DNA from: Komagataeibacter intermedius TF2
GTDB lineage: Bacteria > Pseudomonadota > Alphaproteobacteria > Acetobacterales > Acetobacteraceae
Assembly (NCBI RefSeq): GCF_000964425.1
Contig: NZ_BANF01000062.1
Location: forward strand, 1-63,661
Length of the DNA stretch: 63,661 nt
Direction of reading: 5' to 3'
Shown here: piece after piece, positions 1-63,661 of the stretch
How positions within the stretch are numbered: the stretch's first letter is position 1
How the letters are laid out: each line of letters begins with the position of its first letter
The notes under the pieces: generated by a model
The model's input: the letters and a program-made list of their open reading frames with translations, nothing else
Told to the model about the DNA's origin: nothing
The model's database searches: none
Position numbers and translations under genes: made by a program

Positions 1-138
1 CACAACACCCAGGCCGCCCAGTACCATGAGGCCGGGCTGGATGCCGCGGCCATCACCAATACCGCCCTTGAGGCGCTGGGTGTCGGAATCAGCATGACGC
101 AGCCCTTGCTAAAGACAGCAAACGGACCGAAATCATGA
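1..138 (+). CDS. dxs: 1-deoxy-D-xylulose-5-phosphate synthase, C-terminal fragment
   Basis: Open frame of 45 codons running in from the window edge to a TGA. The tail begins HNTQAAQYHEAGLDA and continues into an ALEALGV-like end, which matches the last helix of DXS proteins as I remember them (D-x-TPAAQYAEAGLDA-type ending). DXS condenses pyruvate and glyceraldehyde-3-phosphate in the first step of the MEP pathway, so it would feed isoprenoid precursor into the hopanoid genes that follow. Its TGA overlaps the ATG of hpnM by four bases, implying translational coupling. Only the end is visible, so the identification rests on a short stretch and on context. Confidence 0.7.
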   Translation, partial: HNTQAAQYHEAGLDAAAITNTALEALGVGISMTQPLLKTANGPKS

Positions 139-797
139 ACATTATGAAACATGTCCTGAAAACCACCTCGCTGGCGCTGTGCGCCGGACTGATGGCGGCA
201 CCGGTCGTCCCTGCCGTCCTCCCCATTCATGCAGCCCATGCGGCCAGCGCATCCGATGCGCAGGTGCAGGAGCCGATCAGGAGCCTGTATGCAGCGCTGG
301 AGCGCGTGCAGGCCAAGGGCAGCGGTTCGTTCGAACAGCGTTCGCAGATGCTGGCCCCGGCGATTGACCACGCCTACAACATCGAGGCCGTGCTCGCATC
401 CTCCATCGGGCCGCGTTACGCTGGCCTGAGCGATGACCAGAAGCAGACCCTGCTGACCACCTTCCGGCAGTTCACCATCGCCCGCTATGTTTCCAGCTTC
501 AAGCCCGGCAGCGATGCCCGCTTCACCATCGACCCGACCGTAACCCCTTCGCCCGCCGGTAATGACCGTATTGTTGTAACACATATCGGGTCGTCCGATG
601 ACCCGAGCGGGACCGAAATCAACTACGTCATGCGCTCCGGCCCGAAGGGCTGGCAGATCGTTGATGTGCTGCTGAACGCCCACATAAGCCAGGTCGCCGC
701 CCAGCGCGCCGACTTCAGCTCTGCGCTGTCGGGCGGCAATGTGCAGAAACTGACGAATCTGCTACAGAAAAAAATCAAAACGTTCTCGGAAGAGTGA
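135..797 (+). CDS. hpnM: Hopanoid biosynthesis-associated protein HpnM (MlaC/Ttg2D-type periplasmic lipid-binding protein)
   Basis: 220-residue exported protein. Residues 1-36 form a signal peptide with a long Ala-rich core and a likely cleavage near HAAHAAS. The mature part has the helix-rich MlaC/Ttg2D pattern, including a conserved region around YAGLSDDQKQ and the YVMRSGPKGWQIVDVLL strand near residues 164-180. HpnM proteins are thought to bind and move hopanoids or phospholipids across the periplasm; that role is known for the family and not shown here. The ATG overlaps the dxs stop (ATGA); a second ATG three codons in is possible. The next gene, hpnI, begins 63 bp downstream. Confidence 0.88.
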   Translation: MNIMKHVLKTTSLALCAGLMAAPVVPAVLPIHAAHAASASDAQVQEPIRSLYAALERVQAKGSGSFEQRSQMLAPAIDHAYNIEAVLASSIGPRYAGLSDDQKQTLLTTFRQFTIARYVSSFKPGSDARFTIDPTVTPSPAGNDRIVVTHIGSSDDPSGTEINYVMRSGPKGWQIVDVLLNAHISQVAAQRADFSSALSGGNVQKLTNLLQKKIKTFSEE

Positions 798-860
798 TAT
801 TACACTCATCTGACACCGTTTTCTAACTTGCTCCATACGCGGGACCTTGCCGGAAAGATA

Positions 861-2039
861 ATGTCTGTTTTCAACGCTCTTGTTTCACCCGCCGGACTGG
901 CCGCAACCGTTGCGGCCGCCGGGTGCATGCAGGCAGCGCTTGGCACTTTTCTGGTCTCGCGTTTCCGATGGCAGGAAAAACGCGTGGACCGGACGGTGCC
1001 CATGCCTCCGGTCTCCGTGCTCAAGCCCCTCCACGGCGATGAACCGCTGCTGGAGGAAGCGCTTGAAAGTTTCTGCACGCAGGATTACCCGCAGATGCAG
1101 ATCGTCTTTGGCGTACAGTCCGAAGACGATGCGGCGATTCCGATCGTACACCGCCTGATGGAACGCCATCCGGATGTGCAGATGGAACTGGTGGTTGACC
1201 CGACCTTCCACGGCGTCAACCGCAAGATCGGCAACCTGATCAACATCATGACCCGCGTGAAGCATGATGTTCTGGTCATTTCCGATTCGGATATTCACGT
1301 TGCCCCCGATTACCTGCGGCATGTGGTGGGCGCGCTGGTACCGTCCAATGTCGGGCTGGTCACCACGCTGTATGCCGGGCTTCCGGCGTCCCCCACCGTG
1401 CCGCGCCTGCTGGCCGCATGCCAGATCAACCACAATTTCCTGCCCGGCGTCATGCTGTCGCGCTACCTCGGGCGGCAGGACTGCCTGGGCGCGACCATGG
1501 CGCTGCGGCGGTCCATGCTGGAAGAAATTGGCGGACTGGAAGCACTGGTGCCCCATGTGGCCGATGATGCGATCCTGGGCCGCTACGTACGCGACCGTGG
1601 CAAGGATATCGCCATTGCCGCGTGCATGACATGGACCACTGTGGGCGAGACCTCGATGCGCGAGGTACTGGCGCATGAACTGCGCTGGGGCCGGACCGTC
1701 AAGACGCTGGAACCGGCGGGATACGCCGCGTCCGCCATCCAGCTGCCCCTGTTCTGGGCCACCGTGACCGTGCTTGTCGCACCGCACGCGGCCTGGACAT
1801 GGTTCTTCTTTCTTGGTGCATGGGGATGGCGGGCCGTGTGTTCCTTCATCCTGGACCGGACGCTTGCGCAACGCAGCCTGCTGCCGTTACTGCTCCTGCC
1901 GCTGCGTGACTGGCTTTCGGCCGCCATCATGGTGGGCAGTGTCACGGGCACGCGGGTTGCATGGCGCGGGCAGACGATGCATGTCACACCACATTCGGTC
2001 ATGACACCACGATCGCAACCGGCTTCCCCCGGTGACTGA
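861..2039 (+). CDS. hpnI: Hopanoid glycosyltransferase HpnI (GT2/GT21, ceramide glucosyltransferase-like)
   Basis: 392 residues. An N-terminal membrane segment (about 9-32) is followed by a GT-A domain with SVLKPLHGDEP (52-62), the metal-binding D-S-D at 142-144, and the HELRWGR element corresponding to the (Q/R)xxRW motif of ceramide glucosyltransferases. Two or three hydrophobic segments follow near residues 290-370. In the known pathway HpnI transfers N-acetylglucosamine to bacteriohopanetetrol, HpnK deacetylates it and HpnJ rearranges the sugar. I chose ATG 861; the frame is open upstream to a TTG at 828, but the extra 11 residues lack a good ribosome site. Confidence 0.9.
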   Translation: MSVFNALVSPAGLAATVAAAGCMQAALGTFLVSRFRWQEKRVDRTVPMPPVSVLKPLHGDEPLLEEALESFCTQDYPQMQIVFGVQSEDDAAIPIVHRLMERHPDVQMELVVDPTFHGVNRKIGNLINIMTRVKHDVLVISDSDIHVAPDYLRHVVGALVPSNVGLVTTLYAGLPASPTVPRLLAACQINHNFLPGVMLSRYLGRQDCLGATMALRRSMLEEIGGLEALVPHVADDAILGRYVRDRGKDIAIAACMTWTTVGETSMREVLAHELRWGRTVKTLEPAGYAASAIQLPLFWATVTVLVAPHAAWTWFFFLGAWGWRAVCSFILDRTLAQRSLLPLLLLPLRDWLSAAIMVGSVTGTRVAWRGQTMHVTPHSVMTPRSQPASPGD

Positions 2040-2144
2040 CCCGCCCCCAGCAGGCTGAACTGCTTGAGAATTCCAACCCTGTAGTCAATAAGAACGGGTA
2101 TAAGGGAACCCTCTTCCCCGCCAGAGCCCGAGGATACGCGTAGC

Positions 2145-3569
2145 ATGATGAAAACCCTGTTTCTCCAGCCGCCTTCGTTTGACGGATTCGACGGTGGGGC
2201 CGGTTCCCGCTATCAGGCCAAGCGGGAAATCAAGTCGTTCTGGTATCCGACGTGGCTGGCGCAGCCTGCCGCCATGGTCGAAGGCAGCCGCCTGATCGAT
2301 GCGCCGCCCGCACGCATGGGCATGGAGCCGATCCTGGAAGACGTGCGCAACCGTGATCTGGTCGTCATGCACACCTCCACCCCGTCCTTTGCATCCGATG
2401 TGCGCGTAGCCCAGATGCTGAAGGACGCGAACCCGAAGGTGAAGATCGGCATGGTCGGCGCCAAGGTGGCCGTGCAGCCCGAGGAAAGCCTGCTGAACGC
2501 CCCGCCGGTCGATTTCGTGGCCCGTAACGAATTCGACTTCACCATCAAGGAAATGGCGGAAGGCCGCGACTGGAAAGATGTCGATGGCATCTCCTGGCGC
2601 GATGCGGATGGCAAGATCGTCCATAACCGCGACCGCGCCATGATCGAGGACATGGACAGCCTGCCGTTCGTGACCGAAGTATACAAGCGTGACCTGAAGA
2701 TCGAGGATTACTTCATCGGGTACCTGATGCACCCGTACATCTCGATCTATACCGGCCGTGGCTGCAAGTCGCGCTGCACCTTCTGCCTGTGGCCGCAGAC
2801 GGTGGGTGGCCATCACTACCGCACCCGCAGCCCCGAGCACGTGGCCGCCGAAATCCGCCTGGCGAAGCAGTATTTCCCGCAGGTGAAGGAATTCTTCTTC
2901 GACGACGATACCTTCACCGATGACCTGCCGCGCGCCGAAGCAATCGCCAGGGAACTGGGCAAGCTGGGTGTGACGTGGTCGTGCAATGCAAAGGCCAATG
3001 TGCCCCGCAAGACGCTGGAAGTGCTGAAGGCCAATGGCCTGCGCCTGCTGCTGGTCGGTTACGAAAGCGGCAACCAGCAGATCCTGCACAACATCAAGAA
3101 GGGCATGCGCGTCGAGACGGCGCGTGAGTTCACCAAGAACTGCCACGAACTGGGGATCAAGATCCACGGCACCTTCATCCTCGGCCTGCCGGGCGAAACG
3201 AAGGAAACCATTCAGGAAACCATCAAGTTCGCCACCGAGATCAACCCGCACACGCTGCAGGTTTCGCTGGCAGCACCATATCCCGGCACGTTCCTGCACA
3301 AGCAGGCGACCGAGAACGGCTGGCTGGATGAAAAGAACGCCGAACTGATCGACGATAACGGCGTGCAGATCGCACCGCTGCACTACCCGCACCTGTCGCA
3401 TACGGAAATCTTCCAGAGCGTGGAAGAATTCTACCGGAAGTTCTATTTCCGTGCGCCCAAGATCGCCTCGATCGTGAACGAGATGGTCCGCAGCCCGCAG
3501 ATGATGAAGCGCCGCCTGCGCGAAGGGGTGGAGTTCTTCCAGTTCCTGCGCGAACGCCGCGCCGCCTGA
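2145..3569 (+). CDS. hpnJ: Hopanoid biosynthesis radical SAM protein HpnJ
   Basis: 474 residues with an N-terminal B12-binding-like domain (about 1-180) and a radical SAM domain. The [4Fe-4S] ligands are the C-x3-C-x2-C motif GRGCKSRCTFC, with cysteines at about 207, 211 and 214. Family knowledge: HpnJ converts glucosaminyl-bacteriohopanetetrol to the cyclitol ether by ring contraction. It starts ATGATG at 2145 behind a GAGGA-type ribosome site; either ATG could be used. It lies 105 bp after hpnI and 78 bp before hpnK, in the same direction. Confidence 0.93.
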   Translation: MMKTLFLQPPSFDGFDGGAGSRYQAKREIKSFWYPTWLAQPAAMVEGSRLIDAPPARMGMEPILEDVRNRDLVVMHTSTPSFASDVRVAQMLKDANPKVKIGMVGAKVAVQPEESLLNAPPVDFVARNEFDFTIKEMAEGRDWKDVDGISWRDADGKIVHNRDRAMIEDMDSLPFVTEVYKRDLKIEDYFIGYLMHPYISIYTGRGCKSRCTFCLWPQTVGGHHYRTRSPEHVAAEIRLAKQYFPQVKEFFFDDDTFTDDLPRAEAIARELGKLGVTWSCNAKANVPRKTLEVLKANGLRLLLVGYESGNQQILHNIKKGMRVETAREFTKNCHELGIKIHGTFILGLPGETKETIQETIKFATEINPHTLQVSLAAPYPGTFLHKQATENGWLDEKNAELIDDNGVQIAPLHYPHLSHTEIFQSVEEFYRKFYFRAPKIASIVNEMVRSPQMMKRRLREGVEFFQFLRERRAA

Positions 3570-3591
3570 TCGGGCTGCCTGCGATTACCCT

Positions 3592-3625
3592 ATGCCGGGA
3601 CCTTCGGGTTCCGGCATTTCTTTTG
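3592..3625 (+). terminator. Stem-loop between hpnJ and hpnK
   Basis: The arms ATGCCGG (3592-3598) and CCGGCAT (3611-3617) enclose a loop that can pair further (GACC/GGGT), and are followed by TTTCTTTT. It has the form of an intrinsic terminator but sits inside the hpn gene series, so it may attenuate hpnK rather than end the operon. Confidence 0.55.
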
Positions 3626-3647
3626 TCATGCCACCCGGTTTCCCATC

Positions 3648-4502
3648 ATGAAGCGCGTCATCATATCCGCCGATGATTTCGGCCTGTCCGAAGAAGTAAA
3701 CGAGGCGATCGAGATCGCCCACCGGGACGGATTGCTGTCGACTGCCAGCCTTATGGTATCCGGCCCTGCAGCGGCTGACGCCGTGCGTCGTGCAAAAAAA
3801 CTGCCGGACCTGCGCGTGGGGCTGCATCTGGTCGCGATCGAGGGACCGGCAACCCTGCCGCCAGCCGATATCCCGCTGCTGGTACCGCAGGACGGGCAGT
3901 TCCCGTCTGACCAGCTGAAGCTGGGGGTGGAATATTTCTTCCGCCCTGCCGTGCGCCGGGAACTGGCTGCCGAGATCGAGGCCCAGTTCCGTGCCTTTGC
4001 CGCGACCGGCCTTGCACTGGACCACGCAAATGCGCACAAGCACATGCACCTGCACCCCACCGTGGGGCGGTACATGATCGAAAGCGGGCTACGCCACGGC
4101 CTGCGCGCGATCCGCGTGCCACTGGAACCGCCCGAACCGCTTTATGCCGCCGGCACCTATACCGATACGCTGGGGGATGCGGCGCTACGCCGCTGGACCG
4201 GCCTGCTGCGCCATCAGGCGCACAAGGCGGGACTGGTCACAAATGACTGGTGTTTCGGGCTGGCGTGGAGCGGCCACATGACGACTGACCGCGTATCCGC
4301 TCTGGCAGCACACCTGCCGGACGGCCTGTCGGAAATCTATTTCCACCCGGCCACGGCAAAGAACAAATTATTGCAAAAGCTCATGCCCACCTATGAGCAC
4401 GAGGCGGAATTCCGCACGCTATGCGCGCCCGGTTTCCGCTCCGGCCTGGCCCATTCGGGGACCATACCCACCACATGGACGGATGTGGCCCGCGCATCGT
4501 GA
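3648..4502 (+). CDS. hpnK: Hopanoid biosynthesis deacetylase HpnK (ChbG/YdjC family)
   Basis: 284 residues. The N-terminus carries the YdjC-family metal site ISADDFGLSE (Asp9-Asp10), and the middle has a His-rich stretch HANAHKHMHLHP at about residues 126-137, another family metal-binding region. HpnK removes the N-acetyl group from N-acetylglucosaminyl-bacteriohopanetetrol made by HpnI. It begins with a good ATG 78 bp after hpnJ and ends 26 bp from the convergent trxA gene. The family also contains chitooligosaccharide deacetylases, but the hpn context decides the call. Confidence 0.9.
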   Translation: MKRVIISADDFGLSEEVNEAIEIAHRDGLLSTASLMVSGPAAADAVRRAKKLPDLRVGLHLVAIEGPATLPPADIPLLVPQDGQFPSDQLKLGVEYFFRPAVRRELAAEIEAQFRAFAATGLALDHANAHKHMHLHPTVGRYMIESGLRHGLRAIRVPLEPPEPLYAAGTYTDTLGDAALRRWTGLLRHQAHKAGLVTNDWCFGLAWSGHMTTDRVSALAAHLPDGLSEIYFHPATAKNKLLQKLMPTYEHEAEFRTLCAPGFRSGLAHSGTIPTTWTDVARAS

Positions 4503-4528
4503 CGGGCCACGCCTGACAGCCGGGCAGA

Positions 4529-4861
<333 letters not shown>

Positions 4862-4930
4862 TCAAAACTCCTTCATGGCGGCCAGAACCGCCGCCCTGTC
4901 CTGCTGACATGGCCATGCCGACGCATGGGG

Positions 4931-7900
4931 TCAAGTCGTAGCCCGACCCGCACCTGTCAGGTCCGGCGCATACCGGTCCAGTAACGTAGCAGGCAGGATG
5001 TCAACGCGCACGCCCTCCGTCCAGACCAGGGCGCACACCACCTGCCTGCCGGGATAGACCCCACGCAACAGGGCACGGTAGGCCGCCATCTGCCGCAGGT
5101 ACAGCACTGGCGTGCTGTCAACGTCCGCCGGGGGGGTGCGGTTTGTCTTGAAATCACACACCGTCACCGTATCCGCGTCGACCGCCATGCGGTCCACCTG
5201 TCCCACGATCACCTGCTGGCCCACGATACCGGCCAGTGGCTGCTCCGCCCGGCTGCCGGGGGCAAACAGGGTGGCAAGACGGGGCATGTCCATGACCGCA
5301 AGGACCTGCGTCACCAGTTCTTCGCACTGTTCGGGGTCCAGTCCCGCCGCCGGGCGCGACAGCCATGACCAGGCAAGTTCCGCCCGTTCATCCTCCGGGC
5401 AATCCGGCAGATATTGCAGCAGGGCATGCACAAGTTGCCCGCGTTGCAGGGCACGGGCGCGCTGACCCGCCGGGTCGGCCCGGTCGCGCACGGTGCTGGC
5501 GGATGCCAGCGGCGACCGCACGGCAGGCTGCGGGCCAAGGGCAACATCATCGGGACGACTGGGGGCCAGCGGGCGGGCCAACGGCCCTTCCGTGACCGGC
5601 ATGACGGGCCGCCACAGCGGGGCATGGCCCATCCATGCGGGCAGGTCATGCGCTGGCGCAACCGCAACCGGTTCCTGACCGGCGCGCGGTGCCCGCGCGG
5701 GCGGGACCGTGCGCGCTTCCTCCAGCACGAGGCTGTCCCCTTCCCAGCCGAGGTCGAAGGGACGGGCGGTGGCACCTGCGCTTTCAAACCCCTGCCGGCA
5801 CAGGTCATACCAGCAGCCATCGGGCACGCCGCGCCGGGGTTCCCACCCGCAGATCACCAGCCGGTCGCTTGCCCGGGTCAGGGCGACATACAGCAGGCGG
5901 TTATATTCCTCCGCCGCTTCCCGGCGTATCTTCTCCTGCACGGACGCTGTCACATCCGTGGCCAGTTCACGTCGTGGTACCCATATCGGGATATCGAGTC
6001 CCGTCACGGAATCGGTTTCCCACAGGATATTGGTATCGGAACGGGGCGTTGCGATCGTATCGGGCAGGATGACAAGACGCGCCTGCAGCCCCTTCGCCCC
6101 ATGCGCCGTCATGACGCGCACCATGTTGGCCGATGCATCGGGTTCATGCCGCACGGTTTCATCCGATGCATGCAGCCAGTGCAGGAACCCCTGCAGGGAA
6201 ATGGCGTGCGTTTCCTCAAACCGCAGTGCTGCGGACAGCAGTTCGTCAACCGGCTCCACCGCTTCCGGCCCAAGGCGGGCCAGAAGCCGGGCACGGCCAC
6301 CCAGCGGGCCAAGGGCTTCGGCCAGAAGCTGGTACGGCGTCGCGTAATCAACCTGCCGGAACAGGGTATCGAGGATATGCCACGCGGCGGTCCAGTCGGG
6401 CCGTTCTGCATGGCGCGTCCGCAGCACCGCCCAGAGCGGCTGCCCATCGCGCCCCGTCGCCAGGTGCATGAGCGAGTCGTCATCCAGCCCCCCGATGGGG
6501 GATGTCAGCACGCAGGCCAGCGTCAGGTCATCCTGCGGCAGCAGAAGCGCCGCGCACAGCGCCATCAGGTCCTGCACCGCAAGCTGGTCGGTCAGCACGG
6601 TGCGCACCAGTGTCGCCACCGGCACGTCATTGCTTTTCAGCGCCCGGATCAACGCACGTGCGAAGGCGGAGCGACGGGGCACGAGGATCAGCACGTCACC
6701 GGGCGCCAGCGGCGTTTCCCCGGGTGCGGGCGGCGTGCCCAGCTGTCGGGCGATCCAGGCCGCCAATGTATCGGCCAGACGCTGCTGGGCCGTGGACTGC
6801 CCGGCATTGTGGGTGGGGGCCATCCACGGGCTTATGTCCGTCTCATCAGGTTCCACCGGCACGGGGGGCCATATTTCCACGCATCCACCCTGCCCCGGTC
6901 GCGCGGTGACATGGGCTGGAATGGTGCCGTCCGGTTCCACCACGCCCCGGGCGGCGGCGGGATTGGCGAACACGCTGTCCACCAGTTTCAGCACGGGTGC
7001 GGTGGAGCGGAAGGAAACGGTCAGCGCCGGTTCGCGCCATATGGCCCGGGCGGCGGCGGCATTGCGGCGGAACCGCTGCCGCCATGCGCGAAAGGCCTCC
7101 GGGTCGGCCCCCTGAAAGGAATAGATCGACTGCTTGTAATCCCCCACCGCAAAAATGGTGCGCGGACAGCCGTCATCATCATGCGTGCCTTCACCGGCAA
7201 AGAATTCCGATGTCAGGCCACCGGCAATGGCCCACTGGTCGGGTGATGTGTCCTGCACCTCGTCAAGCAGCAGGTGGTCGATCCCGCCATCCAGCTTGTA
7301 CAGCACCCATGCCGCGCCGGGATCATCCAGCAACTGCAGCGTGCGGTCGATCAGGTCATCATAATCAACCATGCCCTGCGCGTCCTTGCGCGTGGCGTAG
7401 CGTTCCAGCACCGGCTGGGCCACGGACAGCAGGGCACAGGTCAGTTCAAACACCGTAATGGCGCGCAACTGCTGGTCGATGCCGATAACCCGCGCGGCTT
7501 CCGCGCCAAGACGGTCGGCCAGACCGGGACAGGCGGTATCCATCCTGGGATTAAGGCCGCCACGCTTTCGCGGCTCCCCCTTCTGCGTCAGCAGGCCGCC
7601 CCGCCATGCAGACCAGTCCGCCGCGCGGGCGGCCACGTCCTGACCCAGCCATGCCAGCATGGTGTCCGCCTGCGCCCGGACGCTGGCCGATCCCTCCCGC
7701 GCCACGCGACGTAGCCCGTCACGCAAAATATCCTCGTCGGGGATCGTGGCGCAGGCATTGCGCAAGACCTCATCCACGCTGCGCCCGCTTATGCCCAGCA
7801 GGCGCATGAGGGCCGATTCCACCCCGCCCCGGTCCATCACCCAGCGGCGCGCCACCGGCAGCATGCGACGCGACTGGGCCTGCAGCCGGGAAATCAGCGC

Positions 7901-8524
7901 GGTAAAGTCCCCCACCCCGATCTGTCCTGCCAGCATGGCGACGGCGGGACCACCCTGCCCCACCACATCCTCCACCGCCGTGCGCTGGGCCAGGCGGGCA
8001 TCGGTTTCCTCGATCAGGGTAAAATGCGGGCTGATCGCGGCTTCCACCGGAAAACGCCGCAGCAGCGACTGGCAGAAGGCATGGATGGTGCCAATGCGCA
8101 TGCCACCGGGAAGGTCCAGCACGCGGGCGAACAGTTCGCGCGCCACGCGGCGGGTTTCCTCCCCCGTCGGCACGGACAGGCGCGCAAGCTCACGGTCCAG
8201 ATCCGCATCGGGCAACATGACCCACTGCCCCAGACGGTTCTGCAGGCGGATGGACATTTCCGCCGCCGCCGCCTTGGTAAAGGTCAGGCACAGGATACGG
8301 GCGGGATCGCTGCCGGGCACGCGCGTCATGACGCCATCACGGTCGGGCACGTCACGCGGCAGCATGAGGCGCAGCAGCCGGTCGATCAGCAGCTTTGTCT
8401 TGCCACTGCCGGCGGAGGCGGAAACGAATACCGATGCCTGCGGGTCGGATGCCTCCGCCTGGCTACGGTTGGCGATGTCGATGGCGGACGCCATGCCGTC
8501 ACCCTTCATCATGGCTTCGTTCAT
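4931..8524 (-). CDS. addA: Double-strand break repair helicase-nuclease subunit AddA
   Basis: 1197 residues of a UvrD-type helicase fused to a RecB-like nuclease. Walker A is SASAGSGKT at 35-43. Other helicase motifs are LLLDEVQDTSPDQW (motif II) and GDYKQSIYSFQGADP (motif III region). The C-terminal nuclease shows GQVDRMAV followed by VCDFKTNRTPP, the D-x(n)-DxK arrangement. AddAB processes double-strand ends for RecA-dependent repair. The start ATG at 8524 overlaps the addB stop codon as ATGA; the frame is open 10 codons further upstream inside addB, but the overlap start is typical of this operon. Confidence 0.95.
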   Translation of the reverse strand: MNEAMMKGDGMASAIDIANRSQAEASDPQASVFVSASAGSGKTKLLIDRLLRLMLPRDVPDRDGVMTRVPGSDPARILCLTFTKAAAAEMSIRLQNRLGQWVMLPDADLDRELARLSVPTGEETRRVARELFARVLDLPGGMRIGTIHAFCQSLLRRFPVEAAISPHFTLIEETDARLAQRTAVEDVVGQGGPAVAMLAGQIGVGDFTALISRLQAQSRRMLPVARRWVMDRGGVESALMRLLGISGRSVDEVLRNACATIPDEDILRDGLRRVAREGSASVRAQADTMLAWLGQDVAARAADWSAWRGGLLTQKGEPRKRGGLNPRMDTACPGLADRLGAEAARVIGIDQQLRAITVFELTCALLSVAQPVLERYATRKDAQGMVDYDDLIDRTLQLLDDPGAAWVLYKLDGGIDHLLLDEVQDTSPDQWAIAGGLTSEFFAGEGTHDDDGCPRTIFAVGDYKQSIYSFQGADPEAFRAWRQRFRRNAAAARAIWREPALTVSFRSTAPVLKLVDSVFANPAAARGVVEPDGTIPAHVTARPGQGGCVEIWPPVPVEPDETDISPWMAPTHNAGQSTAQQRLADTLAAWIARQLGTPPAPGETPLAPGDVLILVPRRSAFARALIRALKSNDVPVATLVRTVLTDQLAVQDLMALCAALLLPQDDLTLACVLTSPIGGLDDDSLMHLATGRDGQPLWAVLRTRHAERPDWTAAWHILDTLFRQVDYATPYQLLAEALGPLGGRARLLARLGPEAVEPVDELLSAALRFEETHAISLQGFLHWLHASDETVRHEPDASANMVRVMTAHGAKGLQARLVILPDTIATPRSDTNILWETDSVTGLDIPIWVPRRELATDVTASVQEKIRREAAEEYNRLLYVALTRASDRLVICGWEPRRGVPDGCWYDLCRQGFESAGATARPFDLGWEGDSLVLEEARTVPPARAPRAGQEPVAVAPAHDLPAWMGHAPLWRPVMPVTEGPLARPLAPSRPDDVALGPQPAVRSPLASASTVRDRADPAGQRARALQRGQLVHALLQYLPDCPEDERAELAWSWLSRPAAGLDPEQCEELVTQVLAVMDMPRLATLFAPGSRAEQPLAGIVGQQVIVGQVDRMAVDADTVTVCDFKTNRTPPADVDSTPVLYLRQMAAYRALLRGVYPGRQVVCALVWTEGVRVDILPATLLDRYAPDLTGAGRATT

Positions 8525-11500
8525 CCGCCATTTTCCTCGCGCGCGGCACTCCATTCCGCCACGCGGGCCAGATGGGCGTAATCGGCAAAACGGGGTTCTT
8601 CGCCGGGGAAGGGATGGGACAGATAAGGCTGGTCAGGATTGTCATAGGCCGTCACCAGGTCACGCAGCCCCTTCCTGCAGCCCGCGATCAGTTCCGCCAG
8701 TTCCGCGCCACGCGCCACGTCCAGTACCTGTGCGGGAACATGGCCGCCGGTCAGGCGCCAGTACACCAGTTCCGCCACCGTACCCGCGACGGGGGGTGGA
8801 AACCCGCCACATTCGATCATCGCCGCCTCCAGCACCAGCTGCGACTGCCAGCCTTCCATCACGCTGCGCCGGGTGGGCAGCGTGCCGGTCTTGTAGTCAA
8901 ACAGGCTCAGGCCGCCGTCGCCATGCAGATCAATCCGGTCCGCGCGCCCCCGCAGGGTGAACGGCCCAGCGGGCAGGTCCTCCAGCCGCATCTTACCTGC
9001 CAGTTCCGTCAGCACGGTACGGGGGCCGCCGGTGGCGCGGCGCGTTTCCTCGGCCTGCGCGCACCATGTGGCAATGCGGTCCAGCCGGGGCGCCCACCAT
9101 GCCGCAAGGGCGGGACGCAGGGCTGCCTCGCGCAGTACATCGGCGAAGACGTCGCGCATGCGGGCAGCGCCATCATGGGGCCAGTCAGCGGGATGGGCAC
9201 GGAACCACCGGTCCAGCGCGGCATGTACGATCTGCCCGTAATCGGCGGCATCGGCCAGTTCCTCCAGATCCGCAAGCGGGCGCAGCCGGAGGATACGCCG
9301 CGCGTAAATGGCGTAAGGGTCGCGCATCCATGTCTCGATTTCCGTCACCGACAGGCTGCGCGGGCGCAGGCCCACCGCCGGACGCGGCCGTGGCGGCGCA
9401 ACGGGCACCGCCGCCCCGTCCGGCCGGTCAAGGCTGTCCAGCCAGCGCAGCGCCGGGTGCGCGGGCAGGCTGTGGCCATGTCCCGCCAGATAGGCATCCA
9501 GCCGCACCAGCCACCGCGCGGGCACCGTTGGCGCACCCTGCCGCCGGGCCGCCAGCGACAGCACCACATCGGGCGCGGCACAGGCGCAGGACACGAAATC
9601 ATGCGCGGCCTGACCAATGGCCCATTCGGGTGATGGCAGGCCGACACGCGTGCGCATGGGGCGGCTCATCCACGGGCCGGGATCGGTCGCGGGTGGCCAG
9701 ACGGTTTCCACCAGACCACCCAGCACGATGGTATCCGCCGTCTGCAGCCGGGCCTCCAGCAGACCCCAGATGAACACGCGCGGATGCACCGCCGTCCCCT
9801 CACGCCCGCGCACGGCGCGCCGTCCCTGCACCGTCATGCCCGCAAGGGACGAGGCCAGCAGCCCGTCCAGCGCGCCCAGACGGGCATCAGGCAGGACATC
9901 GCACCACGCCAGCATCGCACTCATATGCTGACCCAGCGCGTTGCCTTCCTCGCCTGCCCACAGCCGGTCCGCGCCATCCGTGGTATCGGTCGCGGCCAGC
10001 GCCTGCGCGGTTTCAACCAGTGCCGCCAGCAGGACGGATACCGGCACCAGCGTGCTGCCCGGCAGGGCCAGCAGCGGACCAAAGGCGGTTTCCAGACGGG
10101 TGAGGAACGCGTTTATTTCCTCTGGCGCATCCGGGGCGTCGGCCAGCGCGCCATGCGGGTCATCGGCCGCGCGCGCCAGTGCACGGCGCAGCCCCGCGAT
10201 ACCCGGCGGCGGGGCCGGGCCACGCAGGACAAGGCGTTCAAGCTGTCGCGCACTGGCGCGGCAGTTGCCCGGCGACAGCCCGCACGCCGCCAGCGGGTGC
10301 TTGATGACGGACAGAAGGGCCACCGGCGACAGGCCGCCATCCACCGCCTGCACGATCAGCCGCAGGAAGGCGGTCTGTGGCACGGTCAGCAGGCTTTCGC
10401 CCGCGCTGTCATCGGCAATGACGCCCCAGCGCACCAGTTCCGTCGCCACCCGTCCGGCCAGCGCCCGGTCGGGGGTGACAAGGGCCGCCCGCCGCCCCGG
10501 CTGTTCCAGCACCTGCCGCAGCACCATGGCGATCGCGGCGGCTTCCTCCTGCTGGTCGGCGCTGCGCAGGACCGACAGGCCATCGGCCGCCACGGGCGCA
10601 TCCGGTGCACGCCAGCGCTCCAGCGCATGGGCAGGCAGCAATGCGCGGGCCAGCAGGCTGGCGCGGGAGACGGGGCTACTGGCCTCGCCACCATCGGTCA
10701 GGGTGTCCCACTGTTCCATGCATGTGCGTTCAATGCCCAGTTCGGCCAGCATATGCGCCGTGCCGGCCTGCGGGTGGTCGGGCGGCAGGCGCTGCCAGAC
10801 TTCATCATCACAATCCATGTCCACACCGGGCAGCACCAGCAATCCGTCGGGCAGGGACATGACAGCGCGCAGCATGGCGATGGTGGAGGGCACGGCATCG
10901 GAAAAACCGGCGGCCCAGATGGGGTACCCTGCTGGTGGCGGCGTCTCCATCCACCGCGCGGCCTGTGCGTGCAGCAGGCCGGTCTGGCGGGCGACGGGGT
11001 TCATCACCCCCTGTTCCGCCAGCCATGCGGGCCACACACTGGTCACGATGGACAGGAATTTCAGCGTCTGGTGCCAGTGCTGGGCAAAGTCACCTTCCGC
11101 CGCATGGGGCAGGCGTTCGCACAGGTCGCATTCCGCCCATTCCGCCTCATCCATCAGGTCCGCCAGCGCGCGCGCCAGCGGCCATGCCTGGTCCACGCCC
11201 TGCACATCGCCAAACGCCCTGCCCGCCTGCATGACCAGCAGCGTCAGCGTCGCCAGCCGCCGCACGGGGTCTACCGCAGGCGGCAGGTCCAGCGCACTGC
11301 ACCCCGACAGCGCCAGCGATGCCTCATCCAGCGCCGCAATGGGCGCAATGCGGGGCAGCAGGATGGGACGGCCATCAACCTGACGGACGAAGGCTTCGGT
11401 CAACGCACGGGCGGCACGACGGCTGGGCAGCAGGATCAGGCCATTGCCGCAGGCCTGCGCATCATGGCCCGCCTGTTCCAGCCAGCGGGCGGCGATCTGG

Positions 11501-11571
11501 TCGACAAACGGCACATGGGACGGCACGACCGCCGTCCGCCCCCGCACGCAGGCGGTCGTGGGTCCGGTCAT
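8521..11571 (-). CDS. addB: Double-strand break repair protein AddB
   Basis: 1016 residues. The N-terminal two thirds is an inactivated helicase-like fold, and the C-terminus holds a second RecB-type nuclease with GRADRIDLHGDGG followed by SLFDYKTGTLP (near residue 890), giving the D...DYK catalytic signature. It is the partner of AddA; the two nuclease domains cut opposite strands at a broken end. The ATG (11571) overlaps the murU stop and the stop overlaps the addA start, so murU-addB-addA are probably translated together. Confidence 0.94.
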   Translation of the reverse strand: MTGPTTACVRGRTAVVPSHVPFVDQIAARWLEQAGHDAQACGNGLILLPSRRAARALTEAFVRQVDGRPILLPRIAPIAALDEASLALSGCSALDLPPAVDPVRRLATLTLLVMQAGRAFGDVQGVDQAWPLARALADLMDEAEWAECDLCERLPHAAEGDFAQHWHQTLKFLSIVTSVWPAWLAEQGVMNPVARQTGLLHAQAARWMETPPPAGYPIWAAGFSDAVPSTIAMLRAVMSLPDGLLVLPGVDMDCDDEVWQRLPPDHPQAGTAHMLAELGIERTCMEQWDTLTDGGEASSPVSRASLLARALLPAHALERWRAPDAPVAADGLSVLRSADQQEEAAAIAMVLRQVLEQPGRRAALVTPDRALAGRVATELVRWGVIADDSAGESLLTVPQTAFLRLIVQAVDGGLSPVALLSVIKHPLAACGLSPGNCRASARQLERLVLRGPAPPPGIAGLRRALARAADDPHGALADAPDAPEEINAFLTRLETAFGPLLALPGSTLVPVSVLLAALVETAQALAATDTTDGADRLWAGEEGNALGQHMSAMLAWCDVLPDARLGALDGLLASSLAGMTVQGRRAVRGREGTAVHPRVFIWGLLEARLQTADTIVLGGLVETVWPPATDPGPWMSRPMRTRVGLPSPEWAIGQAAHDFVSCACAAPDVVLSLAARRQGAPTVPARWLVRLDAYLAGHGHSLPAHPALRWLDSLDRPDGAAVPVAPPRPRPAVGLRPRSLSVTEIETWMRDPYAIYARRILRLRPLADLEELADAADYGQIVHAALDRWFRAHPADWPHDGAARMRDVFADVLREAALRPALAAWWAPRLDRIATWCAQAEETRRATGGPRTVLTELAGKMRLEDLPAGPFTLRGRADRIDLHGDGGLSLFDYKTGTLPTRRSVMEGWQSQLVLEAAMIECGGFPPPVAGTVAELVYWRLTGGHVPAQVLDVARGAELAELIAGCRKGLRDLVTAYDNPDQPYLSHPFPGEEPRFADYAHLARVAEWSAAREENGG

Positions 11572-12329
11572 ATATCGTTATCCGAATCCGGGTTCAGGGC
11601 GGAATGCAGCACGCGTTCCGCCGCATTTATATCGGCGGGACGGGACAGGTGGAACCACAGCGAATCATGCACGATCACCCCCAGCCTGCCCGCCTCCATC
11701 GCGCGGTCCCATAGCCTGTTCATGCTGAACCCGCCTTCCGGCGCGCCATCAAACAGGGCGGGAGAGACGATCTGCACGCCCGTAAAGACATAGGGCGTGA
11801 TTTCCCCCGCACGCGGGCGACGGGGCACGCCATGCGCGTTCACCGCGAAATCCCCGTTCCCGACTTCCCCCACCGCACGCGTCATGGGGCCCAGCAGCAG
11901 CATGGCGTCCATGCGATCGGGATCAAACGCCGCCGCCAGCCGGCGCAATGCGGGCACAGGACCATTGAGCCACATGGCATCGCCATTGAGCAGGAAGAAC
12001 GGCCCCGGCCCCAGCCGCCCCGCCCGCAGGGCGGCCGCCGCGCTGCCCCCGGTTTCCAGCAGGGCGGGTTCGGGCTGTTCAATGGTCAGCGGCCCAAGAC
12101 CTGCCTTACGCCGCGCGGCAAGGGCTGCGTGGATGTCATCGGGCCGCCAGTGGGCATTGACCACGACCTGCTGCACGTCACAGGCCTCCAGCCGGTCCAG
12201 CACGTGATCAAGAATGGGCTGTCCCGCCACGCGCAGCAGCGGCTTGGGCACCGATTCGCTCAGCGGCCGCATCCGCCGTCCCATACCCGCTGCGAAAACC
12301 ATGGCGGTACGTGGCATGTTCACGCCCAT
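11568..12329 (-). CDS. murU: Sugar-phosphate nucleotidyltransferase, MurU-like (N-acetylmuramate-1-phosphate uridylyltransferase)
   Basis: 253 residues. It opens with the nucleotidyltransferase signature AMVFAAGMGRRMRPLSE and has SVPKPLLRVAGQPILDHV and the FFLLNGDAMW metal site. MurU recharges recycled N-acetylmuramate-1-phosphate with UTP for peptidoglycan synthesis. ATG 12329 overlaps the tsaE stop as TAATG; ATG 12317 (MPRTAMVF) is an alternative. In related genomes I recall an aminoglycoside-phosphotransferase-like kinase gene (amgK) just before murU; here tsaE joins murU directly. The substrate is therefore inferred; glucose-1-phosphate-type transferases look similar. Confidence 0.8.
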   Translation of the reverse strand: MGVNMPRTAMVFAAGMGRRMRPLSESVPKPLLRVAGQPILDHVLDRLEACDVQQVVVNAHWRPDDIHAALAARRKAGLGPLTIEQPEPALLETGGSAAAALRAGRLGPGPFFLLNGDAMWLNGPVPALRRLAAAFDPDRMDAMLLLGPMTRAVGEVGNGDFAVNAHGVPRRPRAGEITPYVFTGVQIVSPALFDGAPEGGFSMNRLWDRAMEAGRLGVIVHDSLWFHLSRPADINAAERVLHSALNPDSDNDI

Positions 12330-12793
12330 TATGCCCCTCCTGTCCCGAAAGCGGCTGATTGCGCCAGCCGCATATCCCATCCCTCCAGCCGGGCGATACG
12401 CCCGCCCGCCGCATCTGGCGCAAGGGTGATGCGCAATGCATCAGATGGGCTCAGCACGCCCAGACGCTGCGGCCATTCCACCACGACGATGCCTTCGCGT
12501 GCATCGTCCCATCCCAGTTCATGCAGGCCCTCCGGCCCGTCGAGGCGCCACAGGTCAAAATGCGCGACTTCGGCCACGGGGGCGTCATAGACCTGCACCA
12601 GCGTGTAGGACGGGCTTGGCACCTCCATGTCCTCATCCCCGCACAGGCCGCGCAGCAGCGCACGCGCCAGCGTGGTCTTGCCCGCCCCCAGATCCCCCTC
12701 CAGCAGCACGCAGTCGCCCGCACGCAGCATACCGGCCAGCGCGTGGCCAAGCCGCGCGGTCGCCTGCGCATCGGGCAGGGAAATTTCACGCAT
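12329..12793 (-). CDS. tsaE: tRNA N6-threonylcarbamoyladenosine synthesis ATPase TsaE
   Basis: 154 residues. The P-loop GDLGAGKTTLAR lies at 33-44, and the family signature SPSYTLVQVYD and FDLWRLDGPEGLHELGWDD follow. TsaE works with TsaB and TsaD to make t6A37 in ANN-decoding tRNAs. I chose ATG 12793 (MREISLP); the frame continues to an ATG at 12820. It is first in the leftward operon with murU, addB, addA and trxA and is transcribed away from the reductase gene at 12940. Confidence 0.92.
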   Translation of the reverse strand: MREISLPDAQATARLGHALAGMLRAGDCVLLEGDLGAGKTTLARALLRGLCGDEDMEVPSPSYTLVQVYDAPVAEVAHFDLWRLDGPEGLHELGWDDAREGIVVVEWPQRLGVLSPSDALRITLAPDAAGGRIARLEGWDMRLAQSAAFGTGGA

Positions 12794-12939
12794 GGATGGT
12801 CCCGTCCCCTGCTTTTGCACGATTATATGTCATGACCCGATTGTGCCCCCCCATCGCGGCCACGCACAAGGGGCGACGGACAGGATGCACCAAAGCGCTT
12901 GCGCCAGCGCCGACAACAACGCAAAACCGTACGTAACAT

Positions 12940-14010
12940 ATGTCTACACACCCGATCACGGACCGCGGAACACCAGAACCTGACATGACCATGCCTTCCC
13001 CCACCCACACCACCGATGTCGCCATTATCGGCGCAGGCCCCGCGGGCCTGTTCGCCGCGTTTGAATGCGGGATGCTCAAGCTTGGCTGCATCATCATCGA
13101 TGCGCTGGATGAAATCGGCGGACAGTGCGCGGCGCTGTATCCGGAAAAACCGATTTATGACATCCCCGCCCACCCCGCGATCGAGGGTGGCGCACTGATT
13201 GATGCGCTCGACCGCCAGATCGCCCCGTTTGACGTGCCCCGCCTGCTGGGCCGCCGGGTGGAAAGCCTGGAGGGCACGCGCGGCGGTTTCCGGCTGGGCA
13301 CATCCCGCGGGGATGTCATCGCCGCGCATGCGGTCATCATTGCTGCGGGTGCGGGCGCGTTTGGTCCCAACCGTCCCCCGCTGGACGGTCTGGCCGCGTT
13401 CGAGCAGACGGGTGGCGTGCAGTATTTTGTCCGCCGCCGCGCCGATTTCGCGGACAGGGACGTGCTGATCGCAGGCGGTGGCGATTCCGCGGTGGACTGG
13501 GCGCTGTCCCTGCGCGATGTCGCGCGCAGCGTGAAGCTGGTCCACCGGCGCGACCGCTTCCGTGCCGCCCCCGAAAGCCTGCGCCAGCTTGACGAAGCCG
13601 TGGCACGCGGCGAAGTCGAGAAGATCATCGGCTACCAGCTGCATGGCCTGCATGGCGCGGACGGGCAGCTGACCGGCGTGGACCTTGCGACACTGGACGG
13701 CACGGTGCGGCATGTAGCGTGCGATCACCTGCTGCCCTTCTTCGGGCTGGCGACCGATCTCGGCCCGATCGCACAGTGGGGGCTGGACACCATACGCGGC
13801 ACCATTCCCGTCACCCCGTCCACCTGCGAAAGCAGCCTTCCCGGCATTTTCGCCGTGGGCGACGTCGCAACCTATCCCGGCAAGCTGAAGCTGATCCTGC
13901 AGGGCTTTACCGAGGGGGCGATGGCCGCCCATGCCATCCATCCCATCGTCCACCCCGACACGGCGCTGCATTTCGAGTATTCAACCAGCAAGGGTGTGCC
14001 CGCAGGCTGA
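12940..14010 (+). CDS. NAD(P)/FAD-dependent oxidoreductase, thioredoxin-reductase-like ferredoxin-NADP+ reductase
   Basis: 356 residues. The FAD-binding motif IIGAGPAG is at 29-36 and is followed by DEIGGQCAALYPEKPIYDIPAH, which is characteristic of the YumC-type ferredoxin/flavodoxin-NADP+ reductases. The NADPH motif GGGDSAVDWAL is near 183-193. There is no CxxC between the two nucleotide domains, so it is not a true thioredoxin reductase. The C-terminus IFAVGDVATYPGK-LK-LILQGFTEG fits the FAD-contact region. The start could also be ATG 12985 (MTMPSP). Its electron partner is not nearby. Confidence 0.87.
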   Translation: MSTHPITDRGTPEPDMTMPSPTHTTDVAIIGAGPAGLFAAFECGMLKLGCIIIDALDEIGGQCAALYPEKPIYDIPAHPAIEGGALIDALDRQIAPFDVPRLLGRRVESLEGTRGGFRLGTSRGDVIAAHAVIIAAGAGAFGPNRPPLDGLAAFEQTGGVQYFVRRRADFADRDVLIAGGGDSAVDWALSLRDVARSVKLVHRRDRFRAAPESLRQLDEAVARGEVEKIIGYQLHGLHGADGQLTGVDLATLDGTVRHVACDHLLPFFGLATDLGPIAQWGLDTIRGTIPVTPSTCESSLPGIFAVGDVATYPGKLKLILQGFTEGAMAAHAIHPIVHPDTALHFEYSTSKGVPAG

Positions 14011-14106
14011 TTCCAGCCATCCGGTCCTGTCATAACAGAAACGGTTGACCATTCCCGCGTCGTGGCGCATCCCCGGTGTGTCGATGATGGAAGTAAGGAT
14101 GAAACT

Positions 14107-15372
14107 GTGAAAGTGATCGTTCTGGGCGCCGGTGTGGTGGGCGTGACGACGGCATGGTACCTGGCAAAGGCCGGGCATGAAGTCACGGTCGTTGACCGCC
14201 AGCCCGCTGCGGCCATGGAAACCTCCTTTGCCAATGCGGGACAGATTTCACCGGGGTTTTCCTCACCTTGGGCGGAACCGGCCCTGCCGGTGAAGGTACT
14301 GCGGTGGATGGCCAGCCGCCACGCGCCCATGGTGGTCCGCCCACGTATCGACTTCGCCATGATGCGCTGGATCGAGCAGCTTCTGGCCAACTGCAACATG
14401 CATGATTACGACATCAACAAGTCACGCATGCTGCGGATTGCACAATACAGCCGCGACTGCCTTGATGCCCTGCGCAAGGACACCGGCATCACCTATGATG
14501 ATGGACAGCGTGGCCTGATCCAGCTTTTCCGCACGCAGAAGCAGGTCGACCATGCCGCCCGCGACATGGCCCTGCTGGACCAGGCGGGCATTGCCCACGA
14601 ATTCCTCAGCCCGGATGAAATCGCCCGGAACGAACCCGGCCTGTCGGAAAACCGGCACCTGTTCACGGGCGGCCTGCGCCTGCCAGGTGACGAAACGGGC
14701 GACTGCCACATGTTCACCCAACGCCTGGCGCAGAAGGCCGAACAGGAACTGGGCGTCACCTTCCATTATGAAACCACCATCGAGGCGCTTGATGCCTCGG
14801 CGACGGATATCTTTGGCGTCCGCACATCCGCAGGCCGCATGACGGCGGATGCCTATGTCGTGTCCATGGGCAGCTATTCGCCGCTGCTGCTGCGTCCGCT
14901 GGGCGTGCGCCTGCCGGTCTATCCCACCAAGGGGTATTCCCTGACGCTGCCGGTGACCGACGCGGCGCGCGCGCCCCTGTCCACCGTATGTGACTCGACC
15001 CACAAGGTCTCCATCACCCGTCTGGGCGACCGGATCCGCATTGGCGGCACGGCGGAACTGGCCGGCTACAACCTGCGCCTGAGCCGTGACCGGCGGGAAC
15101 TGCTGGAACTGTCCTTTTCGGAACTGTTCGGCGCCAGCGGCGACCTGTCACAGGGGGCATACTGGACCGGCCTGCGCCCCAGCACGCCAGACGGCACGCC
15201 CGTCATCGGCCCAGCGGGACGTTTTTCCAATCTGTGGCTCAATACCGGCCACGGCACGCTGGGCTGGACCATGGCCTGCGGGTCGGGCCGCGTACTGTCC
15301 GACCGGATGAGCGGCAAACGCACCGAAATCCCCTGTCTGGACCTGTCCCTGGACCGTTACACCACGACCTGA
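14107..15372 (+). CDS. dadA: D-amino acid dehydrogenase small subunit
   Basis: 421 residues. The N-terminal VKVIVLGAGVVGVTTAWYLA contains the GxGxxG FAD motif, and ETSFANAGQISPGFSSPWAEP is a strong DadA signature. DadA oxidatively deaminates D-amino acids and passes electrons to the respiratory chain at the inner face of the membrane. I chose GTG 14107, preceded by AAGGATGAAACT; the frame is open 15 codons upstream without a better site. The C-terminal GTLGWTMACGSGRVLSD is also typical. No racemase gene is adjacent. The 3' flank carries copy A of the double-hairpin repeat. Confidence 0.92.
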   Translation: MKVIVLGAGVVGVTTAWYLAKAGHEVTVVDRQPAAAMETSFANAGQISPGFSSPWAEPALPVKVLRWMASRHAPMVVRPRIDFAMMRWIEQLLANCNMHDYDINKSRMLRIAQYSRDCLDALRKDTGITYDDGQRGLIQLFRTQKQVDHAARDMALLDQAGIAHEFLSPDEIARNEPGLSENRHLFTGGLRLPGDETGDCHMFTQRLAQKAEQELGVTFHYETTIEALDASATDIFGVRTSAGRMTADAYVVSMGSYSPLLLRPLGVRLPVYPTKGYSLTLPVTDAARAPLSTVCDSTHKVSITRLGDRIRIGGTAELAGYNLRLSRDRRELLELSFSELFGASGDLSQGAYWTGLRPSTPDGTPVIGPAGRFSNLWLNTGHGTLGWTMACGSGRVLSDRMSGKRTEIPCLDLSLDRYTTT

Positions 15373-15414
15373 GACATGGTCTTCACATAACAGATTGATG
15401 AAAAAACGATAGAA

Positions 15415-15505
15415 TGTTTGGGGGCGTCGCCTTTTCAAAAAGGCGACGTTTTTTAGCTTTCGGTCGATTTACAGGATGTTTCACCAGCAGACTTTTAAAA
15501 CAGTC
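15415..15505 (+). repeat. Interspersed double-hairpin repeat, copy A (diverged)
   Basis: The first hairpin has CGTCGCCTTTT (15425-15435) against AAAAAGGCGACG (15437-15448) and is followed by TTTTTT, so this copy probably also terminates dadA. The second hairpin is degraded, but the flanking words TTTCACCAGCA and CTTTTAAAACAGTC line up with the end of the other copies. It is in the same orientation as copies D and F. Confidence 0.65.
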
Positions 15506-15530
15506 CGCCAGCCTGCCGGACGCTGACCAT

Positions 15531-15563
15531 AAAAAAAGCCCGGTTATCAAACCGGGCTTTTTT
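15531..15563. terminator. Bidirectional intrinsic terminator
   Basis: GCCCGGTT (15538-15545) pairs with AACCGGGC (15550-15557), with seven A before and six T after. It can end transcription of the leftward His-rich gene (stop at 15616) and any rightward read-through from dadA. Confidence 0.85.
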
Positions 15564-15615
15564 CTTGGCTATCCCTGCCAGTATCACGAGGATACCGGCA
15601 AGAATGCAGTAATGA

Positions 15616-15888
15616 TTACTGCGCCGCCGGAGCAGCCGGAGCCGCATCCGTGGATTCCGCCTTCTTCGCACCGTGGTGACGGCCGCTGTGATGGTGGCTA
15701 CCGTGATGCTTCGCCTTCTTGGCGCCAGCTTCGGCAGGAGCGGCACCTTCAGCTGCGTCAGGTGCGTGTTCCGGTGCGGAAACGGCCGGGGTGGTCGGTT
15801 CGGGCGTCTGGGCCATGACGGGGGCGGCGACACCCATGACGGCAACGGCGGACAGGGCAGCCAGGAAGCGACGGGGGGAAACGATCAT
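15616..15888 (-). CDS. Small secreted Ala/His-rich low-complexity protein
   Basis: 90 residues. A signal peptide (1-26, ending near APVMAQT) precedes a mature part made almost only of Ala, Pro, Glu, Lys and His. A His/Lys-rich centre (KKAKHHGSHHHSGRHHGAKK) sits between acidic Ala/Pro-rich ends. The ATG at 15888 has a good ribosome site, TTGGAG nine bases upstream. The composition resembles acid-shock (Asr-like) proteins or periplasmic metal buffers; both are guesses from composition. It has its own terminator and is probably monocistronic. A longer frame to 15981 is open but lacks a signal sequence at its start. Confidence 0.72.
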   Translation of the reverse strand: MIVSPRRFLAALSAVAVMGVAAPVMAQTPEPTTPAVSAPEHAPDAAEGAAPAEAGAKKAKHHGSHHHSGRHHGAKKAESTDAAPAAPAAQ

Positions 15889-16115
15889 ATAAAAATACTC
15901 CAACAAATCAGGAATTCTGATCCTAATGCGTCTATCGGGCGACGAATCGGTACACCCGGGCCGACCCTCTTGCTGTAACATGTCGCAGGGGGATCGTCTC
16001 GGATTAAAATTCTTAAATTTATTAGGAATGTCTTACTTTTGCCCCATGGTGACCGCAATCTCAAGAACTGAAACGTAACTAAAGATTACAGTCACCACAC
16101 CGGGCAGGCAGCAGA

Positions 16116-17939
16116 TCAGTCAACCGCGCCGGAACGTTCGCGCTTCTTGCGTTCATGCGGGTCAAGGTAGCGCTTGCGGATACGCACGGCGGACGGGGTG
16201 ACCTCGACCAGTTCATCATCCTCGATATAGGCGATGGCCTGCTCCAGGTTCATCTTGCGCGGCGGGATCAGCAGCAGGGCCTCGTCCTTGCCGGCGGCAC
16301 GGATGTTGGTCAGCTTCTTTTCACGGATCGGATTTACTTCCAGATCATTCTCACGCGAATGCTCGCCAATGATCATGCCGACATAGACCTTTTCGCCCGC
16401 ATCGACGAACAGGGTGCCACGATCCTGCAGCGAGAACAGCGAATACTGCGTGGTCGCGCCATCTTCGGACGAAATCAGCGAACCGTTCCGACGGCCGGCA
16501 ATCGGGCCGACATAGGGCTGGTACCCATGGAACAGGCGGTTCATGATGCCCGACCCACGCGTATCGGTCAGGAATTCGCCATGGTAGCCGATCAGCCCGC
16601 GCGACGGGATCAGGAAGCTCAGGCGCACCTTGCCGCCGCCAGACGGCTGCATGTCCTGCATGATACCCTTACGCAGCGCCATCTTTTCAACCACGACGCC
16701 CGAATACGGCTCGTCCACGTCAATCAGGACTTCCTCGAACGGCTCTTCGCGCTCGCCGGTTTCCTCGTTGGTGCGGAACAGCACGCGGGGACGACCGATG
16801 GTCAGTTCGAATCCTTCGCGACGCATCTGCTCGATCAGGACGCCAAGCTGCAGTTCGCCACGACCAGCGACTTCGAAGGCCTCGCTCTCGGGGCTTTCGG
16901 ACACGCGGATGGCGATGTTGCCTTCCGTTTCCTTGAACAGGCGGTCACGGATCTGGCGCGACGTGACCTTCTTGCCTTCACGGCCACCAAGCGGGCCGTC
17001 ATTGAGGCGGAAAGTCATGGACAGCGTCGGCGGGTCAACCGGGGTGGAGGGCAGCGGTTCCTTGACTTCCGGAGACGCGATGGTCTCGGGAATCGTCGCT
17101 TCCGACAGGCCGGCCACGGCCACGATGTCACCGGCTTCGACTTCTTCCACCGGCACGCGGTCAAGCCCACGGAAGGACAGCAGCTTGGTCAGGCGGCCGG
17201 TTTCCACAACCGAACCATCGGGACGCAGCACATGCACCGGCATGTTCATCTTCGCCGTGCCCTGCTCGACACGACCGGTCAGCACGCGGCCAAGGAAGTT
17301 GTCGTTTTCCAGGATGGTGGCGACCATCGCGAACGGCGCATCCTTTTTCACGTGCGGCGGCGGCACATGACGCAGGATCAGGTCGAACAGCGGGGACAGG
17401 TCCTTGCGCGGGCCATCGATTTCCGTATCCGCCCAGCCCTGACGGCCCGAGGCGTACAGCATGGGGAAATCAAGCTGTTCGTCATTCGCGCCAAGGGCTG
17501 CGAACAGGTCAAAGATCTCGTTATGGACTTCATCGGGACGGGCGTCGCCACGGTCGATCTTGTTGACGACCACGATCGGCTTCAGGCCGCGCGCCAGCGC
17601 CTTGCCCACCACGAACTTCGTCTGCGGCAGCGCGCCCTCGGCGGAGTCGACCAGCACGACCGCGCCGTCAACCATGCTCAGGATACGCTCCACCTCGCCG
17701 CCGAAATCGGCATGGCCCGGGGTGTCGATGATGTTGATGCGGGTATCCTTCCACACGACGGACGTGCACTTGGCCAGGATCGTGATGCCACGCTCACGCT
17801 CCAGGTCGTTGCTGTCCATGGCACGTTCGGCAACGTGCTGGTTGTCACGGAAGGAACCGGACTGTTTCAGAAGCTGATCGACCAGTGTGGTCTTGCCATG
17901 ATCGACGTGCGCGATAATGGCGATATTGCGGATATCCAT
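16116..17939 (-). CDS. typA: Translational GTPase TypA/BipA
   Basis: 607 residues, the normal TypA length. G1 is AHVDHGKTT at 10-18, followed by the G3 region DTPGHADFGGEVER and G4 NKID. Domains II, III and the BipA-specific C-terminal domain (SLFSLQDRGTLFVDAGEKVYVG) are all present. TypA binds the 70S ribosome and aids 50S assembly and growth under stress. ATG 17939 (MDIRNIAI) is the conserved start; the frame is open 19 codons upstream with no similarity. It lies 189 bp downstream of the adenosine-kinase-like gene on the same strand. Confidence 0.96.
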   Translation of the reverse strand: MDIRNIAIIAHVDHGKTTLVDQLLKQSGSFRDNQHVAERAMDSNDLERERGITILAKCTSVVWKDTRINIIDTPGHADFGGEVERILSMVDGAVVLVDSAEGALPQTKFVVGKALARGLKPIVVVNKIDRGDARPDEVHNEIFDLFAALGANDEQLDFPMLYASGRQGWADTEIDGPRKDLSPLFDLILRHVPPPHVKKDAPFAMVATILENDNFLGRVLTGRVEQGTAKMNMPVHVLRPDGSVVETGRLTKLLSFRGLDRVPVEEVEAGDIVAVAGLSEATIPETIASPEVKEPLPSTPVDPPTLSMTFRLNDGPLGGREGKKVTSRQIRDRLFKETEGNIAIRVSESPESEAFEVAGRGELQLGVLIEQMRREGFELTIGRPRVLFRTNEETGEREEPFEEVLIDVDEPYSGVVVEKMALRKGIMQDMQPSGGGKVRLSFLIPSRGLIGYHGEFLTDTRGSGIMNRLFHGYQPYVGPIAGRRNGSLISSEDGATTQYSLFSLQDRGTLFVDAGEKVYVGMIIGEHSRENDLEVNPIREKKLTNIRAAGKDEALLLIPPRKMNLEQAIAYIEDDELVEVTPSAVRIRKRYLDPHERKKRERSGAVD

Positions 17940-18128
17940 AAGTGCTCTTGACCTGACTTTCCTTGGCGGACGCCATAAGGGGGCGCAGCGGCACATGCGG
18001 GGGGCACCCGTGCGTGCGGCGGCGTAATGAGTGGCTGCTGCGTGCGTAGATAAAGCGGAAAAGCGCGGATTGCACGCGAAACTTCGTGCCCGCGCCCATC
18101 ACACGCCCGGCAGAACGCGCCCTGTGGA

Positions 18129-19151
18129 TCAGAAATCCATGTCCTGACGCATGTTCATGAGCGGCCGCGCACCGTAATGCGAGATGACTTCCGACGCCGC
18201 GACACTGCCCAGACGCCCGCATTCCGCCAGCGTCCGGTCCGATGTCCAGCCCGCCAGGAACCCCGCGGCATAGGCGTCACCCGCGCCCGTGGTATCGATC
18301 ACCTGCGTGCGGACGCTGTCGATCACAATGCGCTGCTGGTCCTGAATAATGATGCTGCCCCGTTCGGACCGGGTCAGGACGGCGAAATGCGTCTCGGCCG
18401 AGACAAGGCGTGCGGCCTCGTCAAAATCATCGGTCTGGTACAGGGCGCAGATCTCGTCCTCGTTGGCGAACAGGATGTCGATATGCCCGCGCACCAGTTC
18501 GTGGAAGGCATGGCGGTGACGGTCCACGCAGAACCGGTCGGACAGAGACAGGGCGACCTTGCGCCCGGCGTCATGCGCAATGCGGGCGGCCGTGCGGAAA
18601 GCTTCCTGCGCATCGGGCGGATCGAACAGGTAGCCTTCCATGTAGATGACCTTCGATGCACGCACGACATCAACCAGCACGTCTTCGGGGCTGAAGGTGA
18701 CGCATGCGCCCAGATAGGTGTTCATGGTGCGCTGGCCATCGGGCGTGACCAGAATGATGCAGCGCGCGGTGGGATGGTTTTCCCCCGCGTCACCCTGCAG
18801 CGGGGAAGACGGGAAATACACGCCCGCCGCCTGCATGTCGGCAGCAAAGGCCTGTCCCGGCGCATCCGCCGCCACCTTGCCCAGATAGGCCACGCGCGCG
18901 CCCATGTTGGACGCCACCACGCAGGTATTGGCGGCGGACCCGCCGCCCATTTCCTTTTCACGCCTGATCTGGGCATACAGCGCCCTGGCGCGGTCGGCGT
19001 CGATCAGCGTCATGCTGCCGGGCGTCATGCCGTTATTCTGCGGGAAGGCCGCGTCCACCGGTGCCAGGACATCGACAATCGCATTGCCGATACCCAGCAG
19101 ATCAAACCGGCATTCCGCCGCCTGTCCCGTATTTTCCATCTTCTGTTCCAC
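18129..19151 (-). CDS. PfkB-family carbohydrate kinase, adenosine kinase-like
   Basis: 340 residues. It begins with DLLGIGNAIVDVLAPVD, the start typical of bacterial adenosine kinase-like PfkB proteins, has the N-terminal GGGSAANTCVVASNMGA loop, and ends with the PfkB anion-hole signature DTTGAGDAYAAGFLAGW holding the catalytic Asp. It would phosphorylate adenosine (or a related nucleoside or sugar) with ATP in the cytoplasm. The start could be ATG 19151 or ATG 19139. The substrate is by family resemblance only. Confidence 0.85.
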   Translation of the reverse strand: MEQKMENTGQAAECRFDLLGIGNAIVDVLAPVDAAFPQNNGMTPGSMTLIDADRARALYAQIRREKEMGGGSAANTCVVASNMGARVAYLGKVAADAPGQAFAADMQAAGVYFPSSPLQGDAGENHPTARCIILVTPDGQRTMNTYLGACVTFSPEDVLVDVVRASKVIYMEGYLFDPPDAQEAFRTAARIAHDAGRKVALSLSDRFCVDRHRHAFHELVRGHIDILFANEDEICALYQTDDFDEAARLVSAETHFAVLTRSERGSIIIQDQQRIVIDSVRTQVIDTTGAGDAYAAGFLAGWTSDRTLAECGRLGSVAASEVISHYGARPLMNMRQDMDF

Positions 19152-19441
19152 TACCCGTCATCAATTCAGTCACATGTGCGGAAAGAGCGTCCGGACGCCA
19201 TGAAATAACCCATTTTTTCCCGCATGGTCCGGCCCATCGCTATCATTGGTGGGTAAGCAGCGCAACGCATGATGTTTTTTATGCACCGCTGTTCCCCTCA
19301 ACGCCTCTTGTCGGCATGATGGGGGGGCGTATAACCGTTGCTAAGGGGGGGCTGCGGCCTGCAACACCAGCCCGCCGAAAGCGTATCTTCCGGTTCCGGG
19401 GCGCAACCCGTCCCGATACAGCATAACCAAGCGGGGTAATA

Positions 19442-20047
19442 TTGTTTAGACGACGCAAGCCAGCAGAAACCCAGCCACCCGCCCCGACCACGCCCCCCGC
19501 GCAACAGCCGGGCCGTCCAGCCACAGGCGGTGGCTCCTCTCCCTCAACCACACCTGCAAGCAAGGAAAAGACATCTATGGCCCGCCCCCCCTTCCCGCCT
19601 ACGCCCAACGCCCCTCCCGCGCCCGGCGGGGCACGTCCCGGCGCGCCGGGTGCCGCCGTCGCCAAGAAGGAAAATGACCGACGCACCCTGGTGGTGGGCC
19701 GTGGCATCAGCGTGCAGGGTACGATTCAGGACGCCGAGCGGCTGGTTGTGGAAGGCACGGTTGAATCTTCCCTGATCAACGCATCCGAGCTCCAGATCGC
19801 GCAGGGCGGCGTGTTCAAGGGCGAAGTCGAGGTTGAGGACGCCGAACTGGCTGGCACGATCGATGGTACGCTGACGGTGCGCGGCAGCCTGACCATCCGT
19901 TCGACCGGTCGGCTGCTGGGCAAGGCCAAGTGCCGTCGCCTGAAGGTGGAAGATGGCGGTCAGGTCACTGGCCAGCTGGAAATGATCACCACCCCTGCGG
20001 CACCGGCAGCAGCTCCGGCCACGCCGCCGCGTCCGGCTGCTGAATAA
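19442..20047 (+). CDS. Bactofilin (polymer-forming cytoskeletal protein)
   Basis: 201 residues. A Pro-rich unstructured N-terminal tail (1-75) is followed by the beta-helical bactofilin core at about 78-180, with repeated strands such as VGRGISVQGTI, LVVEGTVES, GGVFKGEVEV and GTIDGTLTV. Bactofilins polymerise without nucleotides and organise cell-wall or stalk growth zones. The frame begins with TTG at 19442 (MFRRRK-type start) behind GCGGGGTAATA; ATG 19577 would give a shorter tail but loses the basic start usual in the family. It stands alone and shares a terminator with convergent gcrA. Confidence 0.88.
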   Translation: MFRRRKPAETQPPAPTTPPAQQPGRPATGGGSSPSTTPASKEKTSMARPPFPPTPNAPPAPGGARPGAPGAAVAKKENDRRTLVVGRGISVQGTIQDAERLVVEGTVESSLINASELQIAQGGVFKGEVEVEDAELAGTIDGTLTVRGSLTIRSTGRLLGKAKCRRLKVEDGGQVTGQLEMITTPAAPAAAPATPPRPAAE

Positions 20048-20080
20048 GCATCCCGATCCGCCCGTACCCCGGGCGGATAC

Positions 20081-20117
20081 AAAAAACGCCAGTGGCAGCA
20101 ATGCCCTGGCGTTTTTT
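20081..20117. terminator. Bidirectional intrinsic terminator between bactofilin and gcrA
   Basis: CGCCAG-T-GGCA pairs with TGCC-CTGGCG, flanked by six A on one side and six T on the other. A second GC-rich palindrome (ATCCGCCCG/CGGGCGGAT, about 20054-20078) lies just upstream on the bactofilin side. Confidence 0.88.
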
Positions 20118-20140
20118 AATGCAATCCCTGTGGGGAATGG

Positions 20141-20746
20141 TCAGGCGACGTTATCGCGGCGGTCCCGCAATTTGACATAGGCAAGCTGCGCATGTTCCGC
20201 ACAGTACGGCTTGCCCGGCAGGGGGGTAGCGCCACAGAAGTGGAAACCCGGCGTGCCCGGATCACCCAGCGGCCAGCAGCAGGACTGGCTGCTGCGACGC
20301 CTGGGTTCACTGACCGGACGCAGGGCGGCCTTGGTCGCGCGGGTTGCGCGCGGCGCGGGAGCTGTTTCCGCCGCTGCCGGGGCCGCAGGCTTGGGCTGTG
20401 GTGCAGGCGTCGGGGCGGTCTGCGCTTTTGCAGGCGCCTTTTGCAGTGCCGGAGGCGCGGCAGGCGTTACGGCAGGTGCCGCAGCCTCGGCCGCAGGTGT
20501 CGTGGGCGTGCTTTCAACGGCGGGTTCCGCCGCCGGGGATGCCGCTGTGGTCGCGGCCGGCGCGGAAGCCGTCTTCGCCGCACGCCGGATGGGCGATGGA
20601 CGTGGTTTCAGGCCCAGACGGTGTGCCTTGCCAACCACCGCGTTCTTGGTCACGGATAGCTGACGCCCGATTTCTGCTGTCGACAAGCCCTGCTGCCACA
20701 GATCACGCAGGCGCGCGATCGTCTCCTCGGTCCATTCCATCGCCAT
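20141..20746 (-). CDS. gcrA: Cell cycle regulator GcrA
   Basis: 201 residues. The N-terminal DNA-binding helix-turn-helix reads WTEETIARLRDLWQQGLS and TKNAVVGKAHRLGL, matching the GcrA domain. A long Ala/Pro-rich linker (about 50-150) follows, then the conserved C-terminal segment CCWPLGDPGTPGFHFCG and PYCAEHAQLAY, which contacts sigma-70 in GcrA proteins. It is an alphaproteobacterial regulator that reads CcrM methylation at GANTC sites. ATG 20746 has AGGAG nine bases upstream; ATG 20740 is the start closest to Caulobacter GcrA. Confidence 0.94.
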   Translation of the reverse strand: MAMEWTEETIARLRDLWQQGLSTAEIGRQLSVTKNAVVGKAHRLGLKPRPSPIRRAAKTASAPAATTAASPAAEPAVESTPTTPAAEAAAPAVTPAAPPALQKAPAKAQTAPTPAPQPKPAAPAAAETAPAPRATRATKAALRPVSEPRRRSSQSCCWPLGDPGTPGFHFCGATPLPGKPYCAEHAQLAYVKLRDRRDNVA

Positions 20747-20890
20747 CGTTCTGCACTCCTTACGCGGAATGGTGGGAAATTAGGCTCATACCGTGCCCGA
20801 CTCAACTGTCAGGGCACAGATTCTTGTGGACGATTCTGCGCATAACCTGTTTGCAACCCCGGTAAAACCGCGCCGGAGCCGCAAACCGGG

Positions 20891-22078
20891 TCAGTCGTGG
20901 ATCAGCCTGACCTTCCCACCCGCGACACCCATGGTCAGGCGACCTGCCTTGAGTTCACGCGCCAGCTTGCCAAACACCTCGTTCCGCCAGCCATGAAAGG
21001 CGGGAATATCCGCCGCATCATCCAGAGCGAACCGGTCCAGATCCTCGGACGACGCCACCAGCTTGGGGGCGACCCGATGCGTTTCGCAGCAACTGGCCAG
21101 CAGCACCTTCAGCAGGGCGATCAGCGCAGGTGACGGACGCTGCGCATCCTTCGCCCGCCCCTTTGGTAAGCGCGGCAGGGTCGCTTCGGGTTCCGCAACG
21201 GCCTGCGCCACCGTTTCCAGCAGGGCCTGGCCACTGCGTCCTTCGGCAAAACCGCGCGAGACACCACGCACGCGGGCCAGCGCATCAATCGTGGCAGGGG
21301 CTGTTGCCGCGATTTCCATCAGGCTCTCGTCCTTCAGCAGCCGCTGGCGCGGGACGTTGACGCGCTGGGCCTCCCCCTCCCTCCACGCGGCAACCGCGCG
21401 CAGGATACCCAGCATCCGGCGGTTGTTGGTGCGCGGACGCATCTTTTCCCACAATGTCAGTGGGTCAGGGCGGAACGTGGTCGGATTGTTCAGGATATCC
21501 AGTTCCGCCGCGACCCAGTCCAGACGCCCTTCACGTTCCAGCTGGACCAGCAGCTTTTCATAAACCAGCCGCAGATACGTAACATCCGCCGCCGCATACC
21601 CGATCTGGGCCGGAGACAGCGGACGCGCCGCCCAGTCGGAAAAACGGTGCGACTTGTCTATCTGCACACCCAGCAGGGAGGAAACAAGGTTGTCGTACCC
21701 AACCTGATCGCCATATCCCGCCACCATGGCCGCGACCTGCGTATCGAACAGGGCGGCAGGCAGATGGTCGAACAGGTGCAGGAAAATTTCCAGATCCTGC
21801 CGCGCGGCATGGAAGACCTTGACCACGCTGGCGTCATCCAGCAGCGCGCCCAGGGATGTCAGGTCGATCCCCGGGGCGGTCGTGTCGATCACGACCACGT
21901 CTTTCTCCCCGGCCAGCTGCACCAGACACAGCTCAGGCCAGTAGGTGCGTTCGCGCACGAATTCGGTGTCGATCGTCACAAATGGCTCATGCCGCAGTCT
22001 CGCGGTTACAGCCTCAAGCTCCGCTGTGGTGGTCACCAGCACAGGGGCGGGAAATTCGGGTCGGGATACACGTGCCAT
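20891..22078 (-). CDS. rnd: Ribonuclease D
   Basis: 395 residues. The N-terminal DEDD exonuclease domain shows FVTIDTEFVRERTYWPELCL (Exo I, D and E), FHAARQDLEIF (Exo II) and IGYAAADVTYLRLVYEKL (Exo III, Y-x3-D). An HRDC-type region follows at about 210-300. RNase D trims 3' ends of tRNA precursors. The gene is on its own between gcrA and the divergent queF, with a 136-bp shared upstream region in which I see no clear operator. Confidence 0.94.
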   Translation of the reverse strand: MARVSRPEFPAPVLVTTTAELEAVTARLRHEPFVTIDTEFVRERTYWPELCLVQLAGEKDVVVIDTTAPGIDLTSLGALLDDASVVKVFHAARQDLEIFLHLFDHLPAALFDTQVAAMVAGYGDQVGYDNLVSSLLGVQIDKSHRFSDWAARPLSPAQIGYAAADVTYLRLVYEKLLVQLEREGRLDWVAAELDILNNPTTFRPDPLTLWEKMRPRTNNRRMLGILRAVAAWREGEAQRVNVPRQRLLKDESLMEIAATAPATIDALARVRGVSRGFAEGRSGQALLETVAQAVAEPEATLPRLPKGRAKDAQRPSPALIALLKVLLASCCETHRVAPKLVASSEDLDRFALDDAADIPAFHGWRNEVFGKLARELKAGRLTMGVAGGKVRLIHD

Positions 22079-22214
22079 TCCGTGCAGTTATCATGCCTGC
22101 ACCCGATTGCGAAAGCGGGCAAAACCGCATGCCGCCCCCCTGTATTTCCGTTGACGGCGACCTGCCCCTTCCGGCATCAGCCACTCATCTTTTCCTGTTA
22201 TTGACGGACGCCCC

Positions 22215-22694
22215 ATGAATACCCGCCCCACAACCGATGACGGCAGCCAGTTCCTGACCCAGCTGGGCCAGAACAGCCAACAGCCCAACAGCCCGGAAGA
22301 AGCCAGGCTGGAACGCGTGCCCGCCCCCCAGCGCGGACGCAATTACGTCGTGCGCTTTACCGCGCCGGAATTCACATCGCTCTGCCCTGTCACCGGACAG
22401 CCAGATTTCGCGCATATCGTCATCGACTACATTCCCGATGAATGGATTGTGGAAAGCAAATCGCTCAAGCTGTTTCTGACCAGCTTCCGCAATCATGGCG
22501 CGTTCCATGAACAGTGTTCCATGCAGATCGCAACCACGCTGGTTGACGTGCTGAAACCGGTCTGGCTACGGATCGGGGCGTACTGGTATCCGCGCGGCGG
22601 CATGCCGATTGACGTTTTCTGGCAGACCGGCGCCCCACCCGAAGGCGTGTGGATTCCCGCGCAGGACGTGCCCGGCTATCGCGGTCGCGGCTGA
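22215..22694 (+). CDS. queF: NADPH-dependent 7-cyano-7-deazaguanine reductase QueF
   Basis: 159 residues, the short unimodular QueF type. The active-site Cys is in [20 protein letters not shown] (near residue 57), and the QueF substrate motif [20 protein letters not shown] follows. It reduces preQ0 to preQ1 in queuosine synthesis. The stop codon (22692-22694) touches the start of repeat copy B directly. No preQ1 riboswitch-like structure is evident upstream. Confidence 0.95.
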
Positions 22695-22803
22695 GAAACT
22701 GTCTGAAAAGTCCGCAGATCCCGGAGGTATTTCTGGTGACGCTTTCCTGCGATACCTTGAAAAATGTCGCCTTTTTGAAAGAAGGCGACATCCGGAAACT
22801 TTT
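22694..22803 (-). repeat. Interspersed double-hairpin repeat, copy B
   Basis: It begins at the queF stop with GAAACTGTCTGAAAAG, passes TTTCTGGTGACGCTTTC, and ends with the hairpin ATGTCGCCTT (22764-22773) / AAGGCGACAT (22782-22791) followed by CCGGAAACTTTT. Orientation is opposite to copies D and F. The GAAGC-type hairpin is degraded, and an extra segment is present near 22711-22730. Confidence 0.7.
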
Positions 22804-22852
22804 GTCATTCCATGCGGCAGATACTTCCAGACCGCTCCTGACGGACAGGCAT

Positions 22853-22884
22853 AAAAAAAAGCGCCCCGTGCAAGGGCGCTTTTT
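22853..22884. terminator. Intrinsic terminator of the ATP synthase operon (and queF)
   Basis: AAAAGCGCCC (22857-22866) pairs with GGGCGCTTTT (22874-22883). The A tract on the left gives a U run for the leftward atpC transcript, and the T tract on the right serves rightward transcription. Confidence 0.9.
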
Positions 22885-22931
22885 CGCAGGTCCATTGTAA
22901 TCCGGCCCTGACTACAGGGCAGGAAAACCCG

Positions 22932-23357
22932 TTAGATGGACATGGCCGGAATGGCGGACTGTCCGGCCTCGATCTCGGCACGGGCCGACTGGATCTTGTC
23001 CATGAGGATATCAAGCGCGGGCACGTTCATCTTGTCCGCTTCCTCATAGGATTTTTCCAGGGCGGCAAGACGCGCTTCCGCATCGTCAACGGACACGTCT
23101 TCCACCTTCAACGCCCGGTCGGCAAGGATGGTGCAGTGGGTTGGCGCAATATCGGCAAACCCACCCGCCACGAAGAAGCGGTGCATCACCACATCACCTT
23201 CATACACATCAACCACGCCACCGCGCAGTGTCAGCATAAGCGGCGCATGTTCCGGCATTGCCGCGATGTCACCTTCGGACCCCGGCATGACAACCATATC
23301 GGCGTCATGCGCGAACAGCACCTTCTCCGGACTGACAATCTTGACCTTAATGGACAT
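22932..23357 (-). CDS. atpC: F1 ATP synthase epsilon subunit
   Basis: 141 residues. The N-terminal beta-sandwich starts MSIKVKIVSPEKVLF and includes MVVMPGSEGDIAAMPEHAPLM, a well-known epsilon motif; the two-helix C-terminal domain follows from about residue 90. Epsilon couples the central stalk to the c-ring and can inhibit ATP hydrolysis. It is last in atpHAGDC, 32 bp after atpD, with a terminator downstream. Confidence 0.96.
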   Translation of the reverse strand: MSIKVKIVSPEKVLFAHDADMVVMPGSEGDIAAMPEHAPLMLTLRGGVVDVYEGDVVMHRFFVAGGFADIAPTHCTILADRALKVEDVSVDDAEARLAALEKSYEEADKMNVPALDILMDKIQSARAEIEAGQSAIPAMSI

Positions 23358-23389
23358 GGTCTATCTTCCTTGCGTCAGGGGGTCGGGGT

Positions 23390-25779
<2,390 letters not shown>

Positions 25780-25795
25780 GGTTGCCCGATCTTCC

Positions 25796-27334
25796 TCAGT
25801 TGGCGAACTGACGGCCGAACGTCGTCAGGAAATCATTCAGACGGCTTTCGATATCCTTGGTCAGCTGACGCTGGGTGCGGATCGATTCCAGAATGTCCTT
25901 GCCCGACGTGCGGACGTCATCCAGCAGGCGCTTTTCATAGGTCGTCACCTGATCGACCGGCACGGCATCGATATAGCCACGGGTGCCAGCGAACAGGACC
26001 ACCACCTGCTCCTCAACCGACAGGGGCGAGGTTTCGGGCTGCTTGAGCAGCTCGACCAGACGCGCGCCACGGGCCAGCTGCTTCTGCGTGGCCGGGTCCA
26101 GATCGGACGCGAACTGCGAGAACGCCGCCATTTCACGATACTGCGCCAGTTCCAGCTTGATCTTGCCGGCAACCTGCTTCATCGCCTTGATCTGTGCTGC
26201 GGAACCAACACGCGACACGGAACCGCCAACGTTCACGGCCGGGCGGATACCACGGTAGAACAGGTCGGTTTCAAGGAAGACCTGACCATCGGTGATGGAA
26301 ATCACGTTGGTCGGGATGTAGGCGGACACGTCACCGGCCTGCGTTTCGATCACCGGCAGGGCGGTCAGCGAACCGGCGCCGAACTTGTCGGACATCTTCG
26401 CTGCGCGTTCCAGCAGGCGGGAATGCAGGTAGAACACGTCACCCGGATAGGCTTCACGTCCCGGCGGACGACGCAGCAGCAGGGACATCTGACGGTATGC
26501 GACGGCCTGCTTGGACAGGTCATCATAGACGATCAGGGCATGCATGCCGTTGTCGCGGAAGTATTCACCCATGGAGCAGGCGGCATACGGTGCAAGATAC
26601 TGCATCGGGGCCGGGTCGGACGCGGTGGCCGCCACAACGATGGAGTATTCCATCGCGCCGGTTTCCTCCAGCGTGCGCACCAGCTGCGCAACCGTCGAAC
26701 GCTTCTGCCCGATGGCGACATAGATGCAGTACAGCGACTTCTTGTCGTCACCCAGGGCATTGACGCTCTTCTGGTTGACGATGGTGTCGATCAGGATCGC
26801 GGTCTTGCCGGTCTGGCGATCACCGATGATCAGTTCACGCTGGCCACGCCCGATGGGCACGAGCGCGTCGATCGCCTTGATGCCGGTCTGCATCGGTTCA
26901 CTGACGGACTGGCGCGGCATGATGCCGGGCGCCTTGATTTCCGCGCGCTTGTTGATCACCTCGCCAACCAGCGGGCCCTTGCCGTCGATCGGGTTGCCCA
27001 GGCCATCGACCACGCGACCCAGCAGGGCCTTGCCGGTCGGGACTTCAACCACCTTGCCGGTGCGGGCGACGGTGTCGCCTTCGCGCATTGCGGTATCGTC
27101 ACCGAAAATGACGACACCGACGTTGTCATTTTCAAGGTTCAGGGCCATGCCCTTCTGGCCGCTGGCGGGGAAGTCCAGCATTTCGCCGGCTTCGACATTC
27201 TGCAGGCCGTAGACACGGGCAATGCCGTCACCCACCGACAGGATGGTACCTGTCTCGGCAACGTCAACGGCCTTGTCGAACGTAGCGATCTGCTGCTTGA
27301 GGATATCCGAAATCTCGGAGGGGCGGATTTCCAT
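25796..27334 (-). CDS. atpA: F1 ATP synthase alpha subunit
   Basis: 512 residues. It shows the P-loop [15 protein letters not shown], the alpha-type Walker B region and the signature [17 protein letters not shown]. It is the non-catalytic nucleotide-binding subunit of F1. The ATG at 27334 overlaps the atpH stop as TGATG; a GTG one codon upstream is also in frame. Confidence 0.98.
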
Positions 27335-27915
27335 CACGCGGCTCCCTTCATGGCATGGTGCAGGCGGGTAAGGCGGGATCTGAGGCTGGTATCATACAGG
27401 CGGGCGCCAATGCGCACGACCAGACCGCCCAGCAGGGCCGCGTCAACACGCTCCTGGATATTGACTTTGGAATAGCCGGCCTCGGCAAGGCGGCTGCGAA
27501 GCTGGACACGCTGCAGATCGGTCAGGGGATGGGCGGACACGACATCCGCCACCACTTCCCCGCGCCGGGCCGCAGCGATAGCCGCCAGCGCGGCAAGAAT
27601 TTCACGCAGGCGCGGGAAGCGGCGGTTATTCGCCACCACGCCAACAAAATCACGCATAAGGGGGCTGAAGCCTTCAGCCTCCAGCACGGCATCGACCGCC
27701 TTGCGGCTGTCGCGGATATCGAGCGTGCGATCCGTCAGCACGGTGCGCAGGTCGGCATTGCCGTCGATCAGTCCGGCAAGGCTGGATGCCTGCTCCAGAA
27801 CAGGGTCAAGCTGCCTGCGGTCAGCCGCAAGCTCATAGAGCGCCGTCGCATAACGACCGGGAAGGCCATTGGCAATGGAGGCGATCGGTATTGAGGTCGT
27901 TCCACCCGAATCCAC
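27334..27915 (-). CDS. atpH: F1 ATP synthase delta subunit
   Basis: 193 residues from the GTG at 27915, which is preceded by GGAAAAGCGGACA. The protein has the OSCP/delta core [16 protein letters not shown], then [20 protein letters not shown] in the middle and [19 protein letters not shown] at the C-terminus. Delta joins F1 to the peripheral stalk. The frame is open to 27954, so a longer start is possible. First gene of the F1 operon; the F0 genes are not in this window, as is usual in Alphaproteobacteria. Confidence 0.94.
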
Positions 27916-27996
27916 TGTCCGCTTTTCCAATCCAGAATCTTGATTCAAACACAAGCCGCCTGCCCGGAAACCTTGGCCCCGTGCGCTGCTGGCGCG

Positions 27997-28025
27997 GCTC
28001 TAGCACGCAGCGCAGGCACACGCAA
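27997..28025 (-). promoter_or_regulatory. Candidate promoter of the atp operon within a 321-bp gene-free stretch
   Basis: Between atpH and the MFS gene (27916-28236) there is no credible gene. Reading leftward, TTGCGT and TAGAGC are separated by 17 bp, about 80 bp before the atpH start. It is a weak match to sigma-70 and is offered only as the best candidate seen. No other structure stands out in this stretch. Confidence 0.3.
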
Positions 28026-28236
28026 CAGATCAGGCAGCCTGCCGGCATCGTCCGACACCACCAACACCGCCCGCTTCCCGCGCATGCGCACGCCCCGTTA
28101 CAGGTTGGCGGGATCATACATGCGCGACACCGTTTCGGAAACAGCAAACGCGCGTTTTTGTTGCGGGCTGGCACAGTCCGGGTGGCGGGATCATTCAGAC
28201 ATTGATATGCGAAAAACGCATACCAACAATGCGCAC

Positions 28237-29664
28237 TTATGAATCCAGCAACGCCGCCACCTGCCGCGCGCTCCGCCTGGCCCGGACACCGGTTGAAACC
28301 AGCCCCAGCCCGGCGATTCCGGCGGCCGCGACGGCCATGCACCACCAGACGACATGCGTGGCCTGGGGAAATTCGTCCCACTGCACCCCACCGGCGCGCA
28401 CGCTGCCCGCACTCAGCGCCCCGCCCAGTGCGATACCAAGCAACGCCCCCACCTGACGGCTGCTGGAGGCAATGGCCGCGGCCACCCCCGCCTGCGAACG
28501 CGGCATGCCCGAAACGGCGGAATTGGTAATGGGCGCGTTACACAGCCCGAACCCGCACCCGCACAGCCCGTAGGACAGCAGCAGCCACCACAGCGGCGTA
28601 TGCACCGCCAGCCCCGTCAGCAGCAGCGCGCTCAGCCCGAATCCGGCTGCGGACAGCAGCAGCGGCAGCCGCGCCCCATACCGGCCCGTCAGCCGCCCCG
28701 ACAGCGGCGCGCACACCATGCTGCCACAGGCGAAAGGCAGCGTGCACAGGCCGGCCTGCAGCGCGGGCAGGCCACGCACGTCCTGAAGGTAGAGGGTGTT
28801 GAGGAACAGGAACGCACTGAAAATGGCAAAAGCCAGCACCGCCGTCACGATCGCGCCGGAAAAGGGCCATGCCCGGAAAAAACGCAGGTCGATCAGCGGG
28901 GTGGCCGCACGCTGCTCCACCATCACGAACCCCATGACCGCCAGCAGGCCGAAACCGAGGAATCCGGAAATGGTGGGCGACGCCCAGCCGTAATTATGGG
29001 CCTCGATCAGCCCGGACGTAATCATGACCAGCGCCACGATGGCCAGCAGCTGCCCCGGCGCATCGATACCGCGCGCCCGCCCCCCACGGGATTCGGGTAT
29101 GAAACGCAGCGTCAGAAGGATCGCGATCAGGCCGATGGGCACATTGACCCAGAACACCGCCTGCCATCCCACCCAGTGTACCAGGACGCCGCCCACGACT
29201 GGCCCCAGCGCAAGGGCCACGCCTGATGTCGCGCCCCATATGCCGATGGCCTGCGCCCGGCTTCGCGGTTCCACATACACATTGGTCAGGATCGACAGCG
29301 CCACGGGGTTGAGCATGGACCCGCCAATGCCCTGCACCGCGCGCGCCATGATCAGGATGTCCACGCTGCGGGCCATGGCGCACAGGGCAGACCCGCTGCA
29401 GAACAGACCGATCCCCATCAGGAACATCCGCCGCCGCCCGAACCGGTCCGCCAGCGACCCCACCAGCAGCATGAGGCTGGCGACCATGAGGGTATAGGCG
29501 TCCACCACCCACTGCAGGGTGGAAAAACCGCCATGCATGTCGGCCCGGATCGATGGCAGCACGACGTTGACGACCGTCACGTCCATCATGACCAGAAGCA
29601 GGCTGAGACAGCACGTGGCCAGCACGATGCGTGGATGAATGGTGGAAGAACCGGTCGATGTCAT
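28237..29664 (-). CDS. MFS drug exporter, DHA2 (EmrB/QacA) family
   Basis: 475 residues with about 14 hydrophobic segments. Motif A is GSLADRFGRRRMFLMG, motif D1 is VDVTVVNVVLPSI-like near the first segment (MMDVTVVNVVLPSIRADM), and the antiporter motif C region is GATSGVALALGPVVGGVLV. These define proton-driven DHA2 exporters of drugs or small organic molecules. No EmrA-like adaptor or regulator is adjacent, so it probably acts alone in the inner membrane. The substrate cannot be told from sequence. Confidence 0.88.
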   Translation of the reverse strand: MTSTGSSTIHPRIVLATCCLSLLLVMMDVTVVNVVLPSIRADMHGGFSTLQWVVDAYTLMVASLMLLVGSLADRFGRRRMFLMGIGLFCSGSALCAMARSVDILIMARAVQGIGGSMLNPVALSILTNVYVEPRSRAQAIGIWGATSGVALALGPVVGGVLVHWVGWQAVFWVNVPIGLIAILLTLRFIPESRGGRARGIDAPGQLLAIVALVMITSGLIEAHNYGWASPTISGFLGFGLLAVMGFVMVEQRAATPLIDLRFFRAWPFSGAIVTAVLAFAIFSAFLFLNTLYLQDVRGLPALQAGLCTLPFACGSMVCAPLSGRLTGRYGARLPLLLSAAGFGLSALLLTGLAVHTPLWWLLLSYGLCGCGFGLCNAPITNSAVSGMPRSQAGVAAAIASSSRQVGALLGIALGGALSAGSVRAGGVQWDEFPQATHVVWWCMAVAAAGIAGLGLVSTGVRARRSARQVAALLDS

Positions 29665-29764
29665 AATCAGCTACCCCTCCCCTTGCCGACAGCGTAATCC
29701 GCACGCACGGGCGCGGTTCCAGCCGACTGGTCTGAAAATATATCTGGTTATTTCAGGGGGGAAA

Positions 29765-29838
29765 TGGAGCGGGCGAAGGGAATCGAACCCTCCTCAGAAG
29801 CTTGGAAGGCTACTGCATTACCACTATGCTACGCCCGC
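29765..29838 (-). tRNA. tRNA-Gly (TCC)
   Basis: Read on the minus strand, the acceptor stem GCGGGCG pairs with CGCCCGC and is followed by T and an encoded CCA. The anticodon loop is CTTCCAA, giving TCC. The anticodon stem has one T-T mismatch at its second pair, and the T-loop GGTTCGATTCC is normal. Confidence 0.93.
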
Positions 29839-30064
29839 CCATAAGGTTGGCGAAACCTATACCGTTTTCGCCTGTCGCGTGGCAAGCCCATAAACCCGCA
29901 GGCAGGGATAAACACGTAAATCTTTCATTTTTATGCCCTGCCCCCTTGACTTTCGACGCGAGTCATACTTTTTTCCGCTTCCTGTGCCGGGTTCGCATGG
30001 ATGATCCGAAACGGCGCGGCGCCTGCCGCGTCATGATGTTTCGGGTTTATGCAGGCGGCTTTGC

Positions 30065-30141
30065 AGGGGTGTAGCTCAATTGGCTAGAGCGCCGGTCTCC
30101 AAAACCGGAGGTTGCGGGTTCGAGACCCTCCACCCCTGCCA
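30065..30141 (+). tRNA. tRNA-Trp (CCA)
   Basis: The acceptor stem AGGGGTG pairs with CACCCCT, then G and an encoded CCA. The anticodon stem-loop CCGGT-CTCCAAA-ACCGG gives CCA, and the T-arm is GCGGGTTCGAGACCCTC-like. It lies 135 bp before secE, the usual tRNA-Trp-secE-nusG order. Confidence 0.95.
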
Positions 30142-30275
30142 TTTTCCGGTCGGGCATTACCCTTCCGGCCTGGCACCCGATGGGTCGGGCCACAATGGCC
30201 CGCACCGGTTATTAGGCCCCGCACTGGCTGGAGCAGTCCGGTTGGTGCGCCGTGGCGTTGCAGGAAGGGTATTTC

Positions 30276-30470
30276 GTGTCGGTCAGTCCCGCGAAATTTG
30301 TTGAAGACGTCCGAGCCGAGGCCAGAAAGGTCACATGGCCAACACGACGCGCCACCCTGATGACAACGGGTGCGGTTCTGGCCATGGCCGGTCTTGCGTC
30401 GGTTTTCTTTTTCCTCGTCGACGAGGTGATCGGCCTTGCCGTACGGAAACTCTTCGGACTGGGAGGCTGA
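30276..30470 (+). CDS. secE: Preprotein translocase subunit SecE
   Basis: 64 residues, one transmembrane helix. It has the conserved cytoplasmic helix SPAKFVEDVRAEARKVTWPT before the membrane segment (about 30-55), as in single-span SecE. It braces SecY in the Sec translocon. I chose GTG 30276 because AGGAAGGG lies six bases upstream; a GTG at 30252 would add eight residues. nusG starts nine bases after the stop. Confidence 0.93.
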   Translation: MSVSPAKFVEDVRAEARKVTWPTRRATLMTTGAVLAMAGLASVFFFLVDEVIGLAVRKLFGLGG

Positions 30471-30478
30471 GTTCAGCC

Positions 30479-31009
30479 ATGGCCAAGCGGTGGTATGTGA
30501 TCCACGTCTATTCGGGCTTCGAGAAGAAGATAGCCCAGCACATCACGGAACAGGCCGCCCAGAAGGGCCTGGCCGACCATTTCGGTGAAATCCTTGTTCC
30601 ATCGGAAGAAGTGACGGAAGTGCGTCGTGGCCAGAAGGTCAATTCGGAACGCAAGTTCTTTCCCGGTTACGTGCTGGTGAACATGGAACTGACCGATGAG
30701 GCGTGGCACCTGGTCAAGGACACGCCCAAGGTCACCGGCTTCCTGGGCAGCAAGACCCGTCCGTCGCCCATTCCCAAGGTCGAGGCCGAGCGGATCATGA
30801 AGCAGGCGCAGGAAGGCGTGGAACGCGTCCGTCCGTCCGTCACGTTCGAGATCGGCGAGCAGATCCGCGTGGCCGATGGTCCCTTCACCTCCTTCAACGG
30901 CACGATCGAGGAAGTGGACGAGGAACGTGGCCGCCTGAAGGTCAGCGTCTCCATTTTCGGCCGGTCCACGCCGGTGGATCTGGAATACAATCAGGTGGAG
31001 AAGGTCTGA
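30479..31009 (+). CDS. nusG: Transcription termination/antitermination protein NusG
   Basis: 176 residues. The NGN domain begins MAKRWYVIHVYSGFEKK, with FFPGYVLVNMELTDEAWHLV; the C-terminal KOW domain contains VADGPFTSFNGTIEEVDEE. NusG binds RNA polymerase and links it to Rho or the ribosome. A strong terminator follows at once, so the ribosomal protein genes rplK-rplA that normally come next are not joined to it here. Confidence 0.97.
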   Translation: MAKRWYVIHVYSGFEKKIAQHITEQAAQKGLADHFGEILVPSEEVTEVRRGQKVNSERKFFPGYVLVNMELTDEAWHLVKDTPKVTGFLGSKTRPSPIPKVEAERIMKQAQEGVERVRPSVTFEIGEQIRVADGPFTSFNGTIEEVDEERGRLKVSVSIFGRSTPVDLEYNQVEKV

Positions 31010-31029
31010 CCTTCCCTCCCGCTTACGAC

Positions 31030-31054
31030 AAAGGCGCCTCCGGGCGCCTTTTTT
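31030..31054 (+). terminator. Intrinsic terminator of secE-nusG
   Basis: AAAGGCGCC (31030-31038), loop TCCG, GGCGCCTTT (31043-31051) and further T residues. It closes the secE-nusG transcript. Confidence 0.9.
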
Positions 31055-31065
31055 ATTGCCCGCGA

Positions 31066-31158
31066 CAACTGCAGGTCATCAAAATTTTCTGGTGAAGCTG
31101 TTTTCAAAAGGCTTCAGAGGACGCCGCCTTTCTGAAAAAGTCGGCGTCCGGAAACTGT
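31066..31158 (-). repeat. Interspersed double-hairpin repeat, copy C
   Basis: AAAATTTTCTGGTGAAGC leads into GAAGC (31094-31098) / GCTTC (31111-31115), then the second hairpin GACGCCG (31120-31126) / CGGCGTC (31142-31148), ending CCGGAAACTG. Orientation is opposite to D and F. It lies between the nusG terminator and the 3' end of pqiC, ten bases from the pqiC stop. Confidence 0.75.
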
Positions 31159-31168
31159 GAATCTTCAT

Positions 31169-31816
31169 TCAGGAATGATGGGTCACCGGGGCCGCTGGCA
31201 ATGCCTGCAGCCGTTCGGCCGCCATGTCCGCCACCTGTCCCGTCAGCTGGCTCAGCGCCGCCACCATGGCACGCGTGCCGGTACCGGTTGGCGACGCGCT
31301 CAGATCCAGCGGCACGGACAGGCCATGGTCCGCATCCCCCACCCTGTGCACCGACAGGTTGCCCGAAAGGTGCACCAGCCCCGCCGAATCGCGCGCGAAG
31401 CGGGTGATCTCGACCTCGACCACGCCCTGCGCCGGTATGGTGGTCGCATCATTCTGGGCAAAGACGGTACGGCCCGGCAGGCGCTGCTGCAGGTCAGTGG
31501 ACAGCACATGGCCCAGCATGGGGGCCAGTGGCTCGCTCCATGCCGCACCAGCCAGTGGCGTGACACTGTAATCATCCTGCACGCCCACGATGGTCTGCCG
31601 GTCCAGCGAGGACGGGACGCCCGGCGTGCGGACCTCGATCACGGCAGGAACCTGCGCGCCCGCGACCACGGACTGCGTACTGGCCACGGGGGCCAGCGAA
31701 TACAGCGTAGGATCGGATGACCCGCACCCACCCAGCGTGAGCGCGCCCGCCATCGCAACAGTCGCGGCCATGGTCCGCCGTGCGGAATGTGTGAAATGCC
31801 AGAAGGGGCGTTGCAT
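31169..31816 (-). CDS. pqiC: PqiC-type lipoprotein of an MCE lipid transport system
   Basis: 215 residues. A long basic N-terminus and hydrophobic stretch end in the lipobox LTLGGC (Cys near residue 31). The rest fits the PqiC/ABC-transport auxiliary lipoprotein family, with TLYSLAP just after the Cys and VVEVEITRF in the middle. Family knowledge: PqiC sits in the outer membrane and receives the PqiB tube. It starts four bases downstream of the pqiB stop. Confidence 0.85.
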   Translation of the reverse strand: MQRPFWHFTHSARRTMAATVAMAGALTLGGCGSSDPTLYSLAPVASTQSVVAGAQVPAVIEVRTPGVPSSLDRQTIVGVQDDYSVTPLAGAAWSEPLAPMLGHVLSTDLQQRLPGRTVFAQNDATTIPAQGVVEVEITRFARDSAGLVHLSGNLSVHRVGDADHGLSVPLDLSASPTGTGTRAMVAALSQLTGQVADMAAERLQALPAAPVTHHS

Positions 31817-31820
31817 GGTC

Positions 31821-33485
31821 TTATCGTCCCGTAATCAGTGCCGAGGGATGGTGGGTCAGGAAGTCCGACAGGAAGCGCAGCGACCGCGCGGCGTCGTTAA
31901 GCTGCTGCATCATCTGCTGCAGGTTGCGCTGGAAGTCGGTATCGCCGCCATAACTGGACAGGACCGAGTTCGCGTTTTTCAGCGTCCTGTCCATGCCGGT
32001 CAGCAGTTGCGGCATTTCGGTCCGGGCATCGCGCGATATGACCTGCAGGTTCTGTAGCGACCCACGCAGCGCGGTCAGCGCCTGTTTCGTATCGGGGCTG
32101 TTGATCCGTGCATCGGCATGGGCCAGCAGGCTGGTCAGGTTGTCGCCCATCTGGGTCAGCGGCATCGCGGCGATCTTGTCGCCAATGATGGACAGCGAAT
32201 CCATGATGCCCGCCATGCCGCCCGCCTGTCCCGGCAGGACCATGGCGTCCCCTTCCATCGTGATCTGTTCCGGCTTCGCGTTCTTGACGAATGTCAGCGC
32301 GATTTCGGATTCGCCGGTCAGCATGCTGGTGCTCTGTATGGATGCGCGCAGTCCGGCCGCCACCTGCGTGCGCAGCAGTCCGGCCATGGCTTCGGGCGGG
32401 ACCTGCTGGTTATCCAGCACGCGTTCGGGCTGCAGTTCCATGGCCACGCGCACATGCGCCTTGCCCGTGGCGGGGTCAACTTCCAGCTTCACGTCATCAA
32501 TCATGCCGACCTGAATGCCGAACATGGTCAGGCGCCCCCCCTTGGTCAGGCCGGACACCGAACTGGTCAGGTAGGTGACGAGGGGAATGCGCTCACGGTA
32601 GCCCGCGCTGTTGGCTTCCTCCGCGCTGTCATACAGCAGGAAGGTGGTATCGGCCCCGGCGGTGCTGGGCAGGGTATTTTTCTCGTTCCGCGCATCGGGC
32701 GGGTCAAACGCGACACCACCGGACAGCAGCGCCTGCAGGGACTGCAGCTTGACCTTCAGCCCACCCGGGCCAAGGCCCACCTGCACGCCGGACACGTTCC
32801 AGAAGCGCGTGGTGGTCCGCAGATAGCTGTCATACGGGGCCTGCACGAAAATCTGCACCCGGATCGGCCCGCGCCCTTCGGGGGGCATGGTGTAGCCCAG
32901 CACTTCGCCCACCACCACGTCACGGAAGAAGATCGGCGCCCCCTGCCCGAGCGAGCCAAGCGACTGCGTGATCAGGGTATAGGTATGCCCCGGCTGGTCC
33001 GACCGCACGCCCGGCGGCGATTCCAGTCCCTTGAAATGCGTGGTGTAACGCCCGCCCGGCTCCCCGGCGTCCATGGCGATGTAGGCGCCGGACATGACGG
33101 TTTCCAGACCGGTCACGCTGGCCCCGTTGATGCGTGGCCGCACGACCCAGAAACGGGCGTGATCGGTCAGCATGCGGCTTGCGGACGACGTCATGCGCAC
33201 ACCGACCTCGACATGATGCATGTCATCGCTCAGCCGGATCGAATCAACCGTGCCCAGCGACACCGCCTTGTTCTTGACCTCGGTCTGGCCACTGGTCAGG
33301 CCATCAGCCGTGTCGAAGCTTATGACAATCAGCGGCCCCCGGTCGGTCAGGCCACGCCAGCCCAGGTACCCCGCGATCAGGATGGCGACAATCGGCACCA
33401 GCCAGACCACGGAAAAACGGTACCGCCGCGCACGGGCCTGCGGCACGTTCCCCTGCGGGTCATTGGAAAGGAAATCGTCATTCAC
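31821..33485 (-). CDS. pqiB: PqiB-type MCE (MlaD) domain protein
   Basis: 554 residues. One N-terminal transmembrane anchor (about 24-43, FSVVWLVPIVAILIAGYLGW) is followed by three MCE repeats, each beginning with a GLTSGQTEVKNKAVSLG- or KGGRLTMFGIQVG-like strand set, and a long C-terminal helical part. E. coli PqiB forms a hexameric tube across the periplasm that carries lipids between membranes. The start overlaps the end of pqiA by four bases. Confidence 0.92.
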   Translation of the reverse strand: MNDDFLSNDPQGNVPQARARRYRFSVVWLVPIVAILIAGYLGWRGLTDRGPLIVISFDTADGLTSGQTEVKNKAVSLGTVDSIRLSDDMHHVEVGVRMTSSASRMLTDHARFWVVRPRINGASVTGLETVMSGAYIAMDAGEPGGRYTTHFKGLESPPGVRSDQPGHTYTLITQSLGSLGQGAPIFFRDVVVGEVLGYTMPPEGRGPIRVQIFVQAPYDSYLRTTTRFWNVSGVQVGLGPGGLKVKLQSLQALLSGGVAFDPPDARNEKNTLPSTAGADTTFLLYDSAEEANSAGYRERIPLVTYLTSSVSGLTKGGRLTMFGIQVGMIDDVKLEVDPATGKAHVRVAMELQPERVLDNQQVPPEAMAGLLRTQVAAGLRASIQSTSMLTGESEIALTFVKNAKPEQITMEGDAMVLPGQAGGMAGIMDSLSIIGDKIAAMPLTQMGDNLTSLLAHADARINSPDTKQALTALRGSLQNLQVISRDARTEMPQLLTGMDRTLKNANSVLSSYGGDTDFQRNLQQMMQQLNDAARSLRFLSDFLTHHPSALITGR

Positions 33486-34978
33486 GCCTGATCTGGCTCC
33501 ATGCTGACCGGTCCGGTACCGACCGGGGAAAGGGAAGATGAAGAAGGGGCCGCCGGTCCGGGCCTGCGTGTCGCCTGTGCCTGCAGGACGGACGGGGGCA
33601 GCCCATCAACCACCCGGCCATTGCGCCCTGCCGCATCCCACATGATGCGGGGATCAAAGCTCCATGCCGCCAGCAGGGTCAGCACCACGACGGCGGCAAA
33701 GGCCACCATGCCTGCATTGGCGGTCACGCTGGCCATGGCGTTGAAACGCACGACCGCGACCAGAATCGAAATCATGAACACGTCGATCATGGACCACCGG
33801 CCCACCATATCCACCACGCGGAACAGCCGGGTCCGGGCCACCAGATGCCCCCGCGCGCCATGCCATGTCTGCCAGACCATCCAGCCAAGGCTTGCGATCT
33901 TGAGCATCGGAACGGTGATCGAGGCAAAGAACACCAGCAGCGACAGCGGAATCATGCCGTCCACCCACAGTTCGATCGCGCCTTCGACAATAGTATGCCC
34001 GCCGCCGCCGCCCATGCGCATGAAGGTCATGACCGGGTAGAGGTTGGCCGGAATATAGAAAACGATGGCCGCGATCAGGAAGGCGGTGGTGCGCGTCAGC
34101 GACTGTGGCAGGCGACGCCATACCCTGTGTTCGCAGCGCGGGCAGATTCCGACACAGCTCAGGTTCGAGACCGGATGCGCCAGTTCCCCCACCAGCCCGC
34201 ACGACGTGCATGCCACCAGATGGTCCTCCGGCGGCATGCCGATATCGTCCACATGCACGTAATCGACCTCGACCGTCTGGTCGCCTTCGGCGCGGGTCAG
34301 GGAATCAATGCGGCGGTGCCGCCAGATCATTTCGGTATCCAGCGTCGAATCCGTGGCCGCCATGGTCAGCATCAGCGCGCCGATCAGGTACACGGCAGGC
34401 CCGACATCGACATGCGCCATGTCGGTCAGCTTGGTATAGGCGACGAAAATGCCAAGGATATAGACCTCGACCATCGACCATGGCCGCAACTTGTCATACC
34501 AGACGAGGATTCGCGGCGCCCAGTCCGGCAACTGCCGCGATGACGCGGCAATCAGGATGGCGAACATGAACCCGATCGCCACCGCCGGGGCCAGGATCGT
34601 GACCGCGCCCACAAGGACACCGGCCTCCCCCCACCCTTCATGCATGAGTTCCATCGGTCCGGTCAGCAGATCCACGGTGCGCTGCCTGCCATACACATCC
34701 AGCGTCATGAGGGACGATGCGAGTGCCGCCAGATAGAACGCGGCCGAACTTATGCAGAAGGCCAGCGGCGTCGCCAGTGGCGCGGTGCGCCGCCTGCGCG
34801 CCAGCTTCTGCCCGCACCGCACGCACGACGCCTGTTCCCCCGGGTCCAGATCCGGAAGGCGCTGGTACAGGCCGCAGCCGGGACATTCCGACAATCCGCC
34901 AATGACGCGCACATGACGGATGGGACCGGGTTCCACATCATCACAACGCAGATGCGGGGAAGAAGAAGACGTGTTCAT
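33482..34978 (-). CDS. pqiA: Paraquat-inducible protein A homologue
   Basis: 498 residues in two similar halves. Each half has a rubredoxin-like zinc motif, CPGCGLYQRLP with CVRCGQKL in the first and CTSCGLVGELAHP with CPRCEHRV in the second, followed by about four transmembrane helices. It is the inner-membrane part of the Pqi (LetA-like) lipid transport system with PqiB and PqiC. I chose ATG 34978; GTG 34987 is in frame. The three genes form an operon transcribed away from tRNA-Thr(CGT). Confidence 0.92.
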   Translation of the reverse strand: MNTSSSSPHLRCDDVEPGPIRHVRVIGGLSECPGCGLYQRLPDLDPGEQASCVRCGQKLARRRRTAPLATPLAFCISSAAFYLAALASSLMTLDVYGRQRTVDLLTGPMELMHEGWGEAGVLVGAVTILAPAVAIGFMFAILIAASSRQLPDWAPRILVWYDKLRPWSMVEVYILGIFVAYTKLTDMAHVDVGPAVYLIGALMLTMAATDSTLDTEMIWRHRRIDSLTRAEGDQTVEVDYVHVDDIGMPPEDHLVACTSCGLVGELAHPVSNLSCVGICPRCEHRVWRRLPQSLTRTTAFLIAAIVFYIPANLYPVMTFMRMGGGGGHTIVEGAIELWVDGMIPLSLLVFFASITVPMLKIASLGWMVWQTWHGARGHLVARTRLFRVVDMVGRWSMIDVFMISILVAVVRFNAMASVTANAGMVAFAAVVVLTLLAAWSFDPRIMWDAAGRNGRVVDGLPPSVLQAQATRRPGPAAPSSSSLSPVGTGPVSMEPDQA

Positions 34979-35073
34979 GCTGCGCACAGCATATAGACCA
35001 AATTAAAATGGGGAATGCCGCATTTGATATATTGCATCATGCCAGCCCATCGTTTATCAGACCCCACAGGTTT

Positions 35074-35148
35074 GCCGACATAGCTCAGGGGTAGAGCAAC
35101 TGATTCGTAATCAGTAGGCCCTCGGTTCAATTCCGAGTGTCGGCACCA
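35074..35148 (+). tRNA. tRNA-Thr (CGT)
   Basis: The acceptor stem GCCGACA pairs with TGTCGGC, then A and an encoded CCA. The anticodon stem-loop ACTGA-TTCGTAA-TCAGT gives CGT. A second tRNA-Thr (GGT) is at 55390. The AT-rich island starts right after its 3' end. Confidence 0.95.
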
Positions 35149-35541
35149 CCTTACCCCATGATTTTCCAAAATTCTGAAAATTGCCCAGGTTCGTAAACCG
35201 TTCCTCTGATCCCATAGGGTAACGAGTGGGTAAGGCTGCCCATTTCATGGGTTCCCCAAATCGCGATCGGAGACGGATTCGATGATATTCGAATCCCGGT
35301 CGATTCCGTCTGTCCCGTCTGGCTGTGCACTTCGGCAGGGACGAAACCGTCATGCTATCTGGCCCCCTTTCCCGGATCATGACCATCCAACCAACCCGCA
35401 AACCCTGATTCATGTCGGGTATCAGCCTGTTCAGCATTGGCATTATAAATAAATACAGAATATGTCTTATTTAAAATAAATTGTAATTACAAATGGGTTA
35501 TTTGTTGTATTTCCCCCTCAACATATAAAGGAGCACCTGCC
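35149..35541. other. Gene-free AT-rich stretch after tRNA-Thr(CGT)
   Basis: 393 bp with no credible gene. The first 250 bp are of mixed composition; the last 100 bp before the unknown gene at 35542 are strongly AT-rich. A minus-strand frame over 35111-35443 runs into the tRNA and is not believed. A decayed integrase or attachment region is possible because of the tRNA, but I recognise no integrase remnant and no repeat of the tRNA 3' end in the window. Confidence 0.4.
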
Positions 35542-35868
35542 ATGGGGGTAATAAACAATCTCAATTCCTTCTTCGGAAATTATAAACATACATTTTATAT
35601 AGAAAAATTATCTATTGATGAGATATCCATAAGCAAAGACGGAGCAGACGTTCCGGACGCATCGGATATTTTAAACGAATTTCTATACGATCAGGAAGAA
35701 AAAACCATTTTTAATACAAATGAAGGTTTTGTATTCCATGTATCAAATAAATGTTACGTTATCAACTTTGACGACTATATAACAACAAATGTCAATTTAT
35801 ATCCGAAAGTCACGATCTCAAAAAACGGCACAGGGCTCGATATTAAACTATTTATGAAACACGATTAA
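35542..35868 (+). CDS. Unknown protein, AT-rich accessory gene
   Basis: 108 residues that I do not recognise. There is no signal peptide or membrane segment. The protein is acidic and rich in Asn, Ile, Tyr, Phe and Asp, with alternating hydrophobic strands (FVFHVSNKCYVINFDDY, LYPKVTISKNG), so a small beta-rich fold is likely. AAAGGAG eight bases or so before the ATG is a strong ribosome site, and its own terminator follows, so it looks like an intact single gene. G+C is about one third, far below its neighbours, which points to recent transfer. Size and acidity would suit an immunity or antitoxin-type protein, but nothing proves it. Confidence 0.7.
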   Translation: MGVINNLNSFFGNYKHTFYIEKLSIDEISISKDGADVPDASDILNEFLYDQEEKTIFNTNEGFVFHVSNKCYVINFDDYITTNVNLYPKVTISKNGTGLDIKLFMKHD

Positions 35869-35892
35869 AATATAGAAATATGCATACATAAT

Positions 35893-35931
35893 AAAGTCAC
35901 CCATTCGATCGAACGGGTGGCTTTATTTATA
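35893..35931 (+). terminator. Intrinsic terminator after the AT-rich gene
   Basis: AAAGTCACCC (35893-35902) pairs with GGGTGGCTTT (35915-35924) with one G-T pair, around an inner TTCGATCGAA palindrome. ATTTAT follows. Confidence 0.8.
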
Positions 35932-35960
35932 ATGCTGCATGCCGCGCGTCCCGCCGCATC

Positions 35961-37310
35961 CTATAAACCGCACCACTCCAGAAGCAGGCACATCCCCAGA
36001 CCCACCACACCAATCAGGGTCTCGATCACGGACCATGTGCGCAATGTCTGCGGAACCGTAAGGCCCAGCGCATCGCGCACCTGCCAGAAACCCGAATCAT
36101 TCATCGGGCCGAACATGACGGCCCCCGCCCCCGTCGCCAGCACCAGCAGTTCGGGGGACACACCCTGACCATGCGCCATGATCGGGGCGACAATTCCGGC
36201 GGTCGTGCTCATGGCGACGGTGGCGGACCCCACCGCCACGCGCATGCCCGCCGCCAGTCCCCATGCCAGGATCAGCAGCGGCACGTGCATGTCCACCGCA
36301 GCGCCTGCAATCGCATCGGAAATGCCGCTGTCCATCAGTTCCGCGCCAAAGCCACCACCCGCGCCAATCATCAGCAGCAGGCTGGCCAGCGGACCAAGGC
36401 ATTCATTGGAACAGGCCAGGATTTTTTCACGCGTCAGCCCCCGCCGCAGCCCCAGCGTCCAGAATGACAGCAGCGCCGCCAGCGCCAGCCCCACATTGGG
36501 ATCCCCCACAAACCGCAGGACCACGGCCCAGCCACCTGTGGATGGTCCCATGAACCGCGTGGCCGATCCCGCCAGCATCAGCACCATGGGCGCCAGAATG
36601 GTGAACAGCGTAATGCCAAATCCCGGCAGGTCCGCCTGCGTGCGGGGGGCATCATGCCCGTGGGCATGTGCTGCGTCCGCCCCCGCGTCGGCTGGCAGGC
36701 GGGGCACGATGAAGCGGGTATAGACAGGACCGGACACGATCGCGACGGGCACGCTGACCACAGCCCCCATCCAGATCAGGCGACCGATATCGGCATGATA
36801 GGCCGCCAGCGCGAACATGGTGCCCGGATGGGGCGGCATATATCCCTGCACCACGGACAGGGCGGCGGTAACCGGCAGCGCCACGTGCAGGATGGGCCGG
36901 CCAGTCTGCCGCGCGATGGAAAAGGCCAGCGGGACCAGAATGACGAAGCCCACGGTAAAGAAAACTGACAGCCCGACCAGCAGCCCGATCAGCATCATGG
37001 CCCAGTCCAGCCGTCGCGGTCCCGCCAGCGACACCACCGTCATGGCGATCCGGTCCGCGCCACCCGACACTTCCAGCATCTTGCCCAGCATGGTTCCCAG
37101 TGCGATGACCGAGGCAATCTGCCCCAGCACCTGCCCCGAACCGCTTTCAAACGAAGCCACGACCCGTGCCGCCGGCATGCCCGCGGCAAAGCCCAGCAGC
37201 ATGGACGCGATCAGCAGCGCAAGGAACGGGTTGAGCTTGACCCGCTCAATCAGGAAAACGACAACACATATGGCCACAACAGCCAGTAACAGGGCCATTC
37301 CGACCGACAT
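35961..37310 (-). CDS. GntP-family permease (gluconate:H+ symporter type)
   Basis: 449 residues, about 12-14 hydrophobic segments. Characteristic stretches are VKLNPFLALLIASMLLGFAAGM, QGYMPPHPGTMFALAAY (GntP signature) and GAVMFGPMNDSGFWQVRDALG near the C-terminus. The family imports gluconate and related sugar acids with protons; acetic acid bacteria make large amounts of gluconate, which fits. No gluconokinase gene is adjacent. An AT-rich upstream region with a TATAAT-like -10 (minus strand, about 37439-37444) lies 130 bp before the start. Confidence 0.9.
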   Translation of the reverse strand: MSVGMALLLAVVAICVVVFLIERVKLNPFLALLIASMLLGFAAGMPAARVVASFESGSGQVLGQIASVIALGTMLGKMLEVSGGADRIAMTVVSLAGPRRLDWAMMLIGLLVGLSVFFTVGFVILVPLAFSIARQTGRPILHVALPVTAALSVVQGYMPPHPGTMFALAAYHADIGRLIWMGAVVSVPVAIVSGPVYTRFIVPRLPADAGADAAHAHGHDAPRTQADLPGFGITLFTILAPMVLMLAGSATRFMGPSTGGWAVVLRFVGDPNVGLALAALLSFWTLGLRRGLTREKILACSNECLGPLASLLLMIGAGGGFGAELMDSGISDAIAGAAVDMHVPLLILAWGLAAGMRVAVGSATVAMSTTAGIVAPIMAHGQGVSPELLVLATGAGAVMFGPMNDSGFWQVRDALGLTVPQTLRTWSVIETLIGVVGLGMCLLLEWCGL

Positions 37311-37469
37311 TGACGCCTATCCTCCCAATTCCATTCCCGGTGCGTGCCCTATCGTGGCATCAGCCTGCCACGGCGGACATGGTGTTTATGACCGCAGGAC
37401 CGGACAGGAAGGGCTGATACAGGTCAGGCAGGAACTCTATTATAATAAACTGTTGATATATAATAATAA

Positions 37470-37550
37470 AAATTCCTGGGTGCCGCCTTTTCCCAAAAAG
37501 GTGGCATTCCCTGAAGCTTTTGAAAAAAGCTTCACCAGAACTTCCTTATG
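37470..37550 (+). repeat. Interspersed double-hairpin repeat, copy D
   Basis: It starts CCTGGGTGCCGCC, with hairpin TGCCGCCTTTT / AAAAAGGTGGCA (one G-T pair). Next is GAAGCTTTT (37513-37521) paired with AAAAGCTTC, then ACCAGAACTT. Same orientation as copy F. It lies 26 bp from the stop of the marR gene, which is on the opposite strand. Confidence 0.75.
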
Positions 37551-37575
37551 ATTCCTGGTTGGTACGGGCCGGCTT

Positions 37576-38091
37576 TCAGGACCCGCTCTCGCCGCATGGC
37601 GTGCCGACAGGCTCCATCATAACGCCCTCCGCCTGCCGCAGCACGTGCGACAGGACATCCATCATGTCCCGCGCCCTGTCGGCGGGCACGTCCTGCAGCA
37701 CCCGGGCCTCCATGGCCGCGCAGATCCGGTGCAGGGTCGCACATTTACGCCTGCCGCGCGGGGTCAGCACAAGGCTCTTGGCGCGCCGGTCCTCCTGATC
37801 TGGATGGCGTTCGACCAGCCCTTCTTCCTCCAGCAGGTCCAGCACGCGCACCAGCGCCGAACTGTCGGTATTCATGGCATGGGCCAGCGTGCGCTGGCTG
37901 ACACGGTCAGGCAGCATCATGAGGTACGCCAGCGGGCGCATCATCGCCATGCTCATGCCCTCGGGCCGCAGCGCACGGTCCAGACCAAGCCGCCACGTAT
38001 TGGCCAGCCGCATGGTCAGGAACGTCATCCGCATGTCCTGAAAGCCCGCGCCCTCTATATCAGGTAATGGTGAACGGTCAGCCATGCGCAT
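37576..38091 (-). CDS. MarR-family transcriptional regulator
   Basis: 171 residues. The winged helix reads RVSQRTLAHAMNTDSSALVRVLDLLEEEGLVERHPDQEDRRAKSL in short pieces: recognition helix TDSSALVRVLDLL (about 81-93) and wing RHPDQEDRRAKSLVLT, the usual MarR D-x-R-D-R region. MarR proteins are dimers that release DNA on binding phenolic compounds. It is divergent from the FUSC exporter gene, with paired sequence elements in the shared 232-bp region, so it most likely controls that exporter and itself. ATG 38085 is an alternative start. Confidence 0.88.
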   Translation of the reverse strand: MRMADRSPLPDIEGAGFQDMRMTFLTMRLANTWRLGLDRALRPEGMSMAMMRPLAYLMMLPDRVSQRTLAHAMNTDSSALVRVLDLLEEEGLVERHPDQEDRRAKSLVLTPRGRRKCATLHRICAAMEARVLQDVPADRARDMMDVLSHVLRQAEGVMMEPVGTPCGESGS

Positions 38092-38210
38092 CCCCTGCTG
38101 GTGTCAGACCCCGCCGAAGTCCTCTGCCTGCCCGATAGCATGCCCGCATGGGCGGATCATGACCCATTATGCGATGGCTGCCCGGCGGCACAGATATGCA
38201 GCACAGATAT

Positions 38211-38239
38211 AATTGACATGGCATTAATTGTCATACAAT
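38211..38239. promoter_or_regulatory. Candidate MarR operator and overlapping divergent promoters
   Basis: AATTGACAT (38211-38219) and AATTGTCAT (38226-38234) are nine-base elements with centres 15 bp apart; TGACA and TGTCA inside them also form an inverted pair. TTGACA (38213-38218) with TACAAT or ACAATA 15-16 bp on could be the rightward promoter. ATGACA with TTATAT 16 bp on suits the leftward marR promoter. Confidence 0.5.
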
Positions 38240-38323
38240 AAATTGGGCTCCCGCCCTTTATCTTCCTGCGGCATGCGGTATCAGGATGCCCCACACGCCG
38301 CAGCCGGGAGTCGGCACCCAGTC

Positions 38324-40480
38324 ATGTTTTCCAGCCTTACGCGCCATTTTTCCGACGATGCCCGGTGGGCTACGCTCCGCACTACGGCGGCGTTCAGCGC
38401 GCGTGCGCTGCTGTCGGTTGCCATCGCGCTGTTCCTGGCATTCAGCTTCCAGCTCCAGTCCCCCATGAGTTCGGTCACAACCGTCATGATCGTAGCCAAC
38501 CCGACGGTGGGCGCGCTGGTTTCCAAAAGCGTGTGGCGTGTGATCGGGACCATTATCGGGGCTTCCATCAGCGTGGGGCTGATGGCGGTGTTCGTGCAGT
38601 CCCCGGTCCTGTATTTCATGGGGCTGTCGGTCACGGTGGGGCTGGCGTGCATGGCAGCCACCTTCCTGCGGCTGTTCCGTGCCTATGCCGCCGTGCTGAC
38701 GGGCTATACCATCGTCATCATCTCGGCCCCCGCATTCGGGGACCCGGACGGCATCTTCCTCAGCGCCATGTCGCGGCTGTCCGCCGTGGTGGTGGGAATC
38801 GTGACGACGGCAACCGTGTTCATGGTCACGTCCCCGCGCCGGTCGGACACGCTGTTCGTGCAGATCCATGCCCTGTTCCGTGATACGGTCAGCTATATCC
38901 TGGCGTTCCACCAGGGCTACACCAACGTGCCCGCACAGAACCCGGATGCCGGGCCGGGCAGCACGTTCCGTTCCCTGCCCACCAATTTTCACGACAGCCG
39001 GGCGGCCATGCTGGCGCGGATCGGGCGCCTGTCCGACGCGGTGGAATATGCGGCCACCGACAATTACGACATCAGCGTGCGTGAACGGGAAATCCGCGCG
39101 GGACTGGCGCGCCTGTCGGGCATCGTGGCGTCCTACCATCCCCACACCATCACCGCATCCGACACCGAACAGGACCGCACGGTGCATGGTGAAATCGTGT
39201 CCATGCTGCAGTTCCTCATGGACCGGACGGCAGACAGGACACTGGAAGCCAGCTGGATGGAGGGCTGCGCGCGCATCCGCCATACGCGCGACCTCATGAT
39301 CACGCAGGCGCGTGAGACGCATTCCCCGCAATCGCTGCTGTTCCTTGATGACATACAGGACCTGCTGGGCCAGATCGAAACCGCGTTGCAGGATCTTTCG
39401 CGCCGGGGCAGTGCAGGGCGCAGGCTGCGGCTGCAGCCCTATCTGGAATGGCCGACGGCGTTGCGCAATGGCGCGCGCGGCATGCTGATCACCATGTCGG
39501 CGTGCCTGATCTGGTACGTCCTGCACTGGACGGCGGCACCGACCATGATGCTGTACGTGGTGGCGGCGGCCAGCCTGCTGTCCACCCTGCCCTCCGCGTC
39601 GCGTGCCGCGGGGCTTATGGCCACGGGTACGGCGCTGGGGGTTCCGGCGGGGCTGTTATGCCATACCTACCTGCTGCCGCAGATTGATGGATACCCGCTG
39701 CTGTGGCTGTCGCTGTGCATCATGCTGCTACCGGGGATCTGGTTGCAGTTCCACCCGAAATTCGGGGTTGGCGGATTTGGCTATGGCGTATTCTCGACCG
39801 TGATGCTGCAGGTCAGTAACCCGATCCATTACTACAACGACATCAGCCTGCTGAACGGGTGGATGGCGCTGCTTATGGGCTGCATCATGCTGGTGCTGTC
39901 GTTTCGGGTCATCCTGCCGCCCAACCACCGGCTGGACGCCGCCCGCCTTGTCACATCGCTGACGCGCAGCCTGCGCAGGCTGGCGCTGTCAGGCCGCAGG
40001 CAGGGCAAGGAATGGCTGGTGTGGGAAAACCTGCAACTGCAGAAAGTGCTGCGCCTGGCGATGCGGCTGTCCTTCTTCGCCCGGCCTGCCATGATCCATG
40101 AATATATAGATGCAGCCCTTGCCACCCTGTCGCTGGGCCGGCTGGTGGAGCGGATCCGCCTGCTGGCCACAAGCTCCGACATAACCGGGGCGCAGCAGGT
40201 CGCCATTTACGATGCGCTGGATACGTTTTCCGAACTGGCGCACAACCCGCTGCTGACTGCGGCCGGGCTGCGTCGGGCGGCGGCGGCGCTATGCCCGCCC
40301 GACGCGATCACGCTACGCCCCCCGGCACAGGTCGAGGCCATGGCATGCCTGGAGCAGGCGGCGCGGATCATCCAGGATATTCCCGGTTTCCTTGACCAGC
40401 GCGGCCCGCTGCAATGGGCGGAGGATTATCCCGCCGCCCACCGTCCGCCGCTTGCGCCCGTCAGGACGGAAGCCGGCTGA
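38324..40480 (+). CDS. FUSC-family (AaeB-like) inner-membrane efflux protein
   Basis: 718 residues from ATG 38324. It has two membrane blocks, about 25-175 and 385-560 (each of five or six helices), separated by a soluble helical region and followed by a C-terminal cytoplasmic part. This is the FUSC/AaeB layout of aromatic carboxylic acid efflux pumps. The frame is open to a TTG at 38228 and an ATG at 38273, but these lie in or close to the promoter. A MarR gene is divergent. The stop overlaps the end of the convergent secreted-protein gene by 20 bp. No AaeA-like adaptor is adjacent. Confidence 0.85.
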   Translation: MFSSLTRHFSDDARWATLRTTAAFSARALLSVAIALFLAFSFQLQSPMSSVTTVMIVANPTVGALVSKSVWRVIGTIIGASISVGLMAVFVQSPVLYFMGLSVTVGLACMAATFLRLFRAYAAVLTGYTIVIISAPAFGDPDGIFLSAMSRLSAVVVGIVTTATVFMVTSPRRSDTLFVQIHALFRDTVSYILAFHQGYTNVPAQNPDAGPGSTFRSLPTNFHDSRAAMLARIGRLSDAVEYAATDNYDISVREREIRAGLARLSGIVASYHPHTITASDTEQDRTVHGEIVSMLQFLMDRTADRTLEASWMEGCARIRHTRDLMITQARETHSPQSLLFLDDIQDLLGQIETALQDLSRRGSAGRRLRLQPYLEWPTALRNGARGMLITMSACLIWYVLHWTAAPTMMLYVVAAASLLSTLPSASRAAGLMATGTALGVPAGLLCHTYLLPQIDGYPLLWLSLCIMLLPGIWLQFHPKFGVGGFGYGVFSTVMLQVSNPIHYYNDISLLNGWMALLMGCIMLVLSFRVILPPNHRLDAARLVTSLTRSLRRLALSGRRQGKEWLVWENLQLQKVLRLAMRLSFFARPAMIHEYIDAALATLSLGRLVERIRLLATSSDITGAQQVAIYDALDTFSELAHNPLLTAAGLRRAAAALCPPDAITLRPPAQVEAMACLEQAARIIQDIPGFLDQRGPLQWAEDYPAAHRPPLAPVRTEAG

Positions 40481-41066
40481 GCACCGAGAACGACACCGCG
40501 TCCATGACCGTCGTGTCCACTTCGTCACCCGGCTTCAGGGTTTTCAGGAATTCCTGCATCGGCTTCTGGCGCACCAGCACGACGCGGGTAATGTCATCGG
40601 GATCGACAAACACGACCTGGTTGCGTGTCGTATCGACGCCCGTCACCTTCACGCGTTCACGCTTGAAGGACACCATCATGCCATGCGGGTGCGGGCCGGT
40701 GCGCGTGCCTGCGGCACTTTCGGTTGATTCCGGCATCGGCGCACCCGGCGGGGCGATGACGGCGTCGATGGTGCGCACGATACGCAGGCCGATCTTGTCA
40801 CCGGCATGCAGGGTCGGCAGCTTGGCGCGCACGTCGGGATCCACGCGCACGGTGTCCAGGTTGCCCGCCTTGTCACGCAGCAGCACCATGCCCGCTTCGT
40901 GGTCCACGCTTTCGACGGTTGCGGTCGCCGTCTGGTTGCCCACGATAACCGGGGCGGCCTGCGCCATGGCGGAATGTGACACCCCACACAGGCTGGTGGC
41001 ACCTGCCGTAATGGTAATGGCCAGTGCCGCCGCGATGCGACGGGGTGCAAACAGCTTCACGTTCAT
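40461..41066 (-). CDS. Secreted protein of unknown function
   Basis: 201 residues. The signal peptide is 1-36, ending AMAQA. The mature part is soluble and mostly beta, with two similar segments: TATATVESVDHEAGMVLLRDKAG-like (near 46-68) and VKVTGVDTTRNQVVFVDPDD-like (near 137-156), as in small OB- or SH3-like domains. I recall similar unnamed proteins in acetic acid bacteria but no function. It ends 20 bp inside the FUSC gene on the other strand, so the two share a 3' region. Confidence 0.75.
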   Translation of the reverse strand: MNVKLFAPRRIAAALAITITAGATSLCGVSHSAMAQAAPVIVGNQTATATVESVDHEAGMVLLRDKAGNLDTVRVDPDVRAKLPTLHAGDKIGLRIVRTIDAVIAPPGAPMPESTESAAGTRTGPHPHGMMVSFKRERVKVTGVDTTRNQVVFVDPDDITRVVLVRQKPMQEFLKTLKPGDEVDTTVMDAVSFSVLSRLPS

Positions 41067-41188
41067 ATGTGTTGTTCTTTCCTCAGTTTCTTATCGGGTG
41101 TGAATCCCTGCCGGCAGGCCTGCGCCCGGACCGGCGTCCCGTATTCCATAACGTGGAAATGCAGTCATGTATCCAAAGATGTACGGCG

Positions 41189-41806
41189 TCAGGCATAGTC
41201 CGGCACCCCGGGCATGACCACAAAACCCGGCAGCCCGCGCATGCGGTGCGCCCAGCGCCGCAGTGCGGGACAGGTATCGCGTTCCACCTCCAGGTCCGCC
41301 GACAGCGCAAACACCACGAACGGCAGCACATCGGCAATGCTGGCGGCGGGGGCGGCGAACCAGTCATGACCCGCCATTGCCCGCGCGCTCATGTGGTCTT
41401 CCATCCGGCGCAGGGCGGCCACCAGCGCGCCCATGGGCGGCAGGACCGGCAGCGTGGCGCCAAAGGCCAGATCCCGCGCCGCCGCCAGCATATCAAGCGC
41501 CACCGTCCCGAAATCCAGCCAGTCCAGGATCGCCCATTCATGCGCCGGGTCCAGCCACGCCCGCGCAACCGCGGGCTGGCGGGCGGCAAACTGCATGATG
41601 GTGCCCGGACGGGTGATACGCACATTACCCGCCACCAGAACCGGCGGCCGTTCACCCGGCCGCAGCCCCGCCGGGCGCTGGAACGTGGGCAGATCCATGT
41701 CCGCCGCCCGCGTATCATACGCAACACCCATGAGCGACAGACCAAGACGCACGGCGTAACAGCGCACATCCGGCGTCCAGTCATACAGGGTCAGTCCAGT
41801 GGTCAT
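41189..41806 (-). CDS. Glutathione S-transferase-like protein
   Basis: 205 residues. The N-terminal thioredoxin-like part is LTLYDWTPDVRCYAVRLGLSLMGVAYD, with a PDVRC site where GSTs carry their catalytic Ser or Cys. The helical C-terminal half is SIADVLPFVVFALS-containing, which is the usual GST N-capping region (S-I-A-D). The cis-Pro position appears as RPPVLVAGNVRI, near the expected place. The ATG overlaps the stop of the Rieske protein gene as ATGA, so the two are made together. A glutathione role in breaking down or conjugating aromatic products is inferred from context. Confidence 0.78.
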   Translation of the reverse strand: MTTGLTLYDWTPDVRCYAVRLGLSLMGVAYDTRAADMDLPTFQRPAGLRPGERPPVLVAGNVRITRPGTIMQFAARQPAVARAWLDPAHEWAILDWLDFGTVALDMLAAARDLAFGATLPVLPPMGALVAALRRMEDHMSARAMAGHDWFAAPAASIADVLPFVVFALSADLEVERDTCPALRRWAHRMRGLPGFVVMPGVPDYA

Positions 41807-42465
41807 GCCGCGATCCCCGCCGCCAGTTCCGCCATGACGGGGGCCATCTGCGCCCCGCCTTCCACCGCGTCACGCAGCCGTTCGGCCCAGTGTGACAGCC
41901 CTAGGGCAGACGGCCCGTCCGCCACCCGCACCACATGCAGCATGGCCTGTCCCGCAACCGGTTCATGCACCGCAAGACCGACCGGCCCATGCCACGCCAT
42001 GCCCCCGTCGGGCGCAATGCCAACCGCATGGCGCACCTGCCCCACCGACGCATGCACATGCACGGTACGCACCGGCTGCGCATGTTCCGGCCAGCCCGCC
42101 TGCTGGTGGGGAAAATCCTCCGCCCCTTCCATGCTGACCCATGCCAGCCCCGCATGTTCGCGTACGGTATAGGCCCGCACATTGATCGAGGCGGGCACGC
42201 GCACCCGTGGGTGGGCGGGGATCAGCCTGCACCGCGCGGCACCGCCGAACTGCCAGCCATGGTACAGGCAGCCCAGCGCGTCATCACGCACGAAGCCAAA
42301 GCTCAGCCGCATGCCGCGATGGGGGCAGCGGTCTTCCCACGCATGCAGGGTCGCGGCCTGCGCGTCCTCGCGCCACAGCACGACTTCATGCCCCCCTATC
42401 CGCACGCCCGCGACCTCGCCACGGCGTATGTTGGACAGGACACTGACCGGCTGCCATCTTTCCAT
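41803..42465 (-). CDS. Rieske [2Fe-2S] protein without an oxygenase domain
   Basis: 220 residues from ATG 42465, which has GGGAGCGGGAAAC upstream. The cluster ligands are C47-x-H49 (EDRCPHRG) and C66-x2-H69 (GCLYHGWQF), as in ring-hydroxylating oxygenase alpha subunits. After the Rieske domain (about 1-105) the C-terminal half has no N-x2-D-x2-H-x4-H iron site. It is divergent from the gene at 42645, which has that iron site but no Rieske ligands. The simplest reading is that this protein supplies electrons to the oxygenase; that is inference. Confidence 0.85.
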   Translation of the reverse strand: MERWQPVSVLSNIRRGEVAGVRIGGHEVVLWREDAQAATLHAWEDRCPHRGMRLSFGFVRDDALGCLYHGWQFGGAARCRLIPAHPRVRVPASINVRAYTVREHAGLAWVSMEGAEDFPHQQAGWPEHAQPVRTVHVHASVGQVRHAVGIAPDGGMAWHGPVGLAVHEPVAGQAMLHVVRVADGPSALGLSHWAERLRDAVEGGAQMAPVMAELAAGIAA

Positions 42466-42541
42466 ACGTTTCCCGCTCCCTTTCCAGCCGGTCCCGATGA
42501 CCGCACACTGCCACCGCATGGGGGCGACAGCGCATCTTCCT

Positions 42542-42570
42542 TTGCACGCCACTATGGCGCACCATTATGC
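42542..42570 (+). promoter_or_regulatory. Candidate promoter with operator for the oxygenase gene
   Basis: TTGCAC (42542-42547) and TTATGC (42565-42570) are 17 bp apart, and the spacer holds the inverted repeat CGCCA-cta-TGGCG (42547-42559). It lies 74 bp before the ATG at 42645. Confidence 0.35.
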
Positions 42571-42644
42571 CGAGCGCTAACATTACGCCACCGTCACGGC
42601 AATCACACCCCGCGCGATGGCATACTGCAAACAGGAACAGGGCA

Positions 42645-43499
42645 ATGACACAGATCACCGCCGTCGATGAAACCATCCTGTCCGACTGGTACGTGATCAG
42701 TCCCCTGTCACAGCTACGCACCACCCCGACCGATACCATGCTGCTCGATCGCCACATCACCTTCGGTCAGGATGCGCAGGGCAATCCTTTCGCCTGCGAC
42801 GTGGCGGACAGGCGCACCCTGCCCGTCCGCGCCCGCCACGGCTGCCTGTGGACCTGTCCCGGCACGCCCGCAGGCGACATTCCCGCCATTGACGAAGCAC
42901 TGGAGCCCGACCGCAGGCTGGTGGACTGCGGGGTGTTCACGGTGCGGACCTCGGCCCCGCGCATTGTCGAGAACTTCCTCGACATGGCGCATTTTCCCTT
43001 CGTCCACACCAACATCCTTGGCGCCGAGCCGCATACCGAAGTCGCGCGCTACGCCATTGAACTACGTGAAGGTGGCAACGAGGTCTGGGCCACGGACTGC
43101 CATTTCTTCCAGCCACAGGCCGCCCTGTCCGCCACCGACGGGATTGATACCGAATATCTGTACCGTGTGGCGGGGCCGTTCGTGACGCTGCTGTACAAGA
43201 CCTGTCCCGCGCAGCCCGAACGCTTTGACGTCATTGCGCTGTTCGTGCAGCCCATGACGCAGGAATGTTCGCGCGCGCATCCGGTCATGTTCCTGCTTGA
43301 TGATGACGCGCCACAGGCTGACCTGGTTGAATTCCAGCAGACCATCTTCCTGCAGGACCGCATCATACTGGAAAACCAGCGCCCGCGCAGGCTGCCACTT
43401 TCGGCGGGGGCGGAAATTCCCACCATGGCGGACCGCATGTCGGTCGCCTACCGCCGGTGGCTGCGTGACCGCGGGATGACATATGGCACGACGGCCTGA
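42645..43499 (+). CDS. Ring-hydroxylating oxygenase alpha-subunit-like protein lacking the Rieske cluster
   Basis: 284 residues, shorter than the usual 340-450. The start reads WYVISPLSQL and DAQGNPFACDV like the beginning of a Rieske oxygenase, but then goes straight to LPVRARHGCLWTCPG, the segment that normally follows the cluster. The C-x-H and C-x2-H ligands are absent. The mononuclear iron site is intact as N110-x2-D113-x2-H116-x4-H121 (ENFLDMAHFPFVH), and the C-terminal DRIILENQRP matches family members. ATG 42645 has AGGAACAGGG upstream; the frame is open to 42567. A dependence on the neighbouring Rieske protein is inferred. Confidence 0.8.
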   Translation: MTQITAVDETILSDWYVISPLSQLRTTPTDTMLLDRHITFGQDAQGNPFACDVADRRTLPVRARHGCLWTCPGTPAGDIPAIDEALEPDRRLVDCGVFTVRTSAPRIVENFLDMAHFPFVHTNILGAEPHTEVARYAIELREGGNEVWATDCHFFQPQAALSATDGIDTEYLYRVAGPFVTLLYKTCPAQPERFDVIALFVQPMTQECSRAHPVMFLLDDDAPQADLVEFQQTIFLQDRIILENQRPRRLPLSAGAEIPTMADRMSVAYRRWLRDRGMTYGTTA

Positions 43500-43613
43500 C
43501 TGAACACCTGCACCTGACGCATTACCCCCTTCCGCCGCATGGGGCTGCCCGCGCGGGAGACATGGTGTAAGCGTCACGCATCACCAGACAGAGACAAGTC
43601 AGGAAAACCACCA

Positions 43614-43796
43614 ATGACCGACCAGACCCCGCCCGACGCCTTTGAACAGGGCAAGGCCGCCGCCGCCAGGGGCGAACCGCTGATCGAAAACCCCTTTGAC
43701 GAAACCCTGCCCGCCTGTGAACAGTGGAACAGGGGGTGGTGGAGCGTGCGCGAAAACGACGGCGATTTCGACCCGTTCGCGGAAAAACAGACCTAA
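43614..43796 (+). CDS. Ribosome modulation factor-like small protein (Rmf/CrpP family)
   Basis: 60 residues. The core DAFEQGKAAAARGEP, then NPF and QWNRGWW, follows the Rmf pattern of a QG-x3-A helix, a short loop with a Pro and an aromatic pair, and a W-x2-GW/GWR-like end. The ATG has AGGAAAACC about nine bases upstream; the frame is open to 43539. Rmf silences ribosomes in stationary phase in gammaproteobacteria, but alphaproteobacterial members of this family are poorly known. A hairpin lies 120 bp downstream. Confidence 0.65.
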   Translation: MTDQTPPDAFEQGKAAAARGEPLIENPFDETLPACEQWNRGWWSVRENDGDFDPFAEKQT

Positions 43797-43918
43797 GGGT
43801 TACGATGGCGTGATGTCATTGAAACGTGAGTGTGCTCCCCATTGTATCGGGACAGGGTCGCGTGGAATGAATGGCGCTGACGGTTTGTCATAACCGAAAA
43901 CGGCAACTGTCCTCAGGG

Positions 43919-43950
43919 AAAGGCGGCATCGGGAACGGTGTCGCCTTTTT
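43919..43950. terminator. Hairpin between the rmf-like and CLC genes
   Basis: AAAGGCGGCA (43919-43928) pairs with TGTCGCCTTT (43939-43948), followed by TT. It resembles the first hairpin of the interspersed repeat, but the second half is absent, so I treat it as a terminator. The rest of the 233-bp gap shows nothing clear. Confidence 0.55.
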
Positions 43951-44029
43951 CCATTCCGGGGCGGCCCGGAAAATATCGGGCAATCATAAGAAACTTTTAT
44001 TCTGTTTCATCATCTGGCTGTTCCCGGGA

Positions 44030-45361
44030 TCAGGACCGGACCGACATGCTGCCCGGCGCACAGGGCTGTGTCTGGACAACCGGGCGCCCGACCACCCGCG
44101 CACTGACCCGGAAGGCCACCAGCGCCCCGGCGGATGTCAGGAAAACCGGAATCCACATGTCATGGTCCAGATGCGTGAACTCGATCCCCAGCGCCACGGC
44201 TGTCAACGGCATGGACATGAACGTGCCAAGGAAGGCGATTCCCCCCAGCAACGCGACACTTCCCTCATCCACTGCCGGCAGGACCATGTTCCAGGCCCCC
44301 GCCACAACGGTGGACAGCAGCGCCCCCATGGTCAGGCTGGGTGTCAGCAGGCCACCCGCCGCCCCTGCGCGCAACGCGCCCATGATCACCACGACCTTGA
44401 GCACCAGCACGATGGCGGCCAGTTCCATACCCAGCCGCGCCGACAGCGCCAGCTGCATCGGTCCGCGCCCGTTACCCGGCAGCTGCGGGTAAAGGCATGT
44501 CAGCACCCCCAGCACGGGAAACACCACCAGACACCAGCCAATGCGCGACGGGCCCTTTGCCGCCCGGTTCTGCACGATACCCATCAGCCGCCTGGCCACA
44601 TGCGCGCCAACGCCAATGACCGGACCGGCACAGATCGCCCACAGCACCACGGGGGCGGTCACCGCCATCGGCCCGATTTCATACTGGTGCACGTTGCCCA
44701 GCACCGCCCACGGCACGAATGCCCCGATAGCCGACGCCGCCACCGCGCACAACACGGTGCGCTGTCCCACGCTGCCCAGCAGGACCTCCAGTATGAACAG
44801 CGCGCCACCCAGCGGCACATTATACACCGCTGACAGGCCGGCCCCCGCACCACAGGCGATGATGATGCGCCTGTCTTCCGCCGCCAGTCCCAGCAGGCGG
44901 CCCGTGCCGGTGGCCAGCACTGCCCCCAGTTCACGCGGCGCCACCTCACGCCCCAGCGGGGAGCCAAGGGCCACGGTCACGATCTGCAGCAGCAGGTGGG
45001 CCACGGTGGACAGGGGCGGCATGGGCTTGCCCGGCCCCGTCTTGCCCACGGCTGCGGCAATGCTGACCAGCGGCCTGCCAAAACGCCCCAGCGCCCACCA
45101 GCCTACGCCAGCTACCACACCGGCAGCCGACAGTGCCGCAATGCGCCGCCAGTACGGCGCCGCGCTGACGCCAAGCAGGAAATTATGCGGTCCCCCCGCC
45201 TGCCCGTAGCCATAGGCGACATGCTGGATCACATGCAGAAGCAGCGACAGCACCGTCCCCCCGATTCCGGACAGGATACCCGTGCAGATGACCGCCATGG
45301 CCATGACCGGCCAGGGCGTGGAAGCGGCAGGCGGAACGGGGGAGGAAGCGGGTGCGGTCAT
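44030..45361 (-). CDS. CLC-family chloride channel/antiporter
   Basis: 443 residues with about 10-12 hydrophobic helices. GSPLGREVAPRELGAVLA carries the gating glutamate (GRE) where typical members have GREGP, and the first pore loop reads GKTGPGKPMP instead of GSGIP. SAVYNVPLGGALFILEVLLG is a standard CLC helix. No CBS domains follow. It lies 46 bp after the AlgE-like porin gene on the same strand and may be co-transcribed. The altered loops make the carried anion uncertain. Confidence 0.82.
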   Translation of the reverse strand: MTAPASSPVPPAASTPWPVMAMAVICTGILSGIGGTVLSLLLHVIQHVAYGYGQAGGPHNFLLGVSAAPYWRRIAALSAAGVVAGVGWWALGRFGRPLVSIAAAVGKTGPGKPMPPLSTVAHLLLQIVTVALGSPLGREVAPRELGAVLATGTGRLLGLAAEDRRIIIACGAGAGLSAVYNVPLGGALFILEVLLGSVGQRTVLCAVAASAIGAFVPWAVLGNVHQYEIGPMAVTAPVVLWAICAGPVIGVGAHVARRLMGIVQNRAAKGPSRIGWCLVVFPVLGVLTCLYPQLPGNGRGPMQLALSARLGMELAAIVLVLKVVVIMGALRAGAAGGLLTPSLTMGALLSTVVAGAWNMVLPAVDEGSVALLGGIAFLGTFMSMPLTAVALGIEFTHLDHDMWIPVFLTSAGALVAFRVSARVVGRPVVQTQPCAPGSMSVRS

Positions 45362-45407
45362 GATTGCATGGGGTATGCCGGATCAGGGTCCGGACGCAAG
45401 ACAGGTT

Positions 45408-47111
45408 TCAGAAGCGAAAGGACAGGTTGGACATGTAATAGGTGCCACTGCTTCCCCCCGCGCGGTTCAGCGAGGCGGAAGTGATGAAACGCGAAAGGGT
45501 CTGCCCCCATGAAAGATGGGGCCCGATCTGCCATGTCAGCGTGGCCTGCGGGGCCATGCCGATGAACGACCCGTTGTAATGGTAAGCATATTGCAACGCG
45601 CCCGGCCGCGAGACCGGGGCCTGCGTGCTGTAGCGCCAGTACAGCGGGTAGCGCGCCATGACACTGAGCGACCTGAAGAACGTCATGCGCACCTCCGGCC
45701 CGATATCGACCATGTTCGATTCGGATACGGTCAGCGAGGCATCGACATAGGTCAGCTGCGGGTTAAAGGGCTGGCTGTATGTTCCCACCGTATTGCGCCG
45801 CGCATCCCCACCCGAAAATACATCCGCCTGCATGCCGACAAAGGTATGGAAACGGTCATGCGCGATCCGGTAGCCCGCATTGCTGCTGAACGACCAGGCA
45901 TCGATCGGCCGGGGCAGGCTGTCCGGTCCCGTGGCGCGAAAGGCGCCGCCCTGCCATATGCCCCCCATCGAGAATTCGACCGGCCCCGCGATGCCATGCC
46001 ACCGGCCACCGAAATTGTTGCGCGTGGCCATGCCCTGCTGCACCGCGAACGACGGCGCGGATACGCCACTGATCCCTCCGCCCGCCTTAGTGCCGAAATA
46101 GAACAGGTCGAGGAACGAGTACCCCGCCTGCCCCATGAAGGTGAAGTCAGGCGGCGCCCATGTGGTTTCCACGCCATACAGGCGGGTGCTGTAATCCTCC
46201 GTATCGTGGAACATGCCGTGTGGCGAAATGTCGGTCCCCACGAAATCCCACGCATCCACCCGCACCCGCGACCACGCGGCATAGGCCCGGAACCCGTTCC
46301 ACGCCAGCGGCACGGAGGAAGACATACGATAGTACAGCACATAGGCCGGCATATCGAGAAAGGCCTGACGGCCGAACATGAATCCCGCCTTTGCCCCCGC
46401 CACATGGCCCTTCACCTCGATAAAGGCCTGCTGCGCATCAAGCTGCTTGCGATAGGTGCTGCCATACCCGTACGGACGCCAGCCACCTGCATCGGCATTG
46501 ATCAGTTCGCCATACAGCCGCACATGCGTGCCCAGATGCAGGTCCGCCCCATACAGGTTGCGCACGGTAAAGCGTCCGGAATCGGTCACATGCGCCGCCC
46601 CCAGCACGGGACGGTTCTCGAACCAGTTGCGGGCCCGTGTCTCTCCCGAAAAACTGATCCACACGCTCCCGCTTCGGGTCAGGGGAACGTATTTCAGCAC
46701 ATCGAAAGGGTCGTCGCGCTTCGCCCTGCTGCGCAGGGTGCTCCAGTCCTCCGCCCAGCGCGCCACGCCATAGCGGCCGACCGGACCGAATCCCGCCGCT
46801 TCCCCATTGTCACGGTTGAACACGCCCCAGTCATACTGGTGGCCCGACGGATGGTGCGCCACGGCCGGCATGCGGATGGGCTGCCCCACGGGGCTGGCCT
46901 GCGGCAAATACTCGACCGGCGGCACGGGGGCGGCATGCACATGGATGTTTTCCGCCGTCCCCTGTCCCGGCTTCGGGACCGATGCACGGGCCGCGTGGTC
47001 CTGCGCGCCCCATGCCAGGACACCGGATACCGGCAGCACCAGGGCGGAAAAAGACCACTGCCCCCGGGACCGGACAGGCCGCGACACCGCGCGGGCGGGA
47101 AGATCAGACAT
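45408..47111 (-). CDS. Alginate-export-type outer-membrane porin (AlgE-like)
   Basis: 567 residues. A signal segment near 20-45 is followed by a low-complexity Pro/His region, and the barrel starts near 105. Barrel strands show the AlgE-family features GSVWISFSGETRARNWF, HLGTHVRLYGELINA and AKAGFMFGRQAFLDM; the C-terminus ends SNLSFRF with a terminal Phe, as needed for barrel insertion. It is probably an 18-strand porin of the outer membrane. Acetic acid bacteria do not make alginate as far as I know, so the substrate may be another acidic sugar or polymer. Confidence 0.82.
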   Translation of the reverse strand: MSDLPARAVSRPVRSRGQWSFSALVLPVSGVLAWGAQDHAARASVPKPGQGTAENIHVHAAPVPPVEYLPQASPVGQPIRMPAVAHHPSGHQYDWGVFNRDNGEAAGFGPVGRYGVARWAEDWSTLRSRAKRDDPFDVLKYVPLTRSGSVWISFSGETRARNWFENRPVLGAAHVTDSGRFTVRNLYGADLHLGTHVRLYGELINADAGGWRPYGYGSTYRKQLDAQQAFIEVKGHVAGAKAGFMFGRQAFLDMPAYVLYYRMSSSVPLAWNGFRAYAAWSRVRVDAWDFVGTDISPHGMFHDTEDYSTRLYGVETTWAPPDFTFMGQAGYSFLDLFYFGTKAGGGISGVSAPSFAVQQGMATRNNFGGRWHGIAGPVEFSMGGIWQGGAFRATGPDSLPRPIDAWSFSSNAGYRIAHDRFHTFVGMQADVFSGGDARRNTVGTYSQPFNPQLTYVDASLTVSESNMVDIGPEVRMTFFRSLSVMARYPLYWRYSTQAPVSRPGALQYAYHYNGSFIGMAPQATLTWQIGPHLSWGQTLSRFITSASLNRAGGSSGTYYMSNLSFRF

Positions 47112-47335
47112 GAAGTGGAAAAGCGCCTTTCGTTACGAAACCTTTCCAATACGGATATTTATCTGCATCGCAAACAGAAAACCGGGAACACGACGCGCAG
47201 ATAATGGCAACACGCCACCACTGCACAACCGCGCCTAAAGGCGCTAGCAAGTTCATATTGCTTCGGGATATGGTTACCTGTACGGAACAGAGACAGCGAA
47301 ACGATGTTTCAGGGGCCAGGCAGGAAGGGAACGAA

Positions 47336-47674
47336 ATGAAATTCGTCATTGCCGTCATCAAGCCGTTCAAGCTCGATGAGGTGCGCGAGGGGTTGCATTC
47401 CATCGGGGTGGATGCCCTGACCGCAACCGAGGTCAAGGGATATGGCCGCCAGAAGGGCCAGACCGAAATCTATCGCGGCGCTGAATACAACATCCAGTTC
47501 CTGCCCAAGATCAAGCTTGAGATCGCCGTGGCGGACGCACAGTGCGAGAAGGTTGTGGAGGTGATCCAGAGCGCTTCGTGCACCGGCAAGATTGGTGACG
47601 GCAAGATTTTCGTCCTCGACCTTGAACAGGCAATGCGCATCAGGACACAGGAAACCGGAGAAAACGCGCTGTGA
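47336..47674 (+). CDS. glnK: Nitrogen regulatory protein P-II
   Basis: 112 residues, the standard PII length. It starts MKFVIAVIKPFKLDEVREG; the T-loop GYGRQKGQTEIYRGAEY holds the uridylylation Tyr at about 51, and GKIGDGKIFV is the B-loop. PII senses ATP/ADP and 2-oxoglutarate and plugs AmtB when nitrogen is plentiful. ATG 47336 is preceded by AGGAAGGG; the frame is open to 47204. The stop overlaps the amtB GTG by four bases. Called glnK over glnB because of amtB. Confidence 0.95.
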   Translation: MKFVIAVIKPFKLDEVREGLHSIGVDALTATEVKGYGRQKGQTEIYRGAEYNIQFLPKIKLEIAVADAQCEKVVEVIQSASCTGKIGDGKIFVLDLEQAMRIRTQETGENAL

Positions 47675-49050
47675 TCACAAAGATTGGCAAGAGCGCCCGC
47701 CAGTTCGGGCCTGCGGCGGCGGCGGTTGCGCTGTGCATGGGCAGCCTGCCCGCCATGGCGGCCGACGCGCCCCCCGCCGCGATCGACACGGGTGACACGG
47801 CATGGATGCTGGTCAGCACGGGCCTTGTGCTGATGATGACCGTGCCCGGCCTTGCCCTGTTCTATGCGGGCATGGTGCGCAAAAAGAACGTGCTGGCCAC
47901 CCTCATGCAGTCGTTCAGCATCTGCTGCATCATGACGGTGGTGTGGATGGTGCTGGGCTACAGCCTGACATTCACGTCGGGCAACGCGTTCATCGGCGGC
48001 CTGTCGCGCGTGATGCTCAACGGCCTTGGCGCGGGAATCAGCAAGGGGTCCGACGTGGCCTTCACCATGGCCGCGGGCACCCCCGCCGCGACGACCATGA
48101 CCATTCCCGAAAGCGTGTGGATGACGTTCCAGATGACGTTCGCCATCATCACGCCCGCCCTGATTACCGGCGCATTTGCCGAACGCATGAAGTTCAGCGC
48201 GCTGTGTGTCTTTACCATCCTGTGGTCGCTGATCGTGTACGTGCCGGTTGCCCACTGGGTCTGGGGACCGGATGGATGGGTCGCCAGCAAGATCGGCGCG
48301 ATCGACTTCGCCGGTGGCACCGTCGTGCATATCAATGCCGGGATCGCGGGCCTTGTCGCGGCCCTCGTGATCGGGCGGCGCAAGGGTTATGGGGAAGACG
48401 ACCTGTCGCCCTACAACCTGACCTACGCCGTCATCGGCGCATCCCTGCTGTGGGTGGGCTGGTTCGGGTTCAATGCCGGGTCCGCCGTGGGGGCGAACGG
48501 GCGTGCGGGCATGGCCATGGCCACCACCCAGATCGCCGCCGCCGCCGCTGGCGTGTCGTGGATGTGCGCGGAATGGATCAAGACCGGCAAGCCGACGGTG
48601 CTGGGCATTATTTCCGGTGCCGTGGGCGGTCTTGTCGCCATTACGCCTGCAGCAGGTTTCGTGCTGCCGGGTGGCGCGCTGATGATCGGGCTGGCCGCTG
48701 GCGTAATCTGCTTCTGGGGGGCGACGGGCCTCAAGCACATGATGGGGTATGATGACAGTCTCGACGCCTTTGGCGTGCATGGCATTGGTGGCATCGTAGG
48801 CGCGCTGCTGACCGGGGTGTTTGCCTATGGCCCGCTTTCGGCAACCGATGCCAGCCCCGAGGGGGTCAGCGGGTCGTTCTCGCAGTTCGTGGCGCAGGCG
48901 GAATCCGTTGGCATCACGATCGCCTGGTGCGCGGTGCTGACCTATATCCTGCTCAAGCTGATTGACCTGACCATCGGCCTGCGCGTCACGCGCGACGAGG
49001 AAATGGAAGGGCTGGACATGAGCCTGCATGGTGAACGGATCAATTCCTGA
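47671..49050 (+). CDS. amtB: Ammonium transporter AmtB
   Basis: 459 residues. A GTG start overlaps the glnK stop (GTGA). An N-terminal signal sequence ending MAADAP is followed by about 11 helices. Recognisable elements are GLALFYAGMVRKKNVL, the pore Phe/His region and DFAGGTVVHINAGIAGLVAALV (signature with the first pore His), then DDSLDAFGVHGIGGIVGALLTG (second pore His). It is a trimeric inner-membrane channel for ammonium, shut by GlnK. Confidence 0.96.
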   Translation: MITKIGKSARQFGPAAAAVALCMGSLPAMAADAPPAAIDTGDTAWMLVSTGLVLMMTVPGLALFYAGMVRKKNVLATLMQSFSICCIMTVVWMVLGYSLTFTSGNAFIGGLSRVMLNGLGAGISKGSDVAFTMAAGTPAATTMTIPESVWMTFQMTFAIITPALITGAFAERMKFSALCVFTILWSLIVYVPVAHWVWGPDGWVASKIGAIDFAGGTVVHINAGIAGLVAALVIGRRKGYGEDDLSPYNLTYAVIGASLLWVGWFGFNAGSAVGANGRAGMAMATTQIAAAAAGVSWMCAEWIKTGKPTVLGIISGAVGGLVAITPAAGFVLPGGALMIGLAAGVICFWGATGLKHMMGYDDSLDAFGVHGIGGIVGALLTGVFAYGPLSATDASPEGVSGSFSQFVAQAESVGITIAWCAVLTYILLKLIDLTIGLRVTRDEEMEGLDMSLHGERINS

Positions 49051-49079
49051 TCCCCTTCGCCATTCCTGACATCCAGCAC

Positions 49080-49109
49080 AAAGGGCGGCCCCAACGGGTC
49101 GCCCTTTTT
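49080..49109. terminator. Bidirectional terminator between amtB and the GNAT gene
   Basis: AAAGGGCGGCCC (49080-49091) pairs with GGGTCGCCCTTT (49096-49107), one G-T pair, with TT after. Confidence 0.85.
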
Positions 49110-49136
49110 CATGCCCGGAAACAGGCAGAAAACGCC

Positions 49137-49670
49137 TTACGTCTCGTGCGTCCCCATCACATCCTGTCGCATCGCGCAGCGTGACCCGGCGGGAAAGCCA
49201 GCCCGCGCCTCTGCCTGCAACAGGGCGGCAAGGCGCGCATCCAGTGCAGCGGGAAGTAGCTGGTAAAAACCCGCCTTTTCATAAAACGGGGCATTCCACG
49301 GGATGGCGTGGAAGGTAGTCAATGTAAGTCCGGTCAACCCGCGTGCACGCGCCCCGTCATATGCCGCCGCCAGCAGCCGTCGGCCCAGCCCGCTGCCCTG
49401 CCGGTCACGGGCCACCGACATTTCAAGGATATGCAGGTCATGCCCGCAGGGCTGCGCGCTGAGGAAACCGGCAATCCGTTCCTGTTCCCCAACAGCAACC
49501 CAGCAGGTACGCGTCTTGATACAGGCACGGTGCGCGTCAACGGTCATGCCCGTATCATCCGCCACCCATGCCAGTTCCGGCACCGCGCGGAACGCCTGTC
49601 CTGCCGAATGTTCGAGGGCGGGAAGAGAGCAGGCATCACCTTCGTCGGCCACACGGATGGAAAATAACAT
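49137..49670 (-). CDS. GNAT-family N-acetyltransferase
   Basis: 177 residues. The acetyl-CoA motif A is LEMSVARDRQGSGLGRRLL (R/Q-x-x-G-x-G/A), followed by NAPFYEKAGFYQL (motif B). The substrate is unknown. It starts MLFSIRVADEGDA and stands alone between amtB and the TonB receptor gene, convergent with amtB. Confidence 0.85.
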   Translation of the reverse strand: MLFSIRVADEGDACSLPALEHSAGQAFRAVPELAWVADDTGMTVDAHRACIKTRTCWVAVGEQERIAGFLSAQPCGHDLHILEMSVARDRQGSGLGRRLLAAAYDGARARGLTGLTLTTFHAIPWNAPFYEKAGFYQLLPAALDARLAALLQAEARAGFPAGSRCAMRQDVMGTHET

Positions 49671-49712
49671 GGGTCATCCCGGCTGTGTACCGCGATAACC
49701 TAGCACACCCGG

Positions 49713-51935
49713 TCAGAATGACTGCGAAATACCGGTCAGGATGGTCCGGCGCAGGCCATATTGCGGCGCGCCCACACCAACGCCCGTGCCGCTGCGCAGC
49801 ATGTAGGGGTGATCGAACAGGTTGGTGACATCCAGCCGCAGCTGCGTGGTGCGCAGGAAGCGGGAATGGAACAGGTCACGGAAAGACTGCACAAGTGACA
49901 TGTTGAACGTTGCGTATCGTGGAATGACGCCGCCATTGGGCACATCCGAATCCTGCCGCAGGCCACTGCCATACACCATGGTGGCCGAGATGCGGGTGGG
50001 ATGTCCGCTGCGATAGAAGAAGGTGTAAGAACCACCTGCCGAAGCCGTCCAGCGCTGGTCATGATCCAGATGAATCCAGTGCTGGCTGATGTATTTCAGG
50101 TCATCACTGTCAAAGTTGAACTGCGCGCTGGTAATATCCTTACCAATCGCCCGCGACCAGGCGAAATTGCCATACAGTGACAGCGGTCCGTGGTCATAGG
50201 ACGTGGAAAATTCATAGCCATTGACCTGTCCGCGCCGGTAATTGAAGCCTGACAGGATGATGGGCGCACCGAACTGCCCTTCATCAATCAGGTTATGGGC
50301 CAGCTTGTAATAGGCATCGAACGACACGCGCCAGCCCGGCAGGATGATCTGCTCGATCCCGGCATCGAAGTAATGATCACGCTCGGCCTTGACCGTATCG
50401 CTGCGGCTGACATCGGTCGCAGCCGAGGTGCTGGCGAACTGCTGCAGGTCGGACCCGCCCACCACCTCGAACGGCGGCGGGGTGAAGTAGCGTGAATACC
50501 CGGCATGCAGCGACGCTCCCTTCCACGCGCGCCACACCACATTGATGCGCGGACTGAGCTGGTGTTCGTTGGTGTATTCCCCCACGCCATCAAAACGCAG
50601 GCCGTAATTGACCGTCACGTTATGAAGCGGTCGCCATTCATCCTGCACATACAGGCCGTAGATGTCGCCCGTGCGACCATTGCCCGTATGGATGCTGACC
50701 TGCTGGTCCGCATCATTGAACACCGTGGCGTCTGCCTTGGTAATGTTGCGTTCGGCAAAGACCTGAAAGCCGAAACGGATGGTGTGGTCAGGCCGCACGC
50801 GCCATGTCACGTCGCTCTGGGTGCCGGTGGACATGACAGACCGTTCGGCATGCTGGCTTATGCCCATATACGCAAGGTCGCCCATATTGGGGTCGGGGCT
50901 GTAGCCTAGGCTGCTATAGCGCGAGAAAACCGATGTCTGCAGGCTGAACGCCCCGATTTCCTTCTGTAGCGACAGGATGCCGAAATCGGTGATTTCCTTC
51001 TGGCGTTCATTCAGGTTGCCGCTGCCCGGCGCCTGGGGCAACAGGCTGCTGTAATCATCGCCAAACATGGGCTGGCCGCCGATATTGGGCAGCTGGTACT
51101 CGGCGTTGGACACACCGGCGATCAGGCTGATCCGCGTGTTCTCATCCACCGTGTAACGCAGGTGGCCAAGGAAATGGTACTGATTGCTCAGGTCATGCGG
51201 CGCATTGAACGAAGGCGTGGTGTTTTCAATGCCCACGCGATCATGCACGTAATCGGCGGTAAAGAAGTAATCCCACCTGCCATGCTGTCCCCCATACTGC
51301 GCGGAGGGGAAGAAGTAATCACGCGCACCGCCGTAAATGGACACGTTGCCACCCTTGTTGGTGGCCCCGTTCTTGGTGGTGATGTCCACCACCGCCGCCT
51401 GCAGGAAGCCGTACTGCACCGGCAACGCGCCGGTGGACAGCGACAGGTTGTCGGCAAAGCGGGTCATCAGCGTCTGGCCGAACACGTTCAGGCCTTCGGG
51501 TAGCTGCACGCCATCCAGACGGAACTGTACTTCGTTATGGTCACCACGGACATGGATCTGCCCGTAACTGTCCTGCGCCACGCCGGGGGCCTGAAGCAGC
51601 ACGCTGTTCAGCCCGGCATTGTCGCCACCAGGAATGGTTTCCAGCGCCTTGCGGCTGAAGGCATGCACCGTGGCCCCGGTGGAAGGCTGTAGCTGGATGC
51701 GCGCGCGGTCCAGCCGGGCGGTAACCGTCATGGCGTCCGGCGCGGAAGACCGGCGCGTGACCTCCGTATCGGCCACCTGCGTGGTGGTCGTATCGGTCGT
51801 GGGCACATCCGTGCCCGTCGTGGTCTGCGCCACAAGGGGGGAGACCGGCGTCAGTACGGTCATGGCCGCCAGCATGGCGGGGGATAGCGGGTGACGGGAA
51901 AACCATAAGCGCGTCATGTCAGGGTGGGCTCGCAT
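49713..51935 (-). CDS. TonB-dependent outer-membrane receptor
   Basis: 740 residues from ATG 51935 (ATG 51917 is also possible). The signal peptide ends near SPLVAQ. The plug domain contains ALETIPGGDNAGLNSVLLQ, QIHVRGDHNEVQFRLDGVQLP, and the barrel runs to a C-terminal Phe (GISQSF), with the usual LDVTNLFDHPYMLRSG near the end. It imports an iron complex, cobalamin, sugar or similar ligand using TonB energy. A perfect palindrome lies 31 bp upstream of the start. No transport or sensor genes are adjacent, so the ligand is not predictable. Confidence 0.9.
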   Translation of the reverse strand: MRAHPDMTRLWFSRHPLSPAMLAAMTVLTPVSPLVAQTTTGTDVPTTDTTTTQVADTEVTRRSSAPDAMTVTARLDRARIQLQPSTGATVHAFSRKALETIPGGDNAGLNSVLLQAPGVAQDSYGQIHVRGDHNEVQFRLDGVQLPEGLNVFGQTLMTRFADNLSLSTGALPVQYGFLQAAVVDITTKNGATNKGGNVSIYGGARDYFFPSAQYGGQHGRWDYFFTADYVHDRVGIENTTPSFNAPHDLSNQYHFLGHLRYTVDENTRISLIAGVSNAEYQLPNIGGQPMFGDDYSSLLPQAPGSGNLNERQKEITDFGILSLQKEIGAFSLQTSVFSRYSSLGYSPDPNMGDLAYMGISQHAERSVMSTGTQSDVTWRVRPDHTIRFGFQVFAERNITKADATVFNDADQQVSIHTGNGRTGDIYGLYVQDEWRPLHNVTVNYGLRFDGVGEYTNEHQLSPRINVVWRAWKGASLHAGYSRYFTPPPFEVVGGSDLQQFASTSAATDVSRSDTVKAERDHYFDAGIEQIILPGWRVSFDAYYKLAHNLIDEGQFGAPIILSGFNYRRGQVNGYEFSTSYDHGPLSLYGNFAWSRAIGKDITSAQFNFDSDDLKYISQHWIHLDHDQRWTASAGGSYTFFYRSGHPTRISATMVYGSGLRQDSDVPNGGVIPRYATFNMSLVQSFRDLFHSRFLRTTQLRLDVTNLFDHPYMLRSGTGVGVGAPQYGLRRTILTGISQSF

Positions 51936-51965
51936 CCAGTCAGGAGATTTCGGATGACCCAGCCG

Positions 51966-51982
51966 TATATTGGTACAATATA
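51966..51982. promoter_or_regulatory. Perfect palindrome upstream of the TonB receptor gene (operator candidate)
   Basis: TATATTG-GTA-CAATATA has perfect seven-base arms. On the minus strand TTGTTA and TATACG, 16 bp apart, could be the promoter of the receptor gene, with the palindrome overlapping the spacer and -10. This suits a repressor that responds to the receptor's ligand. Confidence 0.55.
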
Positions 51983-52026
51983 ACATAACAACCCCAAAAA
52001 GCAGGCGTCTGCGCGGGGCTGGGAAA

Positions 52027-52046
52027 ATGTTGTTTTTATGCAACAT
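52027..52046. other. Inverted repeat ATGTTG...CAACAT in a 305-bp intergenic stretch
   Basis: Six-base arms with eight bases between. It lies 45 bp above the palindrome in the same gene-free stretch (51936-52240), which otherwise holds only repeat copy E. It may be a second regulator site or a chance repeat. Confidence 0.3.
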
Positions 52047-52139
52047 GGACATGGCGGCCCTGCCCTATGGACAGGGCAACCAGAGCCACGGACCATTTCG
52101 TCAGCACGTCGATACAGGACAGCCGAAAGCGCTTTCCTG

Positions 52140-52243
52140 TGAAACGGCCTGAAAACTGGAGGAAATTTTGGGTGAAGCTTTTTTCAGAAAACTTCGAAAG
52201 GATGCCGCCTTTTTAAAAACAAGGCGGCACCCGGAAACTTTTA
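52140..52243 (-). repeat. Interspersed double-hairpin repeat, copy E
   Basis: GAAACGGCCTGAAAAC leads to TTTTGGGTGAAGCTTTTTT/AAAACTTC (partly paired), then GCCGCCTT / AAGGCGGC (perfect), then ACCCGGAAACTTTTA. The last TTA is the tetR stop codon (52241-52243) read on the other strand, so the repeat abuts the gene end. Orientation opposite to D and F. Confidence 0.75.
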
Positions 52244-52966
52244 TGATTTTTTAGCGGTACCGGATGCCGTGCGGTCCATCACTACCGGCGGCAGGCGCGG
52301 GGCATCACGCAGATAGGCATTGAGGAACGTCCGCACGGCGGAACGGGCAATGAATTCGATATGCGCCTGATCCGTGTCGACCGGCAATTGCAGCCGTGCG
52401 CGCGCCACGATCCGTGTCTGGCACAGGCCATAGAACTGCTCCGCCGCAAAAATCGGATCGGGAATGTTCAGCACGCCCGCATCGTTATGCTGCATAAGCC
52501 ACGCGGACAGGATGCCAATGGCCTTCTGCGGCCCATGCTTCCAGAAGGTTTCGGCAAGGTCGGGGAAATTCCCGGCTTCGGAAATGATGATGCGGTTGAG
52601 CATGAGCGACAGCGGCGATGTCAGCAGCCGGATCATGGCCACGGCCAGATGTTCCAGCGATTCCGTCAGGTTCGCCCCTTCATCAATCCGGCTGAACAGC
52701 AGGGGCATTTTCTCGCATGCGCACTGTTCCACGAAGGCGGAGAACAGCATGGCCTTGTTTTCGAAATAATTATACAGCGTTCCCTTGGACACACCGGCAT
52801 CGCGCGCGATGCCCGACATGCTGGCCCCTTCATATCCCTGTCGGGCGAAGACACGCGCGGCACCCGCCAGGATCTGCTGGCGCTTGGCCTCCGACGTACC
52901 GGAAAGCGGGCAGCTTTCAGCCTGAATCTGACCGGGCCGGTCTGGCGTGGTACCCATGGAAATCAT
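52241..52966 (-). CDS. TetR/AcrR-family transcriptional repressor
   Basis: 241 residues. The N-terminal helix-turn-helix is ILAGAARVFARQGYEGASMSG followed by ARDAGVSKGTLYNYFENKAML (in pieces, about 32-75). The C-terminal ligand domain resembles AcrR/AefR types. It is divergent from an outer-membrane efflux factor, and a strong TetR-like operator lies between the two genes, so it probably represses both. ATG 52957 is an alternative start. Confidence 0.92.
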   Translation of the reverse strand: MISMGTTPDRPGQIQAESCPLSGTSEAKRQQILAGAARVFARQGYEGASMSGIARDAGVSKGTLYNYFENKAMLFSAFVEQCACEKMPLLFSRIDEGANLTESLEHLAVAMIRLLTSPLSLMLNRIIISEAGNFPDLAETFWKHGPQKAIGILSAWLMQHNDAGVLNIPDPIFAAEQFYGLCQTRIVARARLQLPVDTDQAHIEFIARSAVRTFLNAYLRDAPRLPPVVMDRTASGTAKKS

Positions 52967-53031
52967 CCTGCTCCCGTTATCGGTGCGTACTTTCGATTGA
53001 CCCCGTGAGGAAAGCCGATAGGCTAGGGGAC

Positions 53032-53050
53032 TGACCGAACTGATCGGTCA
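53032..53050. promoter_or_regulatory. TetR-type operator between tetR and the efflux factor gene
   Basis: TGACCGA-actga-TCGGTCA, perfect seven-base arms. On the minus strand it overlaps a TTGACC that may be the -35 of tetR. Position and shape fit autoregulation and control of the divergent gene. Confidence 0.75.
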
Positions 53051-53128
53051 ATTCATGGCATGGTAGCAAAACCCTGCCAAGGTCATACAGATTTATATTA
53101 ACTGTTTCAGGGACAACAGGGGGCCGCG

Positions 53129-54766
53129 TTGGTGGGTAGGGGAATTTCATGGCGCACGGCGGTGGTTGGGTTGTCGGTCATGACCGCCGGGTGCGCGGTC
53201 GGCCCGAACTTCCACAAGCCAACCCCGTGGACGCCCAAGGAGTACGGCGGCCCGAAGCATATCGCCACAACCGGCACGAATGGCACACCTGCACAGGTTG
53301 CAAGCCAGACCACACCGGATGATCCCGATACCGCATGGTGGACCATCTTCCACGATCCTGAACTGACGAAGCTGGAACAGCGCGTCGCCACCGACAACCT
53401 CGATGTCCGCCGCTATGCCTATCGCATGGCGCAAAGCCGCGCGGAGCTGCGCATTGCCGGCGCCGAACGCTACCCCGCCATGTCCGCCACCGGATCATAT
53501 GCCCGCCAGCAGTACAGCACCAAGATGCTGCAACGTATCGTGACGGATGTACAAAGCAATCCCGGCGTCATTCAGGAAGCCCCTGCCCTGGCTGACGTGA
53601 CGCCCGGACAGGCCAAGATCCCCCTGTTCAACCAGTGGCGCGACAGCATTGATGCCACATGGGAAGTGGACCTGTGGGGCCGTGTACGCCGCCAGTACGA
53701 AGCCGCCGCAGCACAGGCGCAGGCCACGAACGAAGCCCGACGCGGCATGCTGATTTCACGGCAGTCCGAAGTCGCGCGTGATTACATGGACCTGCGCAAC
53801 ACGCAGGAACAGCTGCGCATTGTCATGGAAAACCGCGACGTGGCCAGATCCATGCTGGACCTGAACCAGCAGCGCTACACCAAGGGGCTGGCCAGCGACA
53901 TGGAAGTGGAACAGGCCCGCGTGCAGTATGAAAACACGCTGGCGCAACTGCCCCAGCTTGAGCAGCAGCTGGTGGCGCAGGTCAATGCGCTCAGCCTGCT
54001 GATGGGCGAACCGCCGCGCGCCCTGTCCGATGAACTGCTGACGGCTTCCGCCATTCCCCCCGTGCCACCGCGCGTGCCGGTGGGCGTGCCGTCCGAACTG
54101 GCCCGCCGCCGCCCCGATATCCGCCGGGCCGAAGCCAACCTGCACGCGGCAACCGCGCAGGTGGGCGAGGCCGTGGCCGAATTCTATCCGCGCGTGACGA
54201 TCAATGCCGGGTTCGGGTTTGAATCCCTGTCCTTCCGCGACCTTGGGTTCTGGAACGCCAAGGCATGGAATGTCGGGCCGTCCATCACCCTGCCCATATT
54301 CCAGGGCGGACGCCTGCGCGGGCAGCTGGAACTGCGCAAGGCCGCCCAGAAGGAAGCAGCCATCACCTACCAGCAGACCGTGCTGGGCGCATGGCATGAC
54401 ATTGACAACGCGCTGACCGCCTATACCGATGAACAGCTCCGTCACGACAACCTGACCCAGCGCATGGAGGCCAGCCGCCATGCCCTGCAACTGGCGCAGG
54501 ACCAGTACCGCCACGGCATGGTCACCTACCTGAACGTGCTGGACAGCCAGCGCCAGTACCTGGGCGCGCAATCCGACCTGACCACCAGCACGGCCACCAT
54601 ATCGGGCAATCTTGTCCGTCTTTACAACGCACTGGGCGGGGGCTGGGAAACCACGTACCCCGAACCGGCACCGCGTACGAAGCAGGCAAAGGGCGCGCAA
54701 CCGTCCACCACGGCTGGCACGCCTGCTGGCACCCCTGCTCCCGCTACATCGCACCAACCCGCCTGA
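53129..54766 (+). CDS. RND-type outer-membrane efflux lipoprotein (NodT/OprM family)
   Basis: 545 residues. The lipobox is SVMTAGC (Cys near 22) followed by AVGPNFHKP, the standard OprM-family start. Two OEP repeats are present, with SIDATWEVDLWGRVRRQYEAA in the first and MVTYLNVLDSQRQYL in the second. It forms the outer-membrane exit duct for tripartite pumps. The C-terminal 40 residues are Pro/Ala/Thr-rich. The start is TTG 53129 or GTG 53132, five bases after AGGGGG. No RND pump or adaptor gene is next to it, so it must work with components coded elsewhere. Confidence 0.92.
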   Translation: MVGRGISWRTAVVGLSVMTAGCAVGPNFHKPTPWTPKEYGGPKHIATTGTNGTPAQVASQTTPDDPDTAWWTIFHDPELTKLEQRVATDNLDVRRYAYRMAQSRAELRIAGAERYPAMSATGSYARQQYSTKMLQRIVTDVQSNPGVIQEAPALADVTPGQAKIPLFNQWRDSIDATWEVDLWGRVRRQYEAAAAQAQATNEARRGMLISRQSEVARDYMDLRNTQEQLRIVMENRDVARSMLDLNQQRYTKGLASDMEVEQARVQYENTLAQLPQLEQQLVAQVNALSLLMGEPPRALSDELLTASAIPPVPPRVPVGVPSELARRRPDIRRAEANLHAATAQVGEAVAEFYPRVTINAGFGFESLSFRDLGFWNAKAWNVGPSITLPIFQGGRLRGQLELRKAAQKEAAITYQQTVLGAWHDIDNALTAYTDEQLRHDNLTQRMEASRHALQLAQDQYRHGMVTYLNVLDSQRQYLGAQSDLTTSTATISGNLVRLYNALGGGWETTYPEPAPRTKQAKGAQPSTTAGTPAGTPAPATSHQPA

Positions 54767-54877
54767 ATCCGGCGTTAAAGGCTTGGCGCGCACGCGCCAT
54801 GCTAGTATAAGCCGCCCCGTTCCCGACTGGATGGGCATATGCCGCCATACGGAACCACGGCGCAGGGACCTGTCATC

Positions 54878-55291
54878 ATGATTACATTGCCCCCCGATTA
54901 CCGCCCTTCGGATAATGAGGAATTCATGAATCCGCAGCAGGTGGAATATTTTCGCCTCAAACTACTGAAATGGCGGGCGGACCTCCTCAAGGAAGCGGAC
55001 GAAACACTTGCCAGCCTGTCCGAAGGCGGCATTCACGAAGCGGATATTACCGACCGCGCCAGTGTCGAGACCGATCGCGCGCTGGAACTGCGCACACGCG
55101 ACCGGGCGCGCAAGCTGATTTCCAAGATCAATCAGGCCCTGCTGCGTATCGAGGCCGGGACCTATGGTTTCTGTGAAGAAACGGGCGAACCCATTGGCCT
55201 GAAACGGCTGGAAGCCCGCCCCATCGCGACCCTTTCGATCGAGGCGCAGGAACGTCACGAACGCATGGAACGCATCCACCGCGACGACTGA
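54878..55291 (+). CDS. dksA: RNA polymerase-binding transcription factor DksA
   Basis: 137 residues. A coiled-coil (about 25-85) with DRASVETDRALELRTRDRARKL is followed by the zinc-finger region GTYGFCEETGEPIGLKRLEA, in which only one Cys is kept, as in other alphaproteobacterial DksA proteins, and the C-terminal helix EAQERHERMERI. It works with ppGpp at rRNA and amino-acid promoters. ATG 54878 is the likely start; the frame is open to ATG 54839. Confidence 0.93.
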   Translation: MITLPPDYRPSDNEEFMNPQQVEYFRLKLLKWRADLLKEADETLASLSEGGIHEADITDRASVETDRALELRTRDRARKLISKINQALLRIEAGTYGFCEETGEPIGLKRLEARPIATLSIEAQERHERMERIHRDD

Positions 55292-55389
55292 TCCTACCTG
55301 TCCCCCGGCTGGATGATCCCAATTTGCCGAAACACGACAAAAGGGGGTTGCCAGCCGGTGCAGGAAAAGTTAGGAAGCGCGCATACAGT

Positions 55390-55464
<75 letters not shown>

Positions 55465-55771
55465 TGATTTTCCCTTACATTTCCATCAGAATGTCTGCCG
55501 GTTCTGCTTCCGGCAATTCCGGGACAGGGCGTGCGTGCCTGTCGGCAGCCAGCGACGGATGCAGGCATATGTCGACCCATGTCCTGCGGGATTTCTGACG
55601 CGTGGCGCATGAAGACATCTGCGGCCCCTCGACCCGGTGCGCCGGCCTGAATATGCTGTCACGACTGCCTGACCCGACCCGTACAGGAACGGGTGGAACC
55701 GCTTCTTCTTGTGAATTCCGCGGCTCCCATATTAAAGCAGCGCAGGCGGTTACGGGAACGGTAGGCTCCTC
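55465..55771. other. Gene-free stretch between tRNA-Thr(GGT) and hldE
   Basis: 307 bp without a credible gene. It contains one short inverted repeat, ACCCGT-acagga-ACGGGT (55677-55694), about 80 bp before hldE, and presumably the hldE promoter, which I cannot place with confidence. Confidence 0.35.
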
Positions 55772-57232
55772 ATGATTGAGAACATGCATTTCGGCACCAT
55801 TGCCATTGTGGGCGATGTGATACTGGACCGTTACATTTCCGGTCGGATCGACCGGATTTCGCCCGAAGCGCCCGTGCCTGTTCTGGTGCATGAACACCTT
55901 GATATCGTGGCAGGCGGGGCGGCAAATGTCGCAGCGAATGCGGCGGCGCTGGGGGCGCGCGTCTGTCTTGTCGGTCTGGTGGGGGTGGATGAACACGCCA
56001 CCCGACTGTCCCATACCCTTGCACGCTGGGACCAGATCGATACGCGTGGACTGGTGCGCGACGCCCATCGCCAGACCACAACCAAGACACGGGTCATGAG
56101 CGGACGCCAGCAGATCGTCCGGATTGATAACGAGGACACACACCCCCCCGAACCCGCCATACAGGCCGAACTGGTGAAGCAGGCGTATATGGCCATTGAC
56201 GGGGCGGATATCCTGATCTGTTCGGATTATGGCAAGGGCGTTCTGGACGACAGCGTGCTGGACGCCGTCATCGCGCATGCACGCGCGCGCAATATCCCCG
56301 TCATCGTTGATCCCAAGCGCACGTCCTTTGCCGCCTATCGCGGGGCGACGCTGGTCACGCCCAACCGGCAGGAACTGGCGCGCGCAACCGGCCTGCCGGT
56401 ACGGACGGACGATCAGATCACCGCAGCCGCCCGCGCGGCGGGCGCGCAGTCCGGCGGCAGCATACTGGTCACCCGTTCGGAAGAAGGCATGACCCTGTGG
56501 CAGGATGACGGAACGGTCAGCCATGTGCGCAGCCGGGCGGCCGAGGTATTCGATGTCTCCGGCGCCGGAGACTGCGTGGTGGCGACCGTGGCGGCCATCC
56601 TGTCGGCGGGGCAGTCCATGGAAACGGCTGTGACCATTGCCAACACGGCTGCCGCCGTGGCGGTGGGCAAGCTGGGGACGACCACCGTATCGCGTTCCGA
56701 ACTCAGCCACGCGCTGATGCGCGACATGCCGGATTCCGGCAAGCTCGTCACCCTGGAACAGGCGGCTGCCATGGCGCGGGACTGGCGGCATCACGGCGCG
56801 CGGGTTGTCTTTACCAACGGGTGCTTCGACCTGCTGCATCCCGGTCATATCTCGCTCATACAGGCTGCGGCGGCACAGGGGGACAAGCTGATCGTGGCGC
56901 TGAATACCGATCGCTCCGTCCGCCGCCTGAAGGGGGAAAGCCGCCCCATACAGGATGAACGCGCCCGGGCCACCGTGATCGGCGCGCTGCGCAATGTCGA
57001 TCTGGTCGTGCTGTTTGACCAGGATACGCCCAGGGAGGCCATCCGCATGATCCTGCCCGATGTCATCGTAAAGGGCGCGGATTACCGCGAGGATGAAGTG
57101 GTGGGGGGCGACATTGTAAAAGCCAATGGCGGTCGCGTCGTGCTGGTTGACATCATGCCCGGCAGATCGACCACCTCGCTTGTGAAACAGGCGGGCGGCC
57201 AGCCCGGAGCCGAGACTGATATCCCGGCGTGA
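55772..57232 (+). CDS. hldE: Bifunctional heptose 7-phosphate kinase / heptose 1-phosphate adenylyltransferase HldE
   Basis: 486 residues. The N-terminal PfkB-type kinase (1-325) has DVILDRYISGRIDRISPEAP and the GAGD signature VFDVSGAGDCVVATVAAIL. The C-terminal adenylyltransferase (345-486) has FTNGCFDLLHPGHI with the HxGH site. HldE makes ADP-D-glycero-D-manno-heptose for the LPS core. ATG 55772 follows GTAGGCTCCTC, a weak ribosome site. The stop overlaps the GTG of the next gene, an AGE-family epimerase. Confidence 0.96.
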   Translation: MIENMHFGTIAIVGDVILDRYISGRIDRISPEAPVPVLVHEHLDIVAGGAANVAANAAALGARVCLVGLVGVDEHATRLSHTLARWDQIDTRGLVRDAHRQTTTKTRVMSGRQQIVRIDNEDTHPPEPAIQAELVKQAYMAIDGADILICSDYGKGVLDDSVLDAVIAHARARNIPVIVDPKRTSFAAYRGATLVTPNRQELARATGLPVRTDDQITAAARAAGAQSGGSILVTRSEEGMTLWQDDGTVSHVRSRAAEVFDVSGAGDCVVATVAAILSAGQSMETAVTIANTAAAVAVGKLGTTTVSRSELSHALMRDMPDSGKLVTLEQAAAMARDWRHHGARVVFTNGCFDLLHPGHISLIQAAAAQGDKLIVALNTDRSVRRLKGESRPIQDERARATVIGALRNVDLVVLFDQDTPREAIRMILPDVIVKGADYREDEVVGGDIVKANGGRVVLVDIMPGRSTTSLVKQAGGQPGAETDIPA

Positions 57233-58398
57233 CGCCCGCCCGGTTCCAGTCATGGGCCGTACGGCAGGCGCTGCCGCTATGGTCTGAAAATGGTTTCGAC
57301 AGCCAGCGCGCCCTGTTTCATGAACGGCTTGATTTCAACGCGCGCCCCCTGCCCCTGCCTGCCCTGCGCCTGATGGTGCAGGCACGCCAGATCGCGACCT
57401 ATTGCCGCGCCGCCCTGCGTGGCGACTGCCCTGCGGGTGACATGGCCCTGCGCTGCCTTGCGGAAGTCGAACGCCGTTACCATCGTGCCGATGGCGCGGC
57501 GGGCTGGGTTTTCTCCCTCGCCCCCGATGGACGGCCTGCCGACCGGCGGCGGGACCTGTATACGCATGCGTTCATCCTGTTTGCCTATGCCTGGGCATAC
57601 CGGCTGTCGGGTGACCCGGGATTAAAGCGGCATGCCGCGGGTACCGCGACCGAACTGGAGACGATCTTCCACACTTCCGGACCGGGATTCATGGATGCCG
57701 TGCCACCCCATGACGCCATCCGGCGGCAGAACCCGCACATGCACCTGCTGGAAGCATGGCTGGCCCTGTATGACGCCACGGGGGAGGAAAATTACCGTGC
57801 CCGCGCGGCCCGACTGGTCACATTGGCCACCACGCGTTTCATCGATCCGGACAGCGGACTGCTGCTGGAAGATTTCAGCGCCGACTGGCAGCCCCTTCAT
57901 CCCGCAGGCAGGAACCGGGCGGAACCCGGCCACCTGCTGGAATGGTCATGGCTGCTGCATGAATACCTGCGCCTGTGCGCGCCCGGGGACGCGGCGACCA
58001 TCAGACAGGTTGCCGGCAGGCTTCATCTGACCGCGCTGGCCCATACGACCGGCATCATGCCACTCGTCATCCGCAATGCCGTCACACAGGACGGGCGGGT
58101 GGTGGATGGGGGCACGCGCATCTGGCCCCAGACGGAACTGATCCGCTCCCTTGGCGCAAACCAGTCCGCACCGGTGTCGTCTGGCATAATGCCCGGAATA
58201 CTGGCGCATTTCGCTACCCATTACATTCCATCGCACCTGAACGGGGGCTGGATCGACCGCCTTAATGCGGACGGGACAACACCCATGGACCATATGCCCG
58301 CCAGTTCATTGTACCATATTTACGGGGCGGTCTGTGACCTGACCGAAGGACACGGACACAGGGATGCGGCGGAAAACCTCTCGCACTCCGCGCCATGA
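57229..58398 (+). CDS. AGE-family sugar epimerase/isomerase
   Basis: 389 residues. It is predicted to be an (alpha/alpha)6 barrel of the N-acylglucosamine 2-epimerase/YihS/mannose isomerase family. Family features include RRDLYTHAFILFAYAWAY, the His-containing QNPHMHLLEAWLAL and EPGHLLEWSWLLHEYL, each carrying His or Glu residues near the active centre. It would interconvert 2-epimeric sugars or aldose and ketose. The GTG start overlaps the hldE stop (GTGA), linking it to heptose or LPS sugar supply. The exact substrate is unknown. Confidence 0.85.
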   Translation: MTPARFQSWAVRQALPLWSENGFDSQRALFHERLDFNARPLPLPALRLMVQARQIATYCRAALRGDCPAGDMALRCLAEVERRYHRADGAAGWVFSLAPDGRPADRRRDLYTHAFILFAYAWAYRLSGDPGLKRHAAGTATELETIFHTSGPGFMDAVPPHDAIRRQNPHMHLLEAWLALYDATGEENYRARAARLVTLATTRFIDPDSGLLLEDFSADWQPLHPAGRNRAEPGHLLEWSWLLHEYLRLCAPGDAATIRQVAGRLHLTALAHTTGIMPLVIRNAVTQDGRVVDGGTRIWPQTELIRSLGANQSAPVSSGIMPGILAHFATHYIPSHLNGGWIDRLNADGTTPMDHMPASSLYHIYGAVCDLTEGHGHRDAAENLSHSAP

Positions 58399-58482
58399 CA
58401 TCAACCGGGCCGGAGCATCTGCCGCGCAGGCGCACCCGTTGCGCCTGAGGACGCGCGGGTTTCCCGATAAGGAGGGACTGGA

Positions 58483-59808
58483 ATGAAAATTGCTGTTATC
58501 GGGGCAGGCTATGTCGGACTGGTCACGGGCGCCTGTTTTGCCGATTTCGGGCACGAGGTCCGCTGCATCGATACCGACCCGCGCAAGGTGGAGGCCCTGC
58601 GCCAGGGCAGGGTACCCATTTACGAACCCGGCCTTGCGGACCTGATCACCACCAACGCGGCGGCGGACCGCCTGTATTTCGACATGGACCTGGCATGGGG
58701 CGTGCAGGATGCGGATGCCGTCTTCATTGCCGTCGGCACTCCCTCGCGCCGGGGGGACGGACATGCCGACCTGCGCTATGTGTACGACGCCGCCCGCGCC
58801 ATTGCGACCGAATTGCGGGGTTATACCGTGGTCGTTACCAAGTCCACCGTGCCCGTGGGCACGGGCGATGAGGTTGAGCGCCTGATCCGCGAAGTCCGGC
58901 CCGATGCCGATTTTGCTGTGGCGTCGAATCCCGAATTCCTTCGTGAAGGGGCCGCCATCGGGGATTTCAAGCGCCCAGACCGCATCGTGATCGGCACGAC
59001 CGACCCGCGCGCGCGTGAGGTGATGGCGGAAATCTACCGTCCGCTGTTCCTCAATCAGGCCCCCATCATGTTTACCGACCGCCGCACGTCGGAACTGACG
59101 AAATACGCGGCGAATGCCTTCCTCGCCACCAAGATCACCTTCATCAACGAAATGGCCGATCTGTGCGAACGCGCGGGCGCCAATGTGCAGGATGTCGCGC
59201 GCGGCATGGGGCTGGATAATCGTATCGGGTCAAAATTCCTGCATGCTGGTCCCGGCTTTGGCGGGTCATGCTTCCCCAAGGATGTCAGCGCCCTGATCAA
59301 GACCGGGCAGGATTATGGCGTGCCGGGCCGGATTATCGAAGCCGTGGCCCATGTGAATGAACAGCGCAAGCGCGCCATGGGCCGCAAGATCATCCAGGCT
59401 ACGGGCGGGGATGTGCGGGGGCGGACGGTTGCCCTGCTCGGCCTGACCTTCAAGCCCAATACCGATGACATGCGCGATGCGCCCTCCATCGCCATTACCC
59501 GCGCCCTGCAGGATGCGGGTGCAACCATACGCGCCTTCGACCCCGTTGGCATGGACCAGGCGCGGCAGGTGCTGGATGGCATTACCTTCTGCGCCGATGC
59601 GTACGAAACGGTCACGGGGGCGGATGCCGTAGCGGTCGTGACCGAATGGGACGCCTTCCGCGCGCTGGACCTGCCGCGTATGCGCGGCCTGATGCACACG
59701 CCGGTGCTGGTGGACCTGCATAATGTCTACAATCCCGCTGATGTGGAAAAATCCGGGTTTTCCTATACCGGCATAGGACGGGGCCACACCGGCCCGAAAT
59801 CTGCCTGA
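58483..59808 (+). CDS. ugd: UDP-glucose 6-dehydrogenase
   Basis: 441 residues. The N-terminal Rossmann motif is GAGYVGLVTGACFADFGHEV. The catalytic Cys is C263 in GFGGSCFPKDV, and the C-terminal domain keeps GLTFKPNTDDMRDAPS. It oxidises UDP-glucose to UDP-glucuronate with two NAD+. Its product is the substrate of the epimerase that follows, and of glucuronate-containing exopolysaccharides such as acetan. AAGGAGG lies eight to ten bases before the ATG. Confidence 0.95.
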   Translation: MKIAVIGAGYVGLVTGACFADFGHEVRCIDTDPRKVEALRQGRVPIYEPGLADLITTNAAADRLYFDMDLAWGVQDADAVFIAVGTPSRRGDGHADLRYVYDAARAIATELRGYTVVVTKSTVPVGTGDEVERLIREVRPDADFAVASNPEFLREGAAIGDFKRPDRIVIGTTDPRAREVMAEIYRPLFLNQAPIMFTDRRTSELTKYAANAFLATKITFINEMADLCERAGANVQDVARGMGLDNRIGSKFLHAGPGFGGSCFPKDVSALIKTGQDYGVPGRIIEAVAHVNEQRKRAMGRKIIQATGGDVRGRTVALLGLTFKPNTDDMRDAPSIAITRALQDAGATIRAFDPVGMDQARQVLDGITFCADAYETVTGADAVAVVTEWDAFRALDLPRMRGLMHTPVLVDLHNVYNPADVEKSGFSYTGIGRGHTGPKSA

Positions 59809-59997
59809 ATGGGCTGCCATCCATTTTTACCGTTAGTCGTATCGTGGCCCATGTTCCCATTATCCGCCTGAAGATCATGCGCTTTTCCCGGTGCATCGCC
59901 CGCAGGCCGATCACGGGGCGGCAGACCATGGTGCATGACGTAGGAATGTGAACCGGGCAGGCTGTAACGGACTGCCTGGATTTTGGGGGAGTACGGA

Positions 59998-61020
59998 ATG
60001 CGTATCCTTGTTACCGGCACGGCCGGGTTCATCGGTTTTCACCTTGCCCGCCGCCTGCTGCGCGATGGGCATGACGTGACCGGCATTGATGGCATGACCA
60101 GCTATTACGATGTCAGGCTGAAGCAGAAGCGCCATGCCATGCTGCGGGAATTCGAACGCTTCACCTGCAACGAATTCATGCTGGAAGATGCGCAGGCCAT
60201 GGAAAACGCCTTTACCCGGTGCAATCCCGAACTGGTGGTCCACCTGGCGGCACAGGCCGGCGTGCGGTACAGCATCGAAAATCCCGGCACCTATATCAGC
60301 GCCAACCTGATCGGCACCTATAACGTGCTGGAACAGGCACGGCGGTGCCAGCCCGCGCACCTTATGATCGCTTCGACCTCATCCGTTTATGGCGCAAGCA
60401 GGGACGTGCCCTTTTCGGAATCCCAGCGCTGTGACCATCCGCTCAGCCTGTATGCCGCAACCAAGAAAGCCACGGAGGAACTGGCACATTCCTATTCCCA
60501 TATCTGGAAGCTGCCGGTAACCGCCTTCCGCTTCTTCACCGTCTATGGCCCATGGGGCCGGCCGGACATGGCGTTGTTCAAGTTCACGGCCAATACATTG
60601 GCGGGCAAGCCGATCGACGTTTACAACAATGGCAATATGGAACGCGATTTCACCTATATCGACGATCTGGTGGAAGCAATCTGCCTGCTGTCGCACAAGC
60701 CGCCACACGGGCCGGGCGAAAGTGATCCCGGCGCCAGCCCGGTTGCCCCCTACCGGGTCATCAATATCGGCAACAGCCACCCCGTCAGCCTGATGGCGTT
60801 CATCGAGGCGATTGAAAAGGCGCTGGGCCAGCCCTGCATCCGCAATTACATGCCCATGCAGCCCGGGGACGTGCCACGTACATGGGCCGACTGTTCCGCA
60901 CTGCAGGCGCTGACGGGTTTCCGCCCCGCAACACCGGTGCAGACAGGTGTGAATGCATTCGTGGAGTGGTACCGGCAGTACTATCACGCGCCGCAGACGA
61001 CGATTGCCAAACAGCAATAA
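59998..61020 (+). CDS. NAD-dependent sugar epimerase, UDP-glucuronate 4-epimerase type
   Basis: 340 residues of the extended SDR family. TGTAGFIGFHLARRLL is the NAD site (6-21), and the catalytic Y152-x3-K156 is in LYAATKKA. YYDVRLKQKRH (about 37-47) and MERDFTYIDDLVEAI are typical of UDP-glucuronate 4-epimerases (LspL/Cap1J), which make UDP-galacturonate. Position after ugd supports this, though C4-epimerases are hard to tell apart. ATG 59998 has GGGGGAG upstream. Repeat copy F starts right after the stop. Confidence 0.88.
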   Translation: MRILVTGTAGFIGFHLARRLLRDGHDVTGIDGMTSYYDVRLKQKRHAMLREFERFTCNEFMLEDAQAMENAFTRCNPELVVHLAAQAGVRYSIENPGTYISANLIGTYNVLEQARRCQPAHLMIASTSSVYGASRDVPFSESQRCDHPLSLYAATKKATEELAHSYSHIWKLPVTAFRFFTVYGPWGRPDMALFKFTANTLAGKPIDVYNNGNMERDFTYIDDLVEAICLLSHKPPHGPGESDPGASPVAPYRVINIGNSHPVSLMAFIEAIEKALGQPCIRNYMPMQPGDVPRTWADCSALQALTGFRPATPVQTGVNAFVEWYRQYYHAPQTTIAKQQ

Positions 61021-61118
61021 ACGTTTCCGGGTGCCGCCTTTTTCCCAAAAAGGCGGCGTTCTTCGAAGCTTTTTGGAAAAAGCTTCACCAAAAACGTCTT
61101 TCCGGACAGTTTTCAAAT
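61021..61118 (+). repeat. Interspersed double-hairpin repeat, copy F (best preserved)
   Basis: It starts directly after the TAA of the epimerase gene. Hairpin 1 is GCCGCCTTTTT (61033-61043) / AAAAAGGCGGC (61047-61057), perfect with a three-base loop. Hairpin 2 is GAAGCTTTTT (61065-61074) / AAAAAGCTTC (61077-61086), perfect with a two-base loop. It is flanked by GTTTCCGGGT on the left and ACCAAAAACGT and ACAGTTTTCAAA on the right. It fills most of the gap to the convergent gene ending at 61128. Confidence 0.85.
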
Positions 61119-61127
61119 CGCCGGCCT

Positions 61128-61586
61128 TCAGCCCTGCGACGCATCATCCAGGCCGAGGGCCGCAATATCCGCAGGCGGTCCCGCCAGCATGCAGGCAACG
61201 CCGGTCATCCGGTCCACCACCATGCGGATATCCACCGGACCGTCCGCGCCAAACAGGTCGGATGTCACGACATAGGCCGGGCGCAGTGGTTCATCATCCG
61301 TGGCGTCATGGCGCGCCACCTCCGTCATGATACGCCCCAGGGCGCGTTCCAGCCCATCCATTACGCGTGAAGGGGCAAGACGCGGGCGTTCTGGCGTGCC
61401 GTCACTGGTACAATGCAGTTCCAGCAGTTTCGCCCATGCCGCGGTGGGGATGAACATGGGCATGCGCGATCCGTCATTATGGCGTTCAGCGTGCATGATG
61501 CGTCGCGTATTGGCCAGTTCGATCACGTCGATGCGCGGCAGATCATCCCCGATCCGCGCGGCAATGGTCCGGGGTTCATCGGTCAT
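61128..61586 (-). CDS. Unknown protein coupled to a c-di-GMP enzyme gene
   Basis: 152 residues, soluble, no signal peptide. I do not recognise the family. It has mixed alpha/beta composition, with IDVIELANTRRIMHAERHNDG and VDIRMVVDRMTGVACMLAG as the more patterned parts. Its ATG overlaps the stop of the PAS-GGDEF-EAL gene (ATGA), so it is translated with that gene and probably works in the same signalling step; this is inference from coupling only. Confidence 0.75.
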   Translation of the reverse strand: MTDEPRTIAARIGDDLPRIDVIELANTRRIMHAERHNDGSRMPMFIPTAAWAKLLELHCTSDGTPERPRLAPSRVMDGLERALGRIMTEVARHDATDDEPLRPAYVVTSDLFGADGPVDIRMVVDRMTGVACMLAGPPADIAALGLDDASQG

Positions 61587-63310
61587 GCGCGGACCGCTCC
61601 TTCAAAATGCGTCGGCAGCTTGAGAATATCCTGCGAGGACAGGGCCGAGGAGATATAGAACCCCTGTATCCGCTCCGGCTTCATCTGCATGACCAGATCG
61701 AACTGTTCGCGGTTTTCAACACCTTCGACCGTGACCTCCATCTGGAACCCCTGCCCCATTTCGATCAGGCTGGACAGGACCATGCAGGCATCGGGATTGC
61801 CCACGATAGTGGCGACCATGCTCTGGTCGATCTTGACCTGCGAGAACGGCAGTTCACGCAGGTGGTTCAGCACGGTAATCCCCTTGCCGAAATTATCCAG
61901 CGCAATGCGGAAGCCGGACCGCGCCAGTTCGCGCAGGTTGCGGATCCCCTGGTCCGCCCGGCGGCCATGCAGCATCGCCTCGGTCACTTCCAGCACGAAG
62001 CTGTCGGGGGACATGTTGAAACGCCTGAGCGATTCCTCCAGTTCACGCTGGTAATCATCGCGGATCAGATCCATGCGCGACAGGTTGATGGCAAGCTGGC
62101 GCGGGGGCTGGCCCTGCTCGTTCCACATGCATACGTCACGACGGAAGGCCTCGATCATGCGCGGCCCCATGGCCTGCGCCAGACCGGCATCGGTAAACAC
62201 GTCGGAAAAGTCTTCTGCCGCCAGCAGCCCGCGTTCGGGATGCTGCCAGCGCAGCAGCGCCTCGATCTGGTCCACTTCACGCGTGCGGCAGTTCAGGATC
62301 GGCTGGTAATAGACCTCGAACTGGTTGCGTTCGACCCCGCACCGTGCCTCGCTCAGGATGGATACACGGGCCTGCGCGCGTTCGCGCAGGTTGCGGGTGA
62401 ACATCTGCGACTGCTTGCCCCCCGCGCGCTTGGCGGCGTACATCGCCATGTCGGCGTTTTTCTGCACGTCTTCCATCGTGTCGGTGCCATCCAGCAGAAC
62501 CGCGCCAATGCTGCCCGCAACGCTTACGGTCACCGTTTCGATGTCGATGGGGCGTTCCAGCACGCCCTGCAGGCGGTCCATGTACCGCTCCAGCGACACG
62601 TCTTCCAGCGTGCGGTGCAGGATCACCGCGAATTCATCCCCCCCCAGACGGCTGACGGGGTCATCGGGGTGGGTCAGTTCAATCAGGCGTGACGCAATGG
62701 CACGCAGCACGATGTCACCGGCATGATGGCCATGGACATCGTTGATCTGCTTGAACCCGTCGAGGTCAAACATGACCAGCGCGGGGTGCGACGTACTGCC
62801 AGGTTCGCGACAGCGTGCAATTTCATCGGCCAGGGCAGTATTGAAGCCGCCACGGTTGAGCAGCCCGGTCAGCGTATCGGTTTCCGCCAGTTCACACAGC
62901 CGGTCACGGGTATTCATAAGTTCCGTGATCTCGAACCGGCTTGCGACATAGCCCTGGATCTGGCCCTGCCTGTCCTTCTTGGGGATGATGGTGGTCGCCA
63001 CCCAGTACAGCGACCCGTCCTTGGCGCGATTGCAGATATTGCCCTGCCACAGTTCCCCCGCCTGGATCGTGCGATACAGGTCACGGAAAAAATCCGCGTC
63101 ATGATACCCTGAATTGACGATACGGTGCGTGGAACCGATCAGTTCCTCACGCGAGTACTGGCTGATTTCACAGAAACGGTCATTCACATAGGTGATGACG
63201 CCCCTGTTATCGGTAATGGCGACGATCAGGACACTATCAACGAGGTCGGCCCAGAAATCCGCATCCTGGTGTGTCAGTGCCCGCAGCCGATCATCGTGTT
63301 GCAATGCCAT
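61583..63310 (-). CDS. PAS-GGDEF-EAL cyclic di-GMP protein
   Basis: 575 residues: a PAS domain (about 20-135, NRGVITYVNDRFCEIS), a GGDEF domain (about 140-300) with intact RLGGDEFAVIL near residue 222, and an EAL domain (about 310-565) with QIEALLRWQHP, INLSR, LEVTEAML, VKID, VEGVE and IQGFY. The usual DDFGTG metal motif reads DNFGKG near residue 470, so phosphodiesterase activity may be weak. In Komagataeibacter such proteins set c-di-GMP for cellulose synthase and read oxygen or redox through PAS. It is transcribed leftward with the 152-residue gene. Confidence 0.92.
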   Translation of the reverse strand: MALQHDDRLRALTHQDADFWADLVDSVLIVAITDNRGVITYVNDRFCEISQYSREELIGSTHRIVNSGYHDADFFRDLYRTIQAGELWQGNICNRAKDGSLYWVATTIIPKKDRQGQIQGYVASRFEITELMNTRDRLCELAETDTLTGLLNRGGFNTALADEIARCREPGSTSHPALVMFDLDGFKQINDVHGHHAGDIVLRAIASRLIELTHPDDPVSRLGGDEFAVILHRTLEDVSLERYMDRLQGVLERPIDIETVTVSVAGSIGAVLLDGTDTMEDVQKNADMAMYAAKRAGGKQSQMFTRNLRERAQARVSILSEARCGVERNQFEVYYQPILNCRTREVDQIEALLRWQHPERGLLAAEDFSDVFTDAGLAQAMGPRMIEAFRRDVCMWNEQGQPPRQLAINLSRMDLIRDDYQRELEESLRRFNMSPDSFVLEVTEAMLHGRRADQGIRNLRELARSGFRIALDNFGKGITVLNHLRELPFSQVKIDQSMVATIVGNPDACMVLSSLIEMGQGFQMEVTVEGVENREQFDLVMQMKPERIQGFYISSALSSQDILKLPTHFEGAVRA

Positions 63311-63433
63311 ATTCCTGCCTGGAACCTAAAATAAAAAACTGAACAGAATGTGTCATGGAATCAGTCCGGCAACGGGACAGACCCGCCGCATGATACACCC
63401 ATGCGGCCGTGCCAGACCATACGGCACATCATA

Positions 63434-63661
63434 TTACACCTTCGTGGGAATAAGGAACGACCCCCGTTCCTGCCGCTCACGGAACCATTTTTCCAGTTCC
63501 GCCGGTGGCAGGGGCTTCGCAAACAGATAGCCCTGCATCACATCACAATGCAGTTCTTCCAGCAGGCGCCACTGCTGTTCGGTTTCCACGCCTTCGGTCA
63601 CGACCGTCATGCCAAGACGCGAGCCAATGCCGATCACGGCCATGGTCACGGCCTGCGCGTT
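63434..63661 (-). CDS. EAL-domain protein, C-terminal fragment
   Basis: 75 codons read in from the right edge of the window to a TAA. The sequence VVTEGVETEQQW, then CDVMQGYLFAKPLPP, is the end of an EAL phosphodiesterase domain, with the catalytic Glu (EGVE) and Gln (QGY) present. The N-terminal part and any GGDEF or PAS domains lie outside the window. Same strand as the PAS-GGDEF-EAL gene and 123 bp upstream of it. Confidence 0.9.
   Translation of the reverse strand, partial: NAQAVTMAVIGIGSRLGMTVVTEGVETEQQWRLLEELHCDVMQGYLFAKPLPPAELEKWFRERQERGSFLIPTKV

Follow-up and report, generated by a model that had tools for sequence, protein, structure and literature searches.

Palindromic repeats beside stop codons in Komagataeibacter: probable relics of a non-autonomous mobile element

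Six repeat copies in the window

The window analysed here, a whole stretch of 63,661 nt from Komagataeibacter intermedius TF2 (contig NZ_BANF01000062.1), carries six copies (A to F) of an intergenic repeat, each of which adjoins a stop codon. A sequence-only reading had described them as double hairpins, and a covariance model matches at every one of its positions and in the same orientation, with A, D and F on the forward strand and B, C and E on the reverse strand. Copies C, D, E and F have both hairpins in full; in B the second one is degenerate, and in A it is gone.

Copy A (15387-15505, forward strand; core match 15409-15501, full-element profile 15387-15505, and alignment) is a decayed element that starts 14 nt after the end of a DAO-family oxidoreductase gene (stop codon 15370-15372) and retains a remnant of the 3' terminal repeat, GACTTTTAAAACAGTC, at 15490-15505. 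Copy B (22695-22838, reverse strand; core 22719-22806, profile 22696-22809, ends from alignment and sequence) is near full length, with terminal repeats recognisable at both ends; read on the forward strand, it is flanked by TGA at 22692-22694, the stop codon of a QueF gene, and by TGA at 22839-22841 on the other side. Copy C (31075-31165, reverse strand; core match 31075-31162, and full-element profile) consists of the core only, and an ABC_trans_aux lipoprotein gene has its stop (31169) 3-6 nt away. On the opposite flank of copy C, the NusG gene retains a terminator-like hairpin at about 31030-31056.

Copy D (37442-37576, forward strand; core 37465-37552, profile 37442-37576) keeps the core and part of both arms, and its 3' arm reaches the stop codon of a MarR-family gene (from 37576). 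Copy E (52139-52255, reverse strand; core 52155-52245, profile 52139-52255) has the core with partial arms, and the stop of a TetR-family gene, TAA at 52241-52243 on the reverse strand, sits at the position of the core's own TAA. The best-preserved core is that of copy F (61002-61105, forward strand; core 61016-61105 at 100 bits, profile 61002-61103); an NAD-dependent epimerase gene uses the copy's own TAA (61018-61020) as its stop codon, and the copy takes up most of the interval before the following ORF, which is convergent (61128).

The complete element and its target duplication

The repeat unit of the sequence-only reading is the core of a longer element with a complete form of 161-163 bp. 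The fold is T-shaped, with the two hairpins as its arms and an outer A/T-rich stem closing it, a layout that this reading had missed; ACCAAAAAC and ACAGTTT, which it took for ends, are outer stem and remnants of terminal inverted repeats (TIRs). We fetched 19 full copies from 7 genomes, selected by the TIR pattern with at most one mismatch per end. They carry 15-bp TIRs (GAGACTGTTTGAAAA/TTTTCAAACAGTCTC) around a T-shaped palindromic core, and identity between them reaches 98.8%. Mapping of copy ends, proposed along with the original description, revealed a perfect 3-bp repeat in 17 of the 19, and 16 of these 17 duplications read TNA. In plasmid pKNA07 of K. nataicola, the duplicated TAA coincides precisely with the stop codon of an aldo/keto reductase gene, and a full copy in plasmid p1 of N. 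hansenii is flanked by TAA on both sides. No clean empty site was seen in a comparison of the xylinus group read by eye. Many copies have lost the arms or one hairpin.

The complete element is too short for a transposase gene. It thus has the attributes of a miniature inverted-repeat transposable element (MITE): terminal repeats, a target duplication, small size, no transposase gene and many dispersed copies. The TIRs together with a 3-bp, mostly TNA duplication indicate a MITE with IS5-type ends.

Abundance and distribution

The covariance model, built from an alignment reduced from 34 to 32 rows by leaving out L024 and L025, recovered all six window copies and gave 127 matches in the K. intermedius genome, with 50 to at least 109 in each of 18 other Komagataeibacter genomes. 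In the majority of the vinegar and cellulose relatives examined, copies number roughly a hundred or more, so the outcome that would have reduced the repeats to unrelated terminators, a search with few further copies, did not arise. Across 1.24 Mb from Komagataeibacter, a profile of the element gave 122 matches of at least 20 bits; double that amount of control sequence (reversed or first-order Markov) gave none, the best control score being 10 bits. The TIR pattern (at most one mismatch) is present in 19/19 genomes of the genus while the reversed pattern is found in none of them. Chance is ruled out as the source of these repeats, which are real. Outer-stem pairs occur 11 times in Komagataeibacter and Novacetimonas (0.31 Mb) and not at all in named loci of other genera (L107-L169, 1.15 Mb), and the phage records searched hold no match to the element.

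A search of the open literature by title and start of abstract returned no description of the repeat, and strings of the element's sequence matched only two unrelated papers there. The family is large and, within the open literature covered, undescribed; its hosts include industrial cellulose producers, and it should be useful for strain typing and for work on genome stability.

Position relative to genes

Gene context was evaluated for 240 elements in 2.44 Mb. Convergent gaps contain 129 elements, against 49 expected from gap length, and divergent gaps 15 against 61 expected; the element often fills the whole gap between convergent genes. A stop lies within 25 nt of 115/129 convergent and 50/76 co-directional copies. 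TAA is the stop of 100/215 element-adjacent genes versus 394/1777 elsewhere (p 2e-13), an excess partly inflated by copies whose own TAA serves as the stop. TAG, which a TNA duplication cannot make, is not significantly depleted near elements (23/215 versus 263/1777, p 0.12).

Orientation showed no significant bias, either to transcription in co-directional gaps (40 sense, 36 antisense, p 0.73) or to the nearer gene in convergent gaps (74 sense, 55 antisense, p 0.11); a sense bias in smaller sets (35/49 convergent copies of at least 30 bits; 28/43 co-directional) was lost with 240 elements. Sites B and C are occupied in 11/14 and 10/13 of the genomes compared. Among full-length ortholog pairs, 3/21 are inverted, all at one site, an apparent in-place inversion. 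At site B the opposite orientations would fit the presence of two copies in K. sp. FXV3, K. swingsii and K. diospyri, of which one was lost elsewhere; differential loss may also underlie apparent inversion at other sites.

A non-autonomous mobile element as the best explanation

Several lines of evidence point to a MITE, a non-autonomous mobile element of Komagataeibacter and Novacetimonas, and we regard it as probable that the copies are its relics. An IS5-family transposase would move the element in trans, and IS5-type transposase domains (PF13340) are present in 19/19 genomes. Since TNA covers both TAA and TGA, insertion at a stop codon would rebuild the stop by duplication and should cost little. 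Insertions in promoters or reading frames would be lost, and this selective loss would leave copies beside stops and between convergent genes. One such footprint, a TNA duplication that rebuilds the stop, could explain why palindromic repeats crowd gene ends without having a function there.

The one IS5-type insertion sequence of which both ends were read (930 bp, locus L306) has ends GAGCCCGATCCGAAA and a TGA duplication, and 9/15 bases of the element's end match it (by eye, for this single IS). None of the few insertion sequences examined has the element's terminal repeats. Pairs of TIRs with a spacing of about 1.0 and 2.8 kb, fetched as candidates for an autonomous element, enclose cytochrome c, dienelactone-hydrolase and LigD genes and no transposase. 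The IS5 loci L328-L330 show no matching pair of ends, L329 having one TIR-like end near the transposase without a partner end. In G009 (L335) a Mutator-family transposase has a closely similar end next to it, but was rejected as the element's partner because further long copies of its IS in that genome match the stretch only from base 21-24 on, which places the end outside the IS.

The core as a separate unit

An alternative that overlaps with the MITE explanation for full-length copies is that the core is itself the mobile unit, an older T-shaped palindrome of the Acetobacteraceae that was captured by an IS5-type MITE, making the 162-bp form a composite. Profiles of equal length gave, above the best control of each, 35 matches for the 5' arm, 196 and 184 for the two parts of the core and 30 for the 3' arm, and in most copies sequence conservation breaks off abruptly at the edge of the core; the core may therefore be, or have been, a unit of its own. 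Thirteen related stretches from three other genera lack the GAGACT arms, and four copies in G054 are nearly identical at unrelated places. However, inspection by eye yielded no readable target duplication for core-only copies, loss of arms would also yield copies without them, and A, B and D retain decayed arms. We hold this alternative as a tentative possibility.

The outer stem and the T-shape recur in genomes of three further Acetobacteraceae genera, combined with other inner stems; these vary from genome to genome, and even among the copies within a single genome, but nearly always pair. A mobile family at gene ends defined by fold rather than by sequence, with constant outer stem and T-shape and varying inner stems, is conceivable though rather doubtful. 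If it exists, the mobilising enzyme or the host would recognise a folded strand, either extruded single-stranded DNA or a bidirectional 3'-end RNA, and lineages would re-invent the stems.

Function at mRNA 3' ends

The copies might instead be functional 3'-end elements, bidirectional terminators or mRNA-protecting structures, that spread as a mobile element and were kept at gene ends. Their place beside stops and in convergent gaps, the several-fold excess of core over arms, the recurrence of the T-shape with different stems in other genera and the occupancy of sites B and C would all agree with this. Most copies, though, fail the description of an intrinsic terminator, a GC-rich hairpin with a T run directly after it, and the earlier statement that the repeat is not a simple terminator is borne out by a crude predictor, which scores 26/215 element-bearing gene ends as canonical at the element. 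In 5/6 gaps read by eye, most of the species shown have a canonical terminator next to the position of the element, and a low-sensitivity predictor finds them after the element about as frequently as after element-free genes (4/39 versus 53/647; in a second comparison, 7/47 versus 62/430).

The stems themselves speak against a conserved RNA 3' element, another suggestion of the sequence-only reading. Its observation that the hairpins co-vary is correct between copies (GTCGCC/GGCGAC in A and B) but does not extend to the same site across species, where hardly any compensation is seen: among 537 pair comparisons at shared sites, 94 switch between Watson-Crick and not, and 2 are compensating. With three base pairs left out, G-U and A-C mismatches are balanced, 67:68 in 75 sense elements and 46:44 in 51 antisense elements. 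Hairpin 1 has more G-U than A-C in sense and not in antisense copies (41:24 versus 20:21, p 0.16; p 0.06 for copies of at least 40 bits), as RNA selection would have it, whereas in hairpin 2 the difference runs opposite to the RNA expectation (p 0.02). The stems thus display almost no compensation at orthologous sites and, taken together, no one-strand tolerance of G-U, although the helices differ. Rfam at gathering thresholds reports only 4 tRNAs in the whole window, and no match in the region of copy F up to E 1.

Stems at sites shared between species diverge at about the rate of 4-fold sites; unpaired positions diverge more (0.21-0.46, against 0.09-0.27 in stems), which could reflect some constraint on the stems. 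Weighing these results and the lack of orientation bias, we consider a 3'-end function unlikely. On the MITE explanation, the near-4-fold rate and the frequent loss of arms or hairpins argue that pairing would be a property of the mobile master copies rather than of RNA kept at each site. Covariation of hairpins from one repeat copy to another can suggest RNA selection where same-site comparison gives no sign of it.

Relation to known systems

REPs are palindromic and extragenic and lie near stop codons and between convergent genes. The element shares these features, as well as high copy number at gene 3' ends, with the REP/BIME/REPIN families, but it is longer, has terminal repeats and a target duplication, and has no Y1 transposase. 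Of the label 'REP/MITE-type element' the TIRs and target duplications therefore sustain the MITE half only: Y1_Tnp (PF01797) was found in 0/19 genus genomes, that of K. intermedius included (a control search was positive in 5/14 named genomes), and a REP/REPIN family mobilised by a RAYT (Y1) transposase, by far the least credible reading, is refuted for the genus, barring a diverged Y1 protein that PF01797 misses.

Correia, ERIC and similar repeats are also palindromic, intergenic and about 100-160 bp long; their ends, by description, are different ones. Uptake-sequence terminators (PMC1852404) are repeated inverted sequences at gene ends. Most copies of the present element, unlike these, are not canonical terminators, and full copies bear the footprints of transposition.

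Ends starting GAG and a 3-bp TNA duplication define the IS5 family, and TNA duplications mark its IS1031 group. The element shares both features, as does the 930-bp element of L306, but differs in having no transposase gene and in the incomplete match of its ends to that IS. IS1031 itself has long been known from Komagataeibacter (PMC6528568). With bacterial MITEs in general the element has in common that it is short and gene-free, with terminal inverted repeats, a short target duplication and a high copy number; its own are the T-shaped core, the position at stop codons with a stop-restoring duplication, the apparent in-place inversion at one site and the core look-alikes with other stems elsewhere.

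Copies in the window and their fold

All six copies lie where the sequence-only reading had placed them, A, D and F on the forward strand and B, C and E on the reverse, as confirmed by reading of the sequence and by a covariance model search. The two-hairpin layout is complete in C, D, E and F; on alignment the second hairpin is degenerate in B and gone in A. The consensus folds as a three-way junction. Hairpin 1, GCCGCC-T-tract/A-tract-GGCGGC, and hairpin 2, GAAGC-T-tract/A-tract-GCTTC, are both enclosed by an A/T-rich outer stem (AAGTTT..TGG/CCA..AAACTT), which the sequence-only reading had overlooked. The fold energy of the consensus is -32.1 kcal/mol, whereas shuffled sequences average -16.3 (z -5.1). 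Individual copies do not all adopt this T shape when folded alone.

That the six copies belong to a larger family was borne out by a covariance model built on 32 copies (L024 and L025 having been dropped from 34 rows), which found at least 127 matches with E of 0.01 or better in the genome of the window, with 150 of 1270 candidates scored, and from 50 to at least 109 in each of the 18 other Komagataeibacter genomes. With an element profile, 1.24 Mb of sequence gave 122 matches of at least 20 bits; 2.5 Mb of control sequence gave none, its best score being 10 bits. Searched against named genomes, NusG matched Komagataeibacter oboediens at 100% protein identity, followed by other Komagataeibacter and Novacetimonas.

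Full-length elements with terminal inverted repeats and target duplications

Recurrent outer sequences flank the better-kept copies. The 15-mer GAGACTGTTTGAAAA, allowing at most one mismatch, occurs in 19/19 genomes of the genus (6 sites in the genome of the window, 93 in G005 and 64 in G015); its reversed-pattern control has no match in any of the 19. Many of these sites form inverted pairs ~162 bp apart. Among 20 fetched regions, two are terminal inverted repeat (TIR) pairs with wider spacing and the remaining 18 yielded 19 full copies, selected by the TIR pattern itself, of 161-163 bp and up to 98.8% identity. The target-site duplication sought at copy ends is present as a perfect 3-bp direct repeat in 17 of the 19 (TTA in nine, TGA and TAA in three each, TCA and ATA in one each), and in seven of these 17 the reading frame that terminates at the duplicated stop stays open through all 32 codons available. 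On Komagataeibacter nataicola plasmid pKNA07 the element begins directly after the TAA stop of an annotated aldo/keto reductase gene, and TAA recurs at the element's far end; a full copy on Novacetimonas hansenii plasmid p1 (L357 1467-1628) has TAA at each side, and copy B in the window has TGA at each side, one being the stop of the QueF gene.

The L357 copy and the full-length copy at L325 in genome G006 have their right flank in common, and the N. hansenii plasmid is predicted to be conjugative; together these outline a possible route of spread. At L308 (G015:C52:11044-12089) two element-type ends face each other 1046 bp apart with a cytochrome c gene between them. This may be a composite mobile unit, or the ends may be neighbours by chance.

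Position relative to genes

Gene positions for 240 elements in 2.44 Mb (117 in 1.02 Mb of G018 and 27 in 0.46 Mb of the genome of the window among them) were taken from simple in-house gene calling. Convergent gaps hold 129 elements against 49 expected from gap length and divergent gaps 15 against 61; 76 lie in co-directional gaps and 20 within called genes. A stop lies no more than 25 nt away for 115/129 of the convergent-gap copies. For co-directional copies the median distance is 16 nt to the upstream stop and 95.5 nt to the following start. Element-adjoining genes end in TAA in 100/215 cases versus 394/1777 for others (p 2e-13), and TAG is not significantly rarer beside elements (23/215 versus 263/1777, p 0.12). 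In 12 copies the gene stop coincides with the element's own TAA position, the arrangement of E and F in the window. Each of the six copies there adjoins a stop codon, B, D, E and F at 0 nt and A the farthest away at 14 nt.

By eye, a canonical terminator adjoins the element's place in 5/6 gaps in most species shown (sites B and C, the gaps holding those copies, and 3/4 others); none was seen in the gap at 4502-4529. With a simple predictor of low sensitivity, terminators beyond elements are about as frequent as after element-free genes (4/39 versus 53/647 and 7/47 versus 62/430), and the element itself scored as a terminator in 26/215 cases; given that sensitivity, these counts carry little weight. 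In the window gap 20047-20141 an intrinsic-terminator-like stretch, ACAAAAAACGCCAGTGGCAGCAATGCCCTGGCGTTTTTT, is near-identical in ten aligned genomes, and elements beside it come and go.

Site history

Among genomes with both flanking genes located, and with partial copies counted, site B is occupied in 11/14 and site C in 10/13. Members of the xylinus group have most sites in common, and these differ by decay. At 208917-209001 of G018 (joined coordinates) the element is inverted in place relative to G004, G006 and G016, closely related species, with flanks unchanged; the orthologous window gap, 4502-4529, has no element. Such an inversion would follow from recombination, or from template switching, between the outer arms; the alternative is that two copies were once present and one was lost, as at site B.

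Mobilising enzyme

The suggestion of a REP-type element did not hold: a Y1 transposase was found in 0/19 genus genomes by a search whose control gave a signal. IS5-type transposase domains are present in 19/19, and one IS5-type insertion sequence (IS) of 930 bp is bounded by GAGCCCGATCCGAAA and flanked by a TGA duplication. None of the few IS examined has the element's own ends. A Mutator-family IS in G009 was rejected as partner because its other copies begin inside the end sequence.

One IS5-type IS, with ends GGGTCTGTTGGGAATT, is inserted in hairpin 2 at L331 170-200 and L332 225-265, at about the same point in G012 and G010, with PF13340 in L332 and a second element copy following it there. 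Some IS target REPs, and this IS looks like one that targets the repeat.

Selection on the RNA fold

Compensating changes had been read as a sign of selection or of a structural role. Co-variation of the hairpins between copies is real, with 24 cells altered on both sides versus 13.5 in shuffles and 1/500 shuffles as high (32 rows); the covariation score and paired cells exceed all 500 shuffles, and the two remaining measures were matched by 22 and 226 of 500. At sites compared between species, however, 18 same-orientation ortholog pairs, which share sites between species and are thus not independent, gave 2 compensating versus 94 Watson-Crick/non-Watson-Crick changes in 537 pair comparisons, with G-U scored as non-Watson-Crick. 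RNA of one strand can pair a G-U mismatch, whereas A-C is pairable only in that of the other; with three base pairs left out, the two kinds were equally frequent, at 67:68 in the 75 sense elements and 46:44 in the 51 antisense elements (Fisher p 0.89). Hairpin 1 mismatches lean as RNA pairing predicts (p 0.16; p 0.06 with copies of at least 40 bits), and hairpin 2 mismatches lean the opposite way (p 0.02). Stem divergence in ortholog pairs, retained only when both copies scored well, is 0.09-0.27, bracketing 4-fold sites at 0.13-0.17, versus 0.21-0.46 at unpaired positions. The three tests thus show little sign of selection on the RNA fold, and the co-variation between copies is read as variation among master copies.

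The core in other genera and comparison with known elements

A full-text search of open papers returned none whose title or opening of the abstract describes this repeat. In passages of PMC4686929, MITEs (small non-autonomous mobile elements) appear just in a general list. In the MITE review PMC10969869, a word search for 'stop codon' and for 'Komagataeibacter' gave no match.

Conserved sequence ends at the edge of the core, the T-shaped unit inside the arms. The arms are found far less often, with 35 and 30 profile matches versus 196 and 184 for core parts, where each profile was counted above the best score in its own control. The core model matches 23/160 sampled genomes of the family and 15/102 genera; one strong further genus, g89, is probably Novacetimonas. 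Thirteen stretches come from three genera with weaker scores, represented by five genomes: g37 (G054, G144), g84 (G172, G101) and g5 (G022). They have the outer stem in common, and by eye 12/13 (the exception being L340) have a T-shaped minimum-energy fold, some with a stem mismatch. Their inner stems differ, being CTCCC/GGGAG and GTTC/GAAC in G054, GGCCCC/GGGGCC or GGGGGC/GCCCCC in G172, and CTTC/GAAG types in G144 and G022. GAGACT arms were seen in none of the 13, and several are directly preceded by a stop triplet, irrespective of frame. Two stretches on Pseudoroseomonas cervicalis plasmids share the A/T stem and a single hairpin, arranged in a different order, one stretch filling the gap between convergent annotated genes. 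A separate A/T-cored palindrome, CTTCTTTTTCTGAAGAAAAAGAAG then CAAAAAGACTT, lies directly 3' of stop codons both in Gluconacetobacter (L110 and L111, in the site B gap) and in Pseudoroseomonas plasmids (L355 1424-1460, L356 1424-1460).

The rarity of the arms, together with look-alikes in other genera that have other inner stems, leaves two readings: an older core unit was taken up by an IS5-type MITE, or the conserved feature is the fold itself. This choice is the part worth following.
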